A DNA stretch of 64,000 nt from an uncultured Lachnoclostridium sp. (GTDB taxonomy: Bacteria; Bacillota; Clostridia; Lachnospirales; Lachnospiraceae): assembly GCA_946415315.1 (NCBI GenBank), contig CAMKRZ010000002.1, positions 1 to 64,000 of the forward strand. Reading direction: 5' to 3'. The stretch's first letter is position 1. The number at the start of each line of letters is the position of its first letter. The notes beneath the pieces were generated by a model that was not told the DNA's origin, searched no databases, and was given only the letters and a program-made list of their open reading frames with translations. This document shows, piece by piece, positions 1 to 64,000 of this stretch. Position numbers and translations under genes: made by a program.

Positions 1-47
1 TCCCCCTTAGGTAGATTTTGGTATTTACCGTGTCTACCTCAGGGGGA
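1..47. repeat. Large imperfect hairpin at the window edge
   Basis: The left arm TCCCCCTTAGGTAGA (1-15) pairs with TCTACCTCAGGGGGA (33-47), 14 of 15 positions matching. The loop contains a second short inverted repeat, GGTA/TACC. It lies downstream of the leftward gene at 92-811. No T-tract is visible inside the window, so a terminator role is open because the sequence to the left is not available. It could also be the end of a larger element. Confidence 0.6.
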
Positions 48-91
48 TCATATCACGAAGAGCTCCTTTTCTACCCTGATAAGCAGGTTTA

Positions 92-811
92 TTACCTTTT
101 ATTCGATTCTCTCCGGGAATTTCGAGGCAATAGCATTAGTCCATAGGCATCCTTCGTCTCATAAAGAACCCGAGCCTCGTTAATGTCAACGATCAACGCT
201 ACGACTGAGAGAACAATCACATAAAAGAACGTTAATATGTAATAGTTTTGTGCCGAGATGGATGGATTGATCAAGTTAAGAAAAATAATAAATGTAGCAA
301 ATAATCTGGAATAATACGAACGCTTGATCAGATCCCAAAAACTCTCCCACTTTTTGGTGACACCGTAACGCTGCAGTTCAATCATGCCGAGCATTGCTTT
401 GGTATATTTTTTATAGTACAGGATACCGAATACTACCAGCCCACCCAGCATGATCAGTTTCAAGACCAGCAGATTGCTTTGTGCAATGATATCTCCGGCG
501 ACCTTAATAACCAGATACACTGCACCGAAGATCACTGCTGTCTTAAAACCGGAATCATATACCCGCAAGCGCAAGAGCATGAAAACCGTTATTGAAAGGA
601 AAATGAAACCAATGATACCAAACACGGCAGACAAAATATTCATTTTTGAAAGAAACGATGTTAACTCACTCTCGGTCGCCTTGGGTATCATACAGAAGAC
701 AGCAATACCGGTATAGACATTGACACAGATGTATCCGATTTCTGCGATCAGCACTGCTATTTTCAGTCGAAACAGTGTTGTAAAAACCGATTGTTTTACG
801 AATTCGTCCAT
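92..811 (-). CDS. Polytopic membrane protein of unknown function
   Basis: This 239-residue protein has about six hydrophobic segments (roughly residues 17-43, 57-82, 89-109, 113-136, 168-185 and 190-210). It has no signal peptide and no catalytic motif that I recognise. The ATG at 811 follows a GGGGGG ribosome binding site five bases upstream, and a TTGACA/TACAAT promoter lies just upstream. It appears to be a single-gene unit, convergent with nothing visible. I do not recognise the family and do not assign a function beyond integral membrane protein. Confidence 0.7.
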   Translation of the reverse strand: MDEFVKQSVFTTLFRLKIAVLIAEIGYICVNVYTGIAVFCMIPKATESELTSFLSKMNILSAVFGIIGFIFLSITVFMLLRLRVYDSGFKTAVIFGAVYLVIKVAGDIIAQSNLLVLKLIMLGGLVVFGILYYKKYTKAMLGMIELQRYGVTKKWESFWDLIKRSYYSRLFATFIIFLNLINPSISAQNYYILTFFYVIVLSVVALIVDINEARVLYETKDAYGLMLLPRNSRRESNKR

Positions 812-842
812 GGAATCCCCCCTTGGAAAATGTATTTGCGTT

Positions 843-872
843 ATTGTAACATGATATAATTCAGAATGTCAA
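843..872 (-). promoter_or_regulatory. Sigma-A promoter of the 92-811 gene
   Basis: On the minus strand the -35 is TTGACA (867-872) and the -10 is TACAAT (843-848), with an 18-bp spacer. It lies about 30 bases upstream of the start codon. A copy of the GGAAAATG octamer (825-832) falls in the leader. Confidence 0.6.
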
Positions 873-904
873 TATCATTTACTATAAGAACTTGTACTTT
901 TTCT

Positions 905-942
905 TTTTTTACACAAAAAAGCGCCCGGTCAAGCCGAGCGCC
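905..942 (-). terminator. Intrinsic terminator of tmRNA
   Basis: The minus-strand transcript forms GCGCTCGG paired with CCGGGCGC around a five-base loop (about 921-941). A run of six T follows, then a second T-rich stretch. It sits directly after the mature 3' end of ssrA. Confidence 0.85.
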
Positions 943-953
943 ATGTGTCACTA

Positions 954-1307
954 TGGACCTGAGGGGAGTCGAACCCCTGTCCGAATGCCTATCCATTACG
1001 GTTTCTCCCATTACAGACTACCTATCCGGCTTTCGCCCGTTCCCTCCCCTGTGCGCCGATAATCGGGCTCACAGGCTCAGTAGCTTCATCGTACGCCCGC
1101 GCGGGCAAAGCTTACCGCGTGTCGTTTCCCACGTAGATGATGCCGGTTGACCGCTGCGTGGGTGCCGCGGGCCGACAGCCGCCTAATTAGGCAGCAAATG
1201 CAAAACTATTGTCTGCGTTTATATTTAGGTTTTCCGGTTATTTACATGGTCCGGGACATGAATGGCTTCCGCAATCTCAACACACCCGTCGAAACCGGTA
1301 CAAGCCC
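954..1307 (-). ncRNA. ssrA: tmRNA (transfer-messenger RNA)
   Basis: tmRNA rescues stalled ribosomes, adding a degradation tag through its tRNA-like and mRNA-like parts. The 5' acceptor strand GGGCUUG (1301-1307) pairs with the 3' strand CAGGUCC (955-961), with discriminator A at 954. The T-arm reads GGTTCGACTCCCC, and the 5' part contains the conserved GGTTTCGACGGG. CCA is not encoded. The tag frame on the minus strand, ending at TAA near 1185, reads ADNSFAFAA if GCA is the resume codon, similar to clostridial tags ending in FALAA. Length is about 354 nt, normal for one-piece tmRNA. Confidence 0.95.
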
Positions 1308-1340
1308 GGGATAAATGGACAATCCTTCGATTGCCCGCTC

Positions 1341-1369
1341 ATCATATCGCAACGCTCGCAAAATGTCAA
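1341..1369 (-). promoter_or_regulatory. Promoter of ssrA
   Basis: On the minus strand TTGACA (1364-1369) and TATGAT (1341-1346) are separated by 17 bp. The expected start near 1334 gives a short 5' leader before the mature tmRNA end at 1307, consistent with RNase P processing. Confidence 0.8.
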
Positions 1370-1420
1370 GCCTTTCCGAATTGATAAAACATGAGACCGC
1401 GAGCAAGTCATTGTCATTTT

Positions 1421-3115
1421 CTATTTGCCGAAAGAAGCTTGTCGTAGCACATTCTCGTCTGCCCTGCGGATCGCGGCCCTGTTGATCTTCCCGCTTGCGG
1501 TTCGCGGCAGGTCTCTCACATAGGAAACCATGCGAGGGTACTTGTAGATCGCCGCGTGAGTCTTTACAAAATCCTGCAGGATGCTGGTAAGTTTGTCATC
1601 GCCCTGATACCCTTCCTTCAGCACGATGCTTGCCTTCACTACCATCCCCCGTGACCTGCTTGGATATCCCGTGACGGCGCAGAATTTGACTGCCGGATGC
1701 TGCACCAGAATATCCTCGACCTCGGAAGGTCCGATCCGGTAACCGCTCGACTTGATGATATCATCGCCTCTGCCAAGGAAGTAAAAGTAGCCGTCAGGGT
1801 CACGTCTTGCGCGGTCTCCGGTATGATAAACTCCTCCGCGCCACACTTCACGATACCGTTCCGGCTCCCCGAGATACCCGCAGAGTACTCCTACCGGTCG
1901 CTTACCTTCCGTCGGAACGATCACAATCTCACCTTCCTCGTACGGCTTCACCGGTTTATTTTCCGAGTCTACAAGTTCGATGTTATAAAGAGGGGACGCC
2001 TTCCCGATGGCACCTGGGATTCCGTTCTCCCCTACCGGCGTACAGATCTGAAGCGCGGTTTCTGTCTGGCCGAAACCGTCGCGAACCGTCACTCCTGTCG
2101 CTTCGGAAAATCGCTTCGCGACCGAGCCCGGCATCGGCTCTCCCGCGGTAGTAGCCGCCCTCAGAGCGGACCAGTCGTACGCGCCGAGGTCCTCCATACA
2201 GAGGTATTTGTACACTGTCGGAGGTGCGCAGAACGTGTTTACCCGAAACTCCGTGAGCAGACTGAGTAGCTCACCTGCGTAAAATCGGTCGTAATCATAC
2301 ACGAGTACAGTTGCTCCCAGAAACCACTGGCCGTACAGTTTCCCCCATGCGGTCTTGGCCCAACCGGAGTCCGCGACCGACAGATGAATGCCATTTTCTC
2401 TTATACCGTGCCAGTTTTTCGCGGTATAGATGTGCGCGACCGGATACGACCAGTCGTGCATTACTGCCTTCGGAGCACCGTTTGTTCCCGACGTAAAATA
2501 GTAAAGCATCGGAGATTCCGTTCTGTTGAGCACACGTTTTCTCCTTACGCTTCCTTCGCAAACGTTTTCCATGAGATCGTTCCAGAACAGCAGTCCGTCA
2601 ATTTTTCTGCCGACCGATACAACAGTGATCGTATTGCCGGTTTTCTTTTTTACAGCGCCCACCGCATCGACGACTCTGTCGCAGATATCCTCGGAGTTCA
2701 CACAGAGGATCATCCGGATATCCGCTGCAATGCTTCGATCCGCAATATCGTCCGAAGACACCATGTGTGAAGTAGGCACCGCGATCGCACCGAGCTTATG
2801 GAGTGCCATCATCGCGATCCAGAATTCATACCTGCGCTTGAGAAGAAGCATGACAGCGATTCCTGGTCCGATGCCTTTCGACTCCAATGCAGAGGCTGCA
2901 AGATCCGAAAGCAAACTGATTTCTCCGAACGTAAACCGTGTCACAATACCATCGCAGCTTTTGTGCAACAGGGCAAGTTTATCCGGCTCTTCGGACGCGA
3001 TACGGTCCACAACGTCATACGCAAAATTGAAATGTTCCGGAACACTTGTTTCTATGCGCTCTATCGTGCCGTCTGCTGAACAGATCTCGCGGTAATACTC
3101 CTCGTAGTATGTCAT
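1421..3115 (-). CDS. AMP-forming acyl-CoA ligase (ANL superfamily)
   Basis: The enzyme should activate a carboxylic acid with ATP to acyl-AMP and then acyl-CoA. Signature motifs are the P-loop-like YYFTSGTNGAPK, DGFGQTETA, the hinge region TGDRARRDPDGYFYFLGRGDD and the C-terminal PRTASGKI with the catalytic lysine. Overall it resembles acetyl-/medium-chain acyl-CoA synthetases. I chose the ATG at 3115 (564 residues) because AAGGAG lies 8 bases upstream; a GTG at 3124 would give a 4-base overlap with fabZ. It is the last gene of the fab operon, which suggests it feeds acyl groups into or out of lipid synthesis. The substrate cannot be read from sequence. Confidence 0.85.
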   Translation of the reverse strand: MTYYEEYYREICSADGTIERIETSVPEHFNFAYDVVDRIASEEPDKLALLHKSCDGIVTRFTFGEISLLSDLAASALESKGIGPGIAVMLLLKRRYEFWIAMMALHKLGAIAVPTSHMVSSDDIADRSIAADIRMILCVNSEDICDRVVDAVGAVKKKTGNTITVVSVGRKIDGLLFWNDLMENVCEGSVRRKRVLNRTESPMLYYFTSGTNGAPKAVMHDWSYPVAHIYTAKNWHGIRENGIHLSVADSGWAKTAWGKLYGQWFLGATVLVYDYDRFYAGELLSLLTEFRVNTFCAPPTVYKYLCMEDLGAYDWSALRAATTAGEPMPGSVAKRFSEATGVTVRDGFGQTETALQICTPVGENGIPGAIGKASPLYNIELVDSENKPVKPYEEGEIVIVPTEGKRPVGVLCGYLGEPERYREVWRGGVYHTGDRARRDPDGYFYFLGRGDDIIKSSGYRIGPSEVEDILVQHPAVKFCAVTGYPSRSRGMVVKASIVLKEGYQGDDKLTSILQDFVKTHAAIYKYPRMVSYVRDLPRTASGKINRAAIRRADENVLRQASFGK

Positions 3116-3120
3116 CGTTC

Positions 3121-3573
3121 TCACTCCTTAGCCGAAGTTCGGTCTTTCCCGTATTTTCCGGTTATGACAAACGATAAATCTCCGCACGCGCACAGTTCTC
3201 CGTCCACACGAAGTTCCCCATGCACGGAATATAACGGCGGACATGAGCGGACCGGTCTCACTTCGATCACGGCCGTGTCCCCGGGCTTTACCATTCGCCG
3301 GAATTTCACCTTGTCTATCCCGGTGTACACGGCAAGCGCATTTTTTCCGGACAGTTCTCCGGCAAAAAGCACGCACGCGGACTGTGCCATCATCTCACAC
3401 TGGATGACACCGGGCACGATCGGATTTCCCGGAAAATGCCCCTTCAGAAAGAACTCGTCACCCCGTACCGTGTAGTGCGCTGTCGCCGTACCGTCTTCAT
3501 TTTTCGACGCATCATCGATCAGCAGCATCGGGTCACGGTGCGGTAAAATCGTCATAATCTCCTCGCGATTCAT
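3121..3573 (-). CDS. fabZ: 3-hydroxyacyl-ACP dehydratase FabZ
   Basis: FabZ is the hot-dog-fold dehydratase that converts 3-hydroxyacyl-ACP to trans-2-enoyl-ACP in type II fatty acid synthesis. The 150-residue protein begins MNREEIMTILPHRDPMLLID. It has the catalytic His46 in GHFPGNPIVPG and Glu60 in VIQCEMMAQ. The ATG at 3573 is preceded by GGGAG; the longer open frame upstream lies inside fabF and has no family similarity. It sits between fabF and the acyl-CoA ligase. No FabA is seen. Confidence 0.95.
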   Translation of the reverse strand: MNREEIMTILPHRDPMLLIDDASKNEDGTATAHYTVRGDEFFLKGHFPGNPIVPGVIQCEMMAQSACVLFAGELSGKNALAVYTGIDKVKFRRMVKPGDTAVIEVRPVRSCPPLYSVHGELRVDGELCACGDLSFVITGKYGKDRTSAKE

Positions 3574-3602
3574 ACTTGTCTCCCTGATTATCGTACCAAA
3601 AC

Positions 3603-4838
3603 TCACTGCGCCTTGCGGAACGCGATACAGGCATTGTGACCGCCGAAGCCGAGTGATGTGCTGATCGCACAGCTCAGATTCGCCTTTACCGCCTTGTTCG
3701 GCGTGTAATTGAGGTCGCATTCCTCATCCGGTTCCCGATAATTGATCGTCGGCGGAACCACTCCTTCCGAGAGTGCCAAAAGCGAAGCGATCGCCTCAAC
3801 AGCACCGGTTGCGCCAAGCATATGGCCGGTCATGGATTTCGTGGAACTGATGTGAAGGCCGTACGCGTTGTAACCGAACACCTTCTTGAGAGCTTTCGTC
3901 TCCATCACATCGTTCAGGTGAGTGCCGGTCCCATGAGCGTTTACATACACCTCGTCATTCTCGGTAATGTTCGCTTCCCTGACCGCATCCCGTATTGCAC
4001 GCACAGCACCGTCGCCGTCAGGATCGGGCGCTGTAATGTGATAAGCATCCGCGGTATTTCCGTATCCGACGACCTCCGCGATGATGTTGGCACCGCGTTT
4101 TTTCGCATGTTCGTATTCTTCTAAAACAACGATTCCTGCGCCTTCCCCCATGACAAAACCGCCTCTTCTTTTGTCAAACGGCAGGCTTCCCGCATTCGGA
4201 TCGTCCGACAGACTGAGCGCCTGACAGTTGATAAATCCGGCCATTGCAAGCTCGTTGATGGAAGCCTCGCTTCCTCCTGCAATGATCGCATCCGCGTAGT
4301 CGTGTTTGATCGTACGGTACGCCTCACCGATCGTGTGAGTGGAAGTTGCGCAAGCCGTGACGATCGGCAGTGTTGGTCCTTTCGCGCCGAATCGGATGGA
4401 AATCGCACCGGCTGCCATGTTGCTGATCATCATCGGAACGAAGAACGGAGAAACTGCAGAAGGTCCCTTCTCCTCCATTTTCAGCGTCTCACGGATCGTC
4501 GTGTTGATGCCGCCGATCCCGGATCCGACGTATACGCCGAAACGTTCGCGGTCCAGATCGTCATTGAGAATTCCGCTCTGTTCCACCGCCTGCTTCGCAG
4601 CGCCCATCGCGTACTGCATATACAGATCGGATTTCCGGATATCCTGGATCGCGGTGTAGTACTGCTTCGGTTCGAAGTCCTTAACTTCCGCATCCAACGA
4701 AACCGCAATGCGAGACGAATCAAATCTTGCGATATGATCGATACCGCACACTCCGTTCTTCAGGTTCTCCCAAAATGATCCGATCGTATTTCCGATAGGC
4801 GAGATCACGCCCATTCCGGTCACTACTACTCTACACAT
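3603..4838 (-). CDS. fabF: 3-oxoacyl-ACP synthase II FabF
   Basis: This 411-residue condensing enzyme elongates acyl-ACP with malonyl-ACP. The catalytic Cys163 lies in VTACATSTHT, with the two histidines in VNAHGTGT and STKSMTGHMLGATG, giving the Cys-His-His triad of the KAS I/II class. Its start (ATG at 4838, GGAGG five bases upstream) overlaps the end of the fabK-fabG fusion by 8 bases, indicating translational coupling. Neither fabH, fabD nor the acc genes are in this operon, so initiation and malonyl supply must be encoded elsewhere. Confidence 0.96.
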   Translation of the reverse strand: MCRVVVTGMGVISPIGNTIGSFWENLKNGVCGIDHIARFDSSRIAVSLDAEVKDFEPKQYYTAIQDIRKSDLYMQYAMGAAKQAVEQSGILNDDLDRERFGVYVGSGIGGINTTIRETLKMEEKGPSAVSPFFVPMMISNMAAGAISIRFGAKGPTLPIVTACATSTHTIGEAYRTIKHDYADAIIAGGSEASINELAMAGFINCQALSLSDDPNAGSLPFDKRRGGFVMGEGAGIVVLEEYEHAKKRGANIIAEVVGYGNTADAYHITAPDPDGDGAVRAIRDAVREANITENDEVYVNAHGTGTHLNDVMETKALKKVFGYNAYGLHISSTKSMTGHMLGATGAVEAIASLLALSEGVVPPTINYREPDEECDLNYTPNKAVKANLSCAISTSLGFGGHNACIAFRKAQ

Positions 4839-6549
4839 ACATTCCTCCGTCCACTTTCATGATCTCACCGGTAATGTAGGATGACTTCCCGCTTGCCAGA
4901 AAAAGGGCAAGCTCTGCTACATCACGTGGATCTCCCGGTCTTCCAACCGGCAACTGCTTCACATAATTTTCCGCAGCGGTCTCATCGAGAGACGCTGTCA
5001 TATCCGTCTTAATAAAACCGGGAGCGATCGCGTTGCAGCGGATATTCCTCCTGCCATACTCCTTGGCAACTGCCTTGGTAAACCCGATAATGCCGGCTTT
5101 GGATGCCGCATAGTTTGTCTGTCCGCTGTTGCCCATCATACCGACAACGGAACTGATATTCACAATGACGCCGGAGCGCTGTCTCACAAACTGTCGGATC
5201 AACGCTTTCGTCATATAGATCGTCCCCTTTAGGTTCACATCGATCACATCGTCGATCTCCGTCCCCTGAAAACCTGTCAGAAGTCCGTCCTTTGTGATTC
5301 CTGCATTGTTTACAAGGATATCGACATGTCCGAAGTTCGCGAGGATCTGAGCCGCTGTTTCCTCCACACAAGACTGCTCCCTTACGTCACAGGCGTACAA
5401 TTCGACTTTCCCGCCGAATTTTCGTAGCTCATCCGCAGTTTCTTCCGAGGTATTCGATTTCTTCGTCGCGATCAGCGCAAGATCCGCACCGTTTTCCGCA
5501 TAGATTCTTGCAATCGCCAGCCCGATGCCTCTGGTTCCTCCCGTGATCACTGCTGTCTTGCCGCTCAACAGTTTTTCGGAAGCTTTCCCGGGTGCGTACA
5601 TGCCGAAGGTGCGGAGCAGTTCACCCGCCTCACGGCAAACACCATGTACAATGTCCGCACAACTGTCCTCCGTTTTGACAAGCCCTGCAATCTGACCGCA
5701 CATACACGAACCGTTCTTTACGTCTCCTTCGATCGCCGCCCTGCGTAGCGCTCCGGCTCCCATTGCTTCCAGCTCCTCAGGGCGCGTCTGCGGATCTCTC
5801 TCAAGATTCCGGAACGCCCGCGTCATTGCATTTTTCAAAGCGCGGACCGGATGACCTAACGTCTGGCCTGTTACGATCGTATCATGGTCTTTCGCAGCGA
5901 TCACTTTCGCCTTGTAATTGGCATGCACGTTGCATTCCGTAGCTGTCAGGAACCGCGTTCCCATCTGGATCGCGGATGCGCCGAGAAGAAACGATGCTGC
6001 CATTCCGCGGCCGTCCGCAATGCCGCCTGCTGCGATCACGGGTATGTTCACCGCATCAACAACCTGTGGAACAAGCGCCATGGTTGTCGTCTCCCCGACA
6101 TGACCGCCTGACTCACAGCCTTCCGCGACAACCGCGCAGGCTCCCATGCGCTCTGCCATGACGGCAAGCGCAACGCTTGCTACTACGCAGATGACTTTCA
6201 CACCGGCTTCCTTCAGCTTGTCCATGTATTTCGTTGGGTTTCCGGCGCCGGTAGTCACGATCCCGACATGCTCATCACACACCGTATCGACTGCCTCTTC
6301 GATGTACGGGCTCATCAGCATCAGGTTCACACCGAACGGTCTGTCCGTCAGTCCCTTAGCTTTGCGGATCTGAGCGCGAAGCTGTTCTCCGTTTGAATTC
6401 ATGGCTGCGATCAGGCCGAGGCCACCCGCATTGGAGACAGCCGCAGCGAGTTCAGCGTCTGCGATCCAGGCCATTCCTCCCTGCAATACCGGATAGTCGA
6501 TGCCAAGCATCTTGCAGACCGGATTTTCTTTCCACTCCGTTTCTGACAT
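4831..6549 (-). CDS. fabK-fabG: Fused enoyl-ACP reductase (FabK) and 3-oxoacyl-ACP reductase (FabG)
   Basis: A single 572-residue frame carries two complete reductases. Residues about 1-315 are an FMN-dependent FabK: PVLQGGMAWIADAELAAAVS, ESGGHVGE with the catalytic His near 150, and AAGGIADGRG. Residues about 328-572 are an SDR-family FabG: TGGTRGIG near 336-343, NNAG, catalytic Ser near 467, and YAASK with Tyr480/Lys484. The join is about 15 residues with no stop or frameshift. The start at 6549 has AGGAGG five bases upstream. In most Firmicutes these are separate neighbouring genes (fabK, fabD, fabG); here fabD is also absent. The protein would perform the first and last reductions of each elongation cycle. 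Confidence 0.95.
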   Translation of the reverse strand: MSETEWKENPVCKMLGIDYPVLQGGMAWIADAELAAAVSNAGGLGLIAAMNSNGEQLRAQIRKAKGLTDRPFGVNLMLMSPYIEEAVDTVCDEHVGIVTTGAGNPTKYMDKLKEAGVKVICVVASVALAVMAERMGACAVVAEGCESGGHVGETTTMALVPQVVDAVNIPVIAAGGIADGRGMAASFLLGASAIQMGTRFLTATECNVHANYKAKVIAAKDHDTIVTGQTLGHPVRALKNAMTRAFRNLERDPQTRPEELEAMGAGALRRAAIEGDVKNGSCMCGQIAGLVKTEDSCADIVHGVCREAGELLRTFGMYAPGKASEKLLSGKTAVITGGTRGIGLAIARIYAENGADLALIATKKSNTSEETADELRKFGGKVELYACDVREQSCVEETAAQILANFGHVDILVNNAGITKDGLLTGFQGTEIDDVIDVNLKGTIYMTKALIRQFVRQRSGVIVNISSVVGMMGNSGQTNYAASKAGIIGFTKAVAKEYGRRNIRCNAIAPGFIKTDMTASLDETAAENYVKQLPVGRPGDPRDVAELALFLASGKSSYITGEIMKVDGGMYV

Positions 6550-6624
6550 TGCGTCCTCCTGAAAATACACGATTTATGATAAAATCAGCTTTTTCTGTGT
6601 GATCTCAACGCATCACACAGTTTT

Positions 6625-6852
6625 TTACTGCTGAAGCGACTCAATCAGAGCAGCCAGGTCAGCGATCGATCCGATGTTCTGGTTCAGTTCGATCTTGCAG
6701 TCAAACTCGTCCTGCATCTGCATGACCAGTTCCATAACGTCAAGTGAATCCAGTCCGATGTCGGTAAAACGGTCCTCCGCCGTAAGCTCGGTGTCTTCCT
6801 TGCCGATATACTCTGCGATAATGTGAATGATCTTTCCGGTAATCTCTTCCAT
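6625..6852 (-). CDS. acpP: Acyl carrier protein
   Basis: This 75-residue acidic helical protein carries growing acyl chains on a 4'-phosphopantetheine attached to Ser36 in the DIGLDSLDVMELV motif. It is the first gene of the fab operon and has a good ribosome binding site. Its size and motif are typical. Its transcript should start near 6902 from the MerR-type promoter described separately. Confidence 0.97.
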   Translation of the reverse strand: MEEITGKIIHIIAEYIGKEDTELTAEDRFTDIGLDSLDVMELVMQMQDEFDCKIELNQNIGSIADLAALIESLQQ

Positions 6853-6885
6853 GGTGTTCTCCTTTGAATATCCGCATCATGCGGA

Positions 6886-6913
6886 TTGATTATTTTCAAT
6901 TCGCTGCTATAAT
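6886..6913 (+). promoter_or_regulatory. Promoter of the MerR-family regulator
   Basis: TTGATT (6886-6891) and TATAAT (6908-6913) are 16 bp apart, with an extended -10 TG one base upstream (TGCTATAAT). The -10 lies back to back with the -10 of the opposing fab promoter, so the two cannot be opened at once. Transcription would start inside the palindrome at 6919-6933. Confidence 0.7.
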
Positions 6914-6939
6914 AGTCTTGGGGGTAACCCCCAGGTCAA
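6909..6939 (-). promoter_or_regulatory. MerR-type promoter of the fab operon with embedded palindrome
   Basis: On the minus strand the -35 TTGACC (6934-6939) and -10 TATTAT (6909-6914) are separated by 19 bp. This over-long spacer is the hallmark of MerR-activated promoters. The spacer contains a perfect palindrome TGGGGGT-A-ACCCCCA (6919-6933). Activation would come from the regulator untwisting the spacer, as known for MerR, BmrR and SoxR; that the adjacent gene product does this here is inference. Confidence 0.75.
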
Positions 6940-6989
6940 GAAAATTTTTATTAATATTTTCCGAGACAAAATCAAAGGAGAAATTGACA

Positions 6990-7847
6990 ATGAGCCATGT
7001 ACATACAACCGATGAGATCAATGCCCGCCGAGCTGAATACTCCCTGAGTGTCGGTCAGTTCGCCAAGCTTTGCGTTACGACACGTGATACACTTCGCCAT
7101 TACTATGAGCAGGGCATTCTGACTCCCTGGGTGGATCCTGACAACGGCTATCACTACTATTCCGCTTCTCAGATCAGTTCCTTCTACTTCATTACGACTA
7201 TGCGTCAGGCCGGCTGTTCACTCGCGGAGATCGGCAACGTCATACACAATCTCTCAAAAGACGGCATCGTTCGACTCGTCAACAGTAAAATTCTGGATAT
7301 GCAGCGTGAGCTCTATCGGATCAACCAGAAGATCGCTGCGCTTCATCTCGGAATGTGGATTCTCGGACGCTTTGAATCTAACAAGCCGGGATCTCCTTTT
7401 TTGTCGACACTTCCTGAGATGAGCGTCATCTCGACACCGATTGCGCGCAAGGAACATTCGTACCACGCTGCCGACATCGCGGACGACATTTCCGTTCACC
7501 TCTCAAGGGCGGCCTCCGACGAACGGTTTGTCACGTTTCCCTCCGGCGTGACGATCGCTTATGATGACCTTCTTCACGGACGATATGTCTACAACAATGT
7601 CATCAGCCTCAGCCTGTTGCCTGCCGATGGGGAACTGAGCAAACCGCTTCCTTGCTGCCGCGCCGTACTCTGTTCCCACGACCATAACGAGCCTGACATC
7701 GACCGAACATACCGCAGGATCGTTTCCTACATAAAAAGGAACAGGCTCATCGCCTGTTCCGATTTATACTCTGTCAGCCTGATCAATCTTTACGATAACG
7801 CAACCGATCATCAATACTACAAATATCTGTTTATTTGTGTTGAATAA
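6990..7847 (+). CDS. MerR-family transcriptional regulator, probable controller of the fab operon
   Basis: The 285-residue protein starts at the ATG at 6990 with AAAGGAG upstream; the longer frame to 6864 runs back through the promoter and is not credible. Residues about 18-90 form a MerR winged helix-turn-helix (SVGQFAKLCVTTRDTLRHYY, then DPDNGYHYYSASQ), followed by a helical dimerisation stretch. The C-terminal half is probably an effector-binding domain resembling BmrR/GyrI, ending in a beta-rich segment. It is divergent from acpP across a 137-base gap holding a 19-bp-spacer promoter with a palindrome. The ligand is unknown; an acyl-CoA, acyl-ACP or lipid signal is a reasonable guess. Confidence 0.85.
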   Translation: MSHVHTTDEINARRAEYSLSVGQFAKLCVTTRDTLRHYYEQGILTPWVDPDNGYHYYSASQISSFYFITTMRQAGCSLAEIGNVIHNLSKDGIVRLVNSKILDMQRELYRINQKIAALHLGMWILGRFESNKPGSPFLSTLPEMSVISTPIARKEHSYHAADIADDISVHLSRAASDERFVTFPSGVTIAYDDLLHGRYVYNNVISLSLLPADGELSKPLPCCRAVLCSHDHNEPDIDRTYRRIVSYIKRNRLIACSDLYSVSLINLYDNATDHQYYKYLFICVE

Positions 7848-7888
7848 ACCGTTGAACAACTTAATACAAACTTCACCGCTTAAACGTT

Positions 7889-8314
7889 TTATATATTGAA
7901 ATCTTCCGGATGAATGCTTCTTGCGCCGCTCAAGCGTGCCATTGCGCGCGCCATCGCAGCGTTCGAGATGTTGTACTCCACAATGCTCTGCTTGCGCTGC
8001 ATCTCTTCGCGCGCCATATCGAGCGCCACCTGCGCGCGGTGCGCATCGATCTCATCCGGTCTCTCCGCGGAAAATGCCAGCAGCGTCACTTCATTGTCAC
8101 CCGTCTTGATCATCCCGTCCGAAACAATCACTGACTGCGTATTTCCATCCGGATCGCGAAAGCGCACTTCACCGACAGCCACAGTCGTCGCCATCGGGGC
8201 ATGATGCGCCTGGATCTCCATGAGACCGTCGAAGCCCGGGAAAATGATAGACTCGCACTCGCCGTCGTAGAAGATCCTGTCACAGGTAATGATTTTCAGG
8301 TGAAATGTGTTCAT
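7889..8314 (-). CDS. atpC: ATP synthase F1 epsilon subunit
   Basis: The epsilon subunit is part of the central stalk and regulates ATP hydrolysis. The 141-residue protein has the N-terminal beta-sandwich (FHLKIITCDRIFYDGECESI, GLMEIQAHHAPM) and the C-terminal helical hairpin. The ATG at 8314 starts the conserved family; the longer frame begins at a TTG. It ends the atp operon and converges on the MerR gene with a 41-base gap that shows no clear terminator. Confidence 0.95.
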   Translation of the reverse strand: MNTFHLKIITCDRIFYDGECESIIFPGFDGLMEIQAHHAPMATTVAVGEVRFRDPDGNTQSVIVSDGMIKTGDNEVTLLAFSAERPDEIDAHRAQVALDMAREEMQRKQSIVEYNISNAAMARAMARLSGARSIHPEDFNI

Positions 8315-8334
8315 ATGCAACTGCTCTTTCAAAA

Positions 8335-9795
<1,461 letters not shown>

Positions 9796-9821
9796 CTATC
9801 GATTGACAGACCGTTCCTTGA

Positions 9822-10763
9822 TCATTCCGCTGAAGTCGCCGGAACTGCCTGCGCTTTCTTTCTTCTCAACTTTTTCTTCTGCAATGCTTTGGCGCCGCCG
9901 ACAACCTCCGTGATCTCCTGCGTGATCGCCGCCTGGCGGAACTGGTTATACTGCCTTGAAAGATCCGCAAGCATGGCGTCTGCATTGTCGGTAGCCGTCT
10001 TCATGGACATCATACGCGCGCTCTCCTCGGACGCCTGGCTCTCTACCATCGCACCGTACAGAAAACCCGTGACTGTATTCCGAACAAGCGTCTCCAGCAC
10101 CAGTTCCGCGGACGGATGGATCTCCATCTCAGCAACCGCATTCATGCCTTCCTTCATCTGGCCTTTCAGGTAGCGGCTCGTGCGGAAGGGCAACAACTGC
10201 TCCACACACACACTTGAGGAAATGCTGTTTCTCATGCGTGTATAGATCACGTAGATCTCATCAACTTCCTCGGCGCGATACCGCTCCATAAGGATTTCCG
10301 CCATCAGTCGCGCGCGATGGACGGAAGGATTGTTCGAGGACATCCGGAATTCCTTATTGACCGGAAGTTTCTCCGCATTGAAAACATGCCTTCCCGTCTC
10401 GCCGACTGCGTAGATCTGATAATCCTGTGCCGTCTCAAACTGCGCCCTGGCTTCCTTAATGACATTGAGGTTGTACGGACCTGCCATGCCTTTATCGCCT
10501 GTGATCACCACATAGATGCGTCGCTTCACTTTTTCCAGAGCATCTTCCGGACGGTTGTCGAAGAACAGATGCGTCATCTCCGGAAAATGAAGCAGCACAT
10601 CCGTGATCTGCTCCTGCAGCGCAGTAAAATACGGCAGCGTCTCCACAAGTTTTCTCTTGGCCTTCTGCACCTTCATCGACGAGACCATGTACATGGCCTT
10701 CGTGATCTTCATCGTGTCGCGAATACTCTTAATGCGGCCAAGGATCTCATGTGCGTTTGCCAT
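9822..10763 (-). CDS. atpG: ATP synthase F1 gamma subunit
   Basis: This 313-residue central rotor subunit begins MANAHEILGRIKSIRDTMKITKAM, the conserved N-terminal helix. The C-terminal helix is recognisable (NADAMLADLSRQYNQFRQAAI-type sequence). The start at 10763 is preceded by a purine-rich GGAGAGCGGAG. It overlaps the 3' end of atpA by 17 bases. The C-terminus has a short basic extension ending in RRKKAQ. Confidence 0.95.
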   Translation of the reverse strand: MANAHEILGRIKSIRDTMKITKAMYMVSSMKVQKAKRKLVETLPYFTALQEQITDVLLHFPEMTHLFFDNRPEDALEKVKRRIYVVITGDKGMAGPYNLNVIKEARAQFETAQDYQIYAVGETGRHVFNAEKLPVNKEFRMSSNNPSVHRARLMAEILMERYRAEEVDEIYVIYTRMRNSISSSVCVEQLLPFRTSRYLKGQMKEGMNAVAEMEIHPSAELVLETLVRNTVTGFLYGAMVESQASEESARMMSMKTATDNADAMLADLSRQYNQFRQAAITQEITEVVGGAKALQKKKLRRKKAQAVPATSAE

Positions 10764-12501
10764 CTCCGCTCTCCTGTCCGCGCTGCGCAAGCCATTTTGC
10801 GCCGGCCGCGTCCAAACGCTCCAGCTGGGACTTGCGAAGCTTCTCGCCGTTTCCGATCTCCGTGAGAAGATCGGAGTAATTTACTCTCATAAACTTCAGG
10901 AACTCATATTTGGACGCCGCGAGTTCACGCACGGTCAGATTCTCAAACAATCTGCGGTTGGCTGCCTGAAGCAGCACAACCTGTTCCGGCATGGACAAAG
11001 CGTGTCCGAGAGGCTGCTTCAGAAGCTCCATCAACGCGCGTCCGTGTGCCAGCTGACGCTTGGTGCTGTCATCGAGTTCCGAGGAAAACTGGGTAAAGAC
11101 CTCCATCTCGCGATACTGCGCAAGATCGATCCGGACGGTTCCGGAAGCCTGCTTCATCACGGAAGCCTGTGCCGCGCCGCCGACTCGGGAAACTGAGAGA
11201 CCGACGTTTACGGCGGGACGCTGTCCTTCGAAGAAAAGCTCGCTCTCCAGATAGATCTGTCCGTCTGTGATGGAGATCACGTTGGTCGGAATGTATGCGG
11301 ATACATCACCGTTCTGCGTCTCGATGATCGGCAAAGCGGTGATCGAACCTCCTCCGAGCTCGTCGCTTAAGCGGCTCGCACGCTCGAGAAGCCTCGAGTG
11401 AAGGTAGAACACGTCGCCGGGATACGCCTCACGTCCCGGGGAACGCTCCAGCAAAAGAGAGATCGCGCGGTATGCAACCGCATGCTTGGAAAGATCGTCG
11501 TACACAATGAGAACATCACGTCCGCTGTACATAAAATACTCCGCGAGCGCAGTGCCCGAGTACGGCGCAATATACTGTAACGGCGCGGGTTCCGATGCCG
11601 TGGATGTCACGACTACCGTGTACTCCATGGCTCCCGCTTCACGAAGTGTGGTCACCATTTTCGCAATCGTCGAAGCCTTCTGGCCGATCGCGACGTAGAT
11701 GCACACAACATTTTTCCCTTTTTGATTGAGAATGGTATCGAGCGCGATCGAGGTTTTGCCTGTCTGGCGGTCGCCTATGATCAACTCACGCTGTCCTCGT
11801 CCGATTGGGAACATCGAATCGATTGCAAGAATACCGGTCTCCATGGAAGTCGTTACCGGCTGGCGTTCCATGATGCTCGGCGCAGGATTTTCCAAAGGAC
11901 GGAAATCGGACGATACGATCTCGCCCTGACCGTCTACCGGATTGCCGAGAGCATCCACGATGCGCCCGATAAAACTGTCGCCGACCGGCATGCCGGCCAT
12001 ACGGCATGTTCTCGTCACCTGGCTTCCCTCAAGGATCTCCGTGTCCCGTCCGAACAGGATCACACCGATCTCATCCCGGCGGATGTCCATGACCATGCCC
12101 TTGACGCCGCAGGAAAATGTCACGATCTCACCGTAGCAGGCATGATCGAGGCCTGTGACAACCGCAATGCCGTCGCCGACGAAAGAAACCGTTCCGTATT
12201 CCTTCTCACCAGCAGCGAGTTTGAATTCCTCAATGCATTTCTTAAGGTTGGCAACCGTCTTCTTCGGACGTCTTCCGTGCACAACGCCAAGCGCGCCGCG
12301 CAGTTGTTCTACGCGGCCGTACATGCTCCAGTCGTAAATCTTGGTCTCCGTGCGCAGGATAAAACCGCTTACAAGAGACAGCTCAACTTCGACTTTGATC
12401 TCAATATCGGGATCGTCCTCCTCGCGCGCGAGGAAGGCTTTCATACGCGCAAGCTGAGCCTCCGACGGAGGCGTCACGCAATACAACGTTGCATGTCTCA
12501 T
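10747..12501 (-). CDS. atpA: ATP synthase alpha subunit with N-terminal delta-subunit domain
   Basis: At 584 residues the protein is about 80 longer than usual alpha subunits. Residues about 1-72 match the C-terminal domain of delta/OSCP: YCVTPPSEAQLARMKAFL, then VELSLVSGFILR and IYDWSMYGRVEQL, corresponding to the delta pattern D-x-S-x3-R-x-x-x-L. Alpha proper begins near 77 and has VSFVGDGIAVVTGLD near 105 and Walker A GDRQTGKT at 243-250. The start codon overlaps the atpF stop (ATGA), so no separate atpH can exist in the usual position. This fusion would tether the peripheral stalk directly to alpha, in principle giving three delta-like domains per F1. Confidence 0.93.
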   Translation of the reverse strand: MRHATLYCVTPPSEAQLARMKAFLAREEDDPDIEIKVEVELSLVSGFILRTETKIYDWSMYGRVEQLRGALGVVHGRRPKKTVANLKKCIEEFKLAAGEKEYGTVSFVGDGIAVVTGLDHACYGEIVTFSCGVKGMVMDIRRDEIGVILFGRDTEILEGSQVTRTCRMAGMPVGDSFIGRIVDALGNPVDGQGEIVSSDFRPLENPAPSIMERQPVTTSMETGILAIDSMFPIGRGQRELIIGDRQTGKTSIALDTILNQKGKNVVCIYVAIGQKASTIAKMVTTLREAGAMEYTVVVTSTASEPAPLQYIAPYSGTALAEYFMYSGRDVLIVYDDLSKHAVAYRAISLLLERSPGREAYPGDVFYLHSRLLERASRLSDELGGGSITALPIIETQNGDVSAYIPTNVISITDGQIYLESELFFEGQRPAVNVGLSVSRVGGAAQASVMKQASGTVRIDLAQYREMEVFTQFSSELDDSTKRQLAHGRALMELLKQPLGHALSMPEQVVLLQAANRRLFENLTVRELAASKYEFLKFMRVNYSDLLTEIGNGEKLRKSQLERLDAAGAKWLAQRGQESGDGKRT

Positions 12502-12974
12502 TTCTCTTCCTCCATCGTGTTCAGGAACGCATCATAAAGCTCGGATTCATCGACATTGCCGAGAATTTTCGTCGTTGCGGACGCGATCATGTCGCCGATC
12601 TCCTTGCCGGCCTCGGAGATAATTCGCTGTTTGCGCTTCTCACCCTCCGTGCTCGCATCCTTCTTGATGATCTCAGCCTCTGAGCGGGCTTCCGTGAGCA
12701 TTTTCCGATACTCTTCATCCGCCTGCGCTCTGGCTTCCGTCAGGATCTTCTCTCTCTCAGCCTCGGTCTTCGCAATGGCCCTTTCGTACTCAGCCTTGCA
12801 ACGATCTGCCTCAGCTGCCCGTTCCTCTGCTTCCTTCGCTGCGGCGTCAGCTTCCTCCTGCCGCTTCGCAATGATGTTGCGTACCGGCTTGAAGAGCAGA
12901 AACTTCATGGCAACGAAAAGGATTGCCAGATTGATGACGGTAAAAAGAATACTCCAGAAATCAATCTCCAGCAT
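12498..12974 (-). CDS. atpF: ATP synthase F0 b subunit
   Basis: The 158-residue peripheral-stalk protein has one N-terminal membrane segment (about residues 5-28). A long charged coiled-coil follows, rich in Ala, Glu and Arg. Its length is typical for a single b subunit, so the missing delta is not fused to b as in mycobacteria. It is translationally coupled to the delta-alpha fusion by an ATGA overlap. Confidence 0.95.
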   Translation of the reverse strand: MLEIDFWSILFTVINLAILFVAMKFLLFKPVRNIIAKRQEEADAAAKEAEERAAEADRCKAEYERAIAKTEAEREKILTEARAQADEEYRKMLTEARSEAEIIKKDASTEGEKRKQRIISEAGKEIGDMIASATTKILGNVDESELYDAFLNTMEEEK

Positions 12975-13060
12975 AATGTAACCCCTTACTCATCACAGGA
13001 TTTACCTGCCGTGCATCGTTTTGCAGCACGGAAGGCATGCAGTGAGTCAATCACGTCTGC

Positions 13061-13288
13061 TTACTTCAACATGATTATGATCAGCAGCGCGATAACAAAG
13101 CCGTAGATAGCAGTTGCCTCTGCGAGCGCACAGCCGAGGATCAGGTTCTTACTGATCTTGCTCTCCGCCTCCGGCTGACGCGCGATGGCATCCATTGCTT
13201 TGCCGGTCGCAATACCGATACCGATGCCGGCACCGATAGCCGCGAGTACAGCGATTCCTGCTCCGATTGCAATCAATGTCGTGTTCAT
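13061..13288 (-). CDS. atpE: ATP synthase F0 c subunit
   Basis: This 75-residue hairpin protein forms the rotor ring. The ion-binding carboxylate is Glu57 in LAEATAIYG. Residues that bind sodium in known Na+ rings (Gln32, Val63 and Ser66 of Ilyobacter) correspond here to Ile24, Leu55 and Ala58, which argues for proton coupling. I take the ATG at 13288 as the start; the upstream in-frame extension is not hydrophobic and is not part of the family. Confidence 0.96.
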
Positions 13289-13420
13289 AATGATTCCCTC
13301 ATTTCCTTTGTTCTGAATATGATCGCAAACGCTTATAGCGTCTTGGTTTTCTTCGATAAACTTTCTTTCTTGTTGATATGATACCGCAGTTACAGTCACC
13401 GTTTCTGTTCGAAAGAAGTA

Positions 13421-14098
13421 TCACTCCACCGCTTCCGTCAGGTACAGTCCCGTCAGGAAGACAAACACATAGGCCTGCAGAAGCCCGTCGAAAAAGTCAA
13501 AATACACGCTGAGTACCATGGGAATTCCGATCGGCACAACGATCTCGATCAGAGCCATGATGACGAACGCACCGATGACGTTACCGAAGAGTCGCATACA
13601 CAGCGACAACGGCTTTGTGACAACTTCCATAATGTTGATCGGCAGGATCACCGGTGTCGGTTCGATGAACTTGTGAAGATGTTTTCTGATCCCCAGGAAA
13701 ATGATCCCTGCCGCCTCGACGAGCACAATGCTCATCAAAGCGAGCGCGATCGTCACATTCATGTCCTTCGTAGGGGATTTGAAACCGAAGATGCCGACGA
13801 TGTTCGCAAGTCCGATATACAGAAGTACCGTGATCAGGTACTCACTGAACACCTTCGCCTTGCCGTGAACCATGCCGCCGACCATGTTGTCGAGTTTTGT
13901 GACCATCCATTCCAGAAACGCCTGGCGTTTGGTGATGTTTCGCGTGCGAAGCCCTCGTGTCATCACAATGGCGAAGATGATAAACACAGCCATGATGATC
14001 CAGGTCACGACGATCGACTCCGTCACGGGAATTCCGCCGAAAAGGGGGATTGTGAATACAGTCTTCACTTCCAGTTTTTCCATCAGTTCTTCGGTCAT
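13421..14098 (-). CDS. atpB: ATP synthase F0 a subunit
   Basis: The membrane stator subunit has five to six hydrophobic segments. The essential arginine is Arg169 in LSLCMRLFGN. From the ATG at 14098 the length is 225 residues; the start is uncertain because the AGGGGG upstream is 13 or so bases away, and ATG codons at 14155 or 14083 are alternatives. It is the first gene of the atp operon. No atpI or atpZ precedes it; rnpB lies immediately upstream on the same strand. Confidence 0.92.
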   Translation of the reverse strand: MTEELMEKLEVKTVFTIPLFGGIPVTESIVVTWIIMAVFIIFAIVMTRGLRTRNITKRQAFLEWMVTKLDNMVGGMVHGKAKVFSEYLITVLLYIGLANIVGIFGFKSPTKDMNVTIALALMSIVLVEAAGIIFLGIRKHLHKFIEPTPVILPINIMEVVTKPLSLCMRLFGNVIGAFVIMALIEIVVPIGIPMVLSVYFDFFDGLLQAYVFVFLTGLYLTEAVE

Positions 14099-14193
14099 GC
14101 GAATTTCACTGCCCCCTTTCCCCGAAATATTACACAAATCGTCCGCGAACAACATGAAAAGTCCGCGGTGACGATACAAAAAAAATCAATTGA

Positions 14194-14544
14194 TTGGCAG
14201 CACTGTAAGCCGGGTTCTGTCTTAGGTGATCATCTATCTTGACTGCACGTTACCGCGCAGCTCCTCCGAGGCCTTTCGACCGCGGAACGCAACCTACCCG
14301 AAAGCACGACGGGCCGCCGTATCGCTCTCTGTCTGGTCTTGCTATGAGTGGGGTTTACACAGCCCTTCGCGTTACCGTGAAGGCGGTAGTCTCTTACACT
14401 GCCATTCCACCCTTACCTCCGAAGAGGCGGTTTCTTTTCTGTTGCACTTTCCTTAGAGTTTCCTCCACCGGACGTTATCCGGCACCCTGCCCTGTATAGC
14501 CCGGACTTTCCTCGCCGCAAACGGCGCGATCACCCGTGCTGCCG
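14194..14544 (-). ncRNA. rnpB: RNase P RNA (class A-like)
   Basis: This is the catalytic RNA of RNase P, which trims tRNA and tmRNA 5' ends. The minus strand contains the universal GAGGAAAGTCCGGGCT near the 5' end and the conserved CTGTAAGCCGGGTTCTG near the 3' end. The terminal helix P1 is formed by GGCAGCAC and GTGCTGCC. Length is about 350 nt. The 3' end is followed by a short AATCAATTGATT inverted repeat and eight T, a likely terminator. Ends are estimated from pairing. Confidence 0.95.
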
Positions 14545-14551
14545 ATTCAAA

Positions 14552-14580
14552 ATTGTACCACATTTTCCGAAATAAGACAA
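14552..14580 (-). promoter_or_regulatory. Promoter of rnpB
   Basis: TTGTCT (14575-14580) and TACAAT (14552-14557) on the minus strand are 17 bp apart. The -10 lies about eight bases upstream of the RNA 5' end. The spacer contains a full CATTTTCC octamer copy (14561-14568). Confidence 0.8.
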
Positions 14581-14620
14581 TACATAGCGACCAACTGACG
14601 GCTGTCGAAGGTTGCTCATG

Positions 14621-15529
14621 TCATCCATACAGCTGTATGTAGCGGATTGCCGTGTAGACCATGATACAGATAACGCCCATCACCGCACTGACGAGATTGG
14701 CGGTTATCCCGTACATAAAACTCTTCTCTGCGCTTCGCTTCCCCTCAGCATCCCGAAGCATGATCGCGTAGAAAATCGCCTCGGTGAATGCAATCCCGAC
14801 CTCGAAAATGATGCATCGCAAAATGAAATTCCAGTTTGAGACGGAATTTACGGAGAAATACGCATAGGACAGATTTGTGATTACATTGATCAGAACAAAA
14901 CACAGAAGATTCCGTTTTGTAACAGGTATGCGGAACAAAAGAAGCACGATTAACTCAAACACCAGAGTTAAAACACAACAGAACAGGACATACCAATAGT
15001 TCACGATCACGGTAACATCGTTATTATCTGCTAATTTCGGGTCTATCTGCTCCGTCAGTTCTCCAGTAGCTACATCATAGGTGCATTTTGCGTTAAACTC
15101 TTTCTGATCGAGAATATTACTCACATAAGTCGTTTTATCCGGACAGACGATCAGCACGCGAAACGGATCCGGAACCTTGTAACTGAAGTAATAGAAGTCT
15201 TTGCTGTTCTTTTGGTAAATGCTAATACCTACCCAGTTCGAGAACACTCTCCATCCGTCAGTTTCAAACTCAATGAAGAACTTTCTATCCATCGTACTGT
15301 CAAACTTGTCATTCTGGAAGATTCGATCCTTGTTTACCGTATATTCACCTTCCGGTTTAAACAACAAGGCAACATAATACTGCTCGGGTCCGTTCACCAC
15401 AGTCAGCTTGATGGAAGGCTTCGGCCCCATATCGGCGTTGGTTTTTCCATCACCCAGAAAATACATCACAGCAACGAGCACCATCAGCACCGATACGCTT
15501 GCAATACACCATATTCTTTGCTTCTTCAT
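14621..15529 (-). CDS. Membrane protein with N-terminal extracytoplasmic domain, unknown function
   Basis: The 302-residue protein begins MKKQRIWC. It has one N-terminal membrane segment (about 6-25), then an extracytoplasmic region of about 150-160 residues, then four C-terminal membrane segments. I recognise no family. The start at 15529 is supported by GGGGAGG directly upstream; the start codon itself is the ATG of a GGAAAATG octamer. It follows the nucleoside kinase gene by about 50 bases and may be the last gene of that operon. The frame upstream of the ATG overlaps the kinase gene and is not plausible. Confidence 0.7.
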   Translation of the reverse strand: MKKQRIWCIASVSVLMVLVAVMYFLGDGKTNADMGPKPSIKLTVVNGPEQYYVALLFKPEGEYTVNKDRIFQNDKFDSTMDRKFFIEFETDGWRVFSNWVGISIYQKNSKDFYYFSYKVPDPFRVLIVCPDKTTYVSNILDQKEFNAKCTYDVATGELTEQIDPKLADNNDVTVIVNYWYVLFCCVLTLVFELIVLLLFRIPVTKRNLLCFVLINVITNLSYAYFSVNSVSNWNFILRCIIFEVGIAFTEAIFYAIMLRDAEGKRSAEKSFMYGITANLVSAVMGVICIMVYTAIRYIQLYG

Positions 15530-15556
15530 TTTCCTCCCCCCAAAAAACGGAAAATG
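15527..15556. repeat. Inverted pair of the GGAAAATG octamer
   Basis: CATTTTCC (15527-15534) and GGAAAATG (15549-15556) face each other across 14 bases and could form an 8-bp stem. The pair lies in the gap between the nucleoside kinase gene and the next gene and overlaps that gene's ribosome binding site and start codon. It is the only closely spaced inverted pair seen in the window. Confidence 0.7.
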
Positions 15557-15578
15557 TTCTTTTTCTCGGTGTCCCGGA

Positions 15579-17228
15579 TCAAACGCGGAAAACACTGCCT
15601 CCGATAAATTCACGCAGGATCGCGTTGTGCGGCACGCTCTCGGACGGCATCGCAAGGAAGTACGAAAGCATCTTAAGCAGGCGGTTGGCCTCCAGATACT
15701 CTGCTGAATTCTCGGGAACGCCATACAGAAGCGGCTCGATGTAGGTCTTCAAAACAGCCAGTTCGTAGACCGCCGCCGAGTTGTACATCACGTCAGCCGA
15801 CTCCTGGTGCGGGAAAATGTGCATTTCCTCGCCGCGTCGAACCGAATACCACATTGCGATCGTCTCGGTCGCAGACGTACCGCGCGTTCTTGCGTCACGC
15901 ACGATTCGCCGGATTAGGCGCACATCCGTGGTCGGAATACGGTTATGGCGGTCGATGTTGATTTCCGTCAAGGCGCTTATGTAAATCTTAAACTTGCTCT
16001 CTGCAGGCAGCGAGTAGGAAAGACGGTCATTGAGACCGTGGATACCCTCGATCACCAGGATATCATCCGCCCCAAGCTGCATGAAATTGCCCTTGTACTC
16101 AGGCTTTCCGGTCTTAAAGTTAAACTCCGGCATTTCCACGCGCTCTCCGTTCAGAAGCTGCGTCATCTGCTTGTTGAACAGTTCAATATCAAGCGCCTCA
16201 AGGCATTCAAAGTCGAAGTTGCCGAACTCGTCACGCGGGCAGAACTCGCGGTCACGGTAGTAGTTGTCAAGTCCGATCGGATGCGGCTTGAAGCCTATGG
16301 TGCGCAGCTGGATCGACAATCGATGGGAAAATGAAGTCTTGCCCGAGGACGAAGGTCCCGCGATCATAACGAACTTCTTGCCGCCTGCCTCGCGGATCAT
16401 CTCCGCGATCTCCGCGACGCGCTTCTCTAAAAGCGCCTCCTGAACAAGGATCAGATCCTCCGCGCCGCCGTTCGCGATGCAATCGTTGAGGTCTCCGACA
16501 AGCTCAATTCCCACTGCGCTGCCCCAGGAGTTGGTCTTCTGCAGCGTCTTAAAAAATTTGTCGGAACTCTTCGCCGGAGGAACTGTCGTTCCGTCCTTCT
16601 TGTCCGGCATCAGAACCATGATACCGTCCTCATACGGCACGATATCCCATTTTTTCAACGCGCCTGTCGACGCAGGCATGTAACCGTAGAAATAGTCGGT
16701 GTACCCGTTCATCGAATACACATTCACTTTCGATGTGCAGCGATACCGCATGAGACGAACCTTATCGTCCATGCCGTTTTCCTTGAACAGCCGGATCGCG
16801 TTTGCTTTGTTCATGCTTTTCTTCTCGATCGCCCGATTGGCAGCCACAAACTCGTTCATTTTCGCCTTAACAGCATCGATAAACTCCTGCGTGATCGGCT
16901 CTCCGCACTTCTTGCAGTAAATACCGGTTCCGAGCGAGTGTTCCACCGAAATCTCATTGGCTGCCTTCATGCCGTAGCAGGAATTCACTGCGGCAAGCAT
17001 GACAAATAAAACGCCGCGAACGTAAGTGCGCCGCGCATCATTGTTCGTGATATCCAGAAACTCAATCGTGCTGTCCCAATACACGTTTTTAAACATTTCC
17101 TGCAACTTGCCGTTTACTTTGGCGAGGAGGACACGGTCGCGTCCATCCGTCACAAAGGCATCGGCGATCTTCGAGAGCGAAGTTCCCTCCGCAATCTCAC
17201 GGGTTTCGTTGCCCACTGTAATCTTCAT
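15579..17228 (-). CDS. TGS-domain nucleoside (uridine-like) kinase
   Basis: The 549-residue protein combines an N-terminal TGS/ThrRS-like region (about 1-200, with a CKKC zinc-ribbon-like pair in the GIYCKKCGEP segment) and a P-loop kinase of the uridine kinase family. Walker A is GPSSSGKTS near 295, followed by LDNYYRDREFCPRDEFGNFD, typical of Udk. This architecture is common in Clostridia, annotated as nucleoside kinase. GGGAG seven bases upstream supports the ATG at 17228 rather than 17234. The physiological substrate is not certain. Confidence 0.85.
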   Translation of the reverse strand: MKITVGNETREIAEGTSLSKIADAFVTDGRDRVLLAKVNGKLQEMFKNVYWDSTIEFLDITNNDARRTYVRGVLFVMLAAVNSCYGMKAANEISVEHSLGTGIYCKKCGEPITQEFIDAVKAKMNEFVAANRAIEKKSMNKANAIRLFKENGMDDKVRLMRYRCTSKVNVYSMNGYTDYFYGYMPASTGALKKWDIVPYEDGIMVLMPDKKDGTTVPPAKSSDKFFKTLQKTNSWGSAVGIELVGDLNDCIANGGAEDLILVQEALLEKRVAEIAEMIREAGGKKFVMIAGPSSSGKTSFSHRLSIQLRTIGFKPHPIGLDNYYRDREFCPRDEFGNFDFECLEALDIELFNKQMTQLLNGERVEMPEFNFKTGKPEYKGNFMQLGADDILVIEGIHGLNDRLSYSLPAESKFKIYISALTEINIDRHNRIPTTDVRLIRRIVRDARTRGTSATETIAMWYSVRRGEEMHIFPHQESADVMYNSAAVYELAVLKTYIEPLLYGVPENSAEYLEANRLLKMLSYFLAMPSESVPHNAILREFIGGSVFRV

Positions 17229-17246
17229 ACCCATTCTCCCGAAAAT

Positions 17247-17948
17247 TTATTCTATAAACTGTCTGATCACGGTCACGAGTTCGTTCAGTTCCGCAGTGGC
17301 AGTTTCCATCCGCGCTGCAGCCAAGGGTGTATCGGCTTCCGTAAGACGGTTGAGCATCACAATCTTCTTCTCGCACTCCTCGGTCAGCCACGCCAGATAT
17401 GTCATGTCCTTCCGCTGCGTCAGGATGCGTCCGTAACGGTATTCCGCATCGCTGTAAGCCGTCGCGTCCGCTGTTCCTTTTTCTGCCCTCATGCAAAGGT
17501 AGTATTTTCCGTCATCGTTCACGCATCGCTCGTCGGTGATCGCAAAGCCAAGATCATATACGCGACGTCTCACCATCTCCCAGTCAGACTGCGGCTGCAG
17601 CACCAGTGCTTCTGCTGACTGCGCACAACCGCGTCCGTCTGTAAGAATCCGGTTTGTCAGCTCGCCGCCCATCCCGGCCATAACGATGACCTGAGCCTTG
17701 CCCGGTGTAAGTCCGGCAAGGCCGTCGCACAGGATCGTCTCCGCGCGCTCCTGCATGTGAAAAAAAAGAATGGTCTCGGCTGCTTTAGCGAGCGGTCCCT
17801 TGCGTACGTCGCAGGCGTATGCATAGTTTGCCTTGCCCTCGCGCAACAGCCAAACACTCAGGTACGCATGGTCGCAGCCGATGTCAGCGACCGCTTCGCA
17901 GTTCGGCACCATATCCGCGACCATGCGCAACCGGTTTGAAAGCCTCAT
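17247..17948 (-). CDS. trmK: tRNA (adenine-22-N1)-methyltransferase TrmK
   Basis: This 233-residue SAM-dependent methyltransferase modifies A22 of tRNA. The SAM site is ADIGCDHAYLSVWLL (about 21-35), with DVRKGPL and VIVMAGMGGEL following. Its position directly after rpoD is conserved in many Firmicutes and supports the assignment. The C-terminal region is a helical coiled-coil, as in B. subtilis TrmK. Confidence 0.92.
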   Translation of the reverse strand: MRLSNRLRMVADMVPNCEAVADIGCDHAYLSVWLLREGKANYAYACDVRKGPLAKAAETILFFHMQERAETILCDGLAGLTPGKAQVIVMAGMGGELTNRILTDGRGCAQSAEALVLQPQSDWEMVRRRVYDLGFAITDERCVNDDGKYYLCMRAEKGTADATAYSDAEYRYGRILTQRKDMTYLAWLTEECEKKIVMLNRLTEADTPLAAARMETATAELNELVTVIRQFIE

Positions 17949-17974
17949 GCTTCCTCCAAAAAAGTATCAGTAAT

Positions 17975-19270
17975 TTAATCGTTCAGGTAATCGCTCAGTT
18001 TCTTGCGGCGGTTCGGATGGTGAAGCTTGCGGATTGCCTTCGCCTCGATCTGACGGATGCGCTCACGCGTCACATTGAATATCTTTCCGACCTCCTCAAG
18101 CGTCTTCGGAACCTCACCCTCTAAGCCGTAGCGAAGGATCAGCACTTTTCTTTCGCGTTCCGTAAGCGTCTGCATGACTTCCATCAACTGCTCATGAAGG
18201 AAAGCGCTCGCCGCAGCTTCCTCCGGCTGCTGAGTCTTGTCATCCTCAAGGAAATCGCCGAGGTGGCTGTCTTCCTCCTCGCCGATCGGCGTCTCCATCG
18301 ACACGGGCTCCTGCGCGATCTTCATGATCTCCTCGACGCGGCGAACCGGCATTTTCATGCGTGCCGCGATCTCGTCAATGCTCGGCTCGCGGCCGAGTTC
18401 CTGCAGAAGCTGGCGCTCCGTACGGTTCACCCGGTTGATCGTCTCAACCATATGAACGGGAATACGGATCGTGCGCGCCTGATCGGCGATCGCGCGCGTG
18501 ATCGACTGACGGATCCACCAGGTTGCATACGTGGAAAATTTATATCCCTTGCGGTAGTCAAACTTCTCCACCGCCTTCAACAGTCCGAGGTTGCCTTCCT
18601 GGATCAGATCCTGCAGATGCATTCCGCGGCCGATGTACTTCTTTGCGATACTCACGACAAGACGCAGGTTCGCCTCTGCAAGACGCTTTCTGGCTCGCTC
18701 GTCGCCCTGCTCCTTGCGCTCGGCAAGTGAAAGTTCCTCCTCCGCACTCAGAAGCTGGATCGTACCGATCTCCTTAAGATACATCCGCACGGAATCCTCG
18801 GTTGCGAAATCATCCATCCCGCCTTCCAGGGAACGTCCGACGGAAGCCGGGTCATCATTCACAATGGAGACACCCTTGCCGGCACAGTACTCGTAAATAT
18901 CGGCAAGCGTATCGGGATTGATCGCGTTGACTTTGAGGGAGTCCTCCAGTTCCTGCCAGTCGAGTTCGTTGTTCTTCTCCTGCGCAGCGGCAATCAGTTC
19001 ATCCAGTTTGCCCTGAACGCGCTCGAAGCGCTCCCTGCGTTTCTCCGGAGACTCCGTGTCAGGCGCGTCCGCTTCATCGAGAAGCATTGCATCCTCGTCC
19101 GTGAGACCCAGATCCATGTCGAGTTCCTCAAAGCTGTTGTCCTCGAATGAAAGCTCGTCATTGCGCATGAATTCCGGCTCGAAATCGTCTGCCGTGTAAT
19201 CGGAATCACCTTCCTCGCGCAGTTCTTCTTCCTGCTCATTGTACTCATCGGATAACTTCTTCTTCGCCAT
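17975..19270 (-). CDS. rpoD: Primary RNA polymerase sigma factor (sigma-A)
   Basis: The 431-residue housekeeping sigma factor has an acidic N-terminal region. Region 1.2 includes [12 protein letters not shown], region 2 includes [11 protein letters not shown] and [10 protein letters not shown], and the region 4 helix-turn-helix is [17 protein letters not shown]. The start at 19270 follows AAAGGGG. It lies between dnaG and trmK, the classical macromolecular synthesis arrangement. It should recognise the TTGACA/TATAAT-like promoters found across this window. Confidence 0.97.
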
Positions 19271-19347
19271 TGTAACCCCTTTCCGTTCTTGTGCCGCAAA
19301 CAATCTTCCGTCGTTTGCAAAACCGTAACACGAAAAATACAGCGTCT

Positions 19348-21183
19348 CTAGTACACCTCGGCGCGCAACTTGCGTCGTAGCGCCTCCGTCTCCTTCCTGC
19401 TTTCCCTCATCAGTCGGGAGGCTTCCTTCAGATCATTTTCCTCCTTCGCCTTCTCGATCTGCCTTTCCAGCCGTCGCTTGTACATCTTCATCACGGCGTC
19501 CTCCACCGCCTTGGACACATCTCCGGCCTTCAGAGCCATTTCCATCGAGAGCATCCCGGCAACAAGCTGCTGCTCCTCCGCAGTCTCAAATCGGCTGATG
19601 ATCGTCGCATCATCGGCGGGAGCCTCTTCGGGAAGTTCAAAGCACCTCCTCACAACATTTTGATACACGCTCCCCGTAAAATCCTCAACCGTGAGATATC
19701 TGCGTATCACCTTGCGTGCACGCGGCAGATTGCCGATGATGGTGACCAGGTAGTCCTGCGTGTTCAGAATCTCATCGCGCTTCACGTTGCGCCCTGCCGT
19801 TGACTCCCTGACCTCACCGTCTCCGTCGATCACTTCCGCCGCACGCGCGGCTTCCTGCTGAGCTCTCGCTGCTTCCGCAGCCTTCTGCTTGGACACTTCC
19901 GCGCCAAGCCGGTTTACTCTTCTGACAAATGCGTCGTAACTGACGTTATAATCCTTGCTGAACGCTTTCATGTAGGTCTCGCGTTCCAGTTCATCCTCGT
20001 AATTCACCATCCATCGAGCAGCCGCATCGACGAACGAATTCATACCGTCCGTGTTGTCCGTGCTCGTGATATCGCCGAACTGCTTGTGAAGGTAATCCAT
20101 CTCAAACCGATAGCTGGACCTCGCGGCCTGTATGCGCTTCTCATACTCCTCCGCACCGAGATTTTTAATAAACTCGTCGGGGTCTTTGTACGGTGACATG
20201 TCGACGATCCTTGCCCGGATCCCTGCCTGGTACAAAATCGGGATCGCGCGGTCGATCGCCGTCTGTCCGGCGCCGTCCGAATCGTAGGTTAAAATGATGT
20301 CCTTCGTGTATCGTGAGAGCAGTTTCGCCTGCAGCTCCGTGAGCGCCGTTCCGAGCGTTGCAACCGCATTGTCAAATCCGGCCTGCGTAAGCGCGATGAC
20401 GTCCATGTATCCCTCGCACAGGATCATGTAGCCCCTTCGGCTCTTTCTCGCAAGATTCAGATTGTACAGATTCCGGCTTTTGTTGAAGATCAGCGACTCC
20501 GGAGAGTTCAGATACTTCGGTTTCGCGTCCCCCATAACGCGACCGCCGAACGCTATGACTCGTCCGTCACTTCCGTAGATCGGAAACATCACACGGTTGA
20601 AAAACTTGTCGCCGGCACCTCCGTTCTCCCGGAACGTAAACAGTCCGCTTTCCCGCAGGAAAGGATCATCGTAATGATCTTTCACGGCTGCGTACAGATT
20701 TCCGTCGCTGTAACCCAGTCCGAAGTTTCGCATCGTCTCACGCGTAAGCTGTCTACCTGTCAGATATTCAAGTCCGTATTTGCCGGATTCCGAACGGAGC
20801 TTTCGGTAATAGTACTCCGCCGCTTCCTTGTAGAGCGCCAGCATTCGTTCCTTCTTCGTGCGAAGCTGAGCTCCGTATTCGGTTTCCTCCTGTTTCGGGA
20901 GCTCGTAACCGGCCCGGCTTGCAAGGATTCGCACTGCCTCCGGAAACGTCACATTTTCATATTCCATCACGAACGTGAAGACGTTTCCGCCCTTCTGGCA
21001 GCCAAAACATTTGTAAGTCTGTCGCGAAGGCGTAACATGAAAGGACGGCGTCTTCTCACTGTGAAACGGACAGAGCCCCTGATAGCCGGAACCGGCTCGT
21101 TTCAAGCTCACATACTGTCCGATCACAGAGACGATGTCGTTCCTGCTCCGCACCTCATCGATCACAGAATCCGGATAATACAT
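19348..21183 (-). CDS. dnaG: DNA primase
   Basis: DnaG makes RNA primers for replication. The 611-residue protein has a CHC2 zinc finger (Cys38, His41, Cys59, Cys62) and the RNA polymerase core with a TOPRIM domain ([21 protein letters not shown]). A C-terminal helicase-interaction region with charged helices follows. The ATG at 21183 has GGGGAG upstream and shares its A with the TGA of dgt (TGATG), indicating coupled translation. Confidence 0.97.
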
Positions 21184-22196
21184 CAATACACTCCCCAGGC
21201 CTTCGGTATCATCAATTCCTCAAACGTCATGACGGCAAACTTGTCGGTCATTCCGGCGACATAGTCCGCCACCACGCGTTCCCGCCGCTCACCGTTTGCG
21301 ATCAGCAGGCGGTATTCCTCCGGAAGACGCTCCTCGTCCTCCGCATAATATGCATATAACTGTTCCACAAGGCGTTCCGCTTTATACTCCTGTCCCTTAG
21401 CAACGGGATTGGTGTAAACATTTGCAAACATATATTCCCGCAACTTGCGGAATGCCGTAGAAATCTCCTCCGACATCACGATCTCATCCCTGTCCGCGCT
21501 GTGGATCACGACGTCGTGCACGAGCGTATTGAGACGTTCCTTCAGAGAATGCCCGAGAAGACCGGTCAGTTCCGCCGGTATGTCTTCCTCGCAGATAATA
21601 TGTCCGCGGATCGCATCATCGATATCGTGGTTGACATAGGCCATCTTGTCCGCCAACTGCACCACGCGTCCCTCGAGGGTACACGGAGTGCTCTCCGTCT
21701 GATGATTCAGGATGCCGTCCAGCACTTCTCTCGTCAGATTCAGGCCCCTTCCGTCCTTCTCCAGGATTGAAACAACTCGGATGCTCTGTTCGTTGTGACG
21801 GAATCCAAGCGGGCAGACACGGTCGAGCGCCCTCTCACCGGCATGGCCGAACGGTGTATGTCCGAGATCGTGTCCGAGAGCAATCGCCTCCGTCAGGTCT
21901 TCGTTTAACAGAAGAGCCTTGGAGATCGAACGCGCGATCTGGGAAACTTCCAGGGTGTGCGTCATGCGCGTGCGGTAGTGATCCCCGTCCGGAGTAAGAA
22001 ACACCTGCGTCTTATCCTTAAGACGGCGGAACGATTTCGAATGGATGATCCGGTCACGGTCACGCTGAAACACCGTGCGGATATCGCACTGTTCTTCGTC
22101 CCGTACGCGTCCGAGCGATTCGTCCGAATGCGTTGCGCAGGGCCGAAGCATCCGGTGTTCGCGCTCTTCCAGCAAAATCCGTATGTTCTTCGCCAT
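21183..22196 (-). CDS. dgt: dGTP triphosphohydrolase-like HD protein
   Basis: The 337-residue HD-domain phosphohydrolase of the Dgt family converts dNTP to deoxynucleoside and triphosphate. Metal-binding motifs are RMTHTLEVSQIARS, LGHDLGHTPFGHAGE and DKMAYVNHDIDD. It is the first gene of the dgt-dnaG-rpoD operon, an order common in Clostridia. The start has GGGGAGG four bases upstream. Exact dNTP preference is not readable. Confidence 0.93.
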   Translation of the reverse strand: MAKNIRILLEEREHRMLRPCATHSDESLGRVRDEEQCDIRTVFQRDRDRIIHSKSFRRLKDKTQVFLTPDGDHYRTRMTHTLEVSQIARSISKALLLNEDLTEAIALGHDLGHTPFGHAGERALDRVCPLGFRHNEQSIRVVSILEKDGRGLNLTREVLDGILNHQTESTPCTLEGRVVQLADKMAYVNHDIDDAIRGHIICEEDIPAELTGLLGHSLKERLNTLVHDVVIHSADRDEIVMSEEISTAFRKLREYMFANVYTNPVAKGQEYKAERLVEQLYAYYAEDEERLPEEYRLLIANGERRERVVADYVAGMTDKFAVMTFEELMIPKAWGVY

Positions 22197-22228
22197 GTTG
22201 CCCTCCCCTGATCAAATTAGTATCTTTT

Positions 22229-22234
22229 ATTATA
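22229..22234 (-). promoter_or_regulatory. Extended -10 promoter of dgt-dnaG-rpoD
   Basis: TGCTATAAT on the minus strand (hexamer 22229-22234) is an extended -10, about 33 bases upstream of the dgt start. No good -35 is seen at 16-18 bp, so the extended element probably carries recognition. The remainder of 22235-22360 is AT-rich with no gene. Confidence 0.55.
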
Positions 22235-22367
22235 GCACAACTCTGCCGAAAATGCTTCCTTTTTGCCGTGATTTATTCGAAAAACCGTCGAAATCTTTCA
22301 TATTTTTGCTCAATTTTCCGGAAAATATCCTTACAAAGCGTTCCAAATGTTCAAAACGCCGCCTGAC

Positions 22368-22396
22368 TTGTCACAGAAGCGTTCCTGTGCTATACT
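22368..22396 (+). promoter_or_regulatory. Promoter of the FHA-SEDS/PBP operon
   Basis: TTGTCA (22368-22373) and TATACT (22391-22396) are 17 bp apart. The leader to the start codon is about 95 bases and has GGGGGAGG just before the gene. No riboswitch fold was recognised. Confidence 0.75.
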
Positions 22397-22499
22397 GATG
22401 CCGTGGTAACGAATAGGTGTGGAACCGCCGAAAAATCAAATTGCCACAGTCTTATCACCGGGAAACCGGCGTGTCTGAAACCCTCGGGGGAGGAATGAA

Positions 22500-24275
22500 A
22501 TGCACGCTCTGACCGAAGCAATAAAGCACTTTCTGGACAGCTCGCCGCAGTTTGCGGAGAGCTTTACGATGATTGTCCGGATCGCGCTTCCCATTCTCTC
22601 GCTCGTAATCCTTTCCGGTGCATTTTTCTCACTCTTCACGATCCCGCGCGGCAAGGAAATTTTCGCAAAGCTTCGTCTGACCGACCGCGACATCGAGTTC
22701 CCGATCCATCACCTGGAATCTCTTGTCGGTCGTTCCGGTTCCTCGGACATCGTGCTCAACGACCGCTCTGTCGACCGCATTCACGCGACCATTCAGGGCA
22801 ACGGAAACGGGGACTGGACGATCTATGATATCGACACAAAAATGGGGACGTTCGTCAATGGGGAGGAAGTGATCGACTCGTCTCCTCTTCACTACGGCGA
22901 CACTGTCACGTTCGGCCACATTGACACGGAGTTCTGCGAGGTTAACCCCGATGAGGAAACGGCAGTGCTGCGGCAGCGCAGCGTTGTGCGACCGATCCCG
23001 CCGTGGACAGCCTTGCTTCTCCTCACCGTCCTTCAGCTTCTTCTCTGCGTCCAACTCTGTATCGCGAAAAATGCAGACGCTACGTTCACGATCGTGTCGG
23101 TTTTCTCACTGTACACGCTTCTGATGTGGACGTATTTTACGGTGCTTCGCCTGTTCGGAGTAACCGGGTTCGAGCTGGAGATCATCGCATTTTACCTGAC
23201 CTCGATCTGCCTCAGCGTAACGACTTCGTGCAACTGGACGCTGCTTCCGAAGCAACTTTTGTCCGTTCCGTTAGGCATCATTCTTATGTTTGTCATCGGA
23301 CGGCTTCTTCGCAACCTTGACCGCATCCGTCGGATCCGCTGGATCATGGCCATGATCGCGCTCGGACTGATGGCAAGCGCTCTTCTGCTCGGCAGTCTGA
23401 AATACGGCGCGACCAACTGGATCCACATCGGAAGATTCAGTTTTCAGCCCTCCGAGCTGGCGAAACTGTGCTATGTATTTGCCGGATCGGCAACGCTTGA
23501 CCGATTGTTCCGCCGTAGGAATCTCGGCCTTTTCCTGGTTTTATCGTTCCTGTTGATCGTGAGCCTTGCGCTCATGAATGACTTCGGCACCGCCGCGGTC
23601 TTCTTTGTGACGTTCCTGACGATCTCATTCCTTCGCTCCGGCGATTTTGCGACGCTTCTGCTGATGCTCGGCGGCGCTGTGTCCGCAGGCACGCTCGTGC
23701 TTGTCGCCAAGCCTTATATCTGGGCAAGATTTTCCACATGGCGCCACGCGATGGAGTACGCATCCACAGGAGGCTACCAGCAGGCGCGCACGATGACGGC
23801 GATCGCCTCGGGAGGATTGCTCGGCGCGGGTCCCGGCGAGGGCTTTCTGAAGCGCGTAGCCGCCTCAGATACCGACCTGGTCTTCGGCATGATGTGCGAA
23901 GAACTGGGTCTGATCACAGCCATATTTGCCGTCCTGTGTATCATTGCGCTGTCCGCGTTTGCGATTCGAACCGCAATGTCCTGCCGTTCCTCCTTCTACA
24001 TGATCGCCGCGTGCTCCGCAACGACAATGCTGATCTTTCAGACTGCTCTCAATGTGTTCGGTTGTACAGATCTTCTCCCTCTCACGGGAGTGACATTTCC
24101 GTTCGTCTCCAACGGCGGCTCCTCGATGCTTCTCTCCTGGGGTCTGCTTGCATTTCTGAAGGCTGCCGACACGCGGCCCGGCGCCAGTTTTGTGTACCGC
24201 AGGGCTTTTCTTGACCAGAGCCTTCGGCTGGAAGAATCCGAGGAAGACTTCGAGGAAGAAGGTGATGACGAATGA
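22500..24275 (+). CDS. FHA-domain / SEDS (FtsW-RodA-SpoVE) fusion protein
   Basis: SEDS proteins polymerise peptidoglycan glycan strands from lipid II. The 591-residue protein has an N-terminal membrane anchor (about 22-47) and a cytoplasmic FHA domain (about 65-150: VGRSGSSDIVLNDRSVDRIH and GTFVNGEEV, with the phosphothreonine-binding Arg, Ser, His and Asn). About ten membrane segments of the SEDS fold follow, with the family motif FPFVSNGGSSML near the end. GGAGG six bases upstream fixes the ATG at 22500. It overlaps the following PBP gene by ATGA. FHA linkage implies control by Ser/Thr phosphorylation, but no kinase gene is in the window. Confidence 0.93.
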   Translation: MHALTEAIKHFLDSSPQFAESFTMIVRIALPILSLVILSGAFFSLFTIPRGKEIFAKLRLTDRDIEFPIHHLESLVGRSGSSDIVLNDRSVDRIHATIQGNGNGDWTIYDIDTKMGTFVNGEEVIDSSPLHYGDTVTFGHIDTEFCEVNPDEETAVLRQRSVVRPIPPWTALLLLTVLQLLLCVQLCIAKNADATFTIVSVFSLYTLLMWTYFTVLRLFGVTGFELEIIAFYLTSICLSVTTSCNWTLLPKQLLSVPLGIILMFVIGRLLRNLDRIRRIRWIMAMIALGLMASALLLGSLKYGATNWIHIGRFSFQPSELAKLCYVFAGSATLDRLFRRRNLGLFLVLSFLLIVSLALMNDFGTAAVFFVTFLTISFLRSGDFATLLLMLGGAVSAGTLVLVAKPYIWARFSTWRHAMEYASTGGYQQARTMTAIASGGLLGAGPGEGFLKRVAASDTDLVFGMMCEELGLITAIFAVLCIIALSAFAIRTAMSCRSSFYMIAACSATTMLIFQTALNVFGCTDLLPLTGVTFPFVSNGGSSMLLSWGLLAFLKAADTRPGASFVYRRAFLDQSLRLEESEEDFEEEGDDE

Positions 24276-25672
24276 AGAAGATCCGTTCCCGCACCGCCTT
24301 GTGCTCCATCATTCTCGCTTTGTTTTTCCTGGCGATCCTCTATCTCTTGCACACGTACCGGCGCAACGCTTACGACTGGTTCCTCACGCCGTACAACCGG
24401 CACCTGTATTCCTCGGAAAATGTTCTTCTCACCGGCACGATCACAGACCGCAACGGCGTGGTTCTCTCCGCGGTGAGAAACGGTGTGCGTGGCTACCATG
24501 CCGATCCCGATATTCGTCTCTCGACGCTCCATGTGGTCGGTGATCCAAACTGCAAGATCGGAACTTCCGCGCTCGCCACGATGCGGGATGATCTGGTTTC
24601 CTTTAAAGCGCTGCAGGGAATAGCTTCGGTAGACGAGGCCGGCAACACCGTGGTTCTCTCGATCGATGCAAATCTCAATGCCGCGGCGCTTCGCGCTCTC
24701 GACGGACGCAACGGCACGGCTTGTCTGTACAATTACAAGACCGGTGAAATTCTGGCGCTTGTCTCCACACCTGCATTCGATCCCGAAGATATTCCGGAGG
24801 ATCTAGAGGAGGATCCGGCCTATGACGGTGTCTACCTCAACCGATTTTACTCGACAACCGCGACTCCGGGCTCGGTCCTGAAGCCGGTGATCCTGCAGGC
24901 TGCGCTTGAATCCGGAATGCTTGCTTCGGATCTCGATCCGGCGCAAACCGGTCCGATCACCGGCGTCCGATACACCTGCAAGGGCATCGTTCGTTTTCCG
25001 GATGGTTACGTCAAATGTCCGAAGGTTCACGGCACGCAGACTCTTACGGAAATGCTGGCCAATTCCTGCAACTGCGCGTACGCGGATATAGCCGTCACGC
25101 TCGGTGCGGACATCGTGTCAGGCTATATCCGAAAGTGCGGTCTTACCTCCTCCTATACGATCGGCAATGTTCGTACCGTTCCCGGAACTTTTGAGATCAC
25201 CGGTGTCGCGGACTATCGCCTCGGTTACGCCGGAGTCGGTCTTTACCACGATCTGGTCAATCCGTGCAGCCTTCTGGTCTACTATGCGGCTATCGCAAAC
25301 GGCGGAAGGGCCGCAATTCCGAACACCGTAAAGGAGCTCCGCGATTCCTCCGGAAACCTTTTGAGACGTCCTGACGTAACGACTTCAGACGAACTGGTTT
25401 CCCCGGAAGCCGCGGAAACCCTGCGTCAGGCTCTCGAAGAAGATGTCCGGCTCACCTACGGCAAGGATCGCTTCCCGTGCGGTATCGCCGCGAAGTCCGG
25501 CACGGTTTCTCAGGCGCAGGGCGCCTCCAACTGCTGGTTCGCAGGATTTACAACCGACCCGGACATGCCGTATGCGTTCGTCGTGTATATTGAGCACGGC
25601 GGATCAGGAAGCCGGGATGCCGGCGATGTGGCTGCAGCGGTCCTGACTGAGCTCACAAACTCCAGAACGTAA
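24272..25672 (+). CDS. Penicillin-binding protein, transpeptidase (class B, short)
   Basis: This 466-residue D,D-transpeptidase has one N-terminal membrane anchor (about 10-28). The three catalytic motifs are Ser201-x-x-Lys204 (PGSVLKP), SCN (LANSCNCAY) and KSGT. It lacks the large N-terminal dimerisation domain of typical FtsI/PBP2, resembling actinobacterial PbpA. Coupled to the FHA-SEDS gene, it likely forms a cognate glycosyltransferase/transpeptidase pair for elongation or division. Confidence 0.93.
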   Translation: MKKIRSRTALCSIILALFFLAILYLLHTYRRNAYDWFLTPYNRHLYSSENVLLTGTITDRNGVVLSAVRNGVRGYHADPDIRLSTLHVVGDPNCKIGTSALATMRDDLVSFKALQGIASVDEAGNTVVLSIDANLNAAALRALDGRNGTACLYNYKTGEILALVSTPAFDPEDIPEDLEEDPAYDGVYLNRFYSTTATPGSVLKPVILQAALESGMLASDLDPAQTGPITGVRYTCKGIVRFPDGYVKCPKVHGTQTLTEMLANSCNCAYADIAVTLGADIVSGYIRKCGLTSSYTIGNVRTVPGTFEITGVADYRLGYAGVGLYHDLVNPCSLLVYYAAIANGGRAAIPNTVKELRDSSGNLLRRPDVTTSDELVSPEAAETLRQALEEDVRLTYGKDRFPCGIAAKSGTVSQAQGASNCWFAGFTTDPDMPYAFVVYIEHGGSGSRDAGDVAAAVLTELTNSRT

Positions 25673-25729
25673 TATATCAATTCAATGTGATCGTCAATTC
25701 AAAATGATGTATCATCTATAAAAACGAAA

Positions 25730-25770
25730 GGCGTTATGTTTTCCGAAATGAACAACATAACGCCGTTTTT
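25730..25770. terminator. Bidirectional terminator between PBP and DUF3137 genes
   Basis: GGCGTTATGTT pairs with AACATAACGCC around a short loop. T-runs follow in both directions (GTTTTT to the right; the AAAAAC on the left reads as T on the minus strand). It separates two convergent operons. Confidence 0.9.
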
Positions 25771-25786
25771 ATACCTTCACAGTCTC

Positions 25787-26689
25787 CTATTCGTTCTGAT
25801 AGAGATTTCGATCCACTAAAAGGCCCGTGATCACGCTCACGATGATTTCCATGTCCTGGCGCAGATCCGCGATCTGGCGGTCGAAATTGCCGTTTTTCGG
25901 GGAGGATGGCTCCATGGAATCACGATGTGTATCAACAAGCACATGCAACTTGTTATCAACGTACGCGATCATCATTTTGTACGGAAGCACTTCCGACAGC
26001 CGCATGATCGATTGCATCAGAGTCGGTGTCAGCAGATAGAACGCCTCCGCATCATTCTGGCACAGACACTGAAAATTCTTGTTGAACTCGACGTCCTCCG
26101 TCTCCAGCACATGTCTGCGCTCCGTCTTTCTTGTAAAAATGCTCTTCTTACGGTTGGTAAAACCAAAGCCCTTCTGAATGATCTGAAGGTCCGTCCGAAA
26201 GCTCTTGTTCGGCTCGATTTCCAGCCACTGTCCCCTGAAATACACGGTAGTCGTGCTATTTCCCTCGGAATCGGTCGACGTGTCCGCGATATAAACATCC
26301 GCGCGCGTGAACGGAACACCGTTGTACACGCCCTTAAGCATGTCCTCGCTTTCGTAATCGCTTCCGAAGGACATGATCCCTAGTTCCTTCAGATAGTCCC
26401 TCCGAAAGCCTTGTGTCGGCAGATATTCATACTCCGGAAAATACTCTCTCGCCACACGGTCGACCATCGTCGACTTGTACAGTTCGCGATATTTTTTCCC
26501 GAGTCCGGCGCTGGTGATCACCATAAAGATCAGTGCGCCTACGCAGATTGCAAGACCGATCAGGAAGTACGGTGTCCCGTACAGCAAAATTGTCAGGATC
26601 ACTCCGACAACCGCCACCAGAATACTGATCCGATCCCTTTTCTTAATCCGGTTGCCGAGATCCAGCAGCTCCTGAAAATCGTCGTTCAT
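25787..26689 (-). CDS. DUF3137-type membrane protein (copy 2)
   Basis: The 300-residue protein has a short cytoplasmic N-terminus, two adjacent membrane segments (about 20-60) and a large soluble domain of the DUF3137 kind, with YKGV/YNGV-FTRADVYIA and FNKNFQCLCQNDAEAFYLLTP motifs. It is clearly homologous to the gene immediately upstream. GGAGG upstream supports the ATG at 26689. It belongs to an operon with lemA. Function is unknown; LemA/DUF3137 linkage suggests a membrane-envelope role. Confidence 0.8.
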   Translation of the reverse strand: MNDDFQELLDLGNRIKKRDRISILVAVVGVILTILLYGTPYFLIGLAICVGALIFMVITSAGLGKKYRELYKSTMVDRVAREYFPEYEYLPTQGFRRDYLKELGIMSFGSDYESEDMLKGVYNGVPFTRADVYIADTSTDSEGNSTTTVYFRGQWLEIEPNKSFRTDLQIIQKGFGFTNRKKSIFTRKTERRHVLETEDVEFNKNFQCLCQNDAEAFYLLTPTLMQSIMRLSEVLPYKMMIAYVDNKLHVLVDTHRDSMEPSSPKNGNFDRQIADLRQDMEIIVSVITGLLVDRNLYQNE

Positions 26690-26730
26690 CGTTTTTTCCT
26701 CCGTATCACGGCCGCGCGACCGTTCCCCCA

Positions 26731-27630
26731 CTATTCTTTAAAAATGTCCCTGTCGATCGCCAGAGAATCCACGATGTTGGTGATAATCTTCAATTCTCTG
26801 CGGACAGTCTCCACCTCCGCTCCCAGGCTTGTGCCGGAAAATACAGGAGGCTCCATATTATTTTTACCTGAATTGATCGCAAAATGCAACCGATTCTGAA
26901 CAAATCCGACCATGAAATCATAACCGAACTCATCCTTCAAAAGAAGCAGCATCTGCATTACGCGAGGCGTCAGCAGATAGAACGCTTCGGAGTCATTCTG
27001 GCAGGTGCACTCAAAAGCATCGTTGAACTCTACGCTCTCCGTCTCAAACGAATGTCTGCGCTCGCTCTCTCTTGTAAAAATCCTGCTCGTCTTCTTGTCC
27101 GAATAACGGAAGCCTTTCGTTCTGATCTGCAGGTCCGAAAGAAACATTTTGTTGTACGTGAACGTCAGCCAGGTGCCACGCAGATACACGACCGTGTAAC
27201 TGCTCTTTCCGTTGCTGTGATGCTGTGCGATGTAAATGTCCGCACGCCGGAACGTAACGCCCTTGTAACTTCCCTCCAGCATGTCCTCGCTGTCATAGCG
27301 GTTTCCCATGGACATGATCCCGGTTGCTCGGATCTCCTCCTGGCTGAAACCGGCCTCAGGCGAATACACATACCGGTCAAACATCCCCTGTGCAGCGCGG
27401 TCGACGACAACGCTCTTATACATTGCCTTGTAAGCTTTCAGTTTAGTGGTAAATATCCACCACAGGATGCCTACAGGCACCAGTGCAAGTACCATCACAA
27501 ACGGATTGTTAAGTTTGCCGATGCTCACAAAACCGTACAGAATTGCGACAACTGTCAGTATAATATTGATCAAGGCGAAAAGTCGGACCGAATTCTGCTT
27601 CTTCTCGACTTCCTCCCATGCTACATACAT
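26731..27630 (-). CDS. DUF3137-type membrane protein (copy 1)
   Basis: This 299-residue paralogue shares topology and motifs (SMGNRYDSEDMLEGSYKGVTFRRADIYIA, FNDAFECTCQNDSEAFYLLTP). AAAGGAA six bases upstream supports the ATG at 27630; the longer frame has no ribosome binding site. It lies 42 bases upstream of copy 2 and downstream of lemA. Tandem duplication is evident, with many substitutions between copies, so it is not recent. Confidence 0.8.
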   Translation of the reverse strand: MYVAWEEVEKKQNSVRLFALINIILTVVAILYGFVSIGKLNNPFVMVLALVPVGILWWIFTTKLKAYKAMYKSVVVDRAAQGMFDRYVYSPEAGFSQEEIRATGIMSMGNRYDSEDMLEGSYKGVTFRRADIYIAQHHSNGKSSYTVVYLRGTWLTFTYNKMFLSDLQIRTKGFRYSDKKTSRIFTRESERRHSFETESVEFNDAFECTCQNDSEAFYLLTPRVMQMLLLLKDEFGYDFMVGFVQNRLHFAINSGKNNMEPPVFSGTSLGAEVETVRRELKIITNIVDSLAIDRDIFKE

Positions 27631-27840
27631 AAACGATTCCTTTCCGAAAGCATGTGCCGGAGATTTCTCCCCGGCACATTTCCGATTCTCCTTAGAAAAA
27701 CGTACTGTTACGTCTTCCGCGGAAATGCACCGCATTTCCGTATCCACACCACAAGCTGACTTCTCCGACTGTGCCTGCGCACAGTTTCAATTGCTTACCT
27801 TCCCCGGATATTACGCGTTTTGATTATTGTTGCGATCTTC

Positions 27841-28422
27841 TCAGATCGTAATGTTTACATTCACGTCCTCACGCTTATGCGACTCTGCCTCGAAAAATGC
27901 CTCCGGTCCGATGCCGCACATACCGGCCACAATGCTGGTCGGGAACGTTACGATCTTGCGGTTGAGAAGCGATACATTGCTGTTGTATGCTCTGCGCGCG
28001 CCCTGAAGATGTTCCTCCACATCCATGATCGCAACCTGCAACTGACGGAAGTTCTCATTGGAATGAAGCTGCGGATAGTTCTCCGCAAGGAAATTCAGTT
28101 CCTTCGCAGCCTGCGTCATTGCCTCGGAAGCCTGATTTCTCTCCGTCATGCTCATGCCGCTGCGGAGTTTGATTGCTTCGAGGATCGTCTGCTTCTCAAA
28201 CGTCGCGTACGATCTTGCAACGTCTACCATCTTCGTCAGCACATCGTATCTCTTGTTCAGCGCCACATCGATCCCGGACACTGCCTCCTGAATTTTAACC
28301 TTCGTCTGACGAAGTCCGTTCAAAGTTCCGATGTACCAGACTACGATGATCAAAATGACAGCGAACACGAGAAACGCTACCATGCTGCCGGTCTCTATTC
28401 CGAATAGTAATGTTCTGATCAT
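27841..28422 (-). CDS. lemA: LemA family protein
   Basis: The 193-residue protein has one N-terminal membrane segment (about 14-34) and a long helical domain with the LemA pattern (VSGIDVALNKRYDVLTKMVDVARSYATFEKQ, LNFLAENYPQLHSNENFRQLQ, RRAYNSNVSLLNRKIVTFP). LemA proteins are membrane-anchored, often next to DUF3137 or peptidase genes. The start is uncertain: the ATG at 28422 has a weak ribosome binding site. A perfect AGGAGG about 36 bases upstream instead serves a GTG in another frame. Confidence 0.88.
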   Translation of the reverse strand: MIRTLLFGIETGSMVAFLVFAVILIIVVWYIGTLNGLRQTKVKIQEAVSGIDVALNKRYDVLTKMVDVARSYATFEKQTILEAIKLRSGMSMTERNQASEAMTQAAKELNFLAENYPQLHSNENFRQLQVAIMDVEEHLQGARRAYNSNVSLLNRKIVTFPTSIVAGMCGIGPEAFFEAESHKREDVNVNITI

Positions 28423-28475
28423 AAATTGTTTCCGTGCCGAACCGTTTCAGCACGTTCCTCCTTTCAATTTGCGCC

Positions 28476-28481
28476 ATTATA
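28476..28481 (-). promoter_or_regulatory. -10 element of the lemA operon
   Basis: TATAAT on the minus strand, about 55 bases upstream of lemA. No convincing -35 is seen. An AGGAGG lies between it and the gene. Confidence 0.45.
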
Positions 28482-28579
28482 ACACATGTAAATCGAATTT
28501 ACCATAGTTAGAAATCAAATTTAACAAATTGTTAACATCTTTCCGTTTTGTTACAGTTTGTGCCGTGAACGGGACCGTT

Positions 28580-29239
28580 TCATTGTTCGACGCGATTTCT
28601 CTCACGAACCAGTGCATCACGCCTGGAATATATGCATCCGCAATAGTTCTGGCGATACAGTCCGTAGACTTCCGAAAGCCGCACGGACTCCTGATAACCG
28701 TTTCTCTTCTTGAAATCCGAGGGAAGATATTTCGGCTCTGAAGGCGATCGGAACAGTTCAACTGCGGTCTCCTCACCGATCCGGTTCAAAAGCTCAGCAT
28801 CCTTCTGCGGACTGATCGTGAGCGTTGTCGCAAAATACTCCGCTCCCATCTCCGCCGCGGCCCTCGCCGTATGTTCCAGCCGAAGGCGAAAACATTTTTC
28901 GCATCGTGCCCCGCGTTCCGGCTCGTTCTCCAGCCCTTTTGCGACCTCGTAAAATTCCTCGGGACAGTATTCCGGAACGACGACCGTCACCGGATACTTC
29001 ACCGGAAGCTCCCGAACAAGCCGTTTCAGCTCCTCCGCGCGCTTGTCGTACTCCGCCTGTTCCGTGATGTTCGGATTATAATAATATATCGTCACATGAA
29101 AATGTTCCGCGAGCACCGTGAGACAGTAACTGCTGCATGGCGCGCAGCACGCATGCAGCAGCAGCGTGGGAACGCGCCCGTCCGCGTCGATGCGGGCGAG
29201 CATGTCCTCCAGTTCCTTTTGATAGTTGCGTCGGTTCAT
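28580..29239 (-). CDS. queH: Epoxyqueuosine reductase QueH
   Basis: QueH performs the last step of queuosine tRNA modification in bacteria lacking QueG. The 219-residue protein has the cysteine motif LLHACCAPCSSYC near 28-40, then CEKCFRLRLEHTARAA and a C-terminal YCGCIYS. These are the expected iron-sulfur and metal ligands. It overlaps hisC by ATGA. No other queuosine genes are in the window. Confidence 0.93.
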   Translation of the reverse strand: MNRRNYQKELEDMLARIDADGRVPTLLLHACCAPCSSYCLTVLAEHFHVTIYYYNPNITEQAEYDKRAEELKRLVRELPVKYPVTVVVPEYCPEEFYEVAKGLENEPERGARCEKCFRLRLEHTARAAAEMGAEYFATTLTISPQKDAELLNRIGEETAVELFRSPSEPKYLPSDFKKRNGYQESVRLSEVYGLYRQNYCGCIYSRRDALVRERNRVEQ

Positions 29240-30288
29240 TGAACGATATCCTTAAGTGCTCCGATCAGCGCGTCCATCTCCTCGTCGGTTCCGACCGTTA
29301 TGCGCAGCCAGTTGTCGATGCGGGGTTTCTTCCAGTGACGGACGAAAATATCCCTCTTCTTCAACTCCTCAAAGATCACGTCAGCCGGCACTTTCTCGTG
29401 TGACGCAAAATAGAAATTCGTCGAAGACGGAAGAACCGTAAAGCCGAGCTCCTGAAGCTTCGGAAGATACGCCTCGCGCGTCTCTACGACCTTCGCGACT
29501 GTCTTCTTCCAGTAATCGGTGTCGCGCATCGAGGCAGCGCCCGCACGGATCGTCACCTGATCCATGGTGTAGGAGTTGTAAGCGAACTTGATGTCCGAAA
29601 GCGCTTTGATCATTTCCCGGCCGGCCATGGCAAAACCGATCCGGTTGCCCGCCATGCTGCGTGATTTGGAGTACGTCTGCACAACCAGAAGGTTGTCGTA
29701 TTCTACAAGTAACGGAAGGCAGCTCTCACCTCCGAAATCGACGTACGCCTCGTCGATGATCACGGTCACGTTACGGTTTGCATCCAGAATTTTCCGAATG
29801 TCCGAAACGGGCATCGCGATCGAGGTCGGCGCGTTCGGGTTTGCGATGACGATTCCGCCGTTCTCCGTAAGATAATCCTCCGGATTGATCCGGAAGTTCT
29901 CGTCGAGAGGTATCATCCGGTAAGGGATCCGGTACAGTTCCGCCCATACATCGTAAAATGAGTACGTCACGTCCGGAAAGAGAATTGGCTTGTCACCGTT
30001 AAAAAACGTGAGAAATGCCATTCCCAGCACGTCGTCCGAACCGACTCCCACAAACACCTGATCCTTCTCTACGCCATACACATCGGCGATGGCGGAAACA
30101 AGCTCCGTAGCTGCCGCATCGGGGTACTTGCGCGAAAGATCGCTGTTGAACTCCCGGATCGCCGCGGCCGCTGCAGGCGACGGCGGGTAGGGGTTTTCAT
30201 TCGTATTCAGTTTGATCACAGGGCGCTGCGGCTGCTCCCCCGGCACATAGGGGGTCACGCGGCGCACATTATCCTGCCAGTTGCTCAT
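29236..30288 (-). CDS. hisC: Histidinol-phosphate aminotransferase
   Basis: This 350-residue PLP-dependent aminotransferase acts in histidine synthesis. It has the N-terminal YVPGEQPQ motif, NTNENPYPPSP, and the PLP lysine in SKSRSMAGNRIG. The start at 30288 has AAGGAA about 10 bases upstream. It is linked to queH rather than to other his genes, so a broader specificity cannot be excluded. Confidence 0.88.
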   Translation of the reverse strand: MSNWQDNVRRVTPYVPGEQPQRPVIKLNTNENPYPPSPAAAAAIREFNSDLSRKYPDAAATELVSAIADVYGVEKDQVFVGVGSDDVLGMAFLTFFNGDKPILFPDVTYSFYDVWAELYRIPYRMIPLDENFRINPEDYLTENGGIVIANPNAPTSIAMPVSDIRKILDANRNVTVIIDEAYVDFGGESCLPLLVEYDNLLVVQTYSKSRSMAGNRIGFAMAGREMIKALSDIKFAYNSYTMDQVTIRAGAASMRDTDYWKKTVAKVVETREAYLPKLQELGFTVLPSSTNFYFASHEKVPADVIFEELKKRDIFVRHWKKPRIDNWLRITVGTDEEMDALIGALKDIVQ

Positions 30289-30365
30289 AGATTCTATATT
30301 CCTTCCTGCGAAGCAAAATGACAACGTCGCAAAACGACGCACTTCTGCCCCGCGCATACCCGGAC

Positions 30366-31556
30366 TTACCGAAGACCGTATTCCTCGGCAAGCGCTTTGA
30401 ACCCGGGCAGTGAACGCTCGATCATGTCGTACGAAACACAGTATGCCAGTCTCACATAGCCGGGTCCGCCGAAGCCGGTTCCCGCCACCATGAGAATATG
30501 ATACTTCTTCGCGGCTGCCACGAACGCCTTGTCGTCTCCGTTCGGCGCCTTCACAAAGAGATAGAACGCGCCCTGCGGCTTGATGCAGGAGAAGCCGTAC
30601 TCGGTAAGCTTCCCGTACAGAAGCTCACGGTTACGGTTGTAGATCTCCACATCCACCTTCGCGTCCTGGCAGCGTCCGACAACCTTCTGGATCAGCGAAG
30701 GCGCATTTACGAAACCGAGTACACGGTTTGCCGCTGCAGCGCCCGGGATGATCTCATCCGCGTCGTCGAGCTCGTCCGGAAGCACCAGATAACCGATGCG
30801 CTCGCCGGGAAGCGAAAGCGACTTGCTGTAGGAATACCCTACAACCGTGTTATGGTAATATTTCGTCAGATACGGAACAGTCGCTCCGTCGTACACAAGC
30901 TCGCGGTACGGCTCATCGGCGATGAGATAAATGCTGGTCCCGTACTCAGCCTCCTTCGCGCGCAGCACATCGGCGATCTTCACGATCAACTCCTCGGAGT
31001 ACACAACACCGGTCGGGTTGTTCGGTGTGTTGACAATGAGCGCCTTCGTCTTCGGCGTGATCACGGAAGCAAGCACCTCCGGAACCGGCAGAAACGTGTC
31101 GGGATCGGTAGCCGCAATCACGAGCACGCCGTCAGCATTGCGGACATAGTTGCGGTACTCGCCGAAGAACGGCGCAAACGTGATCACCTCGTCACCGGGG
31201 TTTACCAGCGTCTTCAGGATGACGTTCAAGCCGCCTGCCGCGCCAACCGTCATGAGTATATTTTTCGCGGAAAATGCAGTCCCGAACTCCTTGTTCAGAT
31301 GATCTGCGATCGACGCGCGGACGTCCTCAAACCCCGCATTGTTCATATATCCGTGCAACACGTTCTCGTCCTCATGGGCAACGATGTCGAGAAGGGTCTC
31401 ACGAATTTCTGCTGGTGGAACCACACTCGGGTTTCCGAGGCTGTAATCGTAGACGTTCTCGCGTCCGAATTCCTTTGCCATTTTCGTGCCTTCCTCAAAC
31501 ATCGCGCGGATCGCCGAGCCGTTTCTGTTGAGGTCGAGAATCATGGAATTGATCAT
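30366..31556 (-). CDS. Class I/II pyridoxal-phosphate aminotransferase
   Basis: The 396-residue fold type I enzyme has NTPNNPTGVVYSEE, DEPYRELVY and the PLP lysine in YSYSKSLSLPGER. It resembles AspC-type aminotransferases. The start is supported by AAGGAGAT nine to ten bases upstream. It is followed by hisC and queH on the same strand. Substrate is not determined by sequence. Confidence 0.88.
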   Translation of the reverse strand: MINSMILDLNRNGSAIRAMFEEGTKMAKEFGRENVYDYSLGNPSVVPPAEIRETLLDIVAHEDENVLHGYMNNAGFEDVRASIADHLNKEFGTAFSAKNILMTVGAAGGLNVILKTLVNPGDEVITFAPFFGEYRNYVRNADGVLVIAATDPDTFLPVPEVLASVITPKTKALIVNTPNNPTGVVYSEELIVKIADVLRAKEAEYGTSIYLIADEPYRELVYDGATVPYLTKYYHNTVVGYSYSKSLSLPGERIGYLVLPDELDDADEIIPGAAAANRVLGFVNAPSLIQKVVGRCQDAKVDVEIYNRNRELLYGKLTEYGFSCIKPQGAFYLFVKAPNGDDKAFVAAAKKYHILMVAGTGFGGPGYVRLAYCVSYDMIERSLPGFKALAEEYGLR

Positions 31557-31660
31557 TGTATGTATCTCCTTCCTTGATGCGCCTTTCGGTTACCGTTCCG
31601 GGCGCATATACACGCACATTTTACCACGGTAACACACGGAAGTAAAGCATGGATTCCCTG

Positions 31661-31689
31661 TTGTTTTATGCTCTTTTGTATGGTATAAT
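31661..31689 (+). promoter_or_regulatory. Promoter of the AAA+ gene pair
   Basis: TTGTTT (31661-31666) and TATAAT (31684-31689) are 17 bp apart, 33 bases upstream of the ATG at 31723. Confidence 0.7.
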
Positions 31690-31722
31690 GGGGCGAATTG
31701 ATCGCGTGGAGGTAAGCACAGA

Positions 31723-33756
31723 ATGCTCGACGGAAAGATTGAATTTGACCAGAACTGGGTGCTGAGCAAAAGGGACGAGGACAAACTCCCCGTCGATACT
31801 GTCAAAGACAAACTGCAGAGTATGTTCGGCGAGAGTTTTCAGGTGGATCACGAGGACTATGCCCTGATCACGTTCTCCCTGGAAAGCGGAGCTGTCGAAC
31901 AGACCGCACAGCAGATTAACTCTGTTCTGCAGCAGGAGTTTTCCCTTGAGAACGGACGCCAGATCCACGAGTCCGACAAATCCGTTTACTACGTCTATCC
32001 GGAGGTTATGCTCTCCATGACGTCGGCCGGACGGCATGAGGATACACCTCCGATCTCCTACTTTGATTCGCTTGTCGGCTGGGATGCGTTCAAGAAGCTC
32101 TGCAACGAGATCGCAAGCGTGGCTCCGCAGATCCGCAACCACAACACGCAGATCAGTTTCCAGCATCAGAACTATCTCTTCTCTGTCAACGACGGTGCCG
32201 GTCTGACGACCATGCTGAACACGTTCGTCGATTTTGTTACCGCTCTTGGTCTGTTCCCGTTCTGCAAGGATGATCCGGTCCAGGAGATCCGTATGGGCAT
32301 GCGCACCGAAGACGGATTTACATCACCGTTCGACGCGATTTCTTCTCTTCAGAAACTCGAGAATCGAAACCGTCTCGTCTGTTTCGATATCCGTGCTCTC
32401 ACCGAACGCGCCCGTCTCGGCGATCTGAAGTCTTTCCTGCGTCAGCTGATCCCGCTGGAAAGCGATTATATCTTTGCATTCCGCGTTTCCTATATCGAGC
32501 CGAACGCCCTCAAAGCGCTCGACGACACCATCAGCGATGTTCTGTATCTTCGCACGATCGCCGTTCCGCCGTACACGAACGACCAGTTGAAGCAAGGTGC
32601 CATCCTTGCGCTCGGCGACTACTCGTTCAAAGTTGCCGACGACGCATGGGACGTATTTTTCTCACGCATTGCCGAGGAAAAAAGCGACGGCCGGTTCTAC
32701 GGCATGCAGTCCGTGCGCAAGATCGTTTGCGAGATGCTTTGGCTGAAGCATCTTGCTGACGCGAAAGCGGCCTCTGTTGAAGACAGCGGCAAGGGCGCCG
32801 ACAATCAGGAAACACCTGCGACCCAAGCCACCTCTTTCACCGCTGACATTCCCGTGCTCACCACGATCACGAAGGAAGATATTCTTCCTCTCTCAACCAC
32901 ATACTGCGAGAACAAACGCTGCGGTTTCGACGAACTTGCCGAACTGATCGGCATGGAAGCCATCACCGAACGCATCCGTGAGATCGTCTCACAAGTCAAA
33001 TACGCGCTCAAGGACAAGTCGGTCGACCGTCCCACGCTTCACATGCGCTTCACCGGCGCGCCCGGTACCGGCAAAACGACCGTTGCCCGCATTCTCGGAC
33101 GCATTTTCGCGGAAAACGGTATCCTTCGCAACGGCTACTTCTTCGAGTACATGTCGCGCGATCTGTGCGGCGAGTACGTCGGTCAGACGGCTCCGAAGAC
33201 GGCTGCCATCTGCCGTGACGCCTACGGTTCCGTGCTCTTTATCGATGAGGCATACGCCCTCTACAGCGGCGAGAGCAACAACGATTACGGCAAAGAAGCT
33301 CTCGCCACGCTCATCTCCGAGATGGAAAACCATCGCGACGATATGGTAGTCATTATGGCCGGTTACCGCGACGATATGGACAAGCTGATGGAGGGCAACG
33401 CCGGACTCCGCTCCCGCATGCCGTATCAGATTGATTTTCCGAGTTATAGCAAGAAGCAGCTGACGGACATCTTCATGCTGATGGTGCGCAAGCATTTTTC
33501 GTATGAACCGGACCTCGAGCAGACTGCCGCTGACTTCTTCAACTCCCTTGACCAGTCATACGTCGATTCGCAGGATTTCGCGAACGCCCGCTTTGTGCGC
33601 AACCTGTACGAGCGCACCTGGTCGAAAGCCGCGATCCGCTCGCAGATGGACGGTCGCGAAAATATCCTGATCACCTCCGATGACTTCCGTTCGGCGGCTT
33701 CGGAAAATGAATTCTCCGAAAAATTGATGACGAAGCACACTCTCGGTTTCATCTGA
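31723..33756 (+). CDS. AAA+ ATPase (CbbX/SpoVK-like) with N-terminal extension
   Basis: The 677-residue protein has a C-terminal AAA+ module of the CbbX/SpoVK group: Walker A GAPGTGKT at 445-452, the pore-like FFEYMSRDLCGEYVGQTAPKT, Walker B VLFIDEAYAL near 503 and sensor/arginine-finger sequence AGLRSRMPY. The first about 370 residues lack Walker motifs but contain a helical segment (FDSLVGWDAFKKLCNEIA) that may be a degenerate second AAA+ domain. A linker near 350-380 is Ala/Thr-rich. It is followed by a small gene in the same operon, a likely partner. Confidence 0.85.
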   Translation: MLDGKIEFDQNWVLSKRDEDKLPVDTVKDKLQSMFGESFQVDHEDYALITFSLESGAVEQTAQQINSVLQQEFSLENGRQIHESDKSVYYVYPEVMLSMTSAGRHEDTPPISYFDSLVGWDAFKKLCNEIASVAPQIRNHNTQISFQHQNYLFSVNDGAGLTTMLNTFVDFVTALGLFPFCKDDPVQEIRMGMRTEDGFTSPFDAISSLQKLENRNRLVCFDIRALTERARLGDLKSFLRQLIPLESDYIFAFRVSYIEPNALKALDDTISDVLYLRTIAVPPYTNDQLKQGAILALGDYSFKVADDAWDVFFSRIAEEKSDGRFYGMQSVRKIVCEMLWLKHLADAKAASVEDSGKGADNQETPATQATSFTADIPVLTTITKEDILPLSTTYCENKRCGFDELAELIGMEAITERIREIVSQVKYALKDKSVDRPTLHMRFTGAPGTGKTTVARILGRIFAENGILRNGYFFEYMSRDLCGEYVGQTAPKTAAICRDAYGSVLFIDEAYALYSGESNNDYGKEALATLISEMENHRDDMVVIMAGYRDDMDKLMEGNAGLRSRMPYQIDFPSYSKKQLTDIFMLMVRKHFSYEPDLEQTAADFFNSLDQSYVDSQDFANARFVRNLYERTWSKAAIRSQMDGRENILITSDDFRSAASENEFSEKLMTKHTLGFI

Positions 33757-33789
33757 GAGTCTTAAAAACCATTTACGAAAGGCGGCAAT

Positions 33790-34257
33790 ATGGCTACATC
33801 CCAGGAAGAAATTGACTCCAAACGAGTGTTTCAATCGCTGAAGCAGGTGGTCGCGAATCTTGTACAGAATTATAACTGCGACGATGAGGCAATGAAGATT
33901 GAATTTTCAGTCGATTCCGAACCGTTCGAAGTGCATTTCCGCTACAGCATGCACCCGAGCTCGCAGCTCCTCACGCTTTACTCCAAACTGAGCTTTACGG
34001 TTGATGAACAATACCGCGAGAAGTACGCCAGCGCGATCTGCGACCTCAACTATGAGCGCATGTACGGCGCCACGTTTGACTTCTCTCCATCCCGGGGATT
34101 CACCGTGTACCGCTCCGCGGTTTACTACCAGAAAAGCCTGATCTCCAGGGAACTGCTGGAGACGTTCTCACGCGAGACATATGCCACTGTCAACAAATAC
34201 TCGCAGTATCTGTATGACATTTCTCACGGTGTTGAGTCGACGCTTCCCGCTGAGTGA
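33790..34257 (+). CDS. Small YbjN-like protein, partner of the AAA+ gene
   Basis: This 155-residue soluble protein has an alternating alpha/beta pattern resembling YbjN/type III chaperone-like folds; similarity is weak and by eye. AAAGGCGG lies upstream of the ATG. It is 33 bases after the AAA+ gene and ahead of a strong terminator, so the two form a two-gene operon. Function is unknown; an adaptor or substrate role for the ATPase is possible. Confidence 0.7.
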   Translation: MATSQEEIDSKRVFQSLKQVVANLVQNYNCDDEAMKIEFSVDSEPFEVHFRYSMHPSSQLLTLYSKLSFTVDEQYREKYASAICDLNYERMYGATFDFSPSRGFTVYRSAVYYQKSLISRELLETFSRETYATVNKYSQYLYDISHGVESTLPAE

Positions 34258-34284
34258 ACCGGTGATTTATTCATATGGACATAA

Positions 34285-34320
34285 GAAAAGATCGGAGAAT
34301 TTCACCGATCTTTTCTTTTT
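34285..34320. terminator. Terminator between AAA+ operon and sigma-factor gene
   Basis: GAAAAGATCGG pairs with CCGATCTTTTC around a nine-base loop, followed by TTTTT. The A-rich left arm makes it partly bidirectional between convergent genes. Confidence 0.9.
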
Positions 34321-34363
34321 GTGCAATGCAGTTGGTTTGCTCAGTCAGAAGTTGAGTTATGAT

Positions 34364-36856
34364 TTATTTCGATGTTTTTTCAAACTCCTCCCGGTCCTGC
34401 ACTCCGCAGGCATTTTTGAACACAACCGTTTTGCCTTCGTCTTCGACAAAGGTATATTCAACAAAGCCACGACATCCTTCGCTTATGTCTTTAGGCTCGT
34501 AGCGGCGCATGAGTCCGTCGTTTATCGGGAAAAATCCGTCGCCTTCTCCCTCGTACTCCGTCAGTTCCCAAACGTTTTCAATCTCGTCATTCACAGGACG
34601 CTTGTATTTTACAAGCCCGATACCGTCTGCGTACCAGCATTCCATATGTCCGCCGAAATATCCAAGACCGCCTTTATAGCCCGAAGCATCAAGGCTTACA
34701 TGCCGGCAGTTTTCAAACGTGCCCGCCGGTGTGCTCACACTTTCGTTTTCGCCGACAGTTACAGCAGTGGTTATCGCTGTTCCGTAGTATTCTGTCGCGA
34801 TCGTGTCAGTAAATCCCGGCGTCCATTTGTCACACCATACGCGGCCGGTACCGCCTTGTATGATGCTGTACAGGTAATTATAGCGCAACCTGGACTGCTG
34901 AGCTCCTTTTAAACGTTCCTTCCACTCGAACGATTCTCTTGTTTCGGTAAATATGTCAGAGACACATACCGTGCCGTCCTTTCTTTTTGCCTCGTAAATA
35001 TCAAAGAAATTCCACAGTCCTTTTTCTTTACAGTCCGGTGTGAATTCGGGATCGGTACTGAATATCCTGTCCATGACGTCGTATGCCGCCTGAAACCACA
35101 CCTTTTGCTTCCTGGTTTTTGCGAGCATTTCCGCTGCTTTCATCCTGTCGCGCACTTCTACAAGACGCCACTGATCATTTCCGTACTCCTCGGCGTATTT
35201 GTTCGCCGCATATCTCATGATCCCGGCAAATGTATTCGCACCTTCCTTCAAACACAAAACGCTGTAGGCAGATACGACCGCCTCGCCGTTTTTATAGGAT
35301 GTGACTTCAAACACATTTTCCTGAGCGTATTCATCTCCGTAGTGATCTGTCTCGTATTCCCAGCGGTTTCCGGGATAAAACGGTATCATACCGTCGCCGC
35401 CTTTAACAGTGAACTTTACCAGACTTACTTTTGAATCGTTGTATTCCGAATACACGATACCAACGCCGGGACAATATACCGTTTTATAATTCCCGGAGAT
35501 TGAATAAACGGTGCAGTGCTCAAAAACACCTGCTTTGGTGCTCACAGTCGCTTCAGTGCTTTCGCAGGTCAGCGTCGACACACCGTCGCTCGACACCACA
35601 GTGTCGCCTTGTTTTAAATCAGGATCGTAGATCATACCGTCACATAAGCTTGCGTACCAGAAGACAGGCATGCCGCCGTTCCCGTATCCGGGCTGACTGA
35701 TAAAATACAGTATGCCGTCTATGTAACGGTAAACCTCTCCCGTAGCGTTGTACCCAAGTATTCTGTCCGGGTTGAGTTCTATACGCTTCCTCTCCACCGC
35801 TATCGCCGACTTCGCGTTTGCATAGTAAACGTCAGACGGTTCTAAAAGATCAAGCACTTCGTTATAGCACGCGAATCCTTCGTCCGGCTTCTTCAATCCG
35901 AAATAATTGTGTCCAAGCCAGAAATGGCAGTACGCCTCTGCCTTTTTCATTTTGTGCTTTCGCGTGTAGGGTATTTCTGTTTCAAGCATGAATTTAACGT
36001 ATTCTTCGCCCGGATATATATCTGATTCATTGGCGATCACGCTCATCATAACTTCTTCGTTTCCGCTTTTCTCCGCGTGCTTTTTTATCTCAGACAGAAC
36101 CTGCTCGTTTTGCTGACCCAGCAGCCACCAGTATCCGAGCAGAAGGATGTCCGCCATCGCGTGGCTTTTGTTCTTTCCGTCCGACAACTCGCCTGCCGCT
36201 GCAAGCACGTTTTTGTAATCATTTTCAAAGCCGTTTTTGTTCTTTTTCAGTCTCCAGAGTTTCAACTCGTCCACCTGACGCAGGACGCGTTTCACCATGG
36301 TTTCATTTTCATCAAATTCTTTATCCATTATTCCGAATCCCTCCCTGAGCTTTTTTCTGCCTTCGTTCAGCCGCCATTTGACTGTTCCGACCGGTACGGA
36401 CAGCCTTTCGGCGATTTCGGAAACGGAAAATCCGTCGAAATAATGAAGTTGTATAACCTTTCCGATCTTTTCGCTCAGTTTTGATACAGCGTCATGAATA
36501 TCGTCATATTCGTCGAGCTTCTCCGCGTCCGGAATATCAAGATCAAGCGCGTCAAGACTTATTGCGGGAATGGCGGAGGCATAGCGTTCGTTAATCTTCA
36601 ACGCACATCTGCCTGCGATCGCGCAAACCCACGGACGAAACGACGCCTTTTCGTGTAGTTGGGACAGATTCATCCATGCGGAAACAAACGCATCCTGACA
36701 CGCATCCTGAGCGGAAAACTCGTTTCCTGTGATCTTGACCGCTGTTCCCATGACTGATCTTTCATGGCGCGAAACAAGTTCTCCGTATGCTCTGTTGTCA
36801 CCGAGAAGCGTCATTTCCACGAGCATCGTATCGTCATATCCGTTATACTTGTTCAT
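34364..36856 (-). CDS. Sigma-70 (ECF-like) factor with a large C-terminal extension
   Basis: Residues about 1-170 of 830 form an ECF sigma factor: region 2 (AYGELVSRHERSVMGTAVKITG, then AQDACQDAFVSAW) and region 4 (HYFDGFSVSEIAERLSVPVGTVKWRL). A roughly 170-residue helical stretch with TPR-like character follows, then a long extension. That extension contains a duplicated module (STKAGVFEHC near 455; STPAGTFENC later), each copy followed by a PGVGIV- or DGIGLVKY-type segment and a WEYE- or RRYE-type segment. No membrane span is seen. The start at 36856 has AAAGGAG and lies downstream of the promoter. No anti-sigma gene is adjacent. Confidence 0.85.
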   Translation of the reverse strand: MNKYNGYDDTMLVEMTLLGDNRAYGELVSRHERSVMGTAVKITGNEFSAQDACQDAFVSAWMNLSQLHEKASFRPWVCAIAGRCALKINERYASAIPAISLDALDLDIPDAEKLDEYDDIHDAVSKLSEKIGKVIQLHYFDGFSVSEIAERLSVPVGTVKWRLNEGRKKLREGFGIMDKEFDENETMVKRVLRQVDELKLWRLKKNKNGFENDYKNVLAAAGELSDGKNKSHAMADILLLGYWWLLGQQNEQVLSEIKKHAEKSGNEEVMMSVIANESDIYPGEEYVKFMLETEIPYTRKHKMKKAEAYCHFWLGHNYFGLKKPDEGFACYNEVLDLLEPSDVYYANAKSAIAVERKRIELNPDRILGYNATGEVYRYIDGILYFISQPGYGNGGMPVFWYASLCDGMIYDPDLKQGDTVVSSDGVSTLTCESTEATVSTKAGVFEHCTVYSISGNYKTVYCPGVGIVYSEYNDSKVSLVKFTVKGGDGMIPFYPGNRWEYETDHYGDEYAQENVFEVTSYKNGEAVVSAYSVLCLKEGANTFAGIMRYAANKYAEEYGNDQWRLVEVRDRMKAAEMLAKTRKQKVWFQAAYDVMDRIFSTDPEFTPDCKEKGLWNFFDIYEAKRKDGTVCVSDIFTETRESFEWKERLKGAQQSRLRYNYLYSIIQGGTGRVWCDKWTPGFTDTIATEYYGTAITTAVTVGENESVSTPAGTFENCRHVSLDASGYKGGLGYFGGHMECWYADGIGLVKYKRPVNDEIENVWELTEYEGEGDGFFPINDGLMRRYEPKDISEGCRGFVEYTFVEDEGKTVVFKNACGVQDREEFEKTSK

Positions 36857-36946
36857 GTTTTCTCCTTTCCTATCCGTTTCACTACATAAGAGGCGAAAAA
36901 CAGGGAAAAGGTTGGGTTTCAAATAATGTTTTTTCAGATTCGACTT

Positions 36947-36974
36947 ATTATACCACATAAAAAGTGTGAACCAA
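36947..36974 (-). promoter_or_regulatory. Promoter of the sigma-factor gene
   Basis: TTGGTT (36969-36974) and TATAAT (36947-36952) on the minus strand are 16 bp apart. The leader of about 85 bases excludes the upstream in-frame start at 36997. Confidence 0.6.
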
Positions 36975-37035
36975 TTAGAGTCAGATTGCTTTAGCAAGGA
37001 AAAGGACGGGCATTTTACTGTCCGTCCAATGATCT

Positions 37036-39174
37036 CTAACTGTCCTTGTATTTCTCAAGGTATTCCGCGGTATTCAGTACACCGATGTCATATTCCCAAG
37101 GCATCTCCGCATTTGAATCCCTGACGCTTGGGAATGCCGCACGTATGATCGCGCACAGATTCTGCGCCTTTGCGAGCAGATGCTTGCTCTCCTTGAAATA
37201 AAAGTAGTTGCGGGAATACAGGTTCTCCAGTACGCGGGCGCGGTCTTCCCTCTCGTTGGACCTTGAGTAGGCATCGATGAACCATGCCTCGGAGGGCTTA
37301 TCGTAGTACGTTCCGGAATAGTCCTCGATCGTTTGTCCCTTATCGTCCGTGTAGGAATCGTAGTAGCCGTATTTCGATGTGTTCAGCTCACTGCGCCAGT
37401 ACTCGAAGAAATCCAGGTCATTTTCCTCACAGTATTTCCTGATGCGAACCTCCATCATATGCATGGTCTCATGAACAAATGTAGTCTTAAACTGATTCAT
37501 ATACTGCACTCCGTACGCCATGCAGATCTCATTCGTGGAAGAACTGGTCAGTGCTGCCGCTTCCTCAATAACGGAGATATCCGTTCGCTCGAAGCTGTCA
37601 CACAGGAAGAATCGGACCACATCTTTCTCTCCGTCAGCCAGGATATCCGTCCAGAATCCGTCCGGGAAAATGGAGACGATCTCGTACAGTTCCTGCATCA
37701 TCTGCCGCAGTCGGAACGCGTCCTCACACGGGATCAGCCGGAAATTGTTGAACATACTTCCGTGCATGTCGACCTCTTCGAAATACACGCAGATCCCGAA
37801 CTCATCCGAAATCCGTTTCGCATACTCCCGAAGTTCAAGCGTTTCTTCTGACGGTTCTGTTTTTTTGCTTCCCTCAATGAACTGAGGCTCTTCCGCTGCA
37901 AAGTTCCACAGAACCAGATCATACTCTTCGTCTGACAGCCCGATATCGATCAGTGCGTACCCTTTGTCCGTCAGACAGATCGCCCCGGAGTTGACCAGCC
38001 CCATGCCTTCGGTGCTCAGTGTTCCGAGCAGCGTCTGCTCCGTAACGTCGTATACACGATAAATCGTATAGTAATCGTCGTTGCTCTCGAAAATCCATTC
38101 TGCCGATGCGAACTTGCCGTTCAGATGGGACTGTGAGATCTCATGTTCTGACAACTTCGGGATTGAATAAACCGGATCCTGTTGACCATCCAGCGTATAA
38201 ACCCAGGTGGAGTCGGTAGAGTATTCCAGCATCTTTTCGTAGCAGTCATTTTCAATATGTGCCCCGTCAACACGACAAAACTCACCTGTCGAGTAGTCAA
38301 GGCTCAGAAGATAATCCGAATAATCCGGGCGAAAAGCTGCAAAGAATCCTTTTCCGTCGCGCTCATACAGGAACTTGTGTATATCCAGGGCGCTGGGATC
38401 GTAAGAAGCCAACTTCTCACCGCTTGCGGAATACCGGTGATACATAATCTTGCCGGATTCCTCCTCGTTCACGGTTTTCACCCAGATCGCATGATCCTCT
38501 GTCCCGGCAAAAAGAGAGCCATCCGGTATCTCAAAACTGCCGAGCATCTGCATGTTCAGGTCGAAATATTGAAACTTTCCGCCGCTGAAGTACATCAGAA
38601 AGCTTCCGTCTTCATACAAAACCGGATCACCGTAGATCTCATCGGCGAACGTTTTTACCATCACAATGTCCGGAACGCCGATGTGAAACAGAATGACGCG
38701 TCCGTACTCCGGCTCTTCACCGTCCGCGGGCGTGTAATACGGATACGGTTCGAACCGGTATGCGGTGATCAATACGAATCCGTTGTTGGTCAGTACATCG
38801 CCGATGTAACATTTTTCGAGGTATTGTTCGAGATGGACCTGATAAACATTGTCGGTAAGTTTATCCGGATACAGCTCATCCGGCGAAAAATCATCCCGCG
38901 CCCGGATCGGAGTGGGACTCGGAGACGGTGTCGGCGTGTTCGTCGGAGTCGGCGTATTGGTCGGTGTCAGCGTACTCGTCGGCGGTTCGGTCGGGACCTT
39001 CGTGAGGGTCGGCGCAGGCAGAGTCAGCACGCTTCCGGTAACGTCCGTGCCGGACTCCGAGGATGCGGGCTTCGAAGGACGGTTCTCCGGTTTTACGCTG
39101 CTGCAACCGAACAAAGCAGCCGCAAGAAATACGACTGCCAGAAGGAAACATAGTGTTCTTCTACCGTTCCTCAT
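37036..39174 (-). CDS. Large lipoprotein with Pro/Thr-rich linker and HExxH motif
   Basis: The 712-residue protein has a lipoprotein signal with lipobox LFGC near residues 23-26. A Pro/Thr repeat linker (PTNTPTPTNTPTPSPSP-like) follows, then a WD/beta-propeller-like region about 90-400 and a C-terminal domain with HETMH at 568-572. A downstream SEAWFIDAYSRSNERED segment could supply a third zinc ligand (gluzincin-like). It may therefore be a surface metallopeptidase, but the active site is only inferred. The ATG at 39174 gives a proper signal peptide; the longer frame starts at TTG. Confidence 0.8.
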   Translation of the reverse strand: MRNGRRTLCFLLAVVFLAAALFGCSSVKPENRPSKPASSESGTDVTGSVLTLPAPTLTKVPTEPPTSTLTPTNTPTPTNTPTPSPSPTPIRARDDFSPDELYPDKLTDNVYQVHLEQYLEKCYIGDVLTNNGFVLITAYRFEPYPYYTPADGEEPEYGRVILFHIGVPDIVMVKTFADEIYGDPVLYEDGSFLMYFSGGKFQYFDLNMQMLGSFEIPDGSLFAGTEDHAIWVKTVNEEESGKIMYHRYSASGEKLASYDPSALDIHKFLYERDGKGFFAAFRPDYSDYLLSLDYSTGEFCRVDGAHIENDCYEKMLEYSTDSTWVYTLDGQQDPVYSIPKLSEHEISQSHLNGKFASAEWIFESNDDYYTIYRVYDVTEQTLLGTLSTEGMGLVNSGAICLTDKGYALIDIGLSDEEYDLVLWNFAAEEPQFIEGSKKTEPSEETLELREYAKRISDEFGICVYFEEVDMHGSMFNNFRLIPCEDAFRLRQMMQELYEIVSIFPDGFWTDILADGEKDVVRFFLCDSFERTDISVIEEAAALTSSSTNEICMAYGVQYMNQFKTTFVHETMHMMEVRIRKYCEENDLDFFEYWRSELNTSKYGYYDSYTDDKGQTIEDYSGTYYDKPSEAWFIDAYSRSNEREDRARVLENLYSRNYFYFKESKHLLAKAQNLCAIIRAAFPSVRDSNAEMPWEYDIGVLNTAEYLEKYKDS

Positions 39175-39218
39175 GATCACCAAAACTCCCGAATCTTCAT
39201 TTCCCAAATATCAATGCT

Positions 39219-39244
39219 CACAAGTTTCTTCAAATAAACTTGTG
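39219..39244. repeat. Perfect inverted repeat upstream of the lipoprotein gene
   Basis: CACAAGTTT (39219-39227) and AAACTTGTG (39236-39244) are perfect 9-base arms around an eight-base loop, 45 bases upstream of the lipoprotein start. It could be a regulator binding site or a leader hairpin. Confidence 0.65.
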
Positions 39245-39265
39245 GCACTACTCGTGCATCTCAAC

Positions 39266-39292
39266 AACGGCGCGCCGTGAAAGCGCGCCGTT
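39266..39292. repeat. GC-rich hairpin after the MORN gene
   Basis: AACGGCGCG (39266-39274) pairs with CGCGCCGTT (39284-39292). It lies just past the MORN gene stop in the direction of transcription, but no T-run follows, so it is a stable 3' hairpin rather than a canonical terminator. Confidence 0.6.
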
Positions 39293-39309
39293 CATTGCTG
39301 TCTGTTCAA

Positions 39310-41934
39310 TTAGATTCCGACATACTCATTGTTCTCGAAACGACCCTTACGAACCCGCCCGTTAGCGTACTTCATGACGCCTTCTCCGTGGCGCTTGTCG
39401 TTCATCCAGCCGCCTTCATAGCTGTCACCGGTCGACCAGCGGAAAATTCCGTAGCCGTTGCGCACGCCATGCTCGAACTCACCGTCATAGCTGCTGCCAT
39501 TCGTATAGGTAAAAACGCCCTTGCCGTGCGGCATGCTGCGTTCGTCAACCTCGCCCTCATAGCGGTTGCCGCTCTTGTAATTGATGCTCTTGATCTCACG
39601 CACCGGGATTACAGTCTCAGCCACAGGCGCCGGCTCGAAAGCTGCTTCGTTCTCTTTGCTCTGCTCCTGAGCGGGTGCTTTCTCATCCGAAACGTTGTTC
39701 TCGGTTGTCTCCGCTGACTTCTCCTGTTCAGAAGTTCCTTCGGCAGCAGCATTTTCCTCAGTCGCTTCAGCCGGTTGCTCCTGTGCGTTAGCTTCGTCGG
39801 CGGTTGCAGATTCTTCCGAAGCTTTCTCCTCCGTTACTTCAGCTGTCTCTGCAGCCGAAGCACCCGACTCCTGTTCATTCTTCTGTTCAGCTTGCTCCGG
39901 ATCATTTACCGCGTTTACAGGCGACTCGTACACCTGAACTGTCGCATTGTCGTTATCCGACTCAGCAGCCTGCTCATTTGCCGCTGCGTTCTCATCCAAG
40001 GCAGCCGGTACCGGATCATCCACGATCTCGGCAAACACCTTCTTGCCGCCTTCCCAAACCTGAAGTTCCTTGGCCCCGTTCGCATAGATCAGCACGCCCT
40101 TGCCGTCGCGCTTACCGCCCTTCCAGTTGCCGATGTACGTATTGCCGTTGCTGAACTGATAAGAGCCGTTGCCGCCGAAGGTACCGCCCTCGAAATTGCC
40201 TTCATACACTTCGCCGTTCACCTGAACGAAACGTCCCTGGCCGGACTTGATGCTGTTCTCCCAGTTGCCTTCGTAACGGCTTCCGGCTGCGTAGGTCATG
40301 ACGCCCTGTCCGTGGCGCTTACCCATGTTGTAGCCGCCTTCGTACACGTCACCGTTCTGGTATTCCATGCGACCGACACCGTGGCGCTTTCCGTTCAGGA
40401 ACTCGCCGACATAGTGTTCACCATTTGCGTAAGTCTCCTCGTGATAACCGGTCTTGGTAATCGGATCATAGGGCTTCTTATCTTCCACAGCCGGAGTTTT
40501 CGAAGCCTGTGCCTCCTCCGCTTTCGCGGTCTCAACTTCTTCTGCCTGTGCAGTCTCTGCCGTGGCCGCTTCTTCGGAAGCATTTGCGTTCTCTTCCGTG
40601 ACCTCGGTCTCTTTCTCTGCGTTCACCATGCCCATCTTTGCAAAGAGACTCTGCATCGCGCGATCCTCAAGCGTCTTCTCGGAAACCGGAGTTTCAACCG
40701 GTTTCTTTTCGCGAAGTTCCTCGGGGATCGGTTTACCGATGCTCTCGTACATTCCGCTCAGGATCTCGGAATTGGCATTGTCTTTTCTGTCTTCCGAAGT
40801 ATCAACAAAACTGGATTCAATCATTTCTGCATCCCCCTCCGTTGCAGCTTCCTCTGCTTCCGAACCGTCCGCGGCTTCTTCTACCGCGGCTGTGTTCTGT
40901 TCCACCTCTCCGGCAGGAACTGCAGCACCGGCTACATCGCTCCCATTACCTTCTTCCTGTGTTGCATTCTCTTCTCCGTGCAGATCGATGTCGGATACAC
41001 TGTCATCAAGCACAACCAGCGTCTGCGCAGCGGCCTCCGCCATGCGCTTCGCCAGAATGTCCGCTTCATCTTCCAGATTCCCGTTCGCATCAGAGCCGTC
41101 AAACCCGTTCCCACGGAAAACCGGCCGTGCAACGGACTTCTTCGTCGGCTCCGCGCGCTGCGATGTCCTCTTCAGGATGTTCGGCGAGTCTTCCATACCC
41201 GCGAACAGCAGGGGTGCATTTTCCTCTTCCTCAACTGCCGCCAGCTCTTCGCGTGCCAGCGCATTCCAGATACTGTCAGTGGACTCATCCGGAGGAAGTT
41301 CCGTATTCTGTTTGCGCCAAGCCTGATCAGCCTCATCCTCAAGTGGATTTTCATCCAGCGAACGCTGCTCCTGTTCCGCCAGGAATTTCGCGATCTGCTC
41401 CTCGGTCGGCTGCTCCGGGAATGCGCAAATGCCATTCACCCAGTAGCCCTCTTCCGCATGTCCGTCGCGCCAGTACATCTTGCCCATTCCGTTGGGCATA
41501 TCGTCGCTCCACTCGCCCTCGTACTCACGTCCGTCACCGAAAATGACCTTACCGTTTGTCAGTCGTCCTGCCACATAGTATCCTTCCAGCATATTTCCGC
41601 CGGGAAGCGACTCCTCGCCGTAGCCTTCGTACTTGTCGTTCACCCACTCGCCGTCATAGTAGGCATCGTTGCAAAAGACAAGCTTGCCCTTGCCGTGGCG
41701 CATTCCGTCCTTGAAATCACCCTTGTAGTATTTGCGTGAGTCGTGCTCATTGTAGGTGAGCTCGCCCTTGCCGTTCGGTATTCCGTTTCTTGCCTTTCCG
41801 ACAAAACGTCCCTCCGGAAGCAGTATTTCCAGGTCGCTGGCGACATCTTTGTTCTGCGTGTTCATCTTAAAGCGGCATTTGACACACAATCCGTCGCCGC
41901 CTGCTCTGTTTTCCTTGCAGATCATACAATACAT
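39310..41934 (-). CDS. MORN-repeat protein with N-terminal zinc ribbon
   Basis: The 874-residue protein begins with a CxxC...CxxC ribbon (CMICKENRAGGDGLCVKC). It then has three clusters of MORN repeats (about 40-170, 500-640 and 790-870) of the form YEGxWxNGxxHGxGxxxYxNG. These are separated by long Ala/Glu-rich, low-complexity acidic linkers. MORN repeats bind lipids or act as scaffolds; their role in bacteria is poorly known. No signal peptide or membrane segment is seen. The ATG at 41934 is preceded by AAAGGTGAG. Confidence 0.85.
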   Translation of the reverse strand: MYCMICKENRAGGDGLCVKCRFKMNTQNKDVASDLEILLPEGRFVGKARNGIPNGKGELTYNEHDSRKYYKGDFKDGMRHGKGKLVFCNDAYYDGEWVNDKYEGYGEESLPGGNMLEGYYVAGRLTNGKVIFGDGREYEGEWSDDMPNGMGKMYWRDGHAEEGYWVNGICAFPEQPTEEQIAKFLAEQEQRSLDENPLEDEADQAWRKQNTELPPDESTDSIWNALAREELAAVEEEENAPLLFAGMEDSPNILKRTSQRAEPTKKSVARPVFRGNGFDGSDANGNLEDEADILAKRMAEAAAQTLVVLDDSVSDIDLHGEENATQEEGNGSDVAGAAVPAGEVEQNTAAVEEAADGSEAEEAATEGDAEMIESSFVDTSEDRKDNANSEILSGMYESIGKPIPEELREKKPVETPVSEKTLEDRAMQSLFAKMGMVNAEKETEVTEENANASEEAATAETAQAEEVETAKAEEAQASKTPAVEDKKPYDPITKTGYHEETYANGEHYVGEFLNGKRHGVGRMEYQNGDVYEGGYNMGKRHGQGVMTYAAGSRYEGNWENSIKSGQGRFVQVNGEVYEGNFEGGTFGGNGSYQFSNGNTYIGNWKGGKRDGKGVLIYANGAKELQVWEGGKKVFAEIVDDPVPAALDENAAANEQAAESDNDNATVQVYESPVNAVNDPEQAEQKNEQESGASAAETAEVTEEKASEESATADEANAQEQPAEATEENAAAEGTSEQEKSAETTENNVSDEKAPAQEQSKENEAAFEPAPVAETVIPVREIKSINYKSGNRYEGEVDERSMPHGKGVFTYTNGSSYDGEFEHGVRNGYGIFRWSTGDSYEGGWMNDKRHGEGVMKYANGRVRKGRFENNEYVGI

Positions 41935-42136
41935 ATATCTTCCACTCACCTTTCTCCGCAAACTGTCCCCGAATTGTCGTGCCGCATCTGCTTTTGCCCT
42001 GTAAACCCTAAAGCACTATTTCGGAGATTACTTTATATTACCAAATTTTGCGTAAAATTTCTACCTTTTCGGAGAACTTTTCGTTTGTTCTTACTTTTTA
42101 TTTGGGAAGAATGCATCACAAACCGCGATTATGTAA

Positions 42137-42176
42137 AGAAAAATGCACTCCCAGGTTTCTTCCTGAGAGTGCATTA
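42137..42176 (-). terminator. Terminator after tRNA-Thr
   Basis: On the minus strand AATGCACTCTCAGG pairs with CCTGGGAGTGCATT with one mismatch, followed by TTTTT. It lies about ten bases after the tRNA 3' end. Confidence 0.85.
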
Positions 42177-42185
42177 TATTGTTCG

Positions 42186-42258
42186 AGCTGCCTAGCGGAT
42201 TTGAACCGCCGGCCTCCGCCTTACCAAGGCGACGCTCTACCAGCTGAGCCAAGGCAGC
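42186..42258 (-). tRNA. tRNA-Thr (GGT)
   Basis: The acceptor strands GCTGCCT and AGGCAGC pair. The D-arm reads GGCTCAGCTGGTAGAGC, and the anticodon loop TTGGTAA gives anticodon GGT (codon ACC). The T-arm has GGTTCAAATCC. The discriminator is U and CCA is not encoded. A terminator follows. Confidence 0.95.
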
Positions 42259-42350
42259 ATCACACAACGGCTACTATACCACAGGCTTGTCGCATTTGCA
42301 AGAACTTTTTACATCATTTTCTGACATAATTCCCTCGAAACATTTTCCTG

Positions 42351-43772
42351 TCACTTTGACTCATCCTCCTGCATCAGCTGCGCAGGCTGCTTGCTAAGGA
42401 TCCGCCGCAGCATCGGAAATTCCACGAGATAAACCAGAAGTGAAACAGCTACCGATGTGATCAGCGCTATAACTATGTAAGTCGTCACCGGTAGTTTCAC
42501 ACGCACCACAAGCACGTCGTACAGAAGCCCCGAGATCAGGGCAAACAGTCCTGCCGCCGCGGGCACGGAAATGAGCACGCACAACACCGTGATGATCAGC
42601 AGTTCCACGTAGGATACGCGGAAAATGTCCGAGTGTCGCATGCCAAGCGCCTGCAGCATGCCGGTGTATGCCAGCCGGTCCGTGAGATACTTTCGAAGTG
42701 TCGCGATCAGGTGCATCACCGCTACAAACGCGATCATGACTGCGAACACGACAAACACACGGTCCACTATGATTTTTGCTGAGTTGACAACGATCGCATT
42801 CTGAATATTCTCAAAATCGCTCTCGTACGTTCGCAACAGTGGATTGTCGCCGGCTCTCTCGAACGCCCTTCTTGCGCCGTCATAATCCAGAATTGCCACT
42901 TTTGCCCAAATGTACTCTATCCCGTAGTTCAGGAACATTGACTGGTCCCCACGCACGACAATCTGTTCCCCGTTGTCATAGGAACCGGCTTCATATAAAG
43001 CATCACTGAAACTGTTAAGAAGGAACACCCGGCTGTCAAGGATTCCCGCTACACGCACGTTGTCGAGCACCGTTGTACCGTCGACCGAGAAGGAAACCGT
43101 CTTCCCGATCAGATTCGCATACTTTTCCTTCGGATATCCGAATTTTTCGAGATAGTAATCCGAGATCAGGATTTCTCCTTCCTCCAGGTCCTCACTGCCA
43201 TAAAGTACCGGTGATGCCTCGTAGCGGTACTCAAACTCGGTGTGCTCATTTTCCGTCAAAAAATACTCGAACGCAGAAACATAAAAGCCGAATCGCACGG
43301 TAAAATAATACTTTTCCTCCACTCGGTCGTGCTGCCCGTCCCCATCCCGAAAATAATAGGAAAAATCGTTTATGCCATGGTATTCATTTTCATCCACGGA
43401 CATGGTCGCCAGCTCCATATTGACGAAATACGAAAGATCATCCCGCTTGAGCCATTCTACCAGGTTAGCTTCCCTGTATGCGACAAGACGGTTACCGCAC
43501 TCCTCAAATCTCGTTGCGCGCCGCATCGCGCGGTAGTCCTCATCCAAAGTGATCTCCCCGTTATCATCGATATCCAGAGTGCGCGACAACACGAACGACG
43601 CCTTGTTTCCGATCAGGAATTCATTGTAAAGTCGTTTTATTCCTTCGTGAAATACAGCCCAGATAATGACAAGGAGTGTGATGATCAGCACGCCGCTACC
43701 AAGCGACAACGCGGTTCTGCGTCTTCGCTTCAGATTTCGCCATGCGATTGTCAGAATTTTCCTGCCTTTCAT
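42351..43772 (-). CDS. FtsX-like ABC transporter permease (second)
   Basis: The 473-residue protein has an N-terminal membrane segment, a large extracytoplasmic domain (about 60-320) and three C-terminal membrane segments, the MacB/FtsX topology. AGGAG seven bases upstream supports the start. It is the last gene of a four-gene exporter operon (lipoprotein, ATPase, permease, permease) and has the same topology as its upstream neighbour. Confidence 0.85.
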   Translation of the reverse strand: MKGRKILTIAWRNLKRRRRTALSLGSGVLIITLLVIIWAVFHEGIKRLYNEFLIGNKASFVLSRTLDIDDNGEITLDEDYRAMRRATRFEECGNRLVAYREANLVEWLKRDDLSYFVNMELATMSVDENEYHGINDFSYYFRDGDGQHDRVEEKYYFTVRFGFYVSAFEYFLTENEHTEFEYRYEASPVLYGSEDLEEGEILISDYYLEKFGYPKEKYANLIGKTVSFSVDGTTVLDNVRVAGILDSRVFLLNSFSDALYEAGSYDNGEQIVVRGDQSMFLNYGIEYIWAKVAILDYDGARRAFERAGDNPLLRTYESDFENIQNAIVVNSAKIIVDRVFVVFAVMIAFVAVMHLIATLRKYLTDRLAYTGMLQALGMRHSDIFRVSYVELLIITVLCVLISVPAAAGLFALISGLLYDVLVVRVKLPVTTYIVIALITSVAVSLLVYLVEFPMLRRILSKQPAQLMQEDESK

Positions 43773-43794
43773 CCAAACACTCCTGTTAATAACG

Positions 43795-45042
43795 TCACAG
43801 ATCCCTGTGGAGTCCGTCTACGATCTCGCTTCTGCGGTTTCTCCGGGTGACGACCGTCACGATCAGCGCCGTCATCACAACGCAGATCGCATACAGCACC
43901 AGATTGCGAAGCGCAAACGGCGATGCCGACAGACTGCACTCGATAAACTGTTCTTCAAAGACTTTGCTGACAAGCGATACTACGATCGGCGACAGCGCAA
44001 GTCCCAGAACAAACGCTGCCGTGACGGAAGCCGCGAACAAGATGCCGGTCAGGAACGTACCGTCTCTTCCGGTCATTCCGACCGTACGCAACATCGCGAA
44101 AAACCTCGTTCTCCTGCTCGCATACATGCGAATCAGCATCACGAGCACACTGCCGAACATGATCAATACGATGAAATTCACGCCGAACATCGCATAAAGA
44201 ATGTAAATGTAGCCGGTGATCCTGTCATCGGAGTCTTCCTCCATATAACCGAACGTAACGGTTGCACCGGCATCTCGCAGTTCGGAAACGATCCGGTTGT
44301 AATCAAGTATCGATTCCACTTCGACAGGAATCCGAAACGGGATCGGGCCTATGATCCTTCTTCCCGCTTCATAGGAAAGAACGCACTGCAACGACCAGAA
44401 CCCGTCATCGGCAAAAATGCCCATCACCTGACACTCCGTGCTCGAGCGTGATACTTTCTTGCCACTGTACTCATAGTAAGGGATGGAGACAATATCGCCG
44501 ACCGCCAACCCGCGATAATCCGCAAGGTCCTCCGATATCCATACCGCCTGAACATGGTTATATTCCTTGCCGATCGCAGTACCTTCCGTGATTGAATCGT
44601 TGACATATCGAACAAATATATCTTTATCAGGATTGACACTGAACATGATCCAGGTGTCCGGAACGTTGATCGGTCCTTTATATTCACCCTCATCCGAGTT
44701 TTCGTTGTACCAGTCCTCCGGATCGATCCCTGCCTTACGAAGATAGTATTCTTCCGTCAGCGAAAAATCTTCAATCTGACCCGGAAAAATAAAATACTCC
44801 GAGACATAGACCGGGTATTCCTCGAGCTTCCGGAACACGGCAGGATCAGTCGAAGAAACATAGATCATGTTTTCCTCGCCCTGGACAAACTCCGTCAACT
44901 CATCCGTCATCTGCAATGTCAATGAGACAATGGCAATCAAAGCAGTGGCCAATACGGCGAGGATCACCGTATAAATCAGCCACATGGTACGCTGCGTACG
45001 CAGTTCGGTTTTCAGAAAATGAAGGAACTTATTGTTTTTCAT
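43795..45042 (-). CDS. FtsX-like ABC transporter permease (first)
   Basis: This 415-residue permease has one N-terminal membrane segment, an extracytoplasmic domain of about 230 residues and three C-terminal membrane segments. The start overlaps the end of the ATPase gene by 14 bases and has GGGAG upstream. With its neighbour it probably forms a heterodimeric MacB-type complex. Substrate unknown. Confidence 0.85.
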   Translation of the reverse strand: MKNNKFLHFLKTELRTQRTMWLIYTVILAVLATALIAIVSLTLQMTDELTEFVQGEENMIYVSSTDPAVFRKLEEYPVYVSEYFIFPGQIEDFSLTEEYYLRKAGIDPEDWYNENSDEGEYKGPINVPDTWIMFSVNPDKDIFVRYVNDSITEGTAIGKEYNHVQAVWISEDLADYRGLAVGDIVSIPYYEYSGKKVSRSSTECQVMGIFADDGFWSLQCVLSYEAGRRIIGPIPFRIPVEVESILDYNRIVSELRDAGATVTFGYMEEDSDDRITGYIYILYAMFGVNFIVLIMFGSVLVMLIRMYASRRTRFFAMLRTVGMTGRDGTFLTGILFAASVTAAFVLGLALSPIVVSLVSKVFEEQFIECSLSASPFALRNLVLYAICVVMTALIVTVVTRRNRRSEIVDGLHRDL

Positions 45043-45706
45043 TACTGATACTCCCGTCCTTCATGTACAAAATGCGATCCGCCTTCGCGGCATCCTCCTC
45101 GCTGTGCGTCACCATCAAAACGGCGCTTCCGCGCTTCGTGATCTCGCGAAACAGTTTCATGATCTCCGCGGAATTCGCGGTGTCCAGGTTGCCGCATGGC
45201 TCGTCCGCCAGGACGATCGACGGATTGCAGGCGAGCGCACGGGCGATGCAGGTTCTCTGTTTCTCGCCTCCGGACAGTTTTTTTGTCTTCTGACCCTTGC
45301 GTTCGGTCAGTCCGACAATCTCAATCAGTTCCCGCACGCGATCTGTGCGTTCCGAAGCCTTCATTCCGGCGATGACAAGCGGCATCTCAACATTTTCCGA
45401 AACAGTATATTCCGGCTCCAGGAAGAATGACTGGAAAACATACCCAAAGCTTGTGTTGCGCTGCGTGGATCTCTCCTTTTCGCTCATCTCACGCACGTTC
45501 TTTTCCTCAAAGAAAACCTCGCCCTCCGTAGGCTTGTCAAGCATGCCGAGGATGTTGAGAAGAGTGGATTTACCGCTTCCGGAGCGTCCGACGATCGCTA
45601 CAAACTCACCGGCGTCCACCGACATGCTGACATCGTTGAGTGCCGTTATCGCTGCTTCGTCCGCGTCAAAGACTTTCTTGATATTTCTGCATTCCAGGAT
45701 TGCCAT
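45029..45706 (-). CDS. ABC transporter ATP-binding protein (LolD/MacB type)
   Basis: The 225-residue ATPase has Walker A GRSGSGKST, signature LSGGEKQR and Walker B SIVLADEPCGNLD, typical of the LolD/MacB group that powers FtsX-type exporters. GGAGG supports the start at 45706; the longer frame overlaps the upstream lipoprotein gene and has no family similarity. Confidence 0.95.
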   Translation of the reverse strand: MAILECRNIKKVFDADEAAITALNDVSMSVDAGEFVAIVGRSGSGKSTLLNILGMLDKPTEGEVFFEEKNVREMSEKERSTQRNTSFGYVFQSFFLEPEYTVSENVEMPLVIAGMKASERTDRVRELIEIVGLTERKGQKTKKLSGGEKQRTCIARALACNPSIVLADEPCGNLDTANSAEIMKLFREITKRGSAVLMVTHSEEDAAKADRILYMKDGSISNEKQ

Positions 45707-45725
45707 TGCCGTACTCCTCCCAACA

Positions 45726-46331
45726 TCAGTTTGTGTTACGCTCTTTCGCAAACTCCTCCGGGATATACTCGATGTTACCGAACGTAAGGGTTGCTGTCGC
45801 ATAATTATATGTGATCATGACTCTCACAAATCCCGGTGACGTCTCCCTGGGACGTTCCCACGCACGCTTCAGGTTGGCCGTGAAGATAAGAGGTTCTTCT
45901 ACCGTGTTCCCATAACTTTCATCCACCAGTTTCCACTCTCCGTTGCAGTCATACGTTCGGAAGAGGTCATCATAATAGGACCGTAGTTGCCCGGTTTGGT
46001 CTGTGGAAAGCTGATACCCCATATATCGGTTGATCTGATAATCCAGGAGCACTGCATTTCCCGAAAAAGAGGGGATCAGCCGTTCCTCCATCTGCTGTTC
46101 GGCGATCACAACTTTCGTGTCGTTCACTTCAATCGTTCCTTTTCCTCCGTCCACGCGCACATAACGGCCGTTCGGTACTACCCGCATTACCATCTGTTTC
46201 TCCTGTTTTCCGGCCGTATTACCGCAACAAGTCAATGTGACCGCGGAAAACAAAAAGAGCGCACACAAAACCAGCCACTTCACAAGCGGCCGGTCTCGCA
46301 GCGCTGATGCTCCCATATCATGTTTTTTCAT
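45726..46331 (-). CDS. Lipoprotein of the ABC exporter operon
   Basis: The 201-residue protein starts MKKHDMG and has a signal peptide ending in a lipobox-like LTCC, preceded by a hydrophobic stretch (about 19-35). The mature part is a small beta-rich domain with no known motif. GGGGG is five bases before the ATG. It is first in the exporter operon and may be a substrate-handling or sensor lipoprotein. Confidence 0.75.
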   Translation of the reverse strand: MKKHDMGASALRDRPLVKWLVLCALFLFSAVTLTCCGNTAGKQEKQMVMRVVPNGRYVRVDGGKGTIEVNDTKVVIAEQQMEERLIPSFSGNAVLLDYQINRYMGYQLSTDQTGQLRSYYDDLFRTYDCNGEWKLVDESYGNTVEEPLIFTANLKRAWERPRETSPGFVRVMITYNYATATLTFGNIEYIPEEFAKERNTN

Positions 46332-46444
46332 ATAATCCCCCGACATTACAGCAAAAACACTCTCCTGCTCTCCGAAAACGGGCTCCCCAAACGCCCTCAG
46401 AGCACAATCTATAACTTACGACATTCTCTTCTCATAAGCAATGC

Positions 46445-47413
46445 TTATCGTACAACATTCCGCGGCTCCCCAGCAAGAAACGCTCTCACATTTTCCGCGG
46501 TCTCCTCCACGCAGCGGGTCCTTGCCTCCACGGTTGCCCAGGCGATATGCGGCGTGATCACAAGCTTCGTCGAGTCCTGAATCGCAAGAAGCGGATTAGC
46601 CGGATCCATCGGTTCCTTCACAAGAACATCCAGTCCCGCGCCGCCGATCACGTCGTCGGCAAGCGCCCATGCGAGCGCTTCCTCGTCGACGATCGGTCCC
46701 CTTCCGAGATTGAGCAAAACGGCATTCTTCTTCATCATCGAGAGCTGTTCCTTACCGATCAGCTTCTGTGTCGCGGGAGTCAGCGGGCAGTGGATAGACA
46801 CGATGTCCGATTCCGCCAAAAGATCCTGCAACGTCCGCTCCGGGAACCGGTCCGTGTGATGCGCTCCGCTCGTGCTGTAATACACGACCTTGCACCCGAA
46901 CGCCTCGGCGATCTCACCGACCTTCGTTCCGATCGCACCGAGCCCGATGATACCCCAGGTCTTGCCTGCAAGCTCACGAAACGGCTTCGTAAAATGACTG
47001 AATATATCGTTGCGCGCATACTCGCCGCTCTTGACAAAACCATCGTAATAAGCAAGCTTCTCATAGACATAGAACAAAAGAGCGAACGTGTGCTGCACAA
47101 CGCTGTCCGTCGAGTAGCCCTTTACGTTGCACACCGTAATGCCACGCGAATTCGTATACGGAAAATCCACGTTGTTCGTTCCGGTCGCGGTCAGACAGAT
47201 CAGTTTCAGATGCGGCGCATCGCCAAGCGTTTCCGCATTCATCGGAATCTTGTTGACGATCAGAATATCCGCATCCTTCGCGCGGGCCGCATTTTCCGAG
47301 GGCTCCGACTTGTGATAGCATTCGACATCGCCGAACTTCGAAAACGCCTCCAGCGAAACATCATCGCCGAGCGTATCCCGCTCCATCACAACAATTTTCA
47401 ATCTGTCACTCAT
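46445..47413 (-). CDS. D-isomer 2-hydroxyacid dehydrogenase
   Basis: The 322-residue NAD-dependent enzyme has the Rossmann motif GLGAIGTKVGE, the catalytic Arg in NLGRGPIVDE, Glu in VKEPMDP and His in TPHIAWATVEAR. It belongs to the D-lactate/hydroxypyruvate/glycerate dehydrogenase group. It begins six bases after the zinc-ribbon gene, so the two are likely cotranscribed. Substrate cannot be settled. Confidence 0.92.
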   Translation of the reverse strand: MSDRLKIVVMERDTLGDDVSLEAFSKFGDVECYHKSEPSENAARAKDADILIVNKIPMNAETLGDAPHLKLICLTATGTNNVDFPYTNSRGITVCNVKGYSTDSVVQHTFALLFYVYEKLAYYDGFVKSGEYARNDIFSHFTKPFRELAGKTWGIIGLGAIGTKVGEIAEAFGCKVVYYSTSGAHHTDRFPERTLQDLLAESDIVSIHCPLTPATQKLIGKEQLSMMKKNAVLLNLGRGPIVDEEALAWALADDVIGGAGLDVLVKEPMDPANPLLAIQDSTKLVITPHIAWATVEARTRCVEETAENVRAFLAGEPRNVVR

Positions 47414-47419
47414 AGTTAT

Positions 47420-48874
47420 TCACCCGAAATTGACCTCATTGGCTGAGATAAGAATCTGCACACGGTATCCCGGAATGATATTCCCCGGCTCCGTATTGTG
47501 CAAAGTCTCAGAAAAATTACTGTCGAAATTATTGAACCAGTCAATCCTAACAAGCTTCGCGTAAGGCTCCGTAATCCTGAAATCGTCCCTCTGTTCGCGG
47601 AATGCCGCGGCAGTCTCCGAAAGGCCGATTGCCTCCATGACATTCCCGATCTGTGCCGCATCTTCCGCGCTATAGCACTTCTCCTGCGCGCCGGTCACAA
47701 TGCTTCTTTGGTCGGATACAATAAACTCCGCTCCTTCGAAATACCCCGCCGCAAAATACAGCTCCTTATACGGAAGTCCGAAATAGCGCCTGATCTTCCG
47801 ATAAATGCCGATCATCGTCCGCCCTTCAAACTCACTTGTGAAGACCGTAACCTCGCCCTCATCCGAGATGGATACTTCTTCAAACACAGGCAATTCCGTA
47901 ATCTTGCGGACACCTTCCTCATCGGAGCGATACACTGCAAGGATTATGCCTGTTTTATTGATCTCCGGTCGTGTCTCCAGAGGCTTCTTCACGGAGCGTA
48001 CCAAAAGCGCTTCTACCCACTTCTGATCCGACTCATCATTTGCCTTCGGCTGCGTAAACTGCCCGCCCCGGTACGTGATGATCCCTTCCTTCATACTGCT
48101 CTCGCCGTACCGGAAGGTCTCACCGTCAATCGAGATGTAGTTCACTTGATACGTGATAAAATCGCATTTTCCGTACTGCGGGTATACCGTGTTCCGGATG
48201 TAATCCTGCAATCTCCTGTAATAATTCGGAAAACGCTTATCGTACTCCCGGTAGAACAGCGCTCCCCACAGAGCGGCTGCGGCACCGAAGCCGTCAGGCC
48301 ATGCCATGTAGCCGCTGGCACTGATTTTTCGCCCCCTGCCATCCTGAAAGGAGAAACTGAAATTTTCGCCGTCATAGACATTCATCGCGTGACCGTTGAA
48401 ACCATTCCACTCATCCGCGTTACAATTGGTAAGAATGGATTCCAGTTCCGAGAGAAACGAGTCATCAACCTCGAAGACAGGGGCATCTTTTATGTCCATT
48501 CCGCTCATGCGAACCTGTGCATAGGCCTTGTCCTCATGCTTCCATGCTTTATAAGTCACCCCTGAGCGAAACATCATGCCTCCGGTTGAATACTCGAAGT
48601 TCCAGACAGAATTCATCCTGCTCAACAGATCATCGATGCTTATCTGTCCGTTCGTTGCAAAGCCTCCCGGCATTCCGAGTCCCGCAAACGGAAAGACCTC
48701 AAACGGATTGATTCCGGTAGGGATTGACCCGCTTGTATTGTTATTCGGCGTAACGGTCGCGCCGGTTTGGTTTACCGGTTCCCCCTCTGACACATTGCCC
48801 TCGAGCCTGCTTCCGCATTCGGGGCAGAATTTCGGAGTTCCCTCAATTTTATATCCGCAGGTAAGACAGAACAT
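47420..48874 (-). CDS. Zinc-ribbon protein with large uncharacterised domain
   Basis: The 484-residue protein begins with a CxxC...CPxCG ribbon (MFCLTCGYKIEGTPKFCPECG). A Thr/Asn/Gly linker follows, then a roughly 380-residue domain of unknown function with aromatic-rich beta-like pattern. GAGGTG supports the ATG at 48874. It lies between a lipoprotein gene and the hydroxyacid dehydrogenase on the same strand. I do not recognise the main domain. Confidence 0.75.
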   Translation of the reverse strand: MFCLTCGYKIEGTPKFCPECGSRLEGNVSEGEPVNQTGATVTPNNNTSGSIPTGINPFEVFPFAGLGMPGGFATNGQISIDDLLSRMNSVWNFEYSTGGMMFRSGVTYKAWKHEDKAYAQVRMSGMDIKDAPVFEVDDSFLSELESILTNCNADEWNGFNGHAMNVYDGENFSFSFQDGRGRKISASGYMAWPDGFGAAAALWGALFYREYDKRFPNYYRRLQDYIRNTVYPQYGKCDFITYQVNYISIDGETFRYGESSMKEGIITYRGGQFTQPKANDESDQKWVEALLVRSVKKPLETRPEINKTGIILAVYRSDEEGVRKITELPVFEEVSISDEGEVTVFTSEFEGRTMIGIYRKIRRYFGLPYKELYFAAGYFEGAEFIVSDQRSIVTGAQEKCYSAEDAAQIGNVMEAIGLSETAAAFREQRDDFRITEPYAKLVRIDWFNNFDSNFSETLHNTEPGNIIPGYRVQILISANEVNFG

Positions 48875-48882
48875 ATTGCACC

Positions 48883-49776
48883 TCAATTTCCTATGTGATC
48901 GGTGACGCTTTCATTTTCATGATTCACTCGATAGTCAACCGTATTAACCGTAATATATGTTTTATCATCTTCTTTCAATGCGGAATGTTCTGCTGTCAGT
49001 TTTTCCGTCGGACCCGCTATGTATCGGTATGCAATCTTATCCTTCCGGTCTTTGCTGTACACTTCGACATAAACGTTGCGATTATTCCCGGTCAAAGCAT
49101 AAAGCCATACGGCAGGCTTGTCGGTCTCATGAAGTTCAGAATATTTATACTGTGTCAGATCCTTTACGGAATCAAGAGACGTGAATACAATCTCATCATT
49201 GACAACAATCTCATACTCATTCCCATTCGCCTCCAAAGCAAAAAAATCCTCGGCGGTCATTCCATACGGAAGGCCTGCGAATTGCACTTCATGATTGCTT
49301 TGAATTCTGTTTACCGTATCCCCGGAAAACTTATGTCCATATGTGGGAACATAGTAGTATATGTCACAGGACTCCTTTGAAAATGTATACAGATCACCGG
49401 GAACGCCGTACAGGAAAGACTCTTTGAAGGCATCCTGCAGCTCATCGCAAATCTCAATGACGCGATCGTCCCTGATATACATCTTCTTGGTGTCCAATGA
49501 GTACATAAACGAGCGGGTTGCACCGTTGTAATGGATTTTTCCCTCCACCGCCTCATAGATTACAGTCGCGTCTGTAATCGTGTTCATCGAACTCTCGTCC
49601 AACACGGCCGTCGGCATGTTCTCAGCCAGCCACGATGTAACCTCGGTTTCGGCCGTATTCTTGAATTCTTCTATCAGTTCATACCATCTGTCGCTGTTGT
49701 TATTGCATCCTGTGAAAAGCAACAGCGATATACAGAGTAACACAACAGTAAATGATAATTTCTTAAAAATTTTCAT
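48883..49776 (-). CDS. Lipoprotein of unknown function
   Basis: The 297-residue protein has a signal peptide (MKIFKKLSFTVVLLCISLLL) ending in lipobox FTGC at residues 21-24. The mature part has no recognised motif. GGAG six bases upstream supports the ATG at 49776. The open frame continues upstream to 50454 but there it is antisense to luxS, so that part is not coding. It is eight bases upstream of the zinc-ribbon gene and likely in one operon with it. Confidence 0.8.
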   Translation of the reverse strand: MKIFKKLSFTVVLLCISLLLFTGCNNNSDRWYELIEEFKNTAETEVTSWLAENMPTAVLDESSMNTITDATVIYEAVEGKIHYNGATRSFMYSLDTKKMYIRDDRVIEICDELQDAFKESFLYGVPGDLYTFSKESCDIYYYVPTYGHKFSGDTVNRIQSNHEVQFAGLPYGMTAEDFFALEANGNEYEIVVNDEIVFTSLDSVKDLTQYKYSELHETDKPAVWLYALTGNNRNVYVEVYSKDRKDKIAYRYIAGPTEKLTAEHSALKEDDKTYITVNTVDYRVNHENESVTDHIGN

Positions 49777-49917
49777 GTTCTTCTCCAATCCGGTCACTTC
49801 AATTGACAACTTTGTATCCATACGCGATGGAATCCCCATTTTCCTTCGCTCCCCTGCAATTAAGGGATTACTGAGGCATATGTGTATTATATCACAAAAT
49901 ATGTTCTTCGTAAACCG

Positions 49918-49946
49918 TTGCAATACGCGCTTCCGTAGAGTATACT
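49918..49946 (+). promoter_or_regulatory. Promoter of luxS
   Basis: TTGCAA (49918-49923) and TATACT (49941-49946) are 17 bp apart. The start codon follows about 46 bases later, too short a leader for a riboswitch. Confidence 0.75.
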
Positions 49947-49992
49947 GATATGCGCTGACAGACAAATCTGAACTTACGCGAGGTGACAAAAT

Positions 49993-50475
49993 ATGAAAAC
50001 CATAGCCAGTTTTACTGTTGACCATACCAAACTGCTTCCCGGAGTCTATGTGTCCCGCAAAGATACTGCCGGAGACACCGTCGTCACCACGTTTGACATC
50101 CGCATGACGGCTCCCAACCGTGAGCCGGTGATGAACACTGCGGAAATCCATACGATCGAACATCTCGGTGCCACGTTCCTCCGCAACCACGAGGAATGGG
50201 CCGACCGGATTCTCTACTTCGGTCCGATGGGCTGCCGCACGGGGTTCTATCTCCTGCTTGCCGGAAACTACAGTTCCCTTGATATCCTCCCGCTGATGCG
50301 CGAGTGTTTCTCGTTCATCGCGGACTATGAGGGTGAAATCCCCGGCGTCGCACCCGAGCAGTGCGGGAACTACCTTGACCAGAACCTTCCGATGGCTAAG
50401 TATCTTGCCAAGCGTTTCTATGAAACCGTACTGCTGCGGTTCTCCGAGGAACACTATACGTACACGAACCTGTAA
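49993..50475 (+). CDS. luxS: S-ribosylhomocysteine lyase LuxS
   Basis: LuxS cleaves S-ribosylhomocysteine to homocysteine and the autoinducer-2 precursor. The 160-residue protein has zinc ligands His53 and His57 (HTIEH), Cys81 in GPMGCRTGFY and a third ligand in PEQCGNY. GAGGTG is about seven bases before the ATG. It is a single-gene unit with its own promoter and terminator; no pfs/mtn gene is adjacent. Confidence 0.97.
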   Translation: MKTIASFTVDHTKLLPGVYVSRKDTAGDTVVTTFDIRMTAPNREPVMNTAEIHTIEHLGATFLRNHEEWADRILYFGPMGCRTGFYLLLAGNYSSLDILPLMRECFSFIADYEGEIPGVAPEQCGNYLDQNLPMAKYLAKRFYETVLLRFSEEHYTYTNL

Positions 50476-50540
50476 TCAACCTATTTTTCGGAAAATGATC
50501 GGTTATTATCCGGGAAAACCGTTGAAACTTACGAACACTG

Positions 50541-50573
50541 AAAAAGACGCAACCGCTGTGGCTGCGTCTTTTT
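50541..50573. terminator. Bidirectional terminator between luxS and leuS
   Basis: AAAAAGACGCA pairs with TGCGTCTTTTT around an 11-base segment, giving T-runs on both strands. It serves the two converging genes. Confidence 0.9.
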
Positions 50574-50620
50574 AAATCGGTATAGCATTTTTGAACCTTA
50601 CATCACCGGTTTGATCCTGA

Positions 50621-53056
50621 TCACGGCTTTACAACAATCGTAAAGATCTTGCCCTTCACGTAGATCTTCTTCACGATGGTTCCCGTAAGGAACTTCGCCG
50701 CGTCGGACTCCATCACCTTTGCAAGCACGCTGTCCTCATCGTCCTCCATCGTGACATTGACCTTGCCGCGGACCTTGCCGTTGACCTGGACAGCGATCTC
50801 AATCGTGTCCTCCTTCGTCTTGTCCTCGTCGAACGTCGGCCAAGGCTCGTAAGCGATTGTGCCCTCGTGTCCCAGCTCGCTCCACAGCTCCTCGCCGATG
50901 TGCGGGCAGATGCAGGAAAGCATTTTCACAAGGCCTTCCGCATACGACTTCGTGCAGCGGCCCTCCTTGTAGCAGGCGTTCACGAAGATCATCATCTGGC
51001 TGATCGCAGTGTTGAATGCGAGCTTCTCAAAGTCGCTCGTCACCTTCTTAACCGTCTGATGATACACGCGCTCCAGCGACGGGATCTCCTCATCGACAAG
51101 ATTGTCCGGGTTTGTCACAAACGTCCATACACGGTTCAGGAACTTGCGTGCTCCTTCAACACCGGAATTGCTCCACGGTTTGCTGACCTCCAGCGGTCCC
51201 ATGAACATCAGGTACAGTCTGAGAGTATCAGCGCCGTAATCACGGACGATGTCGCTCGGGTTTACAACGAACTCGGGGTAACGTTTGCCCATCTTGATAC
51301 CGTTCGCACCGAGGATCATGCCCTGGTGAACCAGCTTTTTGAACGGTTCCTTGGTCGGCGCAATGCCCTTGTCGTACAGGAACCTGTTCCAGATACGGCT
51401 GTACATCAAATGTCCTACCGCATGCTCCGGTCCGCCGATATACAGATCAACCGGCATCCAGTGCGCGAGAAGCTCGGGATCCGCCAGCTGCCTATCGTTG
51501 TCGGGATCGATGTATCGTAAAAAATACCAGCTCGAACCTGCGGAACCGGGCATCGTCGAGGTCTCTCTCTTGCCCTTCACGCCGTTATGATCGTACTGCT
51601 TCCACTCGGTTGCATTCTCGAGAGGTGCCTGTCCGTTCTTGCCCTTGTAATCATCAAGCTCAGGCAGTACCAAAGGCAGCTCGTCGTCATCCAGCACATG
51701 GATCTTGCCGTCCTCGGTATGAACAACCGGCACAGGCTCGCCCCAATATCTCTGGCGCGCAAAGATCCACTCGCGGAAATGGTAGTTGACCGTTCTCTTA
51801 CCGACACCCATCTTCTCCAGTTTCGCAGTGATGGCCTCCTTGGCCTCCTCGACGGTCAGACCGGTAAACTCCTGCGAGTTGATCAGGCGATAGCCCTTGC
51901 CGAGATAGTCACCCTTCTCAAACGCGTGCCCACTGACATCGACATGGCCGAGCTTCTCGTCGCCGTCGATGACCTGCAGCATATCGATATTGTGTGCGAT
52001 CGCGTACTCAAAGTCACGCTGATCGTGTGACGGAACCGCCATGACAGCGCCAGTACCGTAGCTTGCCAGTACGAAGTCGCCGATGAACATGCGGACTTCT
52101 CTGCCGTTAACGGGGTTGATACATGTAACGCCCTTCAGCTCACATCCCGACTTGGTCTTGTTGAGCTCGGTGCGGTCCATATCATTTTTCTTCAAGGTTT
52201 CCGCGATGTAAGCCTCGACTTCCTCGCGGTTCTGTACACGGTCAAGCAAAGTCTTCACAATATCTCCGTCGGGTGCGAGCACCATGAACGTGATACCGAA
52301 AATAGTCTCAATACACGTCGTGAAAATGGAGAAATCCCCGCCACCGACAATGTCAAACTTGACCTCAACACCGGTCGATTTGCCGATCCAGTTCTGCTGC
52401 ATCAGTTTCGTCGACTCCGGCCAGTCAAGCGTTTCCAGTCCTTCCAGCAGCTGCTCGGCAAATGCCGGCTGGTCGATGACCCATTGCTTCATATTCTTGC
52501 GGACAACAGGGAAACCGCCGCGCTCGGATTTGCCGTCGATGACCTCGTCGTTCGAGAGCACGGTGCCGAGCTCCTCGCACCAGTTCACGGGCATGTCGAT
52601 GTATTTTGCATAACCTGCCAGATAGAGCTGTTTGAAGATCCACTGCGTCCACTTATAGTACTTCGGATCGGACGTAGCGACCATCTTCGACCAGTCATAG
52701 TCAAAACCAAGCTCCTTCAGCTGCTTGCCGAAGGTCTTGATATTTTCCTGTGTAAATCCGTTCGGATGATGTCCCGTCGTCACTGCATACTGCTCCGCAG
52801 GCAGACCGAACGAATCGTAGCCCATCGGATGCAGAACATTGTAGCCCTGCATGCGCTTCATGCGCGCCATGATATCGGTCGCGGTGTATCCTTCCGGATG
52901 ACCTGCATGAAGACCGACACCCGACGGATACGGGAACATGTCGAGCACATAGTACTTCGGCTTGCTGAAATCCCACACATCCGTGTGGAACGTATCATGC
53001 TCCTCCCAATATTTCTGCCATTTCGGCTCGATCTTGCCGGGTTCATAGTTCTTCAT
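50621..53056 (-). CDS. leuS: Leucyl-tRNA synthetase
   Basis: The 811-residue class I synthetase has the HIGH equivalent GVGLHAGHPEG (about 46-56). The editing domain lies about 200-410, and the KMSKS equivalent is GIKMGKRYPEF, a variant loop. The C-terminal tRNA-binding region (VQVNGKVRGKV) is present. The start codon begins MKNYEPGKIEPKWQKYW. It has its own upstream region with a possible TTGACA/TAAATT promoter (53190-53218). No T-box leader was found. Confidence 0.96.
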   Translation of the reverse strand: MKNYEPGKIEPKWQKYWEEHDTFHTDVWDFSKPKYYVLDMFPYPSGVGLHAGHPEGYTATDIMARMKRMQGYNVLHPMGYDSFGLPAEQYAVTTGHHPNGFTQENIKTFGKQLKELGFDYDWSKMVATSDPKYYKWTQWIFKQLYLAGYAKYIDMPVNWCEELGTVLSNDEVIDGKSERGGFPVVRKNMKQWVIDQPAFAEQLLEGLETLDWPESTKLMQQNWIGKSTGVEVKFDIVGGGDFSIFTTCIETIFGITFMVLAPDGDIVKTLLDRVQNREEVEAYIAETLKKNDMDRTELNKTKSGCELKGVTCINPVNGREVRMFIGDFVLASYGTGAVMAVPSHDQRDFEYAIAHNIDMLQVIDGDEKLGHVDVSGHAFEKGDYLGKGYRLINSQEFTGLTVEEAKEAITAKLEKMGVGKRTVNYHFREWIFARQRYWGEPVPVVHTEDGKIHVLDDDELPLVLPELDDYKGKNGQAPLENATEWKQYDHNGVKGKRETSTMPGSAGSSWYFLRYIDPDNDRQLADPELLAHWMPVDLYIGGPEHAVGHLMYSRIWNRFLYDKGIAPTKEPFKKLVHQGMILGANGIKMGKRYPEFVVNPSDIVRDYGADTLRLYLMFMGPLEVSKPWSNSGVEGARKFLNRVWTFVTNPDNLVDEEIPSLERVYHQTVKKVTSDFEKLAFNTAISQMMIFVNACYKEGRCTKSYAEGLVKMLSCICPHIGEELWSELGHEGTIAYEPWPTFDEDKTKEDTIEIAVQVNGKVRGKVNVTMEDDEDSVLAKVMESDAAKFLTGTIVKKIYVKGKIFTIVVKP

Positions 53057-53189
53057 GGCTAAGCTCCTTCCGCCGCTTTGTTACCTCACGGCTTGCGTTC
53101 ATTTCGGAAAATGTGTCTTTCTTCCGACGTATTCAAAAATAAAGTATCAGCTTTTCGCGTATGTGCGTAATGAATAAAATATAGCACAT

Positions 53190-53218
53190 AATTTATCACC
53201 GGGTCTCACAATTGTCAA
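53190..53218 (-). promoter_or_regulatory. Possible promoter of leuS
   Basis: TTGACA (53213-53218) and TAAATT (53190-53195) on the minus strand are 17 bp apart. The -35 overlaps the last codons of pyrF. The leader would be about 125 bases and contains an octamer copy at 53106. Confidence 0.5.
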
Positions 53219-54144
53219 CACCCAAATACTGCCCCGTTGATATCCTCGATCATATCGATCACAGCCTGTCTCGAAGCGTCCGCAAAGTTCTCCGGAGCAA
53301 ACTTCTCCGCATATTTCGCCTGCTTGTATGCTGCGATGATCCCGCGCGAAGAGTTGACGATCGCGCCGAGACCGTCCTCGTTAAAATACGGCTTGAGACC
53401 CTCGGCTGTTCCGCCCTGTGCACCGTAACCGGGTACAAGGATGTACGCCTTCGGCATAATTTTCCGAAGGATACGCCCCATCTCGGGGTACGTAGCGCCG
53501 ACAACGCAACCGACGTTGCTGTACGCGCCGTCCATGCTCATCTCGCCCCACTCAGCCACCTTCTCGCCGACCCACTCGTAGAGCGGTCTGCCGTCGATCA
53601 GGCGGTCCTGGAACTCTCCGCTCGAAGGATTCGAAGTTTTGACCAGCAGGAAAATGCCCTTGTCATCGCTGTTGCATACCTCGAGGAACGGCTTCACACC
53701 GTCCGAACCGAGATACGGATTGACCGTCGCAAAATCCTCGTCAAACGCCGCATAACTCTTGCCGCCGATGACGGTCTTTCCGAGATGCGCTACCGCGTAA
53801 GCCGCGGAAGTCGATCCGATGTCGCCGCGCTTCACGTCGCCGATCACGAGAAGTCCTTTCTCATGGCAGTAGTCGACCGTTCTGCGGAACGCGATCAGTC
53901 CCGGAATACCGAACTGCTCATACATCGCGATCTGCGGTTTCACGCAGGGGATCAGGTCATACGTCGCGTCCACAATAGCCTTGTTGTACTGCCACACTGC
54001 CTCTGCCGCGCCGTCCGGCGTCTCTCCGAACTGCTCAAACGCGGCTTTCGTAATATGCTCCGGAATGTACGAGAGCATCGGGTCAAGTCCGACCACGATC
54101 GGTGCGTTAGTCTTCTGGATCTTGTCAATCAATTTGCTGATCAT
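53215..54144 (-). CDS. pyrF: Orotidine 5'-phosphate decarboxylase (type 2)
   Basis: PyrF makes UMP from OMP. The 309-residue length and the IGDVKRGDIGSTS motif with the catalytic Lys/Asp identify the longer type 2 family. AGGAG eight bases upstream fixes the start. It follows pyrC by 96 bases and is probably cotranscribed with it; the other pyr genes are elsewhere. Confidence 0.95.
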   Translation of the reverse strand: MISKLIDKIQKTNAPIVVGLDPMLSYIPEHITKAAFEQFGETPDGAAEAVWQYNKAIVDATYDLIPCVKPQIAMYEQFGIPGLIAFRRTVDYCHEKGLLVIGDVKRGDIGSTSAAYAVAHLGKTVIGGKSYAAFDEDFATVNPYLGSDGVKPFLEVCNSDDKGIFLLVKTSNPSSGEFQDRLIDGRPLYEWVGEKVAEWGEMSMDGAYSNVGCVVGATYPEMGRILRKIMPKAYILVPGYGAQGGTAEGLKPYFNEDGLGAIVNSSRGIIAAYKQAKYAEKFAPENFADASRQAVIDMIEDINGAVFGC

Positions 54145-54240
54145 ACGGTTATCTCCTGTTTATGATTTTTCGAATACTGTTATGTGAATGTCGTTCTTGA
54201 GTCGGAAGTTTGTTCCTCTTCATAACGCTTTGTACTTTAC

Positions 54241-55500
54241 TCAATACACTCTCGCGCCGTCCACGAAAGTCGCGAGCACCTTGCCGTAGACTCTTCGTCC
54301 GTCGAACGGCGTGTTTTTTCCTTTCGAGCGGAAGTATCTCGCATCGATCCGGCACTCCTCACCGGTGACGATCGCGATATCCGCAGGCGCTCCTATTGAC
54401 AACGTCCCACCCGTATGGCCGACAATGCGCGAAGGATTCGTGCTCATGAGCCGGACAAGCGTGGGCATGTCGATATATCCGCCCTTCACAAGCGTTGTGT
54501 AGGTAAGCGCAAACGCGGTCTCCGATCCGACAATGCCGAACGGCGCTTTTGCGAACCCGCGCGCCTTCTCCTCTGCCGTATGCGGCGCATGGTCCGTTGA
54601 AATACAGTCAAACACACCGTCGCGGATTGCCTCCCGCAGAGCCTCCATGTCCGCCCTGCTCCGAAGCGGAGGGTTCATCTTATAGTTCGCGTCATCACCG
54701 GGAATCTCGTCATCGCACATCGCAAAGTGATGCGGGCACACCTCGCCGCTCACCGGATAACCGGCCTCTTTCGCCGCCTTCAAAAGTGTCGCGGAAAATG
54801 CGGTCGAACAATGGCAGAGGTGCACATGACACCCGGTTTCACCCGCAAGGATCAGATCTCTCGCCGTGATCACGTCCTCCACGGCATTTGTGATCCCCGG
54901 AAGCCCGAGTTTCTCGGAGGCGATTCCCTCGTTGATCACTCCGCCGGCGACAAGGTTCTTATCTTCGCAGTGTGCGAGCATCGGAAGCCCGACCTCAGCC
55001 GCCTTGCGAAGCGCCTCGCGATAAAGCAGAATGTCCATCACGGATTTGCCGTCCTCGGACATTGCAACGGCACCGGCTTCCTTCGCCGCTGCAAGGTCGG
55101 CAAGTTCTATGCCCTCCTGACCGATCGTCACCGCTGTTACCGGCAACAGCTTAATCGGACATTCCGTCTTCGCGCGCCCAAGAAGCGTCGCAATCTTCTC
55201 CGCGCTGTCCGTCGAGGGCGTCGTGTTCGGCATTGGCGCAACCGCCGTATATCCTCCGGCCGCGGCAGCTGCCGTGCCGGTTGCAAGCGTCTCCTTCGCC
55301 GTCTGTCCGGGGTCACGAAGATGAACATGCAGATCGACAAACCCGGGCACGACATATGCACCGCGGCAGTCGAGCTCACCCTCTCCATCTCCCGGAAGGT
55401 TGTCCGCAACCGCAGCGATCACGCCATCGCGGAATGCAACATCCGTCACCCGGTCGATCCCGTTCACGGGATCGATCACATGTCCGTTTCGCAGTATCAT
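54241..55500 (-). CDS. pyrC: Dihydroorotase
   Basis: The 419-residue amidohydrolase closes carbamoyl-aspartate to dihydroorotate. Metal-binding motifs are DLHVHLRDPG, the CEDK segment, CHCS and STDHAPHT. GGAGG is four to five bases upstream of the ATG. It lies 12 bases after thiN and upstream of pyrF, forming part of a recJ-thiN-pyrC-pyrF unit. Confidence 0.96.
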   Translation of the reverse strand: MILRNGHVIDPVNGIDRVTDVAFRDGVIAAVADNLPGDGEGELDCRGAYVVPGFVDLHVHLRDPGQTAKETLATGTAAAAAGGYTAVAPMPNTTPSTDSAEKIATLLGRAKTECPIKLLPVTAVTIGQEGIELADLAAAKEAGAVAMSEDGKSVMDILLYREALRKAAEVGLPMLAHCEDKNLVAGGVINEGIASEKLGLPGITNAVEDVITARDLILAGETGCHVHLCHCSTAFSATLLKAAKEAGYPVSGEVCPHHFAMCDDEIPGDDANYKMNPPLRSRADMEALREAIRDGVFDCISTDHAPHTAEEKARGFAKAPFGIVGSETAFALTYTTLVKGGYIDMPTLVRLMSTNPSRIVGHTGGTLSIGAPADIAIVTGEECRIDARYFRSKGKNTPFDGRRVYGKVLATFVDGARVY

Positions 55501-55512
55501 ACTAACCTCCGT

Positions 55513-56301
55513 CTACTCTATACTGTCAAGAAAAATGTCACGCGGGAGGAAATCTCCGACGATCAGGAGTGTTCCTTTCGAAAAACGGATCCGTGCGCTT
55601 TCCCCTTTCGTTTCGTTGCTCACTCCGAGCGCGTAATCGTCCGCAAGCGTTACCCCGTTTGCTTCGTATTTGGCGCCGCTGATCGTCACGCCATCCGCGG
55701 TTCCCATGCCAAACAGGCTGAACGGTCTGCCCGCCTTGCCGCGTCCGCTCAAACAGATTGTCCTGCTTCCGCATCCGTCAGCATGCACCACCGTTGCAGT
55801 CAGGCCCGGTCCGATCAGAAATCCGGTCCCTCCGCTCAGCGCGATATGCTTGAGGAGCTGCAGATTAGCGATCGTGTGATCCCATCTGCCGCCGGTTCCA
55901 CCGTAAAGATAAAACGTCTTATACCCACGCTCCTGGCCGATCTTCACGGCCGCGCCCATGTCCGTATCATCCTTCTCCACGGGAAGTTTGAATACGGTCA
56001 TGTCTTGGTCGTTCCGCATCGGATCGTCTCCGGTCACTTCCGCACCGACATTTTCCGACAACGAATCCATATCTCCGATGAAAATGTCCGGTTTCAGAAA
56101 CGTCAGTTCCTCCCGGATCCAATCCATGCCGCCGTCGGCCGCGATCACCAGATCCTTGTCGTCACAGCGGATACCATCCGAAATACATTCTGTCTGTAGG
56201 TCCGTTTGACACGGAGTCATCTTCACGGAATCACAGCCGGTTGTTTCAATTCGCTCCTTCGGCACCCGTTCACCGGCTCCGAAGATCATACAGATTCCCA
56301 T
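55513..56301 (-). CDS. thiN: Thiamine pyrophosphokinase
   Basis: This enzyme converts thiamine plus ATP to thiamine diphosphate. The 262-residue protein has the ADGGMDW, IGDMDSLS and KDDTDMGAAVK motifs and GGTGGRWDHTIANLQLL, all typical of ThiN. An insert about 12-45 makes it longer than usual. The ATG at 56301 has GGAG six bases upstream; the longer frame begins at TTG. Confidence 0.92.
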   Translation of the reverse strand: MGICMIFGAGERVPKERIETTGCDSVKMTPCQTDLQTECISDGIRCDDKDLVIAADGGMDWIREELTFLKPDIFIGDMDSLSENVGAEVTGDDPMRNDQDMTVFKLPVEKDDTDMGAAVKIGQERGYKTFYLYGGTGGRWDHTIANLQLLKHIALSGGTGFLIGPGLTATVVHADGCGSRTICLSGRGKAGRPFSLFGMGTADGVTISGAKYEANGVTLADDYALGVSNETKGESARIRFSKGTLLIVGDFLPRDIFLDSIE

Positions 56302-56313
56302 ACCCTGCTCCAA

Positions 56314-58062
56314 TCAGAAACGATACCCTTTCACCTCAACCTCAATACTCACGCGGTCCTGAAAGACATTTTCCCGCGCGGTATAGAGAATTGTCATGCG
56401 GGATGTCCCGCGTCCGTACATCGTATTGTCCGTCTCGTCGTCTCCGAATTTCTCCCGGAATTCTGTGAGAAATCCTGCGGCGTCGTCAAAAAGCATGCCT
56501 TTCAGTTCCGTTCCCTGTTCGTCGCGAAGCCGCAACGAGAGGAACTGTCCTTCGCTGCCCACGCGCCGGATACCGGTCACCGTAACATTTCGCAGTGCAA
56601 ACAAAGGCTCACTGTTGCCCTTTCCGAACGGTCCCATCATCGCGATCTCCTCGATGACCGCATGACTGAGCTGCGAGAAGGGAACTTCCAGGTCGATTCT
56701 TCGGCCTCTGCGAAGGCTTGCGTTCTGCAGGCGGAACTCCTCCGCCATCCGCTGTCGCATCTCCTCCAGCCGGTCACGTTCGATGGTCAGACCGGCCGCC
56801 ATGGGATGACCGCCGTATTTGACGAACAGATCCGAGTGCGCATTCAGCGCGTCGATCATGGAAAATGACTCCGTGCTCCGCCCGGACCCCTTCAACATGC
56901 CTTCCGTCCCCGCAGCGTCTGTCAACAGAAATGTCGGGCGGTTCCATGCCTCGCGTACTTTTCCGCACACGATCCCCGCGATGCTCTCATGACATCCGGG
57001 AAGATACAGCACCAGCACCGGCTCGTCGGTATTTCGGGCAACCTGCTCATCCGCGAGTCGAATGGCTTCCTTCGTGTAAAAATCCGACTGCTCGCGACGT
57101 CTGCGGTTTACTTTCACCATGCGTTCCGCATACTCCCTGCGGAGATCCGCGTCGTGAGTTAAGAGAAGTTCGACTCCGGGATCTGCCGTTTCCAGGCGTC
57201 CGAGAGCATTGATACAGGGGCCGAGCACGAAGCCGAAGGCGTATGCCCTCACCGGCTCCTGCATGCCATTTGCCTCAAACAAAGCCCGCAGACCGGCATT
57301 CCACTCGCGCACCGGCTTCGTCATCCCTTTCCGAACGATATCACGAGCGATCCCGTTCAGTTCCATCACATCACAGAGCGTGGCAAGCGCAAGGATCTCC
57401 GTCATACTGTCGCAAAAACCGTCCATCCGCTCCGTCGCCAGCAGCGCATTCGCAAGCAGTCCTGCGACGACAGCTCCGCAGACATTGTCATACCTCTCCG
57501 ATCCATCGGCAAGCTTCGGATCGACCGTGCAATCCGTCTCCGGCAAATGCTCCTGCGGATCGTGATGATCGGTGACGACAACCCGCATCCCCAGTTCCTT
57601 CGCAAGCGCGCACTGGCTCACTGCGGCAATTCCGTTGTCCACCGTAACGATCGTGCGGACGCCGTCTGCCTTAGCCTGCCGCACCATCTCATCCGAGAGG
57701 CCGTAACCATCCGCAACGCGGTCCGGAATACGATAGTCCGCATCGGCACCGAGCATGCGAAGCGCTGTAATCATCAGGTATGTGCCGGTCACACCGTCCA
57801 CATCGTAGTCGCCGAACACGCGAAACCGGCCTCCCTCAGTGAGCGCCTCGCGCATTACGCGGACAAACTCGTCCGTTCCCGATAACCGCGGCCAGGCGAT
57901 CCTCTCATCGCCGTACAGATACGAAGCAACCTGCTCCGAAGTTCGGAACCCGCGGCTCCACAAAATGCGTGCCGTGATGTTGGTGATCCCGAACCGATTC
58001 ATCAATTCCGTCACATCGCCGGAGCGCCATGCCGTCATCCAGTCCTCTTCATATCGTCGCAT
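56314..58062 (-). CDS. recJ: Single-stranded-DNA exonuclease RecJ
   Basis: RecJ is a 5'-3' exonuclease of recombination and mismatch repair. The 582-residue DHH-family protein has FGDYDVDGVTGTY, VTVDNGIA, VTDHHDPQ and the DHHA1 part with YGGHPMAAGL. The start has AGAGG upstream. Its position after secDF is conserved in Firmicutes. Confidence 0.95.
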   Translation of the reverse strand: MRRYEEDWMTAWRSGDVTELMNRFGITNITARILWSRGFRTSEQVASYLYGDERIAWPRLSGTDEFVRVMREALTEGGRFRVFGDYDVDGVTGTYLMITALRMLGADADYRIPDRVADGYGLSDEMVRQAKADGVRTIVTVDNGIAAVSQCALAKELGMRVVVTDHHDPQEHLPETDCTVDPKLADGSERYDNVCGAVVAGLLANALLATERMDGFCDSMTEILALATLCDVMELNGIARDIVRKGMTKPVREWNAGLRALFEANGMQEPVRAYAFGFVLGPCINALGRLETADPGVELLLTHDADLRREYAERMVKVNRRRREQSDFYTKEAIRLADEQVARNTDEPVLVLYLPGCHESIAGIVCGKVREAWNRPTFLLTDAAGTEGMLKGSGRSTESFSMIDALNAHSDLFVKYGGHPMAAGLTIERDRLEEMRQRMAEEFRLQNASLRRGRRIDLEVPFSQLSHAVIEEIAMMGPFGKGNSEPLFALRNVTVTGIRRVGSEGQFLSLRLRDEQGTELKGMLFDDAAGFLTEFREKFGDDETDNTMYGRGTSRMTILYTARENVFQDRVSIEVEVKGYRF

Positions 58063-58116
58063 AACTACCTCTATACAACTTCTGCCGGACAGTAATGCCC
58101 GGCAGAGTAAAAATGC

Positions 58117-60363
58117 TTACGCGTGTTCCTTCTTCATGCTTCTGGTCTTAAAGAAGTACCAGAGCGAACCTGCGATACAGACGGAGGAATATCCGCCGCA
58201 CAGAATACCGACTGCCATCGGAATCGCAAAAATACGCACCGACTCCACTCCGAGGATGATCAGCATGACAACCGTGATCAGCGTTGTCACGGAAGTATGA
58301 ATGCTTCGCGTGAACGTTTCCGTGATGCTTCGGTTGACGACATCGGCAAGCGTATCTTTCTTGGTCATCATACCGAGATTCTCGCGCAGACGGTCGAAAA
58401 TGACGATCGTCGCGTTAATACTGTAACCGACGATGGTCAGCATACATGCGATGAAACTCGTGTCGACCGTGATCCGAGCAAGCGCATACAGGCACAATAC
58501 CACAAGGATATCATGGATCAGCGCGAGCACGGAACTTGCCGCAAATGCCATGTTCGAGAACCGGATCAGGATGTAGATCAGCATACAAACGGTAGCCACT
58601 GCAACCGCGATGAACGCGTTGGTCTTCATCTCACCGGAGATCGTACCGCTGATGGTCTCCGTCTCAATGTCCGATTCGCTGATGGAATAGGTGCTCATCA
58701 ACGCCTTCTTGAGCGTGTCAAGCGTCTCCTCGTCGAGCGACTTGGTTTTCAAGACAAGCACTTCACGGCCTTCCACCGCGGATACGGTAGCATTTTCCCC
58801 GATCTTATCCGCGACAAACTTCTCCATATCACCGTTCGTAGGCGCATTGCCGTTGAACGTGACCTGAACGGAAGTGCCTCCTACAAAGTCGAGACCGTAG
58901 TTGAGTGCGTCTCCTGTCGTGGACTTGTTCACAATCAGCATGACAATGCAGAGAGCAATGATGGAACCGGAGATCAGCAGGTACTTCTTCCAGTTCTGAA
59001 TGATGCGCATCGGCTTCTTCTCTTTCGCCTCGCCGTACGCGCTGACATTGTCGATTCCGACATAGTAAAATGCCTTCATGATGAAGTAGGTTACGACAAA
59101 CGCCGTGAACATCGAAACGAGAATACCGATGCCGAGCGTTGTCGCAAAGCCCTTGATCACGCCGCTTCCGCGGAAGTACAGCACGATCGCTGCGATCAGC
59201 GTCGTAACGTTGCCGTCGATGATCGCGCTGAGAGCCTTGCGGTAACCGATCTTGACAGAGGACCGAACCGTCTTGCCGGTCGCCAGTTCCTCTCGTATTC
59301 GCGTGAATATGATGACGTTCGCGTCAACCGCCATACCAACGGAAAGTATGATACCCGCGATACCGGGCAGCGTAAGCGTCACATCGAACGTCAGCAGCAT
59401 CACAAGCATCAGTCCGAGATAGGTGATCAGACTCAGGCTTGCTGCAAAACCGGGCACGCGGTAGAAAATGATCATGTAAAGGCATACAAGAACAAAGCCG
59501 ATCGCACCGGCGATCAGACTGGTCTTGAGCGCGCGGCTTCCGAGCGTAGCACCGACCACATTGGACCGCAGCGATTCAATCTCGATCGGCAGAGCACCGA
59601 TCCGGATGACCGTTGCGAGGGATTTCGCATCCTCAAGCGACATGTTGCCGCCGGAGATCGTCGCATTGCCACCGGAGATCGTCTTTCTGACTCCGGGCGC
59701 GCTATATACAACATTGTCGTAAATGATCGCAATAATATTCTGAAGGGAGTTCTCTGCGTACTGCGCGCACTTCTGTGTAGCAGTCTCAAACTTCTTGCTT
59801 CCCTCCTCGTTGAGCGTCAGCTGAACCAGGTATTCGATCGCGCCGGACTCCTTCTGGTTCGTCATGGCATCCGCGCCTGCGACATCCGCACCGTCGATCA
59901 CCACGCAATTCGCAGCAATGATCTCCTCCATGGTACGAGCAAGCACATAATTCCCGCTTGAATCCTTCTTAATATTCTCGTTGCCTTCGGAATCTACGGC
60001 ATAAACAAAATATATGTTGCCGGCATTGCCGAGCGTGTTAAAGACTTTCTCCGCGTCATCCTCGCCCGGGATATCCACGTTAATCCTTCGTTTTCCTTCC
60101 AGATATACACGGGACTCTGTACTCAACGCAGTCGCACGCTTCTCCAGCTTCGTCTGAAGGTCACCCATTTCCTCCGACGTAGGATCTTCCTTAACGGTCT
60201 GATAGGTAACACTGACACCGCCTGCGAGATCCAGACCGAGTTTCACGTCCGTCAGCCCGGGAATGTTGTCGTTGGTATAACCGAAATAACCCCAGAGGGC
60301 GATCGCTGCAATGATCAGACCAAGCCCGATCAGCATCAGTATACCTTTCGTCTTTTCTTTCAT
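58117..60363 (-). CDS. secDF: Fused SecD-SecF protein-export membrane protein
   Basis: SecDF uses the ion gradient to pull exported proteins across the membrane. The 748-residue protein joins SecD (GLDLAGGVSVTYQ, the P1 domain, six membrane segments) and SecF (LDFVGGTSVQVTF near 490, six membrane segments). Twelve segments in one chain is normal for Bacillus-type SecDF. AAGGAAGG lies upstream of the ATG. A short TGCGCC/GGCGCA hairpin (60391-60406) occurs in the leader. Confidence 0.96.
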   Translation of the reverse strand: MKEKTKGILMLIGLGLIIAAIALWGYFGYTNDNIPGLTDVKLGLDLAGGVSVTYQTVKEDPTSEEMGDLQTKLEKRATALSTESRVYLEGKRRINVDIPGEDDAEKVFNTLGNAGNIYFVYAVDSEGNENIKKDSSGNYVLARTMEEIIAANCVVIDGADVAGADAMTNQKESGAIEYLVQLTLNEEGSKKFETATQKCAQYAENSLQNIIAIIYDNVVYSAPGVRKTISGGNATISGGNMSLEDAKSLATVIRIGALPIEIESLRSNVVGATLGSRALKTSLIAGAIGFVLVCLYMIIFYRVPGFAASLSLITYLGLMLVMLLTFDVTLTLPGIAGIILSVGMAVDANVIIFTRIREELATGKTVRSSVKIGYRKALSAIIDGNVTTLIAAIVLYFRGSGVIKGFATTLGIGILVSMFTAFVVTYFIMKAFYYVGIDNVSAYGEAKEKKPMRIIQNWKKYLLISGSIIALCIVMLIVNKSTTGDALNYGLDFVGGTSVQVTFNGNAPTNGDMEKFVADKIGENATVSAVEGREVLVLKTKSLDEETLDTLKKALMSTYSISESDIETETISGTISGEMKTNAFIAVAVATVCMLIYILIRFSNMAFAASSVLALIHDILVVLCLYALARITVDTSFIACMLTIVGYSINATIVIFDRLRENLGMMTKKDTLADVVNRSITETFTRSIHTSVTTLITVVMLIILGVESVRIFAIPMAVGILCGGYSSVCIAGSLWYFFKTRSMKKEHA

Positions 60364-60419
60364 AATCAGCCTTCCTTACAACTTCGGATTTGCGCCTTCG
60401 GGCGCACACACTGCAAGGG

Positions 60420-60448
60420 ATTATAGCACATCTTTTACGGAAATGAAA
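60420..60448 (-). promoter_or_regulatory. Promoter of secDF
   Basis: TGCTATAAT (hexamer 60420-60425, extended -10) has a weak TTTCAT (60443-60448) 17 bp upstream on the minus strand. Confidence 0.6.
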
Positions 60449-60508
60449 CAAAAACATAACAGAAAACAGAAGGAAATTCGGAAAATGAATCACCGGTTAA
60501 AAAACTTG

Positions 60509-60537
60509 TTGCGTTTGTTGTATGACTGTGATATGAT
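60509..60537 (+). promoter_or_regulatory. Promoter of degV
   Basis: TTGCGT (60509-60514) and TATGAT (60532-60537) are 17 bp apart, about 65 bases upstream of degV. Confidence 0.5.
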
Positions 60538-60602
60538 ACCGATGTGGTTTTCATTTCTACGTTACATGACTTTCAATCTTATGATACCTATGGAGGATAC
60601 TC

Positions 60603-61472
60603 ATGAGTGACTATGTGATCAGCACAGACTCAACCTGCGACCTTCCTTACTCGTTCCTGAACGAACACGATGTATTGATACATGCCCTGGAATATACGGA
60701 CGGCACAACGACCAACGAAGACGGCCCCTCTACCGACCTTCAGCAGTTCTATCAGAACATGCGCAACGGCATTCAGTACATGACCAACGCCTCAAATCCG
60801 GTCAGGATCACGAAGACGTTCCGTTCAGTACTCGACGATGGTAAGGATATCCTTCACATCGGTTTTTCCTCCGGGTTGAGCAGTTCCTTCAACAATGCTG
60901 CGATTGTCGCCAATGACCTCGCCGAGGAGTATCCCGATCGCAAGATCATTGCTCTCGACTCTCTTGCCGCCTCCATGGGACAGGGACTTCTCGTATATTA
61001 TGCATGCAAGAAGAAAGAGGAAGGCGCCTCCATCGACGAAGTAGCAGACTGGCTGAAGGAAAATTTCCTACACGCCTGCCATCAGTTCACGGTAGACGAC
61101 CTCAAGTATCTCATGCGCGGCGGTCGTGTCAGCAAAGTTTCCTGGCTGCTCGGCACGCTGATCAACATCAAGCCGGTTTTGCATGTCGATGACGAAGGAC
61201 ATCTAATCCCGGTGGCGAAAGTCCGCGGACGCAAGAAATCACTGACCACTCTCGTGGATAACATGGAAGCGACGATGGGTAGTTATCGTGACAAAAACGA
61301 AGTGATCCTCATCTCCCACTGCGATTGCTATGAGGATGCTAAGTTTGTCGGCGACCTCATTACGGAGCGTTTTGGCTTTACAAACATCGTTTATAACTAC
61401 ATTAATACCGTGATCGGTTCCCACAGCGGGCCCGGTACCGTCGCCCTGTTCTTCCTCGGTGACAAACGATAA
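60603..61472 (+). CDS. DegV family fatty-acid-binding protein
   Basis: The 289-residue protein has the DegV fold: STDSTCDLPYSF at the start, TNASNPVRITKTF, GFSSGLSSSFNNA, DSLAASMGQGLLVYYA and SHSGPGTVALFF at the end. DegV/FakB proteins bind fatty acids, and FakB presents them to a kinase (FakA); no fakA is nearby. GGAGG supports the start. A bidirectional terminator follows. Confidence 0.93.
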   Translation: MSDYVISTDSTCDLPYSFLNEHDVLIHALEYTDGTTTNEDGPSTDLQQFYQNMRNGIQYMTNASNPVRITKTFRSVLDDGKDILHIGFSSGLSSSFNNAAIVANDLAEEYPDRKIIALDSLAASMGQGLLVYYACKKKEEGASIDEVADWLKENFLHACHQFTVDDLKYLMRGGRVSKVSWLLGTLINIKPVLHVDDEGHLIPVAKVRGRKKSLTTLVDNMEATMGSYRDKNEVILISHCDCYEDAKFVGDLITERFGFTNIVYNYINTVIGSHSGPGTVALFFLGDKR

Positions 61473-61505
61473 TACACAGATTAAACTGTTCTTTTTCTTC
61501 TTTCA

Positions 61506-61539
61506 CAAAGACGAGCGCCGTAAAAGGCGCTCGTCTTTG
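61506..61539. terminator. Bidirectional terminator after degV
   Basis: CAAAGACGAGCGCC pairs perfectly with GGCGCTCGTCTTTG around a six-base loop, with T-rich flanks to the right. Confidence 0.88.
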
Positions 61540-61615
61540 TTTATCGGTTCATGAAATCACAGTTTATTCGTCATCTTACCGATGCGAACCTGCTTTCTGT
61601 CTGCTCTTCAGCTGC

Positions 61616-62203
61616 TTATGCCCAGGGATCCTGTGCCGCAGGGGTACGGATGTCAGCCAGAAGTCCGTAGAAACTGTCGGAGAAGACAAACCACTCACCG
61701 GTCGACGGCTTTGTGCGAAGCGTAAGCGGTCTCGGAGAATCAGCTCCGCCGGACTGCAGGAACAGTCTCAGGTAACCCTCGCTGAAATTATCGCGGCTGT
61801 AAGGATTCTCCGCAACGGTGATCGTATAAGGCGAACTCGGCATATAATTGTTGTCCGGCGTAGCACCCTTGAAGTACGAGCGAGGCTTATATTCCTTGTT
61901 ATCACGGAAACGATCCTTGATGAACGAGATATCGCCGGGCGTAAGCGGCGACGGTCCCTTCAGGAAATTCATCATCTCGATGGATGTGTTCTGGTCCGTA
62001 GGGAAAATGCAAAGTGCGCATACGCAAAGTGCTGCTACTGCAAACGGATTCTTCAGATCCGCGTACGGAAGAGCCTTCATCTCCGCAAGAGAAGTCGGAA
62101 TATCAACGAACGTGATATCCTTCTTCGGGTTTGTCTCCTGTGCGGAACTCGAGGTCCCGAGCGCGTCGGTAACTGTCTTTTTCAAATTGTCAAAAAAACC
62201 CAT
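61616..62203 (-). CDS. DUF6935-like hypothetical protein
   Basis: The 195-residue soluble protein begins MGFFDNLKKTV and has SLAEMKALPYADLKNPFA, an internal Cys-rich segment CVCALC, YKPRSYFKGATPDNNY and a C-terminal RTPAAQDPWA, the pattern I associate with DUF6935 proteins of Clostridia. AAAGGAG is about 10 bases upstream. Function unknown. Confidence 0.75.
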   Translation of the reverse strand: MGFFDNLKKTVTDALGTSSSAQETNPKKDITFVDIPTSLAEMKALPYADLKNPFAVAALCVCALCIFPTDQNTSIEMMNFLKGPSPLTPGDISFIKDRFRDNKEYKPRSYFKGATPDNNYMPSSPYTITVAENPYSRDNFSEGYLRLFLQSGGADSPRPLTLRTKPSTGEWFVFSDSFYGLLADIRTPAAQDPWA

Positions 62204-62302
62204 GCTGGATGTTCTCCTTTCCTCGTATCTTTTCGATACAACAGGATTTTACCATAACGCAGCGGATTATGCAACCTTTCCGGTCAAAAAAGTTAACTGT
62301 AT

Positions 62303-63487
62303 TTACTTTTCATCATTCCAGTGATTCTGATCTCTCCATTCCAGCACCTCGCGAGGAACATATCTGCGTCGCATCATATGTTCGGCGATCAGTGCGCAGT
62401 CGTTGCCGATCTCGCGATGTTCATACCGGATCAGCCAGTCGACAATATACTGAATTCCGAGAATCGTTTTTCGCTCCGTGACTCCATTTTCACGCATACC
62501 GTACTCTGCCGCTGCGATTGCCTCCCGCCCGATCCGCATGTCCGTCTCATTTTTCCACTTTACATAGTCATCATCCGCTTCGACCCGATAGCTACCGCTG
62601 CGACAACGTTCTGCAGCGAACCCGTTTTCCCACGTAAACCGTATCGGCGGTTCTCCTGCAAATGTCGAGCGGTACTCTCCCTCCGCCTCTGCAACATCAG
62701 CGACAACCCCCGTGTTGTCCGCCCAGCGGTTTCGGAAGAAATCTCGTCCGGTTTCAACCTGTGTTCTCCGCGCGTAAAACAGATCGAGGTAATCCAATCC
62801 ACGACCGTCCGAAAGATAGTTCTGAAGTAATCTTGTCATCTCCACATAGCAAAAACGCGAAAAATGATTCGGCAAACACTGATAAATTCGCGTCAGAAGC
62901 GATTCTGTATCTCCCCCTCTTCCGAAAAAAACGAAAAAACATTTGTTGATCAGAGATCGATATCGTTCATAGAAATCGTTGAAGCTCTCGGTATTTACAG
63001 GTAGGCACACGACAACTACCTCTGCACGGTCAAGCATTTCAATGGTCGTGTCGTTGTTGCCTGCCTCCAGATTGAGATAGATATCATCATACTGGCTTTC
63101 CAGGTAGTCGATCTGCTGGTCCAGTACCTCGTGCATCATGAACCGATACGAATCCTCATACAGGCTTTGATCCATTGGCATAAACATCAGTCCGTTTCCG
63201 TCAGCCGGAATGACGGAATCTTTTCGAAACACTCGCCCCATTTCGCTGCAGACATGACGCGCATAGATCTCTCCTGCCTTATAATACACCGCACTCCCGC
63301 GCCTTGCGCCTCGCCGGACGGAATCGTACCGGCTCCCCAACATGTGATACCCCAGATTATGCGTATGCAGATAATTCTCAACGCCGACGATCGTACACGG
63401 ATATTTCCTGCAGCACATCCCACCGACCAGTGTCAGCATCTGAGCGGTCTCCTCCCGGTAATGCGGAGACCAGAAAACGATCAGCAT
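62303..63487 (-). CDS. ParA/MinD-like protein with degenerate nucleotide site
   Basis: The 394-residue protein resembles a ParA/MinD/CpaE fold: it starts MLIVFWSPHYREETAQM, where a P-loop GGxGKT would be expected, and has YDDIYLNLEAGNNDTTIEMLDRAEVVVVCLP, like the Walker B/aD-x-viv segment. The Walker A lysines are absent, so ATP binding is doubtful. The C-terminal 120 residues are helical. AGGAGG eight bases upstream fixes the start. Confidence 0.65.
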   Translation of the reverse strand: MLIVFWSPHYREETAQMLTLVGGMCCRKYPCTIVGVENYLHTHNLGYHMLGSRYDSVRRGARRGSAVYYKAGEIYARHVCSEMGRVFRKDSVIPADGNGLMFMPMDQSLYEDSYRFMMHEVLDQQIDYLESQYDDIYLNLEAGNNDTTIEMLDRAEVVVVCLPVNTESFNDFYERYRSLINKCFFVFFGRGGDTESLLTRIYQCLPNHFSRFCYVEMTRLLQNYLSDGRGLDYLDLFYARRTQVETGRDFFRNRWADNTGVVADVAEAEGEYRSTFAGEPPIRFTWENGFAAERCRSGSYRVEADDDYVKWKNETDMRIGREAIAAAEYGMRENGVTERKTILGIQYIVDWLIRYEHREIGNDCALIAEHMMRRRYVPREVLEWRDQNHWNDEK

Positions 63488-64000
63488 TCCGTTATCCTCC
63501 TTCCTTGTACGCCATCACTCCTCCGGCCGGGTCTCCGGTTCCCGGGATTGATCTCACACTCCTGGATCGACACTTATTGGAAAGAGCATGGCTGTTTTGT
63601 TTGTGCACCGATTATATCAATCGCACATTCCGTGTTGCAAGCAAAACAAAACCTCACCCTGGAAACAGCACCAAAACCGGCTTGTGAAACATGACGAAAG
63701 CGGCACTTTATCCTGTCGCAAAACGCAAAACCGTCGATTGCGTCCGCAAATACAGAAAAAAGTGCCGTTGTTCAAAACAGACAATATTCGGATACTGTTT
63801 TCGTGATTGTGTATAATCGGAAGCTTATCCGTGCACTCCGAAAAGATGAAAGAAAATATTGCAAAAACATTGGAAAATTCAAACAGGCATCAATGCATCG
63901 CAAATCGGGTCAGTCGAAGTCAATGCCGCAAGTTTCGAATTGCGGAACCGTTTGTCATCGGAAACATCCTTTCCGAACCATTCCGGAACCGTCACTGCCA
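63488..64000. other. Stretch without a recognised gene
   Basis: These 513 bases lie upstream of the ParA-like gene. Short open frames on the plus strand have no ribosome binding site and no recognisable product. A TATAAT occurs on the plus strand near 63824 without a good -35. Nothing else was identified; a gene may start beyond the window. Confidence 0.4.

Follow-up and report, generated by a model that had tools for sequence, protein, structure and literature searches.

Is the octamer GGAAAATG, scattered in many copies over this stretch of DNA, a word by which the cell recognises its own DNA during uptake? The question arises because the excess is of the kind known from uptake sequences, which the literature we draw on describes in Pasteurellaceae and Neisseriaceae; the Clostridia group, to which the host belongs, is not known for such words and has a cell envelope unlike that of these families.

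The octamer in the window and in the genome

In the window, i.e., the whole stretch of 64,000 nucleotides analysed here, we counted 44 exact copies, 25 on the forward strand and 19 on the reverse strand. The earlier note had given 43 (24/19), so that its strong excess stands and its exact count does not. The forward copies lie at 598..605, 825..832, 3431..3438, 8069..8076, 8239..8246, 8776..8783, 8979..8986, 10582..10589, 12112..12119, 13696..13703, 15549..15556, 15812..15819, 16326..16333, 24415..24422, 31269..31276, 33702..33709, 37665..37672, 42620..42627, 50490..50497, 53106..53113, 53649..53656, 54793..54800, 56860..56867, 60480..60487, and 62002..62009, which makes 598 the first start and 62009 the last end. 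The reverse copies lie at 8391..8398, 12699..12706, 14561..14568, 15527..15534, 19434..19441, 35314..35321, 37419..37426, 39750..39757, 41217..41224, 42341..42348, 43247..43254, 45391..45398, 46489..46496, 47290..47297, 48165..48172, 49837..49844, 56049..56056, 56367..56374, and 58791..58798. The copy at 49837, previously cited as a non-coding example, falls inside an open reading frame (48883-50454, reverse strand) of the mechanical list. At this copy, a start codon might lie inside the word.

GGAAAATG is the most frequent 8-mer of the window. Its expected count is 2.9 under an order-1 and 3.9 under an order-2 Markov model, and 100 dinucleotide-preserving shuffles gave a mean of 3.06 and a maximum of 8. 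The bases flanking the two heptamers tell the same story as in the earlier hand count, with small differences: GAAAATG is preceded by G, C, T, and A 44, 8, 14, and 5 times, and GGAAAAT is followed by G, A, C, and T 44, 8, 7, and 9 times.

The whole genome (2.93 Mb) holds 1,763 copies (890 forward and 873 reverse), against 18 + 17 copies of the word read backward. Since the backward word is scarce in its own right, at 0.38 times the Markov expectation in a 645-kb sample, this ratio makes the excess look too large, and comparison with the Markov model is fairer. By the order-2 model, the 645-kb sample contains 353 copies where 34.6 are expected, a roughly 10-fold excess that gives GGAAAATG the top score among all 8-mers; a frequency near the Markov expectation was not seen.

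It is extremely improbable that the word owes its frequency to codon usage, dipeptide usage, base composition, or a mutation bias. The commonest coding class is indeed sense frame 2, which reads Glu-Asn (113 of 277 coding copies). However, synonymous shuffling leaves 33.9±5.9 coding copies (60 shuffles, maximum 45), so that codon and dipeptide usage fail to explain an 8-fold excess. Counts are raised in all six frame-and-strand classes, sense and antisense. Between genes, where the word is about twice as dense as inside them, the excess is about 11-fold (72 copies versus 6.6 expected). Samples of two congeners, G006 and G017, also speak against a compositional origin, having next to no excess (24 observed versus 19.3 expected and 20 versus 15.0, respectively).

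Orientation, spread, and shape of the word

A purine-rich 8-mer at high copy number could serve as a guide word with polarity, for example like Chi in recombination or KOPS/SRS in DNA pumping by FtsK/SpoIIIE, but we consider this very improbable given the strand counts. Relative to local GC skew, 162 copies are on the leading and 143 on the lagging strand (p 0.30; 305 of the 322 copies in the window, C1, and C3, after dropping blocks with weak skew or shorter than 5 kb). On contig C1 (291 kb, with GC skew of one sign in 20-kb blocks), there are 89 forward and 78 reverse copies. Seven other purine-rich words, chosen by hand, were polarised in the same strand test (41/21 to 40/4). The mixed orientation noticed in the window, unlike that of Chi or KOPS, holds when replication direction is approximated in this way, and guide words were excluded for lack of replichore polarity.

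The copies are dispersed. Counts per 5 kb have variance-to-mean ratios of 0.81, 0.95, and 0.86, near or below the Poisson value, and show no clustering. Density is equal in tandem, divergent, and convergent gaps between genes, which rules out a promoter or terminator element. Within genes, sense copies are distributed over successive thirds as 44/42/66 (p 0.02) and antisense copies as 41/39/45 (p 0.64); a bias to gene termini is thus at most weak. Pairs of copies within 23 bp are inverted in eight of nine cases, and the fourteenth and fifteenth copies along the window (15527..15534 and 15549..15556) form such an inverted pair, capable of folding into a hairpin. There is no clear excess of close pairs, with 14 versus 11.4 expected within 60 bp and a slight deficit within 200 bp (29 versus 36.6), and hairpins are therefore a side issue.

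In this genome, the word prefers C before it and a base other than G after it. A search for a longer motif around the copies revealed, beyond these two preferences, a weak lean towards C/T at -3 and -6. Enrichment falls with rising mismatch load from 10.2 to 1.77 and 1.03. One of two control words gave 1.51, 1.40, and 1.20 in the same series; because it reached 1.40 at one mismatch, the one-mismatch excess of GGAAAATG is not distinctive, and at that level the control word even exceeds GGAAAATG in G007 and clade B. Apart from some tolerated changes, almost all of the excess belongs to the exact octamer.

Occurrence, dialects, and conservation among relatives

The nearest relatives place the genome among rumen Lachnospiraceae. 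The five closest named records are metagenome-assembled genomes. In raw counts, uncorrected for genome size or completeness, the enriched congeners G009, G020, and G021 have 1,578, 1,232, and 625 copies of GGAAAATG. Others carry a second dialect, GGCAAATG, which outnumbers its reversed control in G007 (622/129), G012 (614/117), and G008 (584/146) and exceeds the Markov expectation 6.5-fold in the sample of G007 and 5.3-fold in that of clade B. G007 has both dialects in near-equal numbers, and neither dialect is enriched in the samples of G006 and G017. Copy number thus differs greatly, and the dialect changes, inside one genus. Strong enrichment was also found in five other genera among the 248 sampled; these were chosen by eye from the table with the reversed word as the only control. 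The genus trees took 18 (pyrF-like) and 17 (pilB) of 22 genomes, and a LepA tree of 30 chosen genomes has a poorly resolved backbone.

The conservation of positions in relatives, which the earlier note proposed as a check, gave a divided answer. It is above background in two congeners: 16 of 29 aligned sites are kept in G014 (128 of 407 for permuted words) and 26 of 49 in G009 (147 of 783). It is weak in clade B (4 of 14 sites, background 0.144) and was not seen in G007 (1 of 11 ungapped sites, background 0.186); the alignments to G006 and G017 covered just 2 and 3 sites. A smaller comparison, of the leuS-secDF region, found 15 of 43 aligned sites kept over four identity bands. Of the 108 aligned sites in four pooled comparisons, 5 lie at a gap. 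Judging from these alignments, copies appear to arise by point mutation rather than insertion.

Part of this pattern also fits a chromosome-wide site of binding or modification unrelated to uptake, recognised by a nucleoid-organising protein or a methyltransferase, with copies kept because that protein requires them all along the chromosome. A nucleoid protein could account for a word that is dispersed, unpolarised, position-conserved in two congeners, and twofold denser between genes. A link to a methyltransferase has been discussed for HIP1, the very frequent dispersed octamer of cyanobacteria. Yet methylation sites tend to be shorter and in many cases are palindromes, and the large differences in copy number and dialect within the genus fit a drifting uptake bias better. 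We regard such a site as unlikely, if worth keeping in mind. HIP1 resembles GGAAAATG in being frequent and spread over the whole genome, but it is a palindrome; the letters of GGAAAATG exclude a palindromic repeat of that type.

Uptake genes and the proposed role of the word

Type IV pili, comEA, and comEC, the competence genes that the earlier note had suggested looking for, are all encoded in the genome: a pilus operon at C5:66757-80255, comEC at C3:166780-169017, and comEA, with HHH_3 and SLBB domains, at C3:172362-173030. dprA is also present. The pilus operon and comEC/comEA occur in the word-less congeners G006 and G017 as well, so these genes permit an uptake reading and neither prove it nor discriminate. 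We found no comEC match in the enriched G020 (82% complete) and G021 (79% complete) and no dprA match in the enriched G009 (95% complete), which could reflect assembly gaps.

Together, the genomic evidence covers enrichment, codon independence, lack of polarity, dispersal, conservation in two congeners, dialects, and genes. On these grounds, we think it probable that GGAAAATG, in some sister lineages also GGCAAATG, is the preferred recognition word of the cell's own DNA-uptake machinery, i.e., a DNA uptake sequence (DUS). Neither the Markov nor the codon account of the octamer materialised, and the genomes lend support to the uptake-type interpretation first given for the window. This reading is tempered because the fall with mismatches is not distinctive from that of a control word and because G007 lacks positional conservation. 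In the mechanism we envisage, double-stranded DNA bearing GGAAAATG would be bound by a surface-exposed part of the type IV pilus, for which a minor pilin is the most plausible candidate, and would be drawn in by PilT-driven retraction. ComEA would bind the incoming DNA; a single strand would then enter the cell through ComEC and be recombined into the chromosome by DprA/RecA. Fragments bearing the word would enter more often, and recombination would slowly spread and keep it genome-wide by molecular drive; the word would settle in either orientation, inside genes as well as outside them, at any place where mutations produce it and function allows it to stay. The activity of the machinery, its preference for the word, and the identity of the protein that recognises it are points we infer from the genomes.

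The word might instead be read by another route of DNA transfer, such as packaging by a gene transfer agent or phage, and act as a filter on the donor side. Biased transfer with recombination drive would equally enrich a packaging word, but known gene transfer agents pack DNA largely at random, and this genome does encode a pilus and com genes; we consider packaging improbable.

A DUS in this genome can be compared with the two known kinds. Like the uptake signal sequence (USS) of Pasteurellaceae (AAGTGCGGT), GGAAAATG is one short non-palindromic word with more than 1,000 copies genome-wide. The letters are unrelated, the host is of the class Clostridia, and the uptake preference of GGAAAATG is deduced from genomes alone. 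The USS of Haemophilus influenzae is reported in 1,471 copies where base composition predicts fewer than 10 (PMC1939737); the approximately 10-fold excess of GGAAAATG was obtained with order-2 Markov, a stricter null. The bias to gene ends described in Pasteurellaceae (PMC2346458) is at most weak here, and the graded excess of mismatched copies, a USS trait, has no distinctive counterpart. In Neisseriaceae, the DUS is described as having dialects among related species, with no obvious word in some members of the family, two dialects in near-equal numbers in S. muelleri, and 943-5,918 copies per genome (PMC3630211). GGAAAATG shares with the DUS, as described there, the dialects of related species, a two-dialect genome (G007), and word-less relatives. 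It differs in that its letters are unrelated, its core is shorter, its 1,763 copies stand in a larger genome, and it comes with no recognised ComP-like receptor. In Neisseria, the sequence-specific receptor pilin is ComP; for Pasteurellaceae, PpdA/ComN has been proposed (PMC12616744). Our search among the minor pilins of this genome yielded the generic N-terminal pilin motif and no specific receptor, with one match to the ComP_DUS model at 17.9 bits, far under the cut-off of 27.3.

With chances only slightly better than even, the DUS may be a third, independent invention in Lachnospiraceae, carried by several scattered genera with GG(A/C)AAATG dialects that came and went more than once and that a pilin recognises. 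A third, unrelated uptake word in a group with a different envelope would, if true, suggest that biased uptake generally leads cells to mark their own DNA. Such a word would also be a genomic sign of natural transformation in gut Clostridia, regular and self-selective among those of rumen and gut, and would offer a simple rule for delivering DNA to bacteria that resist genetic manipulation: add the word to the fragment. Because sister genomes have the word or lack it, and have one dialect or the other, they lend themselves to comparison in a search for the receptor.

Uptake sequences are described as rarer in newly acquired DNA and in rRNA genes (PMC7811141). Inspected by eye, neither of the two longest gaps between copies resembles mobile DNA as a whole, which sets aside mobile DNA as their explanation: the longest, of 14.0 kb on C3, holds housekeeping genes and one integrase-like gene, and the second, of 9.6 kb on C1, consists of ordinary genes.

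Abundance and placement of the octamer

In the window, GGAAAATG occurs 44 times as an exact match: 25 times on the forward strand and 19 times on the reverse strand. The excess and the mixed orientation described in the earlier note thus stand, even if its count of 43 copies was not exact. The octamer outnumbers every other 8-mer there; 100 dinucleotide-preserving shuffles gave a mean of 3.06 copies and a maximum of 8. Across the whole assembly (2,933,571 bases in 42 contigs, with the window opening contig C2), the word occurs 890 times in forward and 873 times in reverse orientation; the control, which is the word read backwards, occurs 18 and 17 times. This ratio flatters the excess because the control falls short of expectation (0.38 of the expected count in a 645-kb sample of the genome). 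The comparison with Markov models proposed in the note also places the word far above expectation: the sample has 353 copies versus 34.6 (order 2) or 50.7 (order 3), both values being inflated by the motif's own copies. No other 8-mer scores as high under the order-2 model, and the overlapping CGGAAAAT is slightly commoner (381 copies). A second repeated word in this sample, ACTGCCACTG (27 copies versus 0.5 expected), probably belongs, with TACTGCCACT and GCCACTGATA, to a longer dispersed repeat.

We delimited 500 genes with a simple script, covering 88.7% of the sample. Of the copies, 277 fall within genes, 72 are intergenic, and 4 span gene edges. Codon or dipeptide usage, which the note had named as a possible full explanation, does not account for them. 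When synonymous codons were shuffled gene by gene, preserving protein and codon usage, the coding copies dropped from 277 to a mean of 33.9 (sd 5.9, maximum 45, 60 runs). All six frame-and-strand classes are raised (113, 27, 12, 73, 44, and 8 versus 14.5, 5.7, 2.5, 3.0, 6.0, and 2.2), and the intergenic copies compare with an order-2 expectation of 6.6. These results rule out codon usage and composition as the source of the excess. Density is twofold higher between genes than within them (p = 7e-7). It is 1.09, 1.08, and 1.13 copies per kb of gap in tandem, divergent, and convergent gaps, respectively, and the word is therefore not tied to promoters or terminators. The variance/mean ratios of counts per 5-kb block are 0.81, 0.95, and 0.86.

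A polar guide word is ruled out by the strand counts. Contig C1 has 89 forward and 78 reverse copies across 291 kb, with a GC skew of one sign in 20-kb blocks. Relative to local skew, the G-rich strand carries 162 copies and the opposite strand 143 (p = 0.30; 305 of the 322 copies in the window, C1, and C3, after dropping weak-skew blocks). In the same blocks, seven purine-rich words of our choice gave 58/17, 43/11, 36/8, 41/21, 44/15, 40/4, and 44/7, so the octamer escapes the usual strand asymmetry of such words. Pairs within 60 bp show no clear excess (14 versus 11.4 expected), and eight of the nine pairs at most 23 bp apart are inverted (e.g., window 15527/15549). These recall the hairpin pairs typical of known uptake sequences.

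Motif shape, clades, and dialects

Among the 353 copies, the preceding base is C in 203 and the following base is G in just 26, with a weak preference for C/T at positions -3 and -6. Single changes are tolerated at both G's, at the last G, and at position 3 (A to C), and not in the inner AAAT. Passages of PMC1939737 describe a graded decrease with mismatches in known uptake sequences. The observed/expected values in our genome are 10.2, 1.77, 1.03, and 1.03 for 0, 1, 2, and 3 mismatches. Since one of two control words also reaches 1.40 at one mismatch (1.51, 1.40, 1.20; the other, 0.38, 0.92, 1.06), the value of 1.77 is not distinctive, and the octamer does not demonstrably share the graded decrease. 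In the congener G006, the series is 1.24, 1.08, 1.07.

Copy numbers in the 21 congeners range from 221 to 1,684 (control, 10-99). Elsewhere in the family (27 genomes from as many genera), the ratio to the control is about 1.2-4.4; in 31 genomes of the order, it is about 0.7-4.4. Trees of a pyrF-like gene (18 genomes) and of pilB (17 genomes) agree on the separation of clades, whose order is only provisional (midpoint roots here, and an open fork in the LepA tree described below). Clade A (672-1,763 copies) includes our genome (G000), G002, G005, G007, G009, G013, G014, and G019, with G010 joining in the pyrF-like tree; clade B (449-863) gathers G001, G004, G008, G016, and G018; a third set (221-374) comprises G006, G015, and G017; and G011 (767) sits on a long branch. 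Sampled sequence shows 1.2-fold and 1.3-fold enrichment over Markov expectation in G006 and G017, and their genome-wide ratios (2.7 and 4.5) are within or near the family background.

The dialect form GGCAAATG ranks first in pooled clade B samples (5.3-fold; GGAAAATG, 3.9-fold). In the sample of G007, a member of clade A, it is 6.5-fold enriched and shares the top with CGGCAAAT (GGAAAATG, 4.1-fold), and the dialect is therefore not strictly clade-bound. Genome-wide counts of GGCAAATG and its reversed control are 622/129 in G007, 614/117 in G012, 611/185 in G016, 584/146 in G008, and 334/96 in our genome, versus 84/176 in G017 and 106/130 in G006. These dialects resemble those of Neisseriaceae, as presented in parts of PMC3630211. 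Other words are also enriched: CAATCAG/CTGATTG about threefold (55 versus 17.3 in the G006 C3 sample, 146 versus 48.7 in clade B samples), and AGGGCTAT in 197 kb of G017 (30 versus 1.7 expected), which is a repeat element or another word.

The positional conservation that the note suggested examining holds in part. Aligned sites are kept in 16 of 29 cases in G014 (permuted words, 128/407; p = 0.007) and 26 of 49 in G009 (147/783; p = 8e-8), and these congeners have 25 and 51 sites of their own in the aligned part, partly at other places. G007 keeps 1 of 11, with one more as the dialect form (8-mer background, 0.186), and clade B keeps 4 of 14 (background, 0.144). Of 108 aligned sites, 5 fall on a gap. 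Sites are therefore held among near relatives yet turn over, and retention is not demonstrable beyond the nearest ones.

No rival accounts as simply for enrichment, non-polarity, dispersal, and dialects together. Judged from these sequence patterns, the octamer is probably an uptake sequence that biased uptake and recombination would maintain. Passages of PMC5031613 (2016) and PMC7811141 (2020) attribute uptake sequences to Pasteurellaceae and Neisseriaceae, and a section of PMC5397411 headed as uptake bias in Veillonella names them as a possible cause. Among the PubMed Central matches listed, none has a title or abstract start that deals with uptake sequences of Clostridia or Lachnospiraceae, although such work may be in print elsewhere, as in subscription papers or preprints. 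None of the PubMed Central papers searched contains the whole word GGAAAATG.

Uptake machinery and wider family

The competence genes that the note proposed to look for are present in the genome. A pilus operon (C5:66757-80255) encodes pilB, pilT, pilC, two pilins, a prepilin peptidase, pilM, and a pilN-like gene, along with further proteins with pilin N-termini, including 169-residue and 332-residue ones. PF00437 identified the two ATPases; PilB, PilM, and the pilin N-termini were named with Pfam; and pilC, the prepilin peptidase, and pilN were named by eye. We also found comEC (C3:166780-169017), comEA (C3:172362-173030), and dprA (C7:40342-40965). The operon is conserved in congeners lacking the word too, and of the 61 genomes searched, 61 have a match to the ATPase family, 61 to HHH_3 (a domain not exclusive to ComEA), and 58 to ComEC. 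There is no ComEC match in G020 and G021 and no DprA match in G009 and G015, of which G020 and G009 are word-rich; these absences may reflect incomplete assemblies. The ComEC match is split in G015 (C63:24535-25331) and G016 (C57:53707-54488), by either a frame break or an assembly error, and is in one piece in the other matching congeners. The minor pilins diverge fast (32-58% identity for the 169-residue one versus 79-95% for PilB), and none of those in the genome is assignable as receptor.

We surveyed 250 genomes of 249 genera of the family (2 from the same genus, 248 others). GGMAAATG reaches at least eight times the control in five genomes of other genera, chosen by eye and measured against the control word: G141 (2,128/229), G260 (1,029/54), G125 (1,185/148), G285 (1,301/147), and G191 (911/90). 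The corresponding values for GGAAAATG alone are 1,616/82, 714/15, 783/41, 625/80, and 633/73. Others are intermediate, e.g., G029 (432/83) and G095 (799/156). A LepA tree of 30 selected genomes, whose backbone is weak, shows the five genera scattered.

Organism and other genes in the window

The closest named LeuS records (89-98% identity) are five Lachnospiraceae metagenome-assembled genomes from yak rumen (RGIG10172), water buffalo rumen (RUG14385, RGIG8119, RGIG8148), and goat omasum (RGIG2751), which suggests a rumen Lachnospiraceae. Beyond the genus, LeuS (window 50621-53056, reverse strand) is nearer to Ruminococcus records (81-83% amino acid identity) than to many labelled Lachnospiraceae (about 76-81%), a possible sign of transfer.

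Four other loci, all on the reverse strand, deserve mention. A 579-residue ORF (4831-6570) matches FabK (enoyl-ACP reductase) at residues 16-319 and FabG (3-oxoacyl-ACP reductase) at 340-578, an apparent fusion. An 877-residue ORF (34364-36997) has an ECF sigma-factor domain at residues ~55-220, the remaining ~640 residues being uncovered by the matches listed (best 25 of 32 families). An 883-residue ORF (39310-41961), with no NCBIfam match at 1e-10, adjoins a tRNA-Thr gene (42185-42258). Finally, the tmRNA gene (954-1307) encodes the tag peptide ADNSFAFAA.
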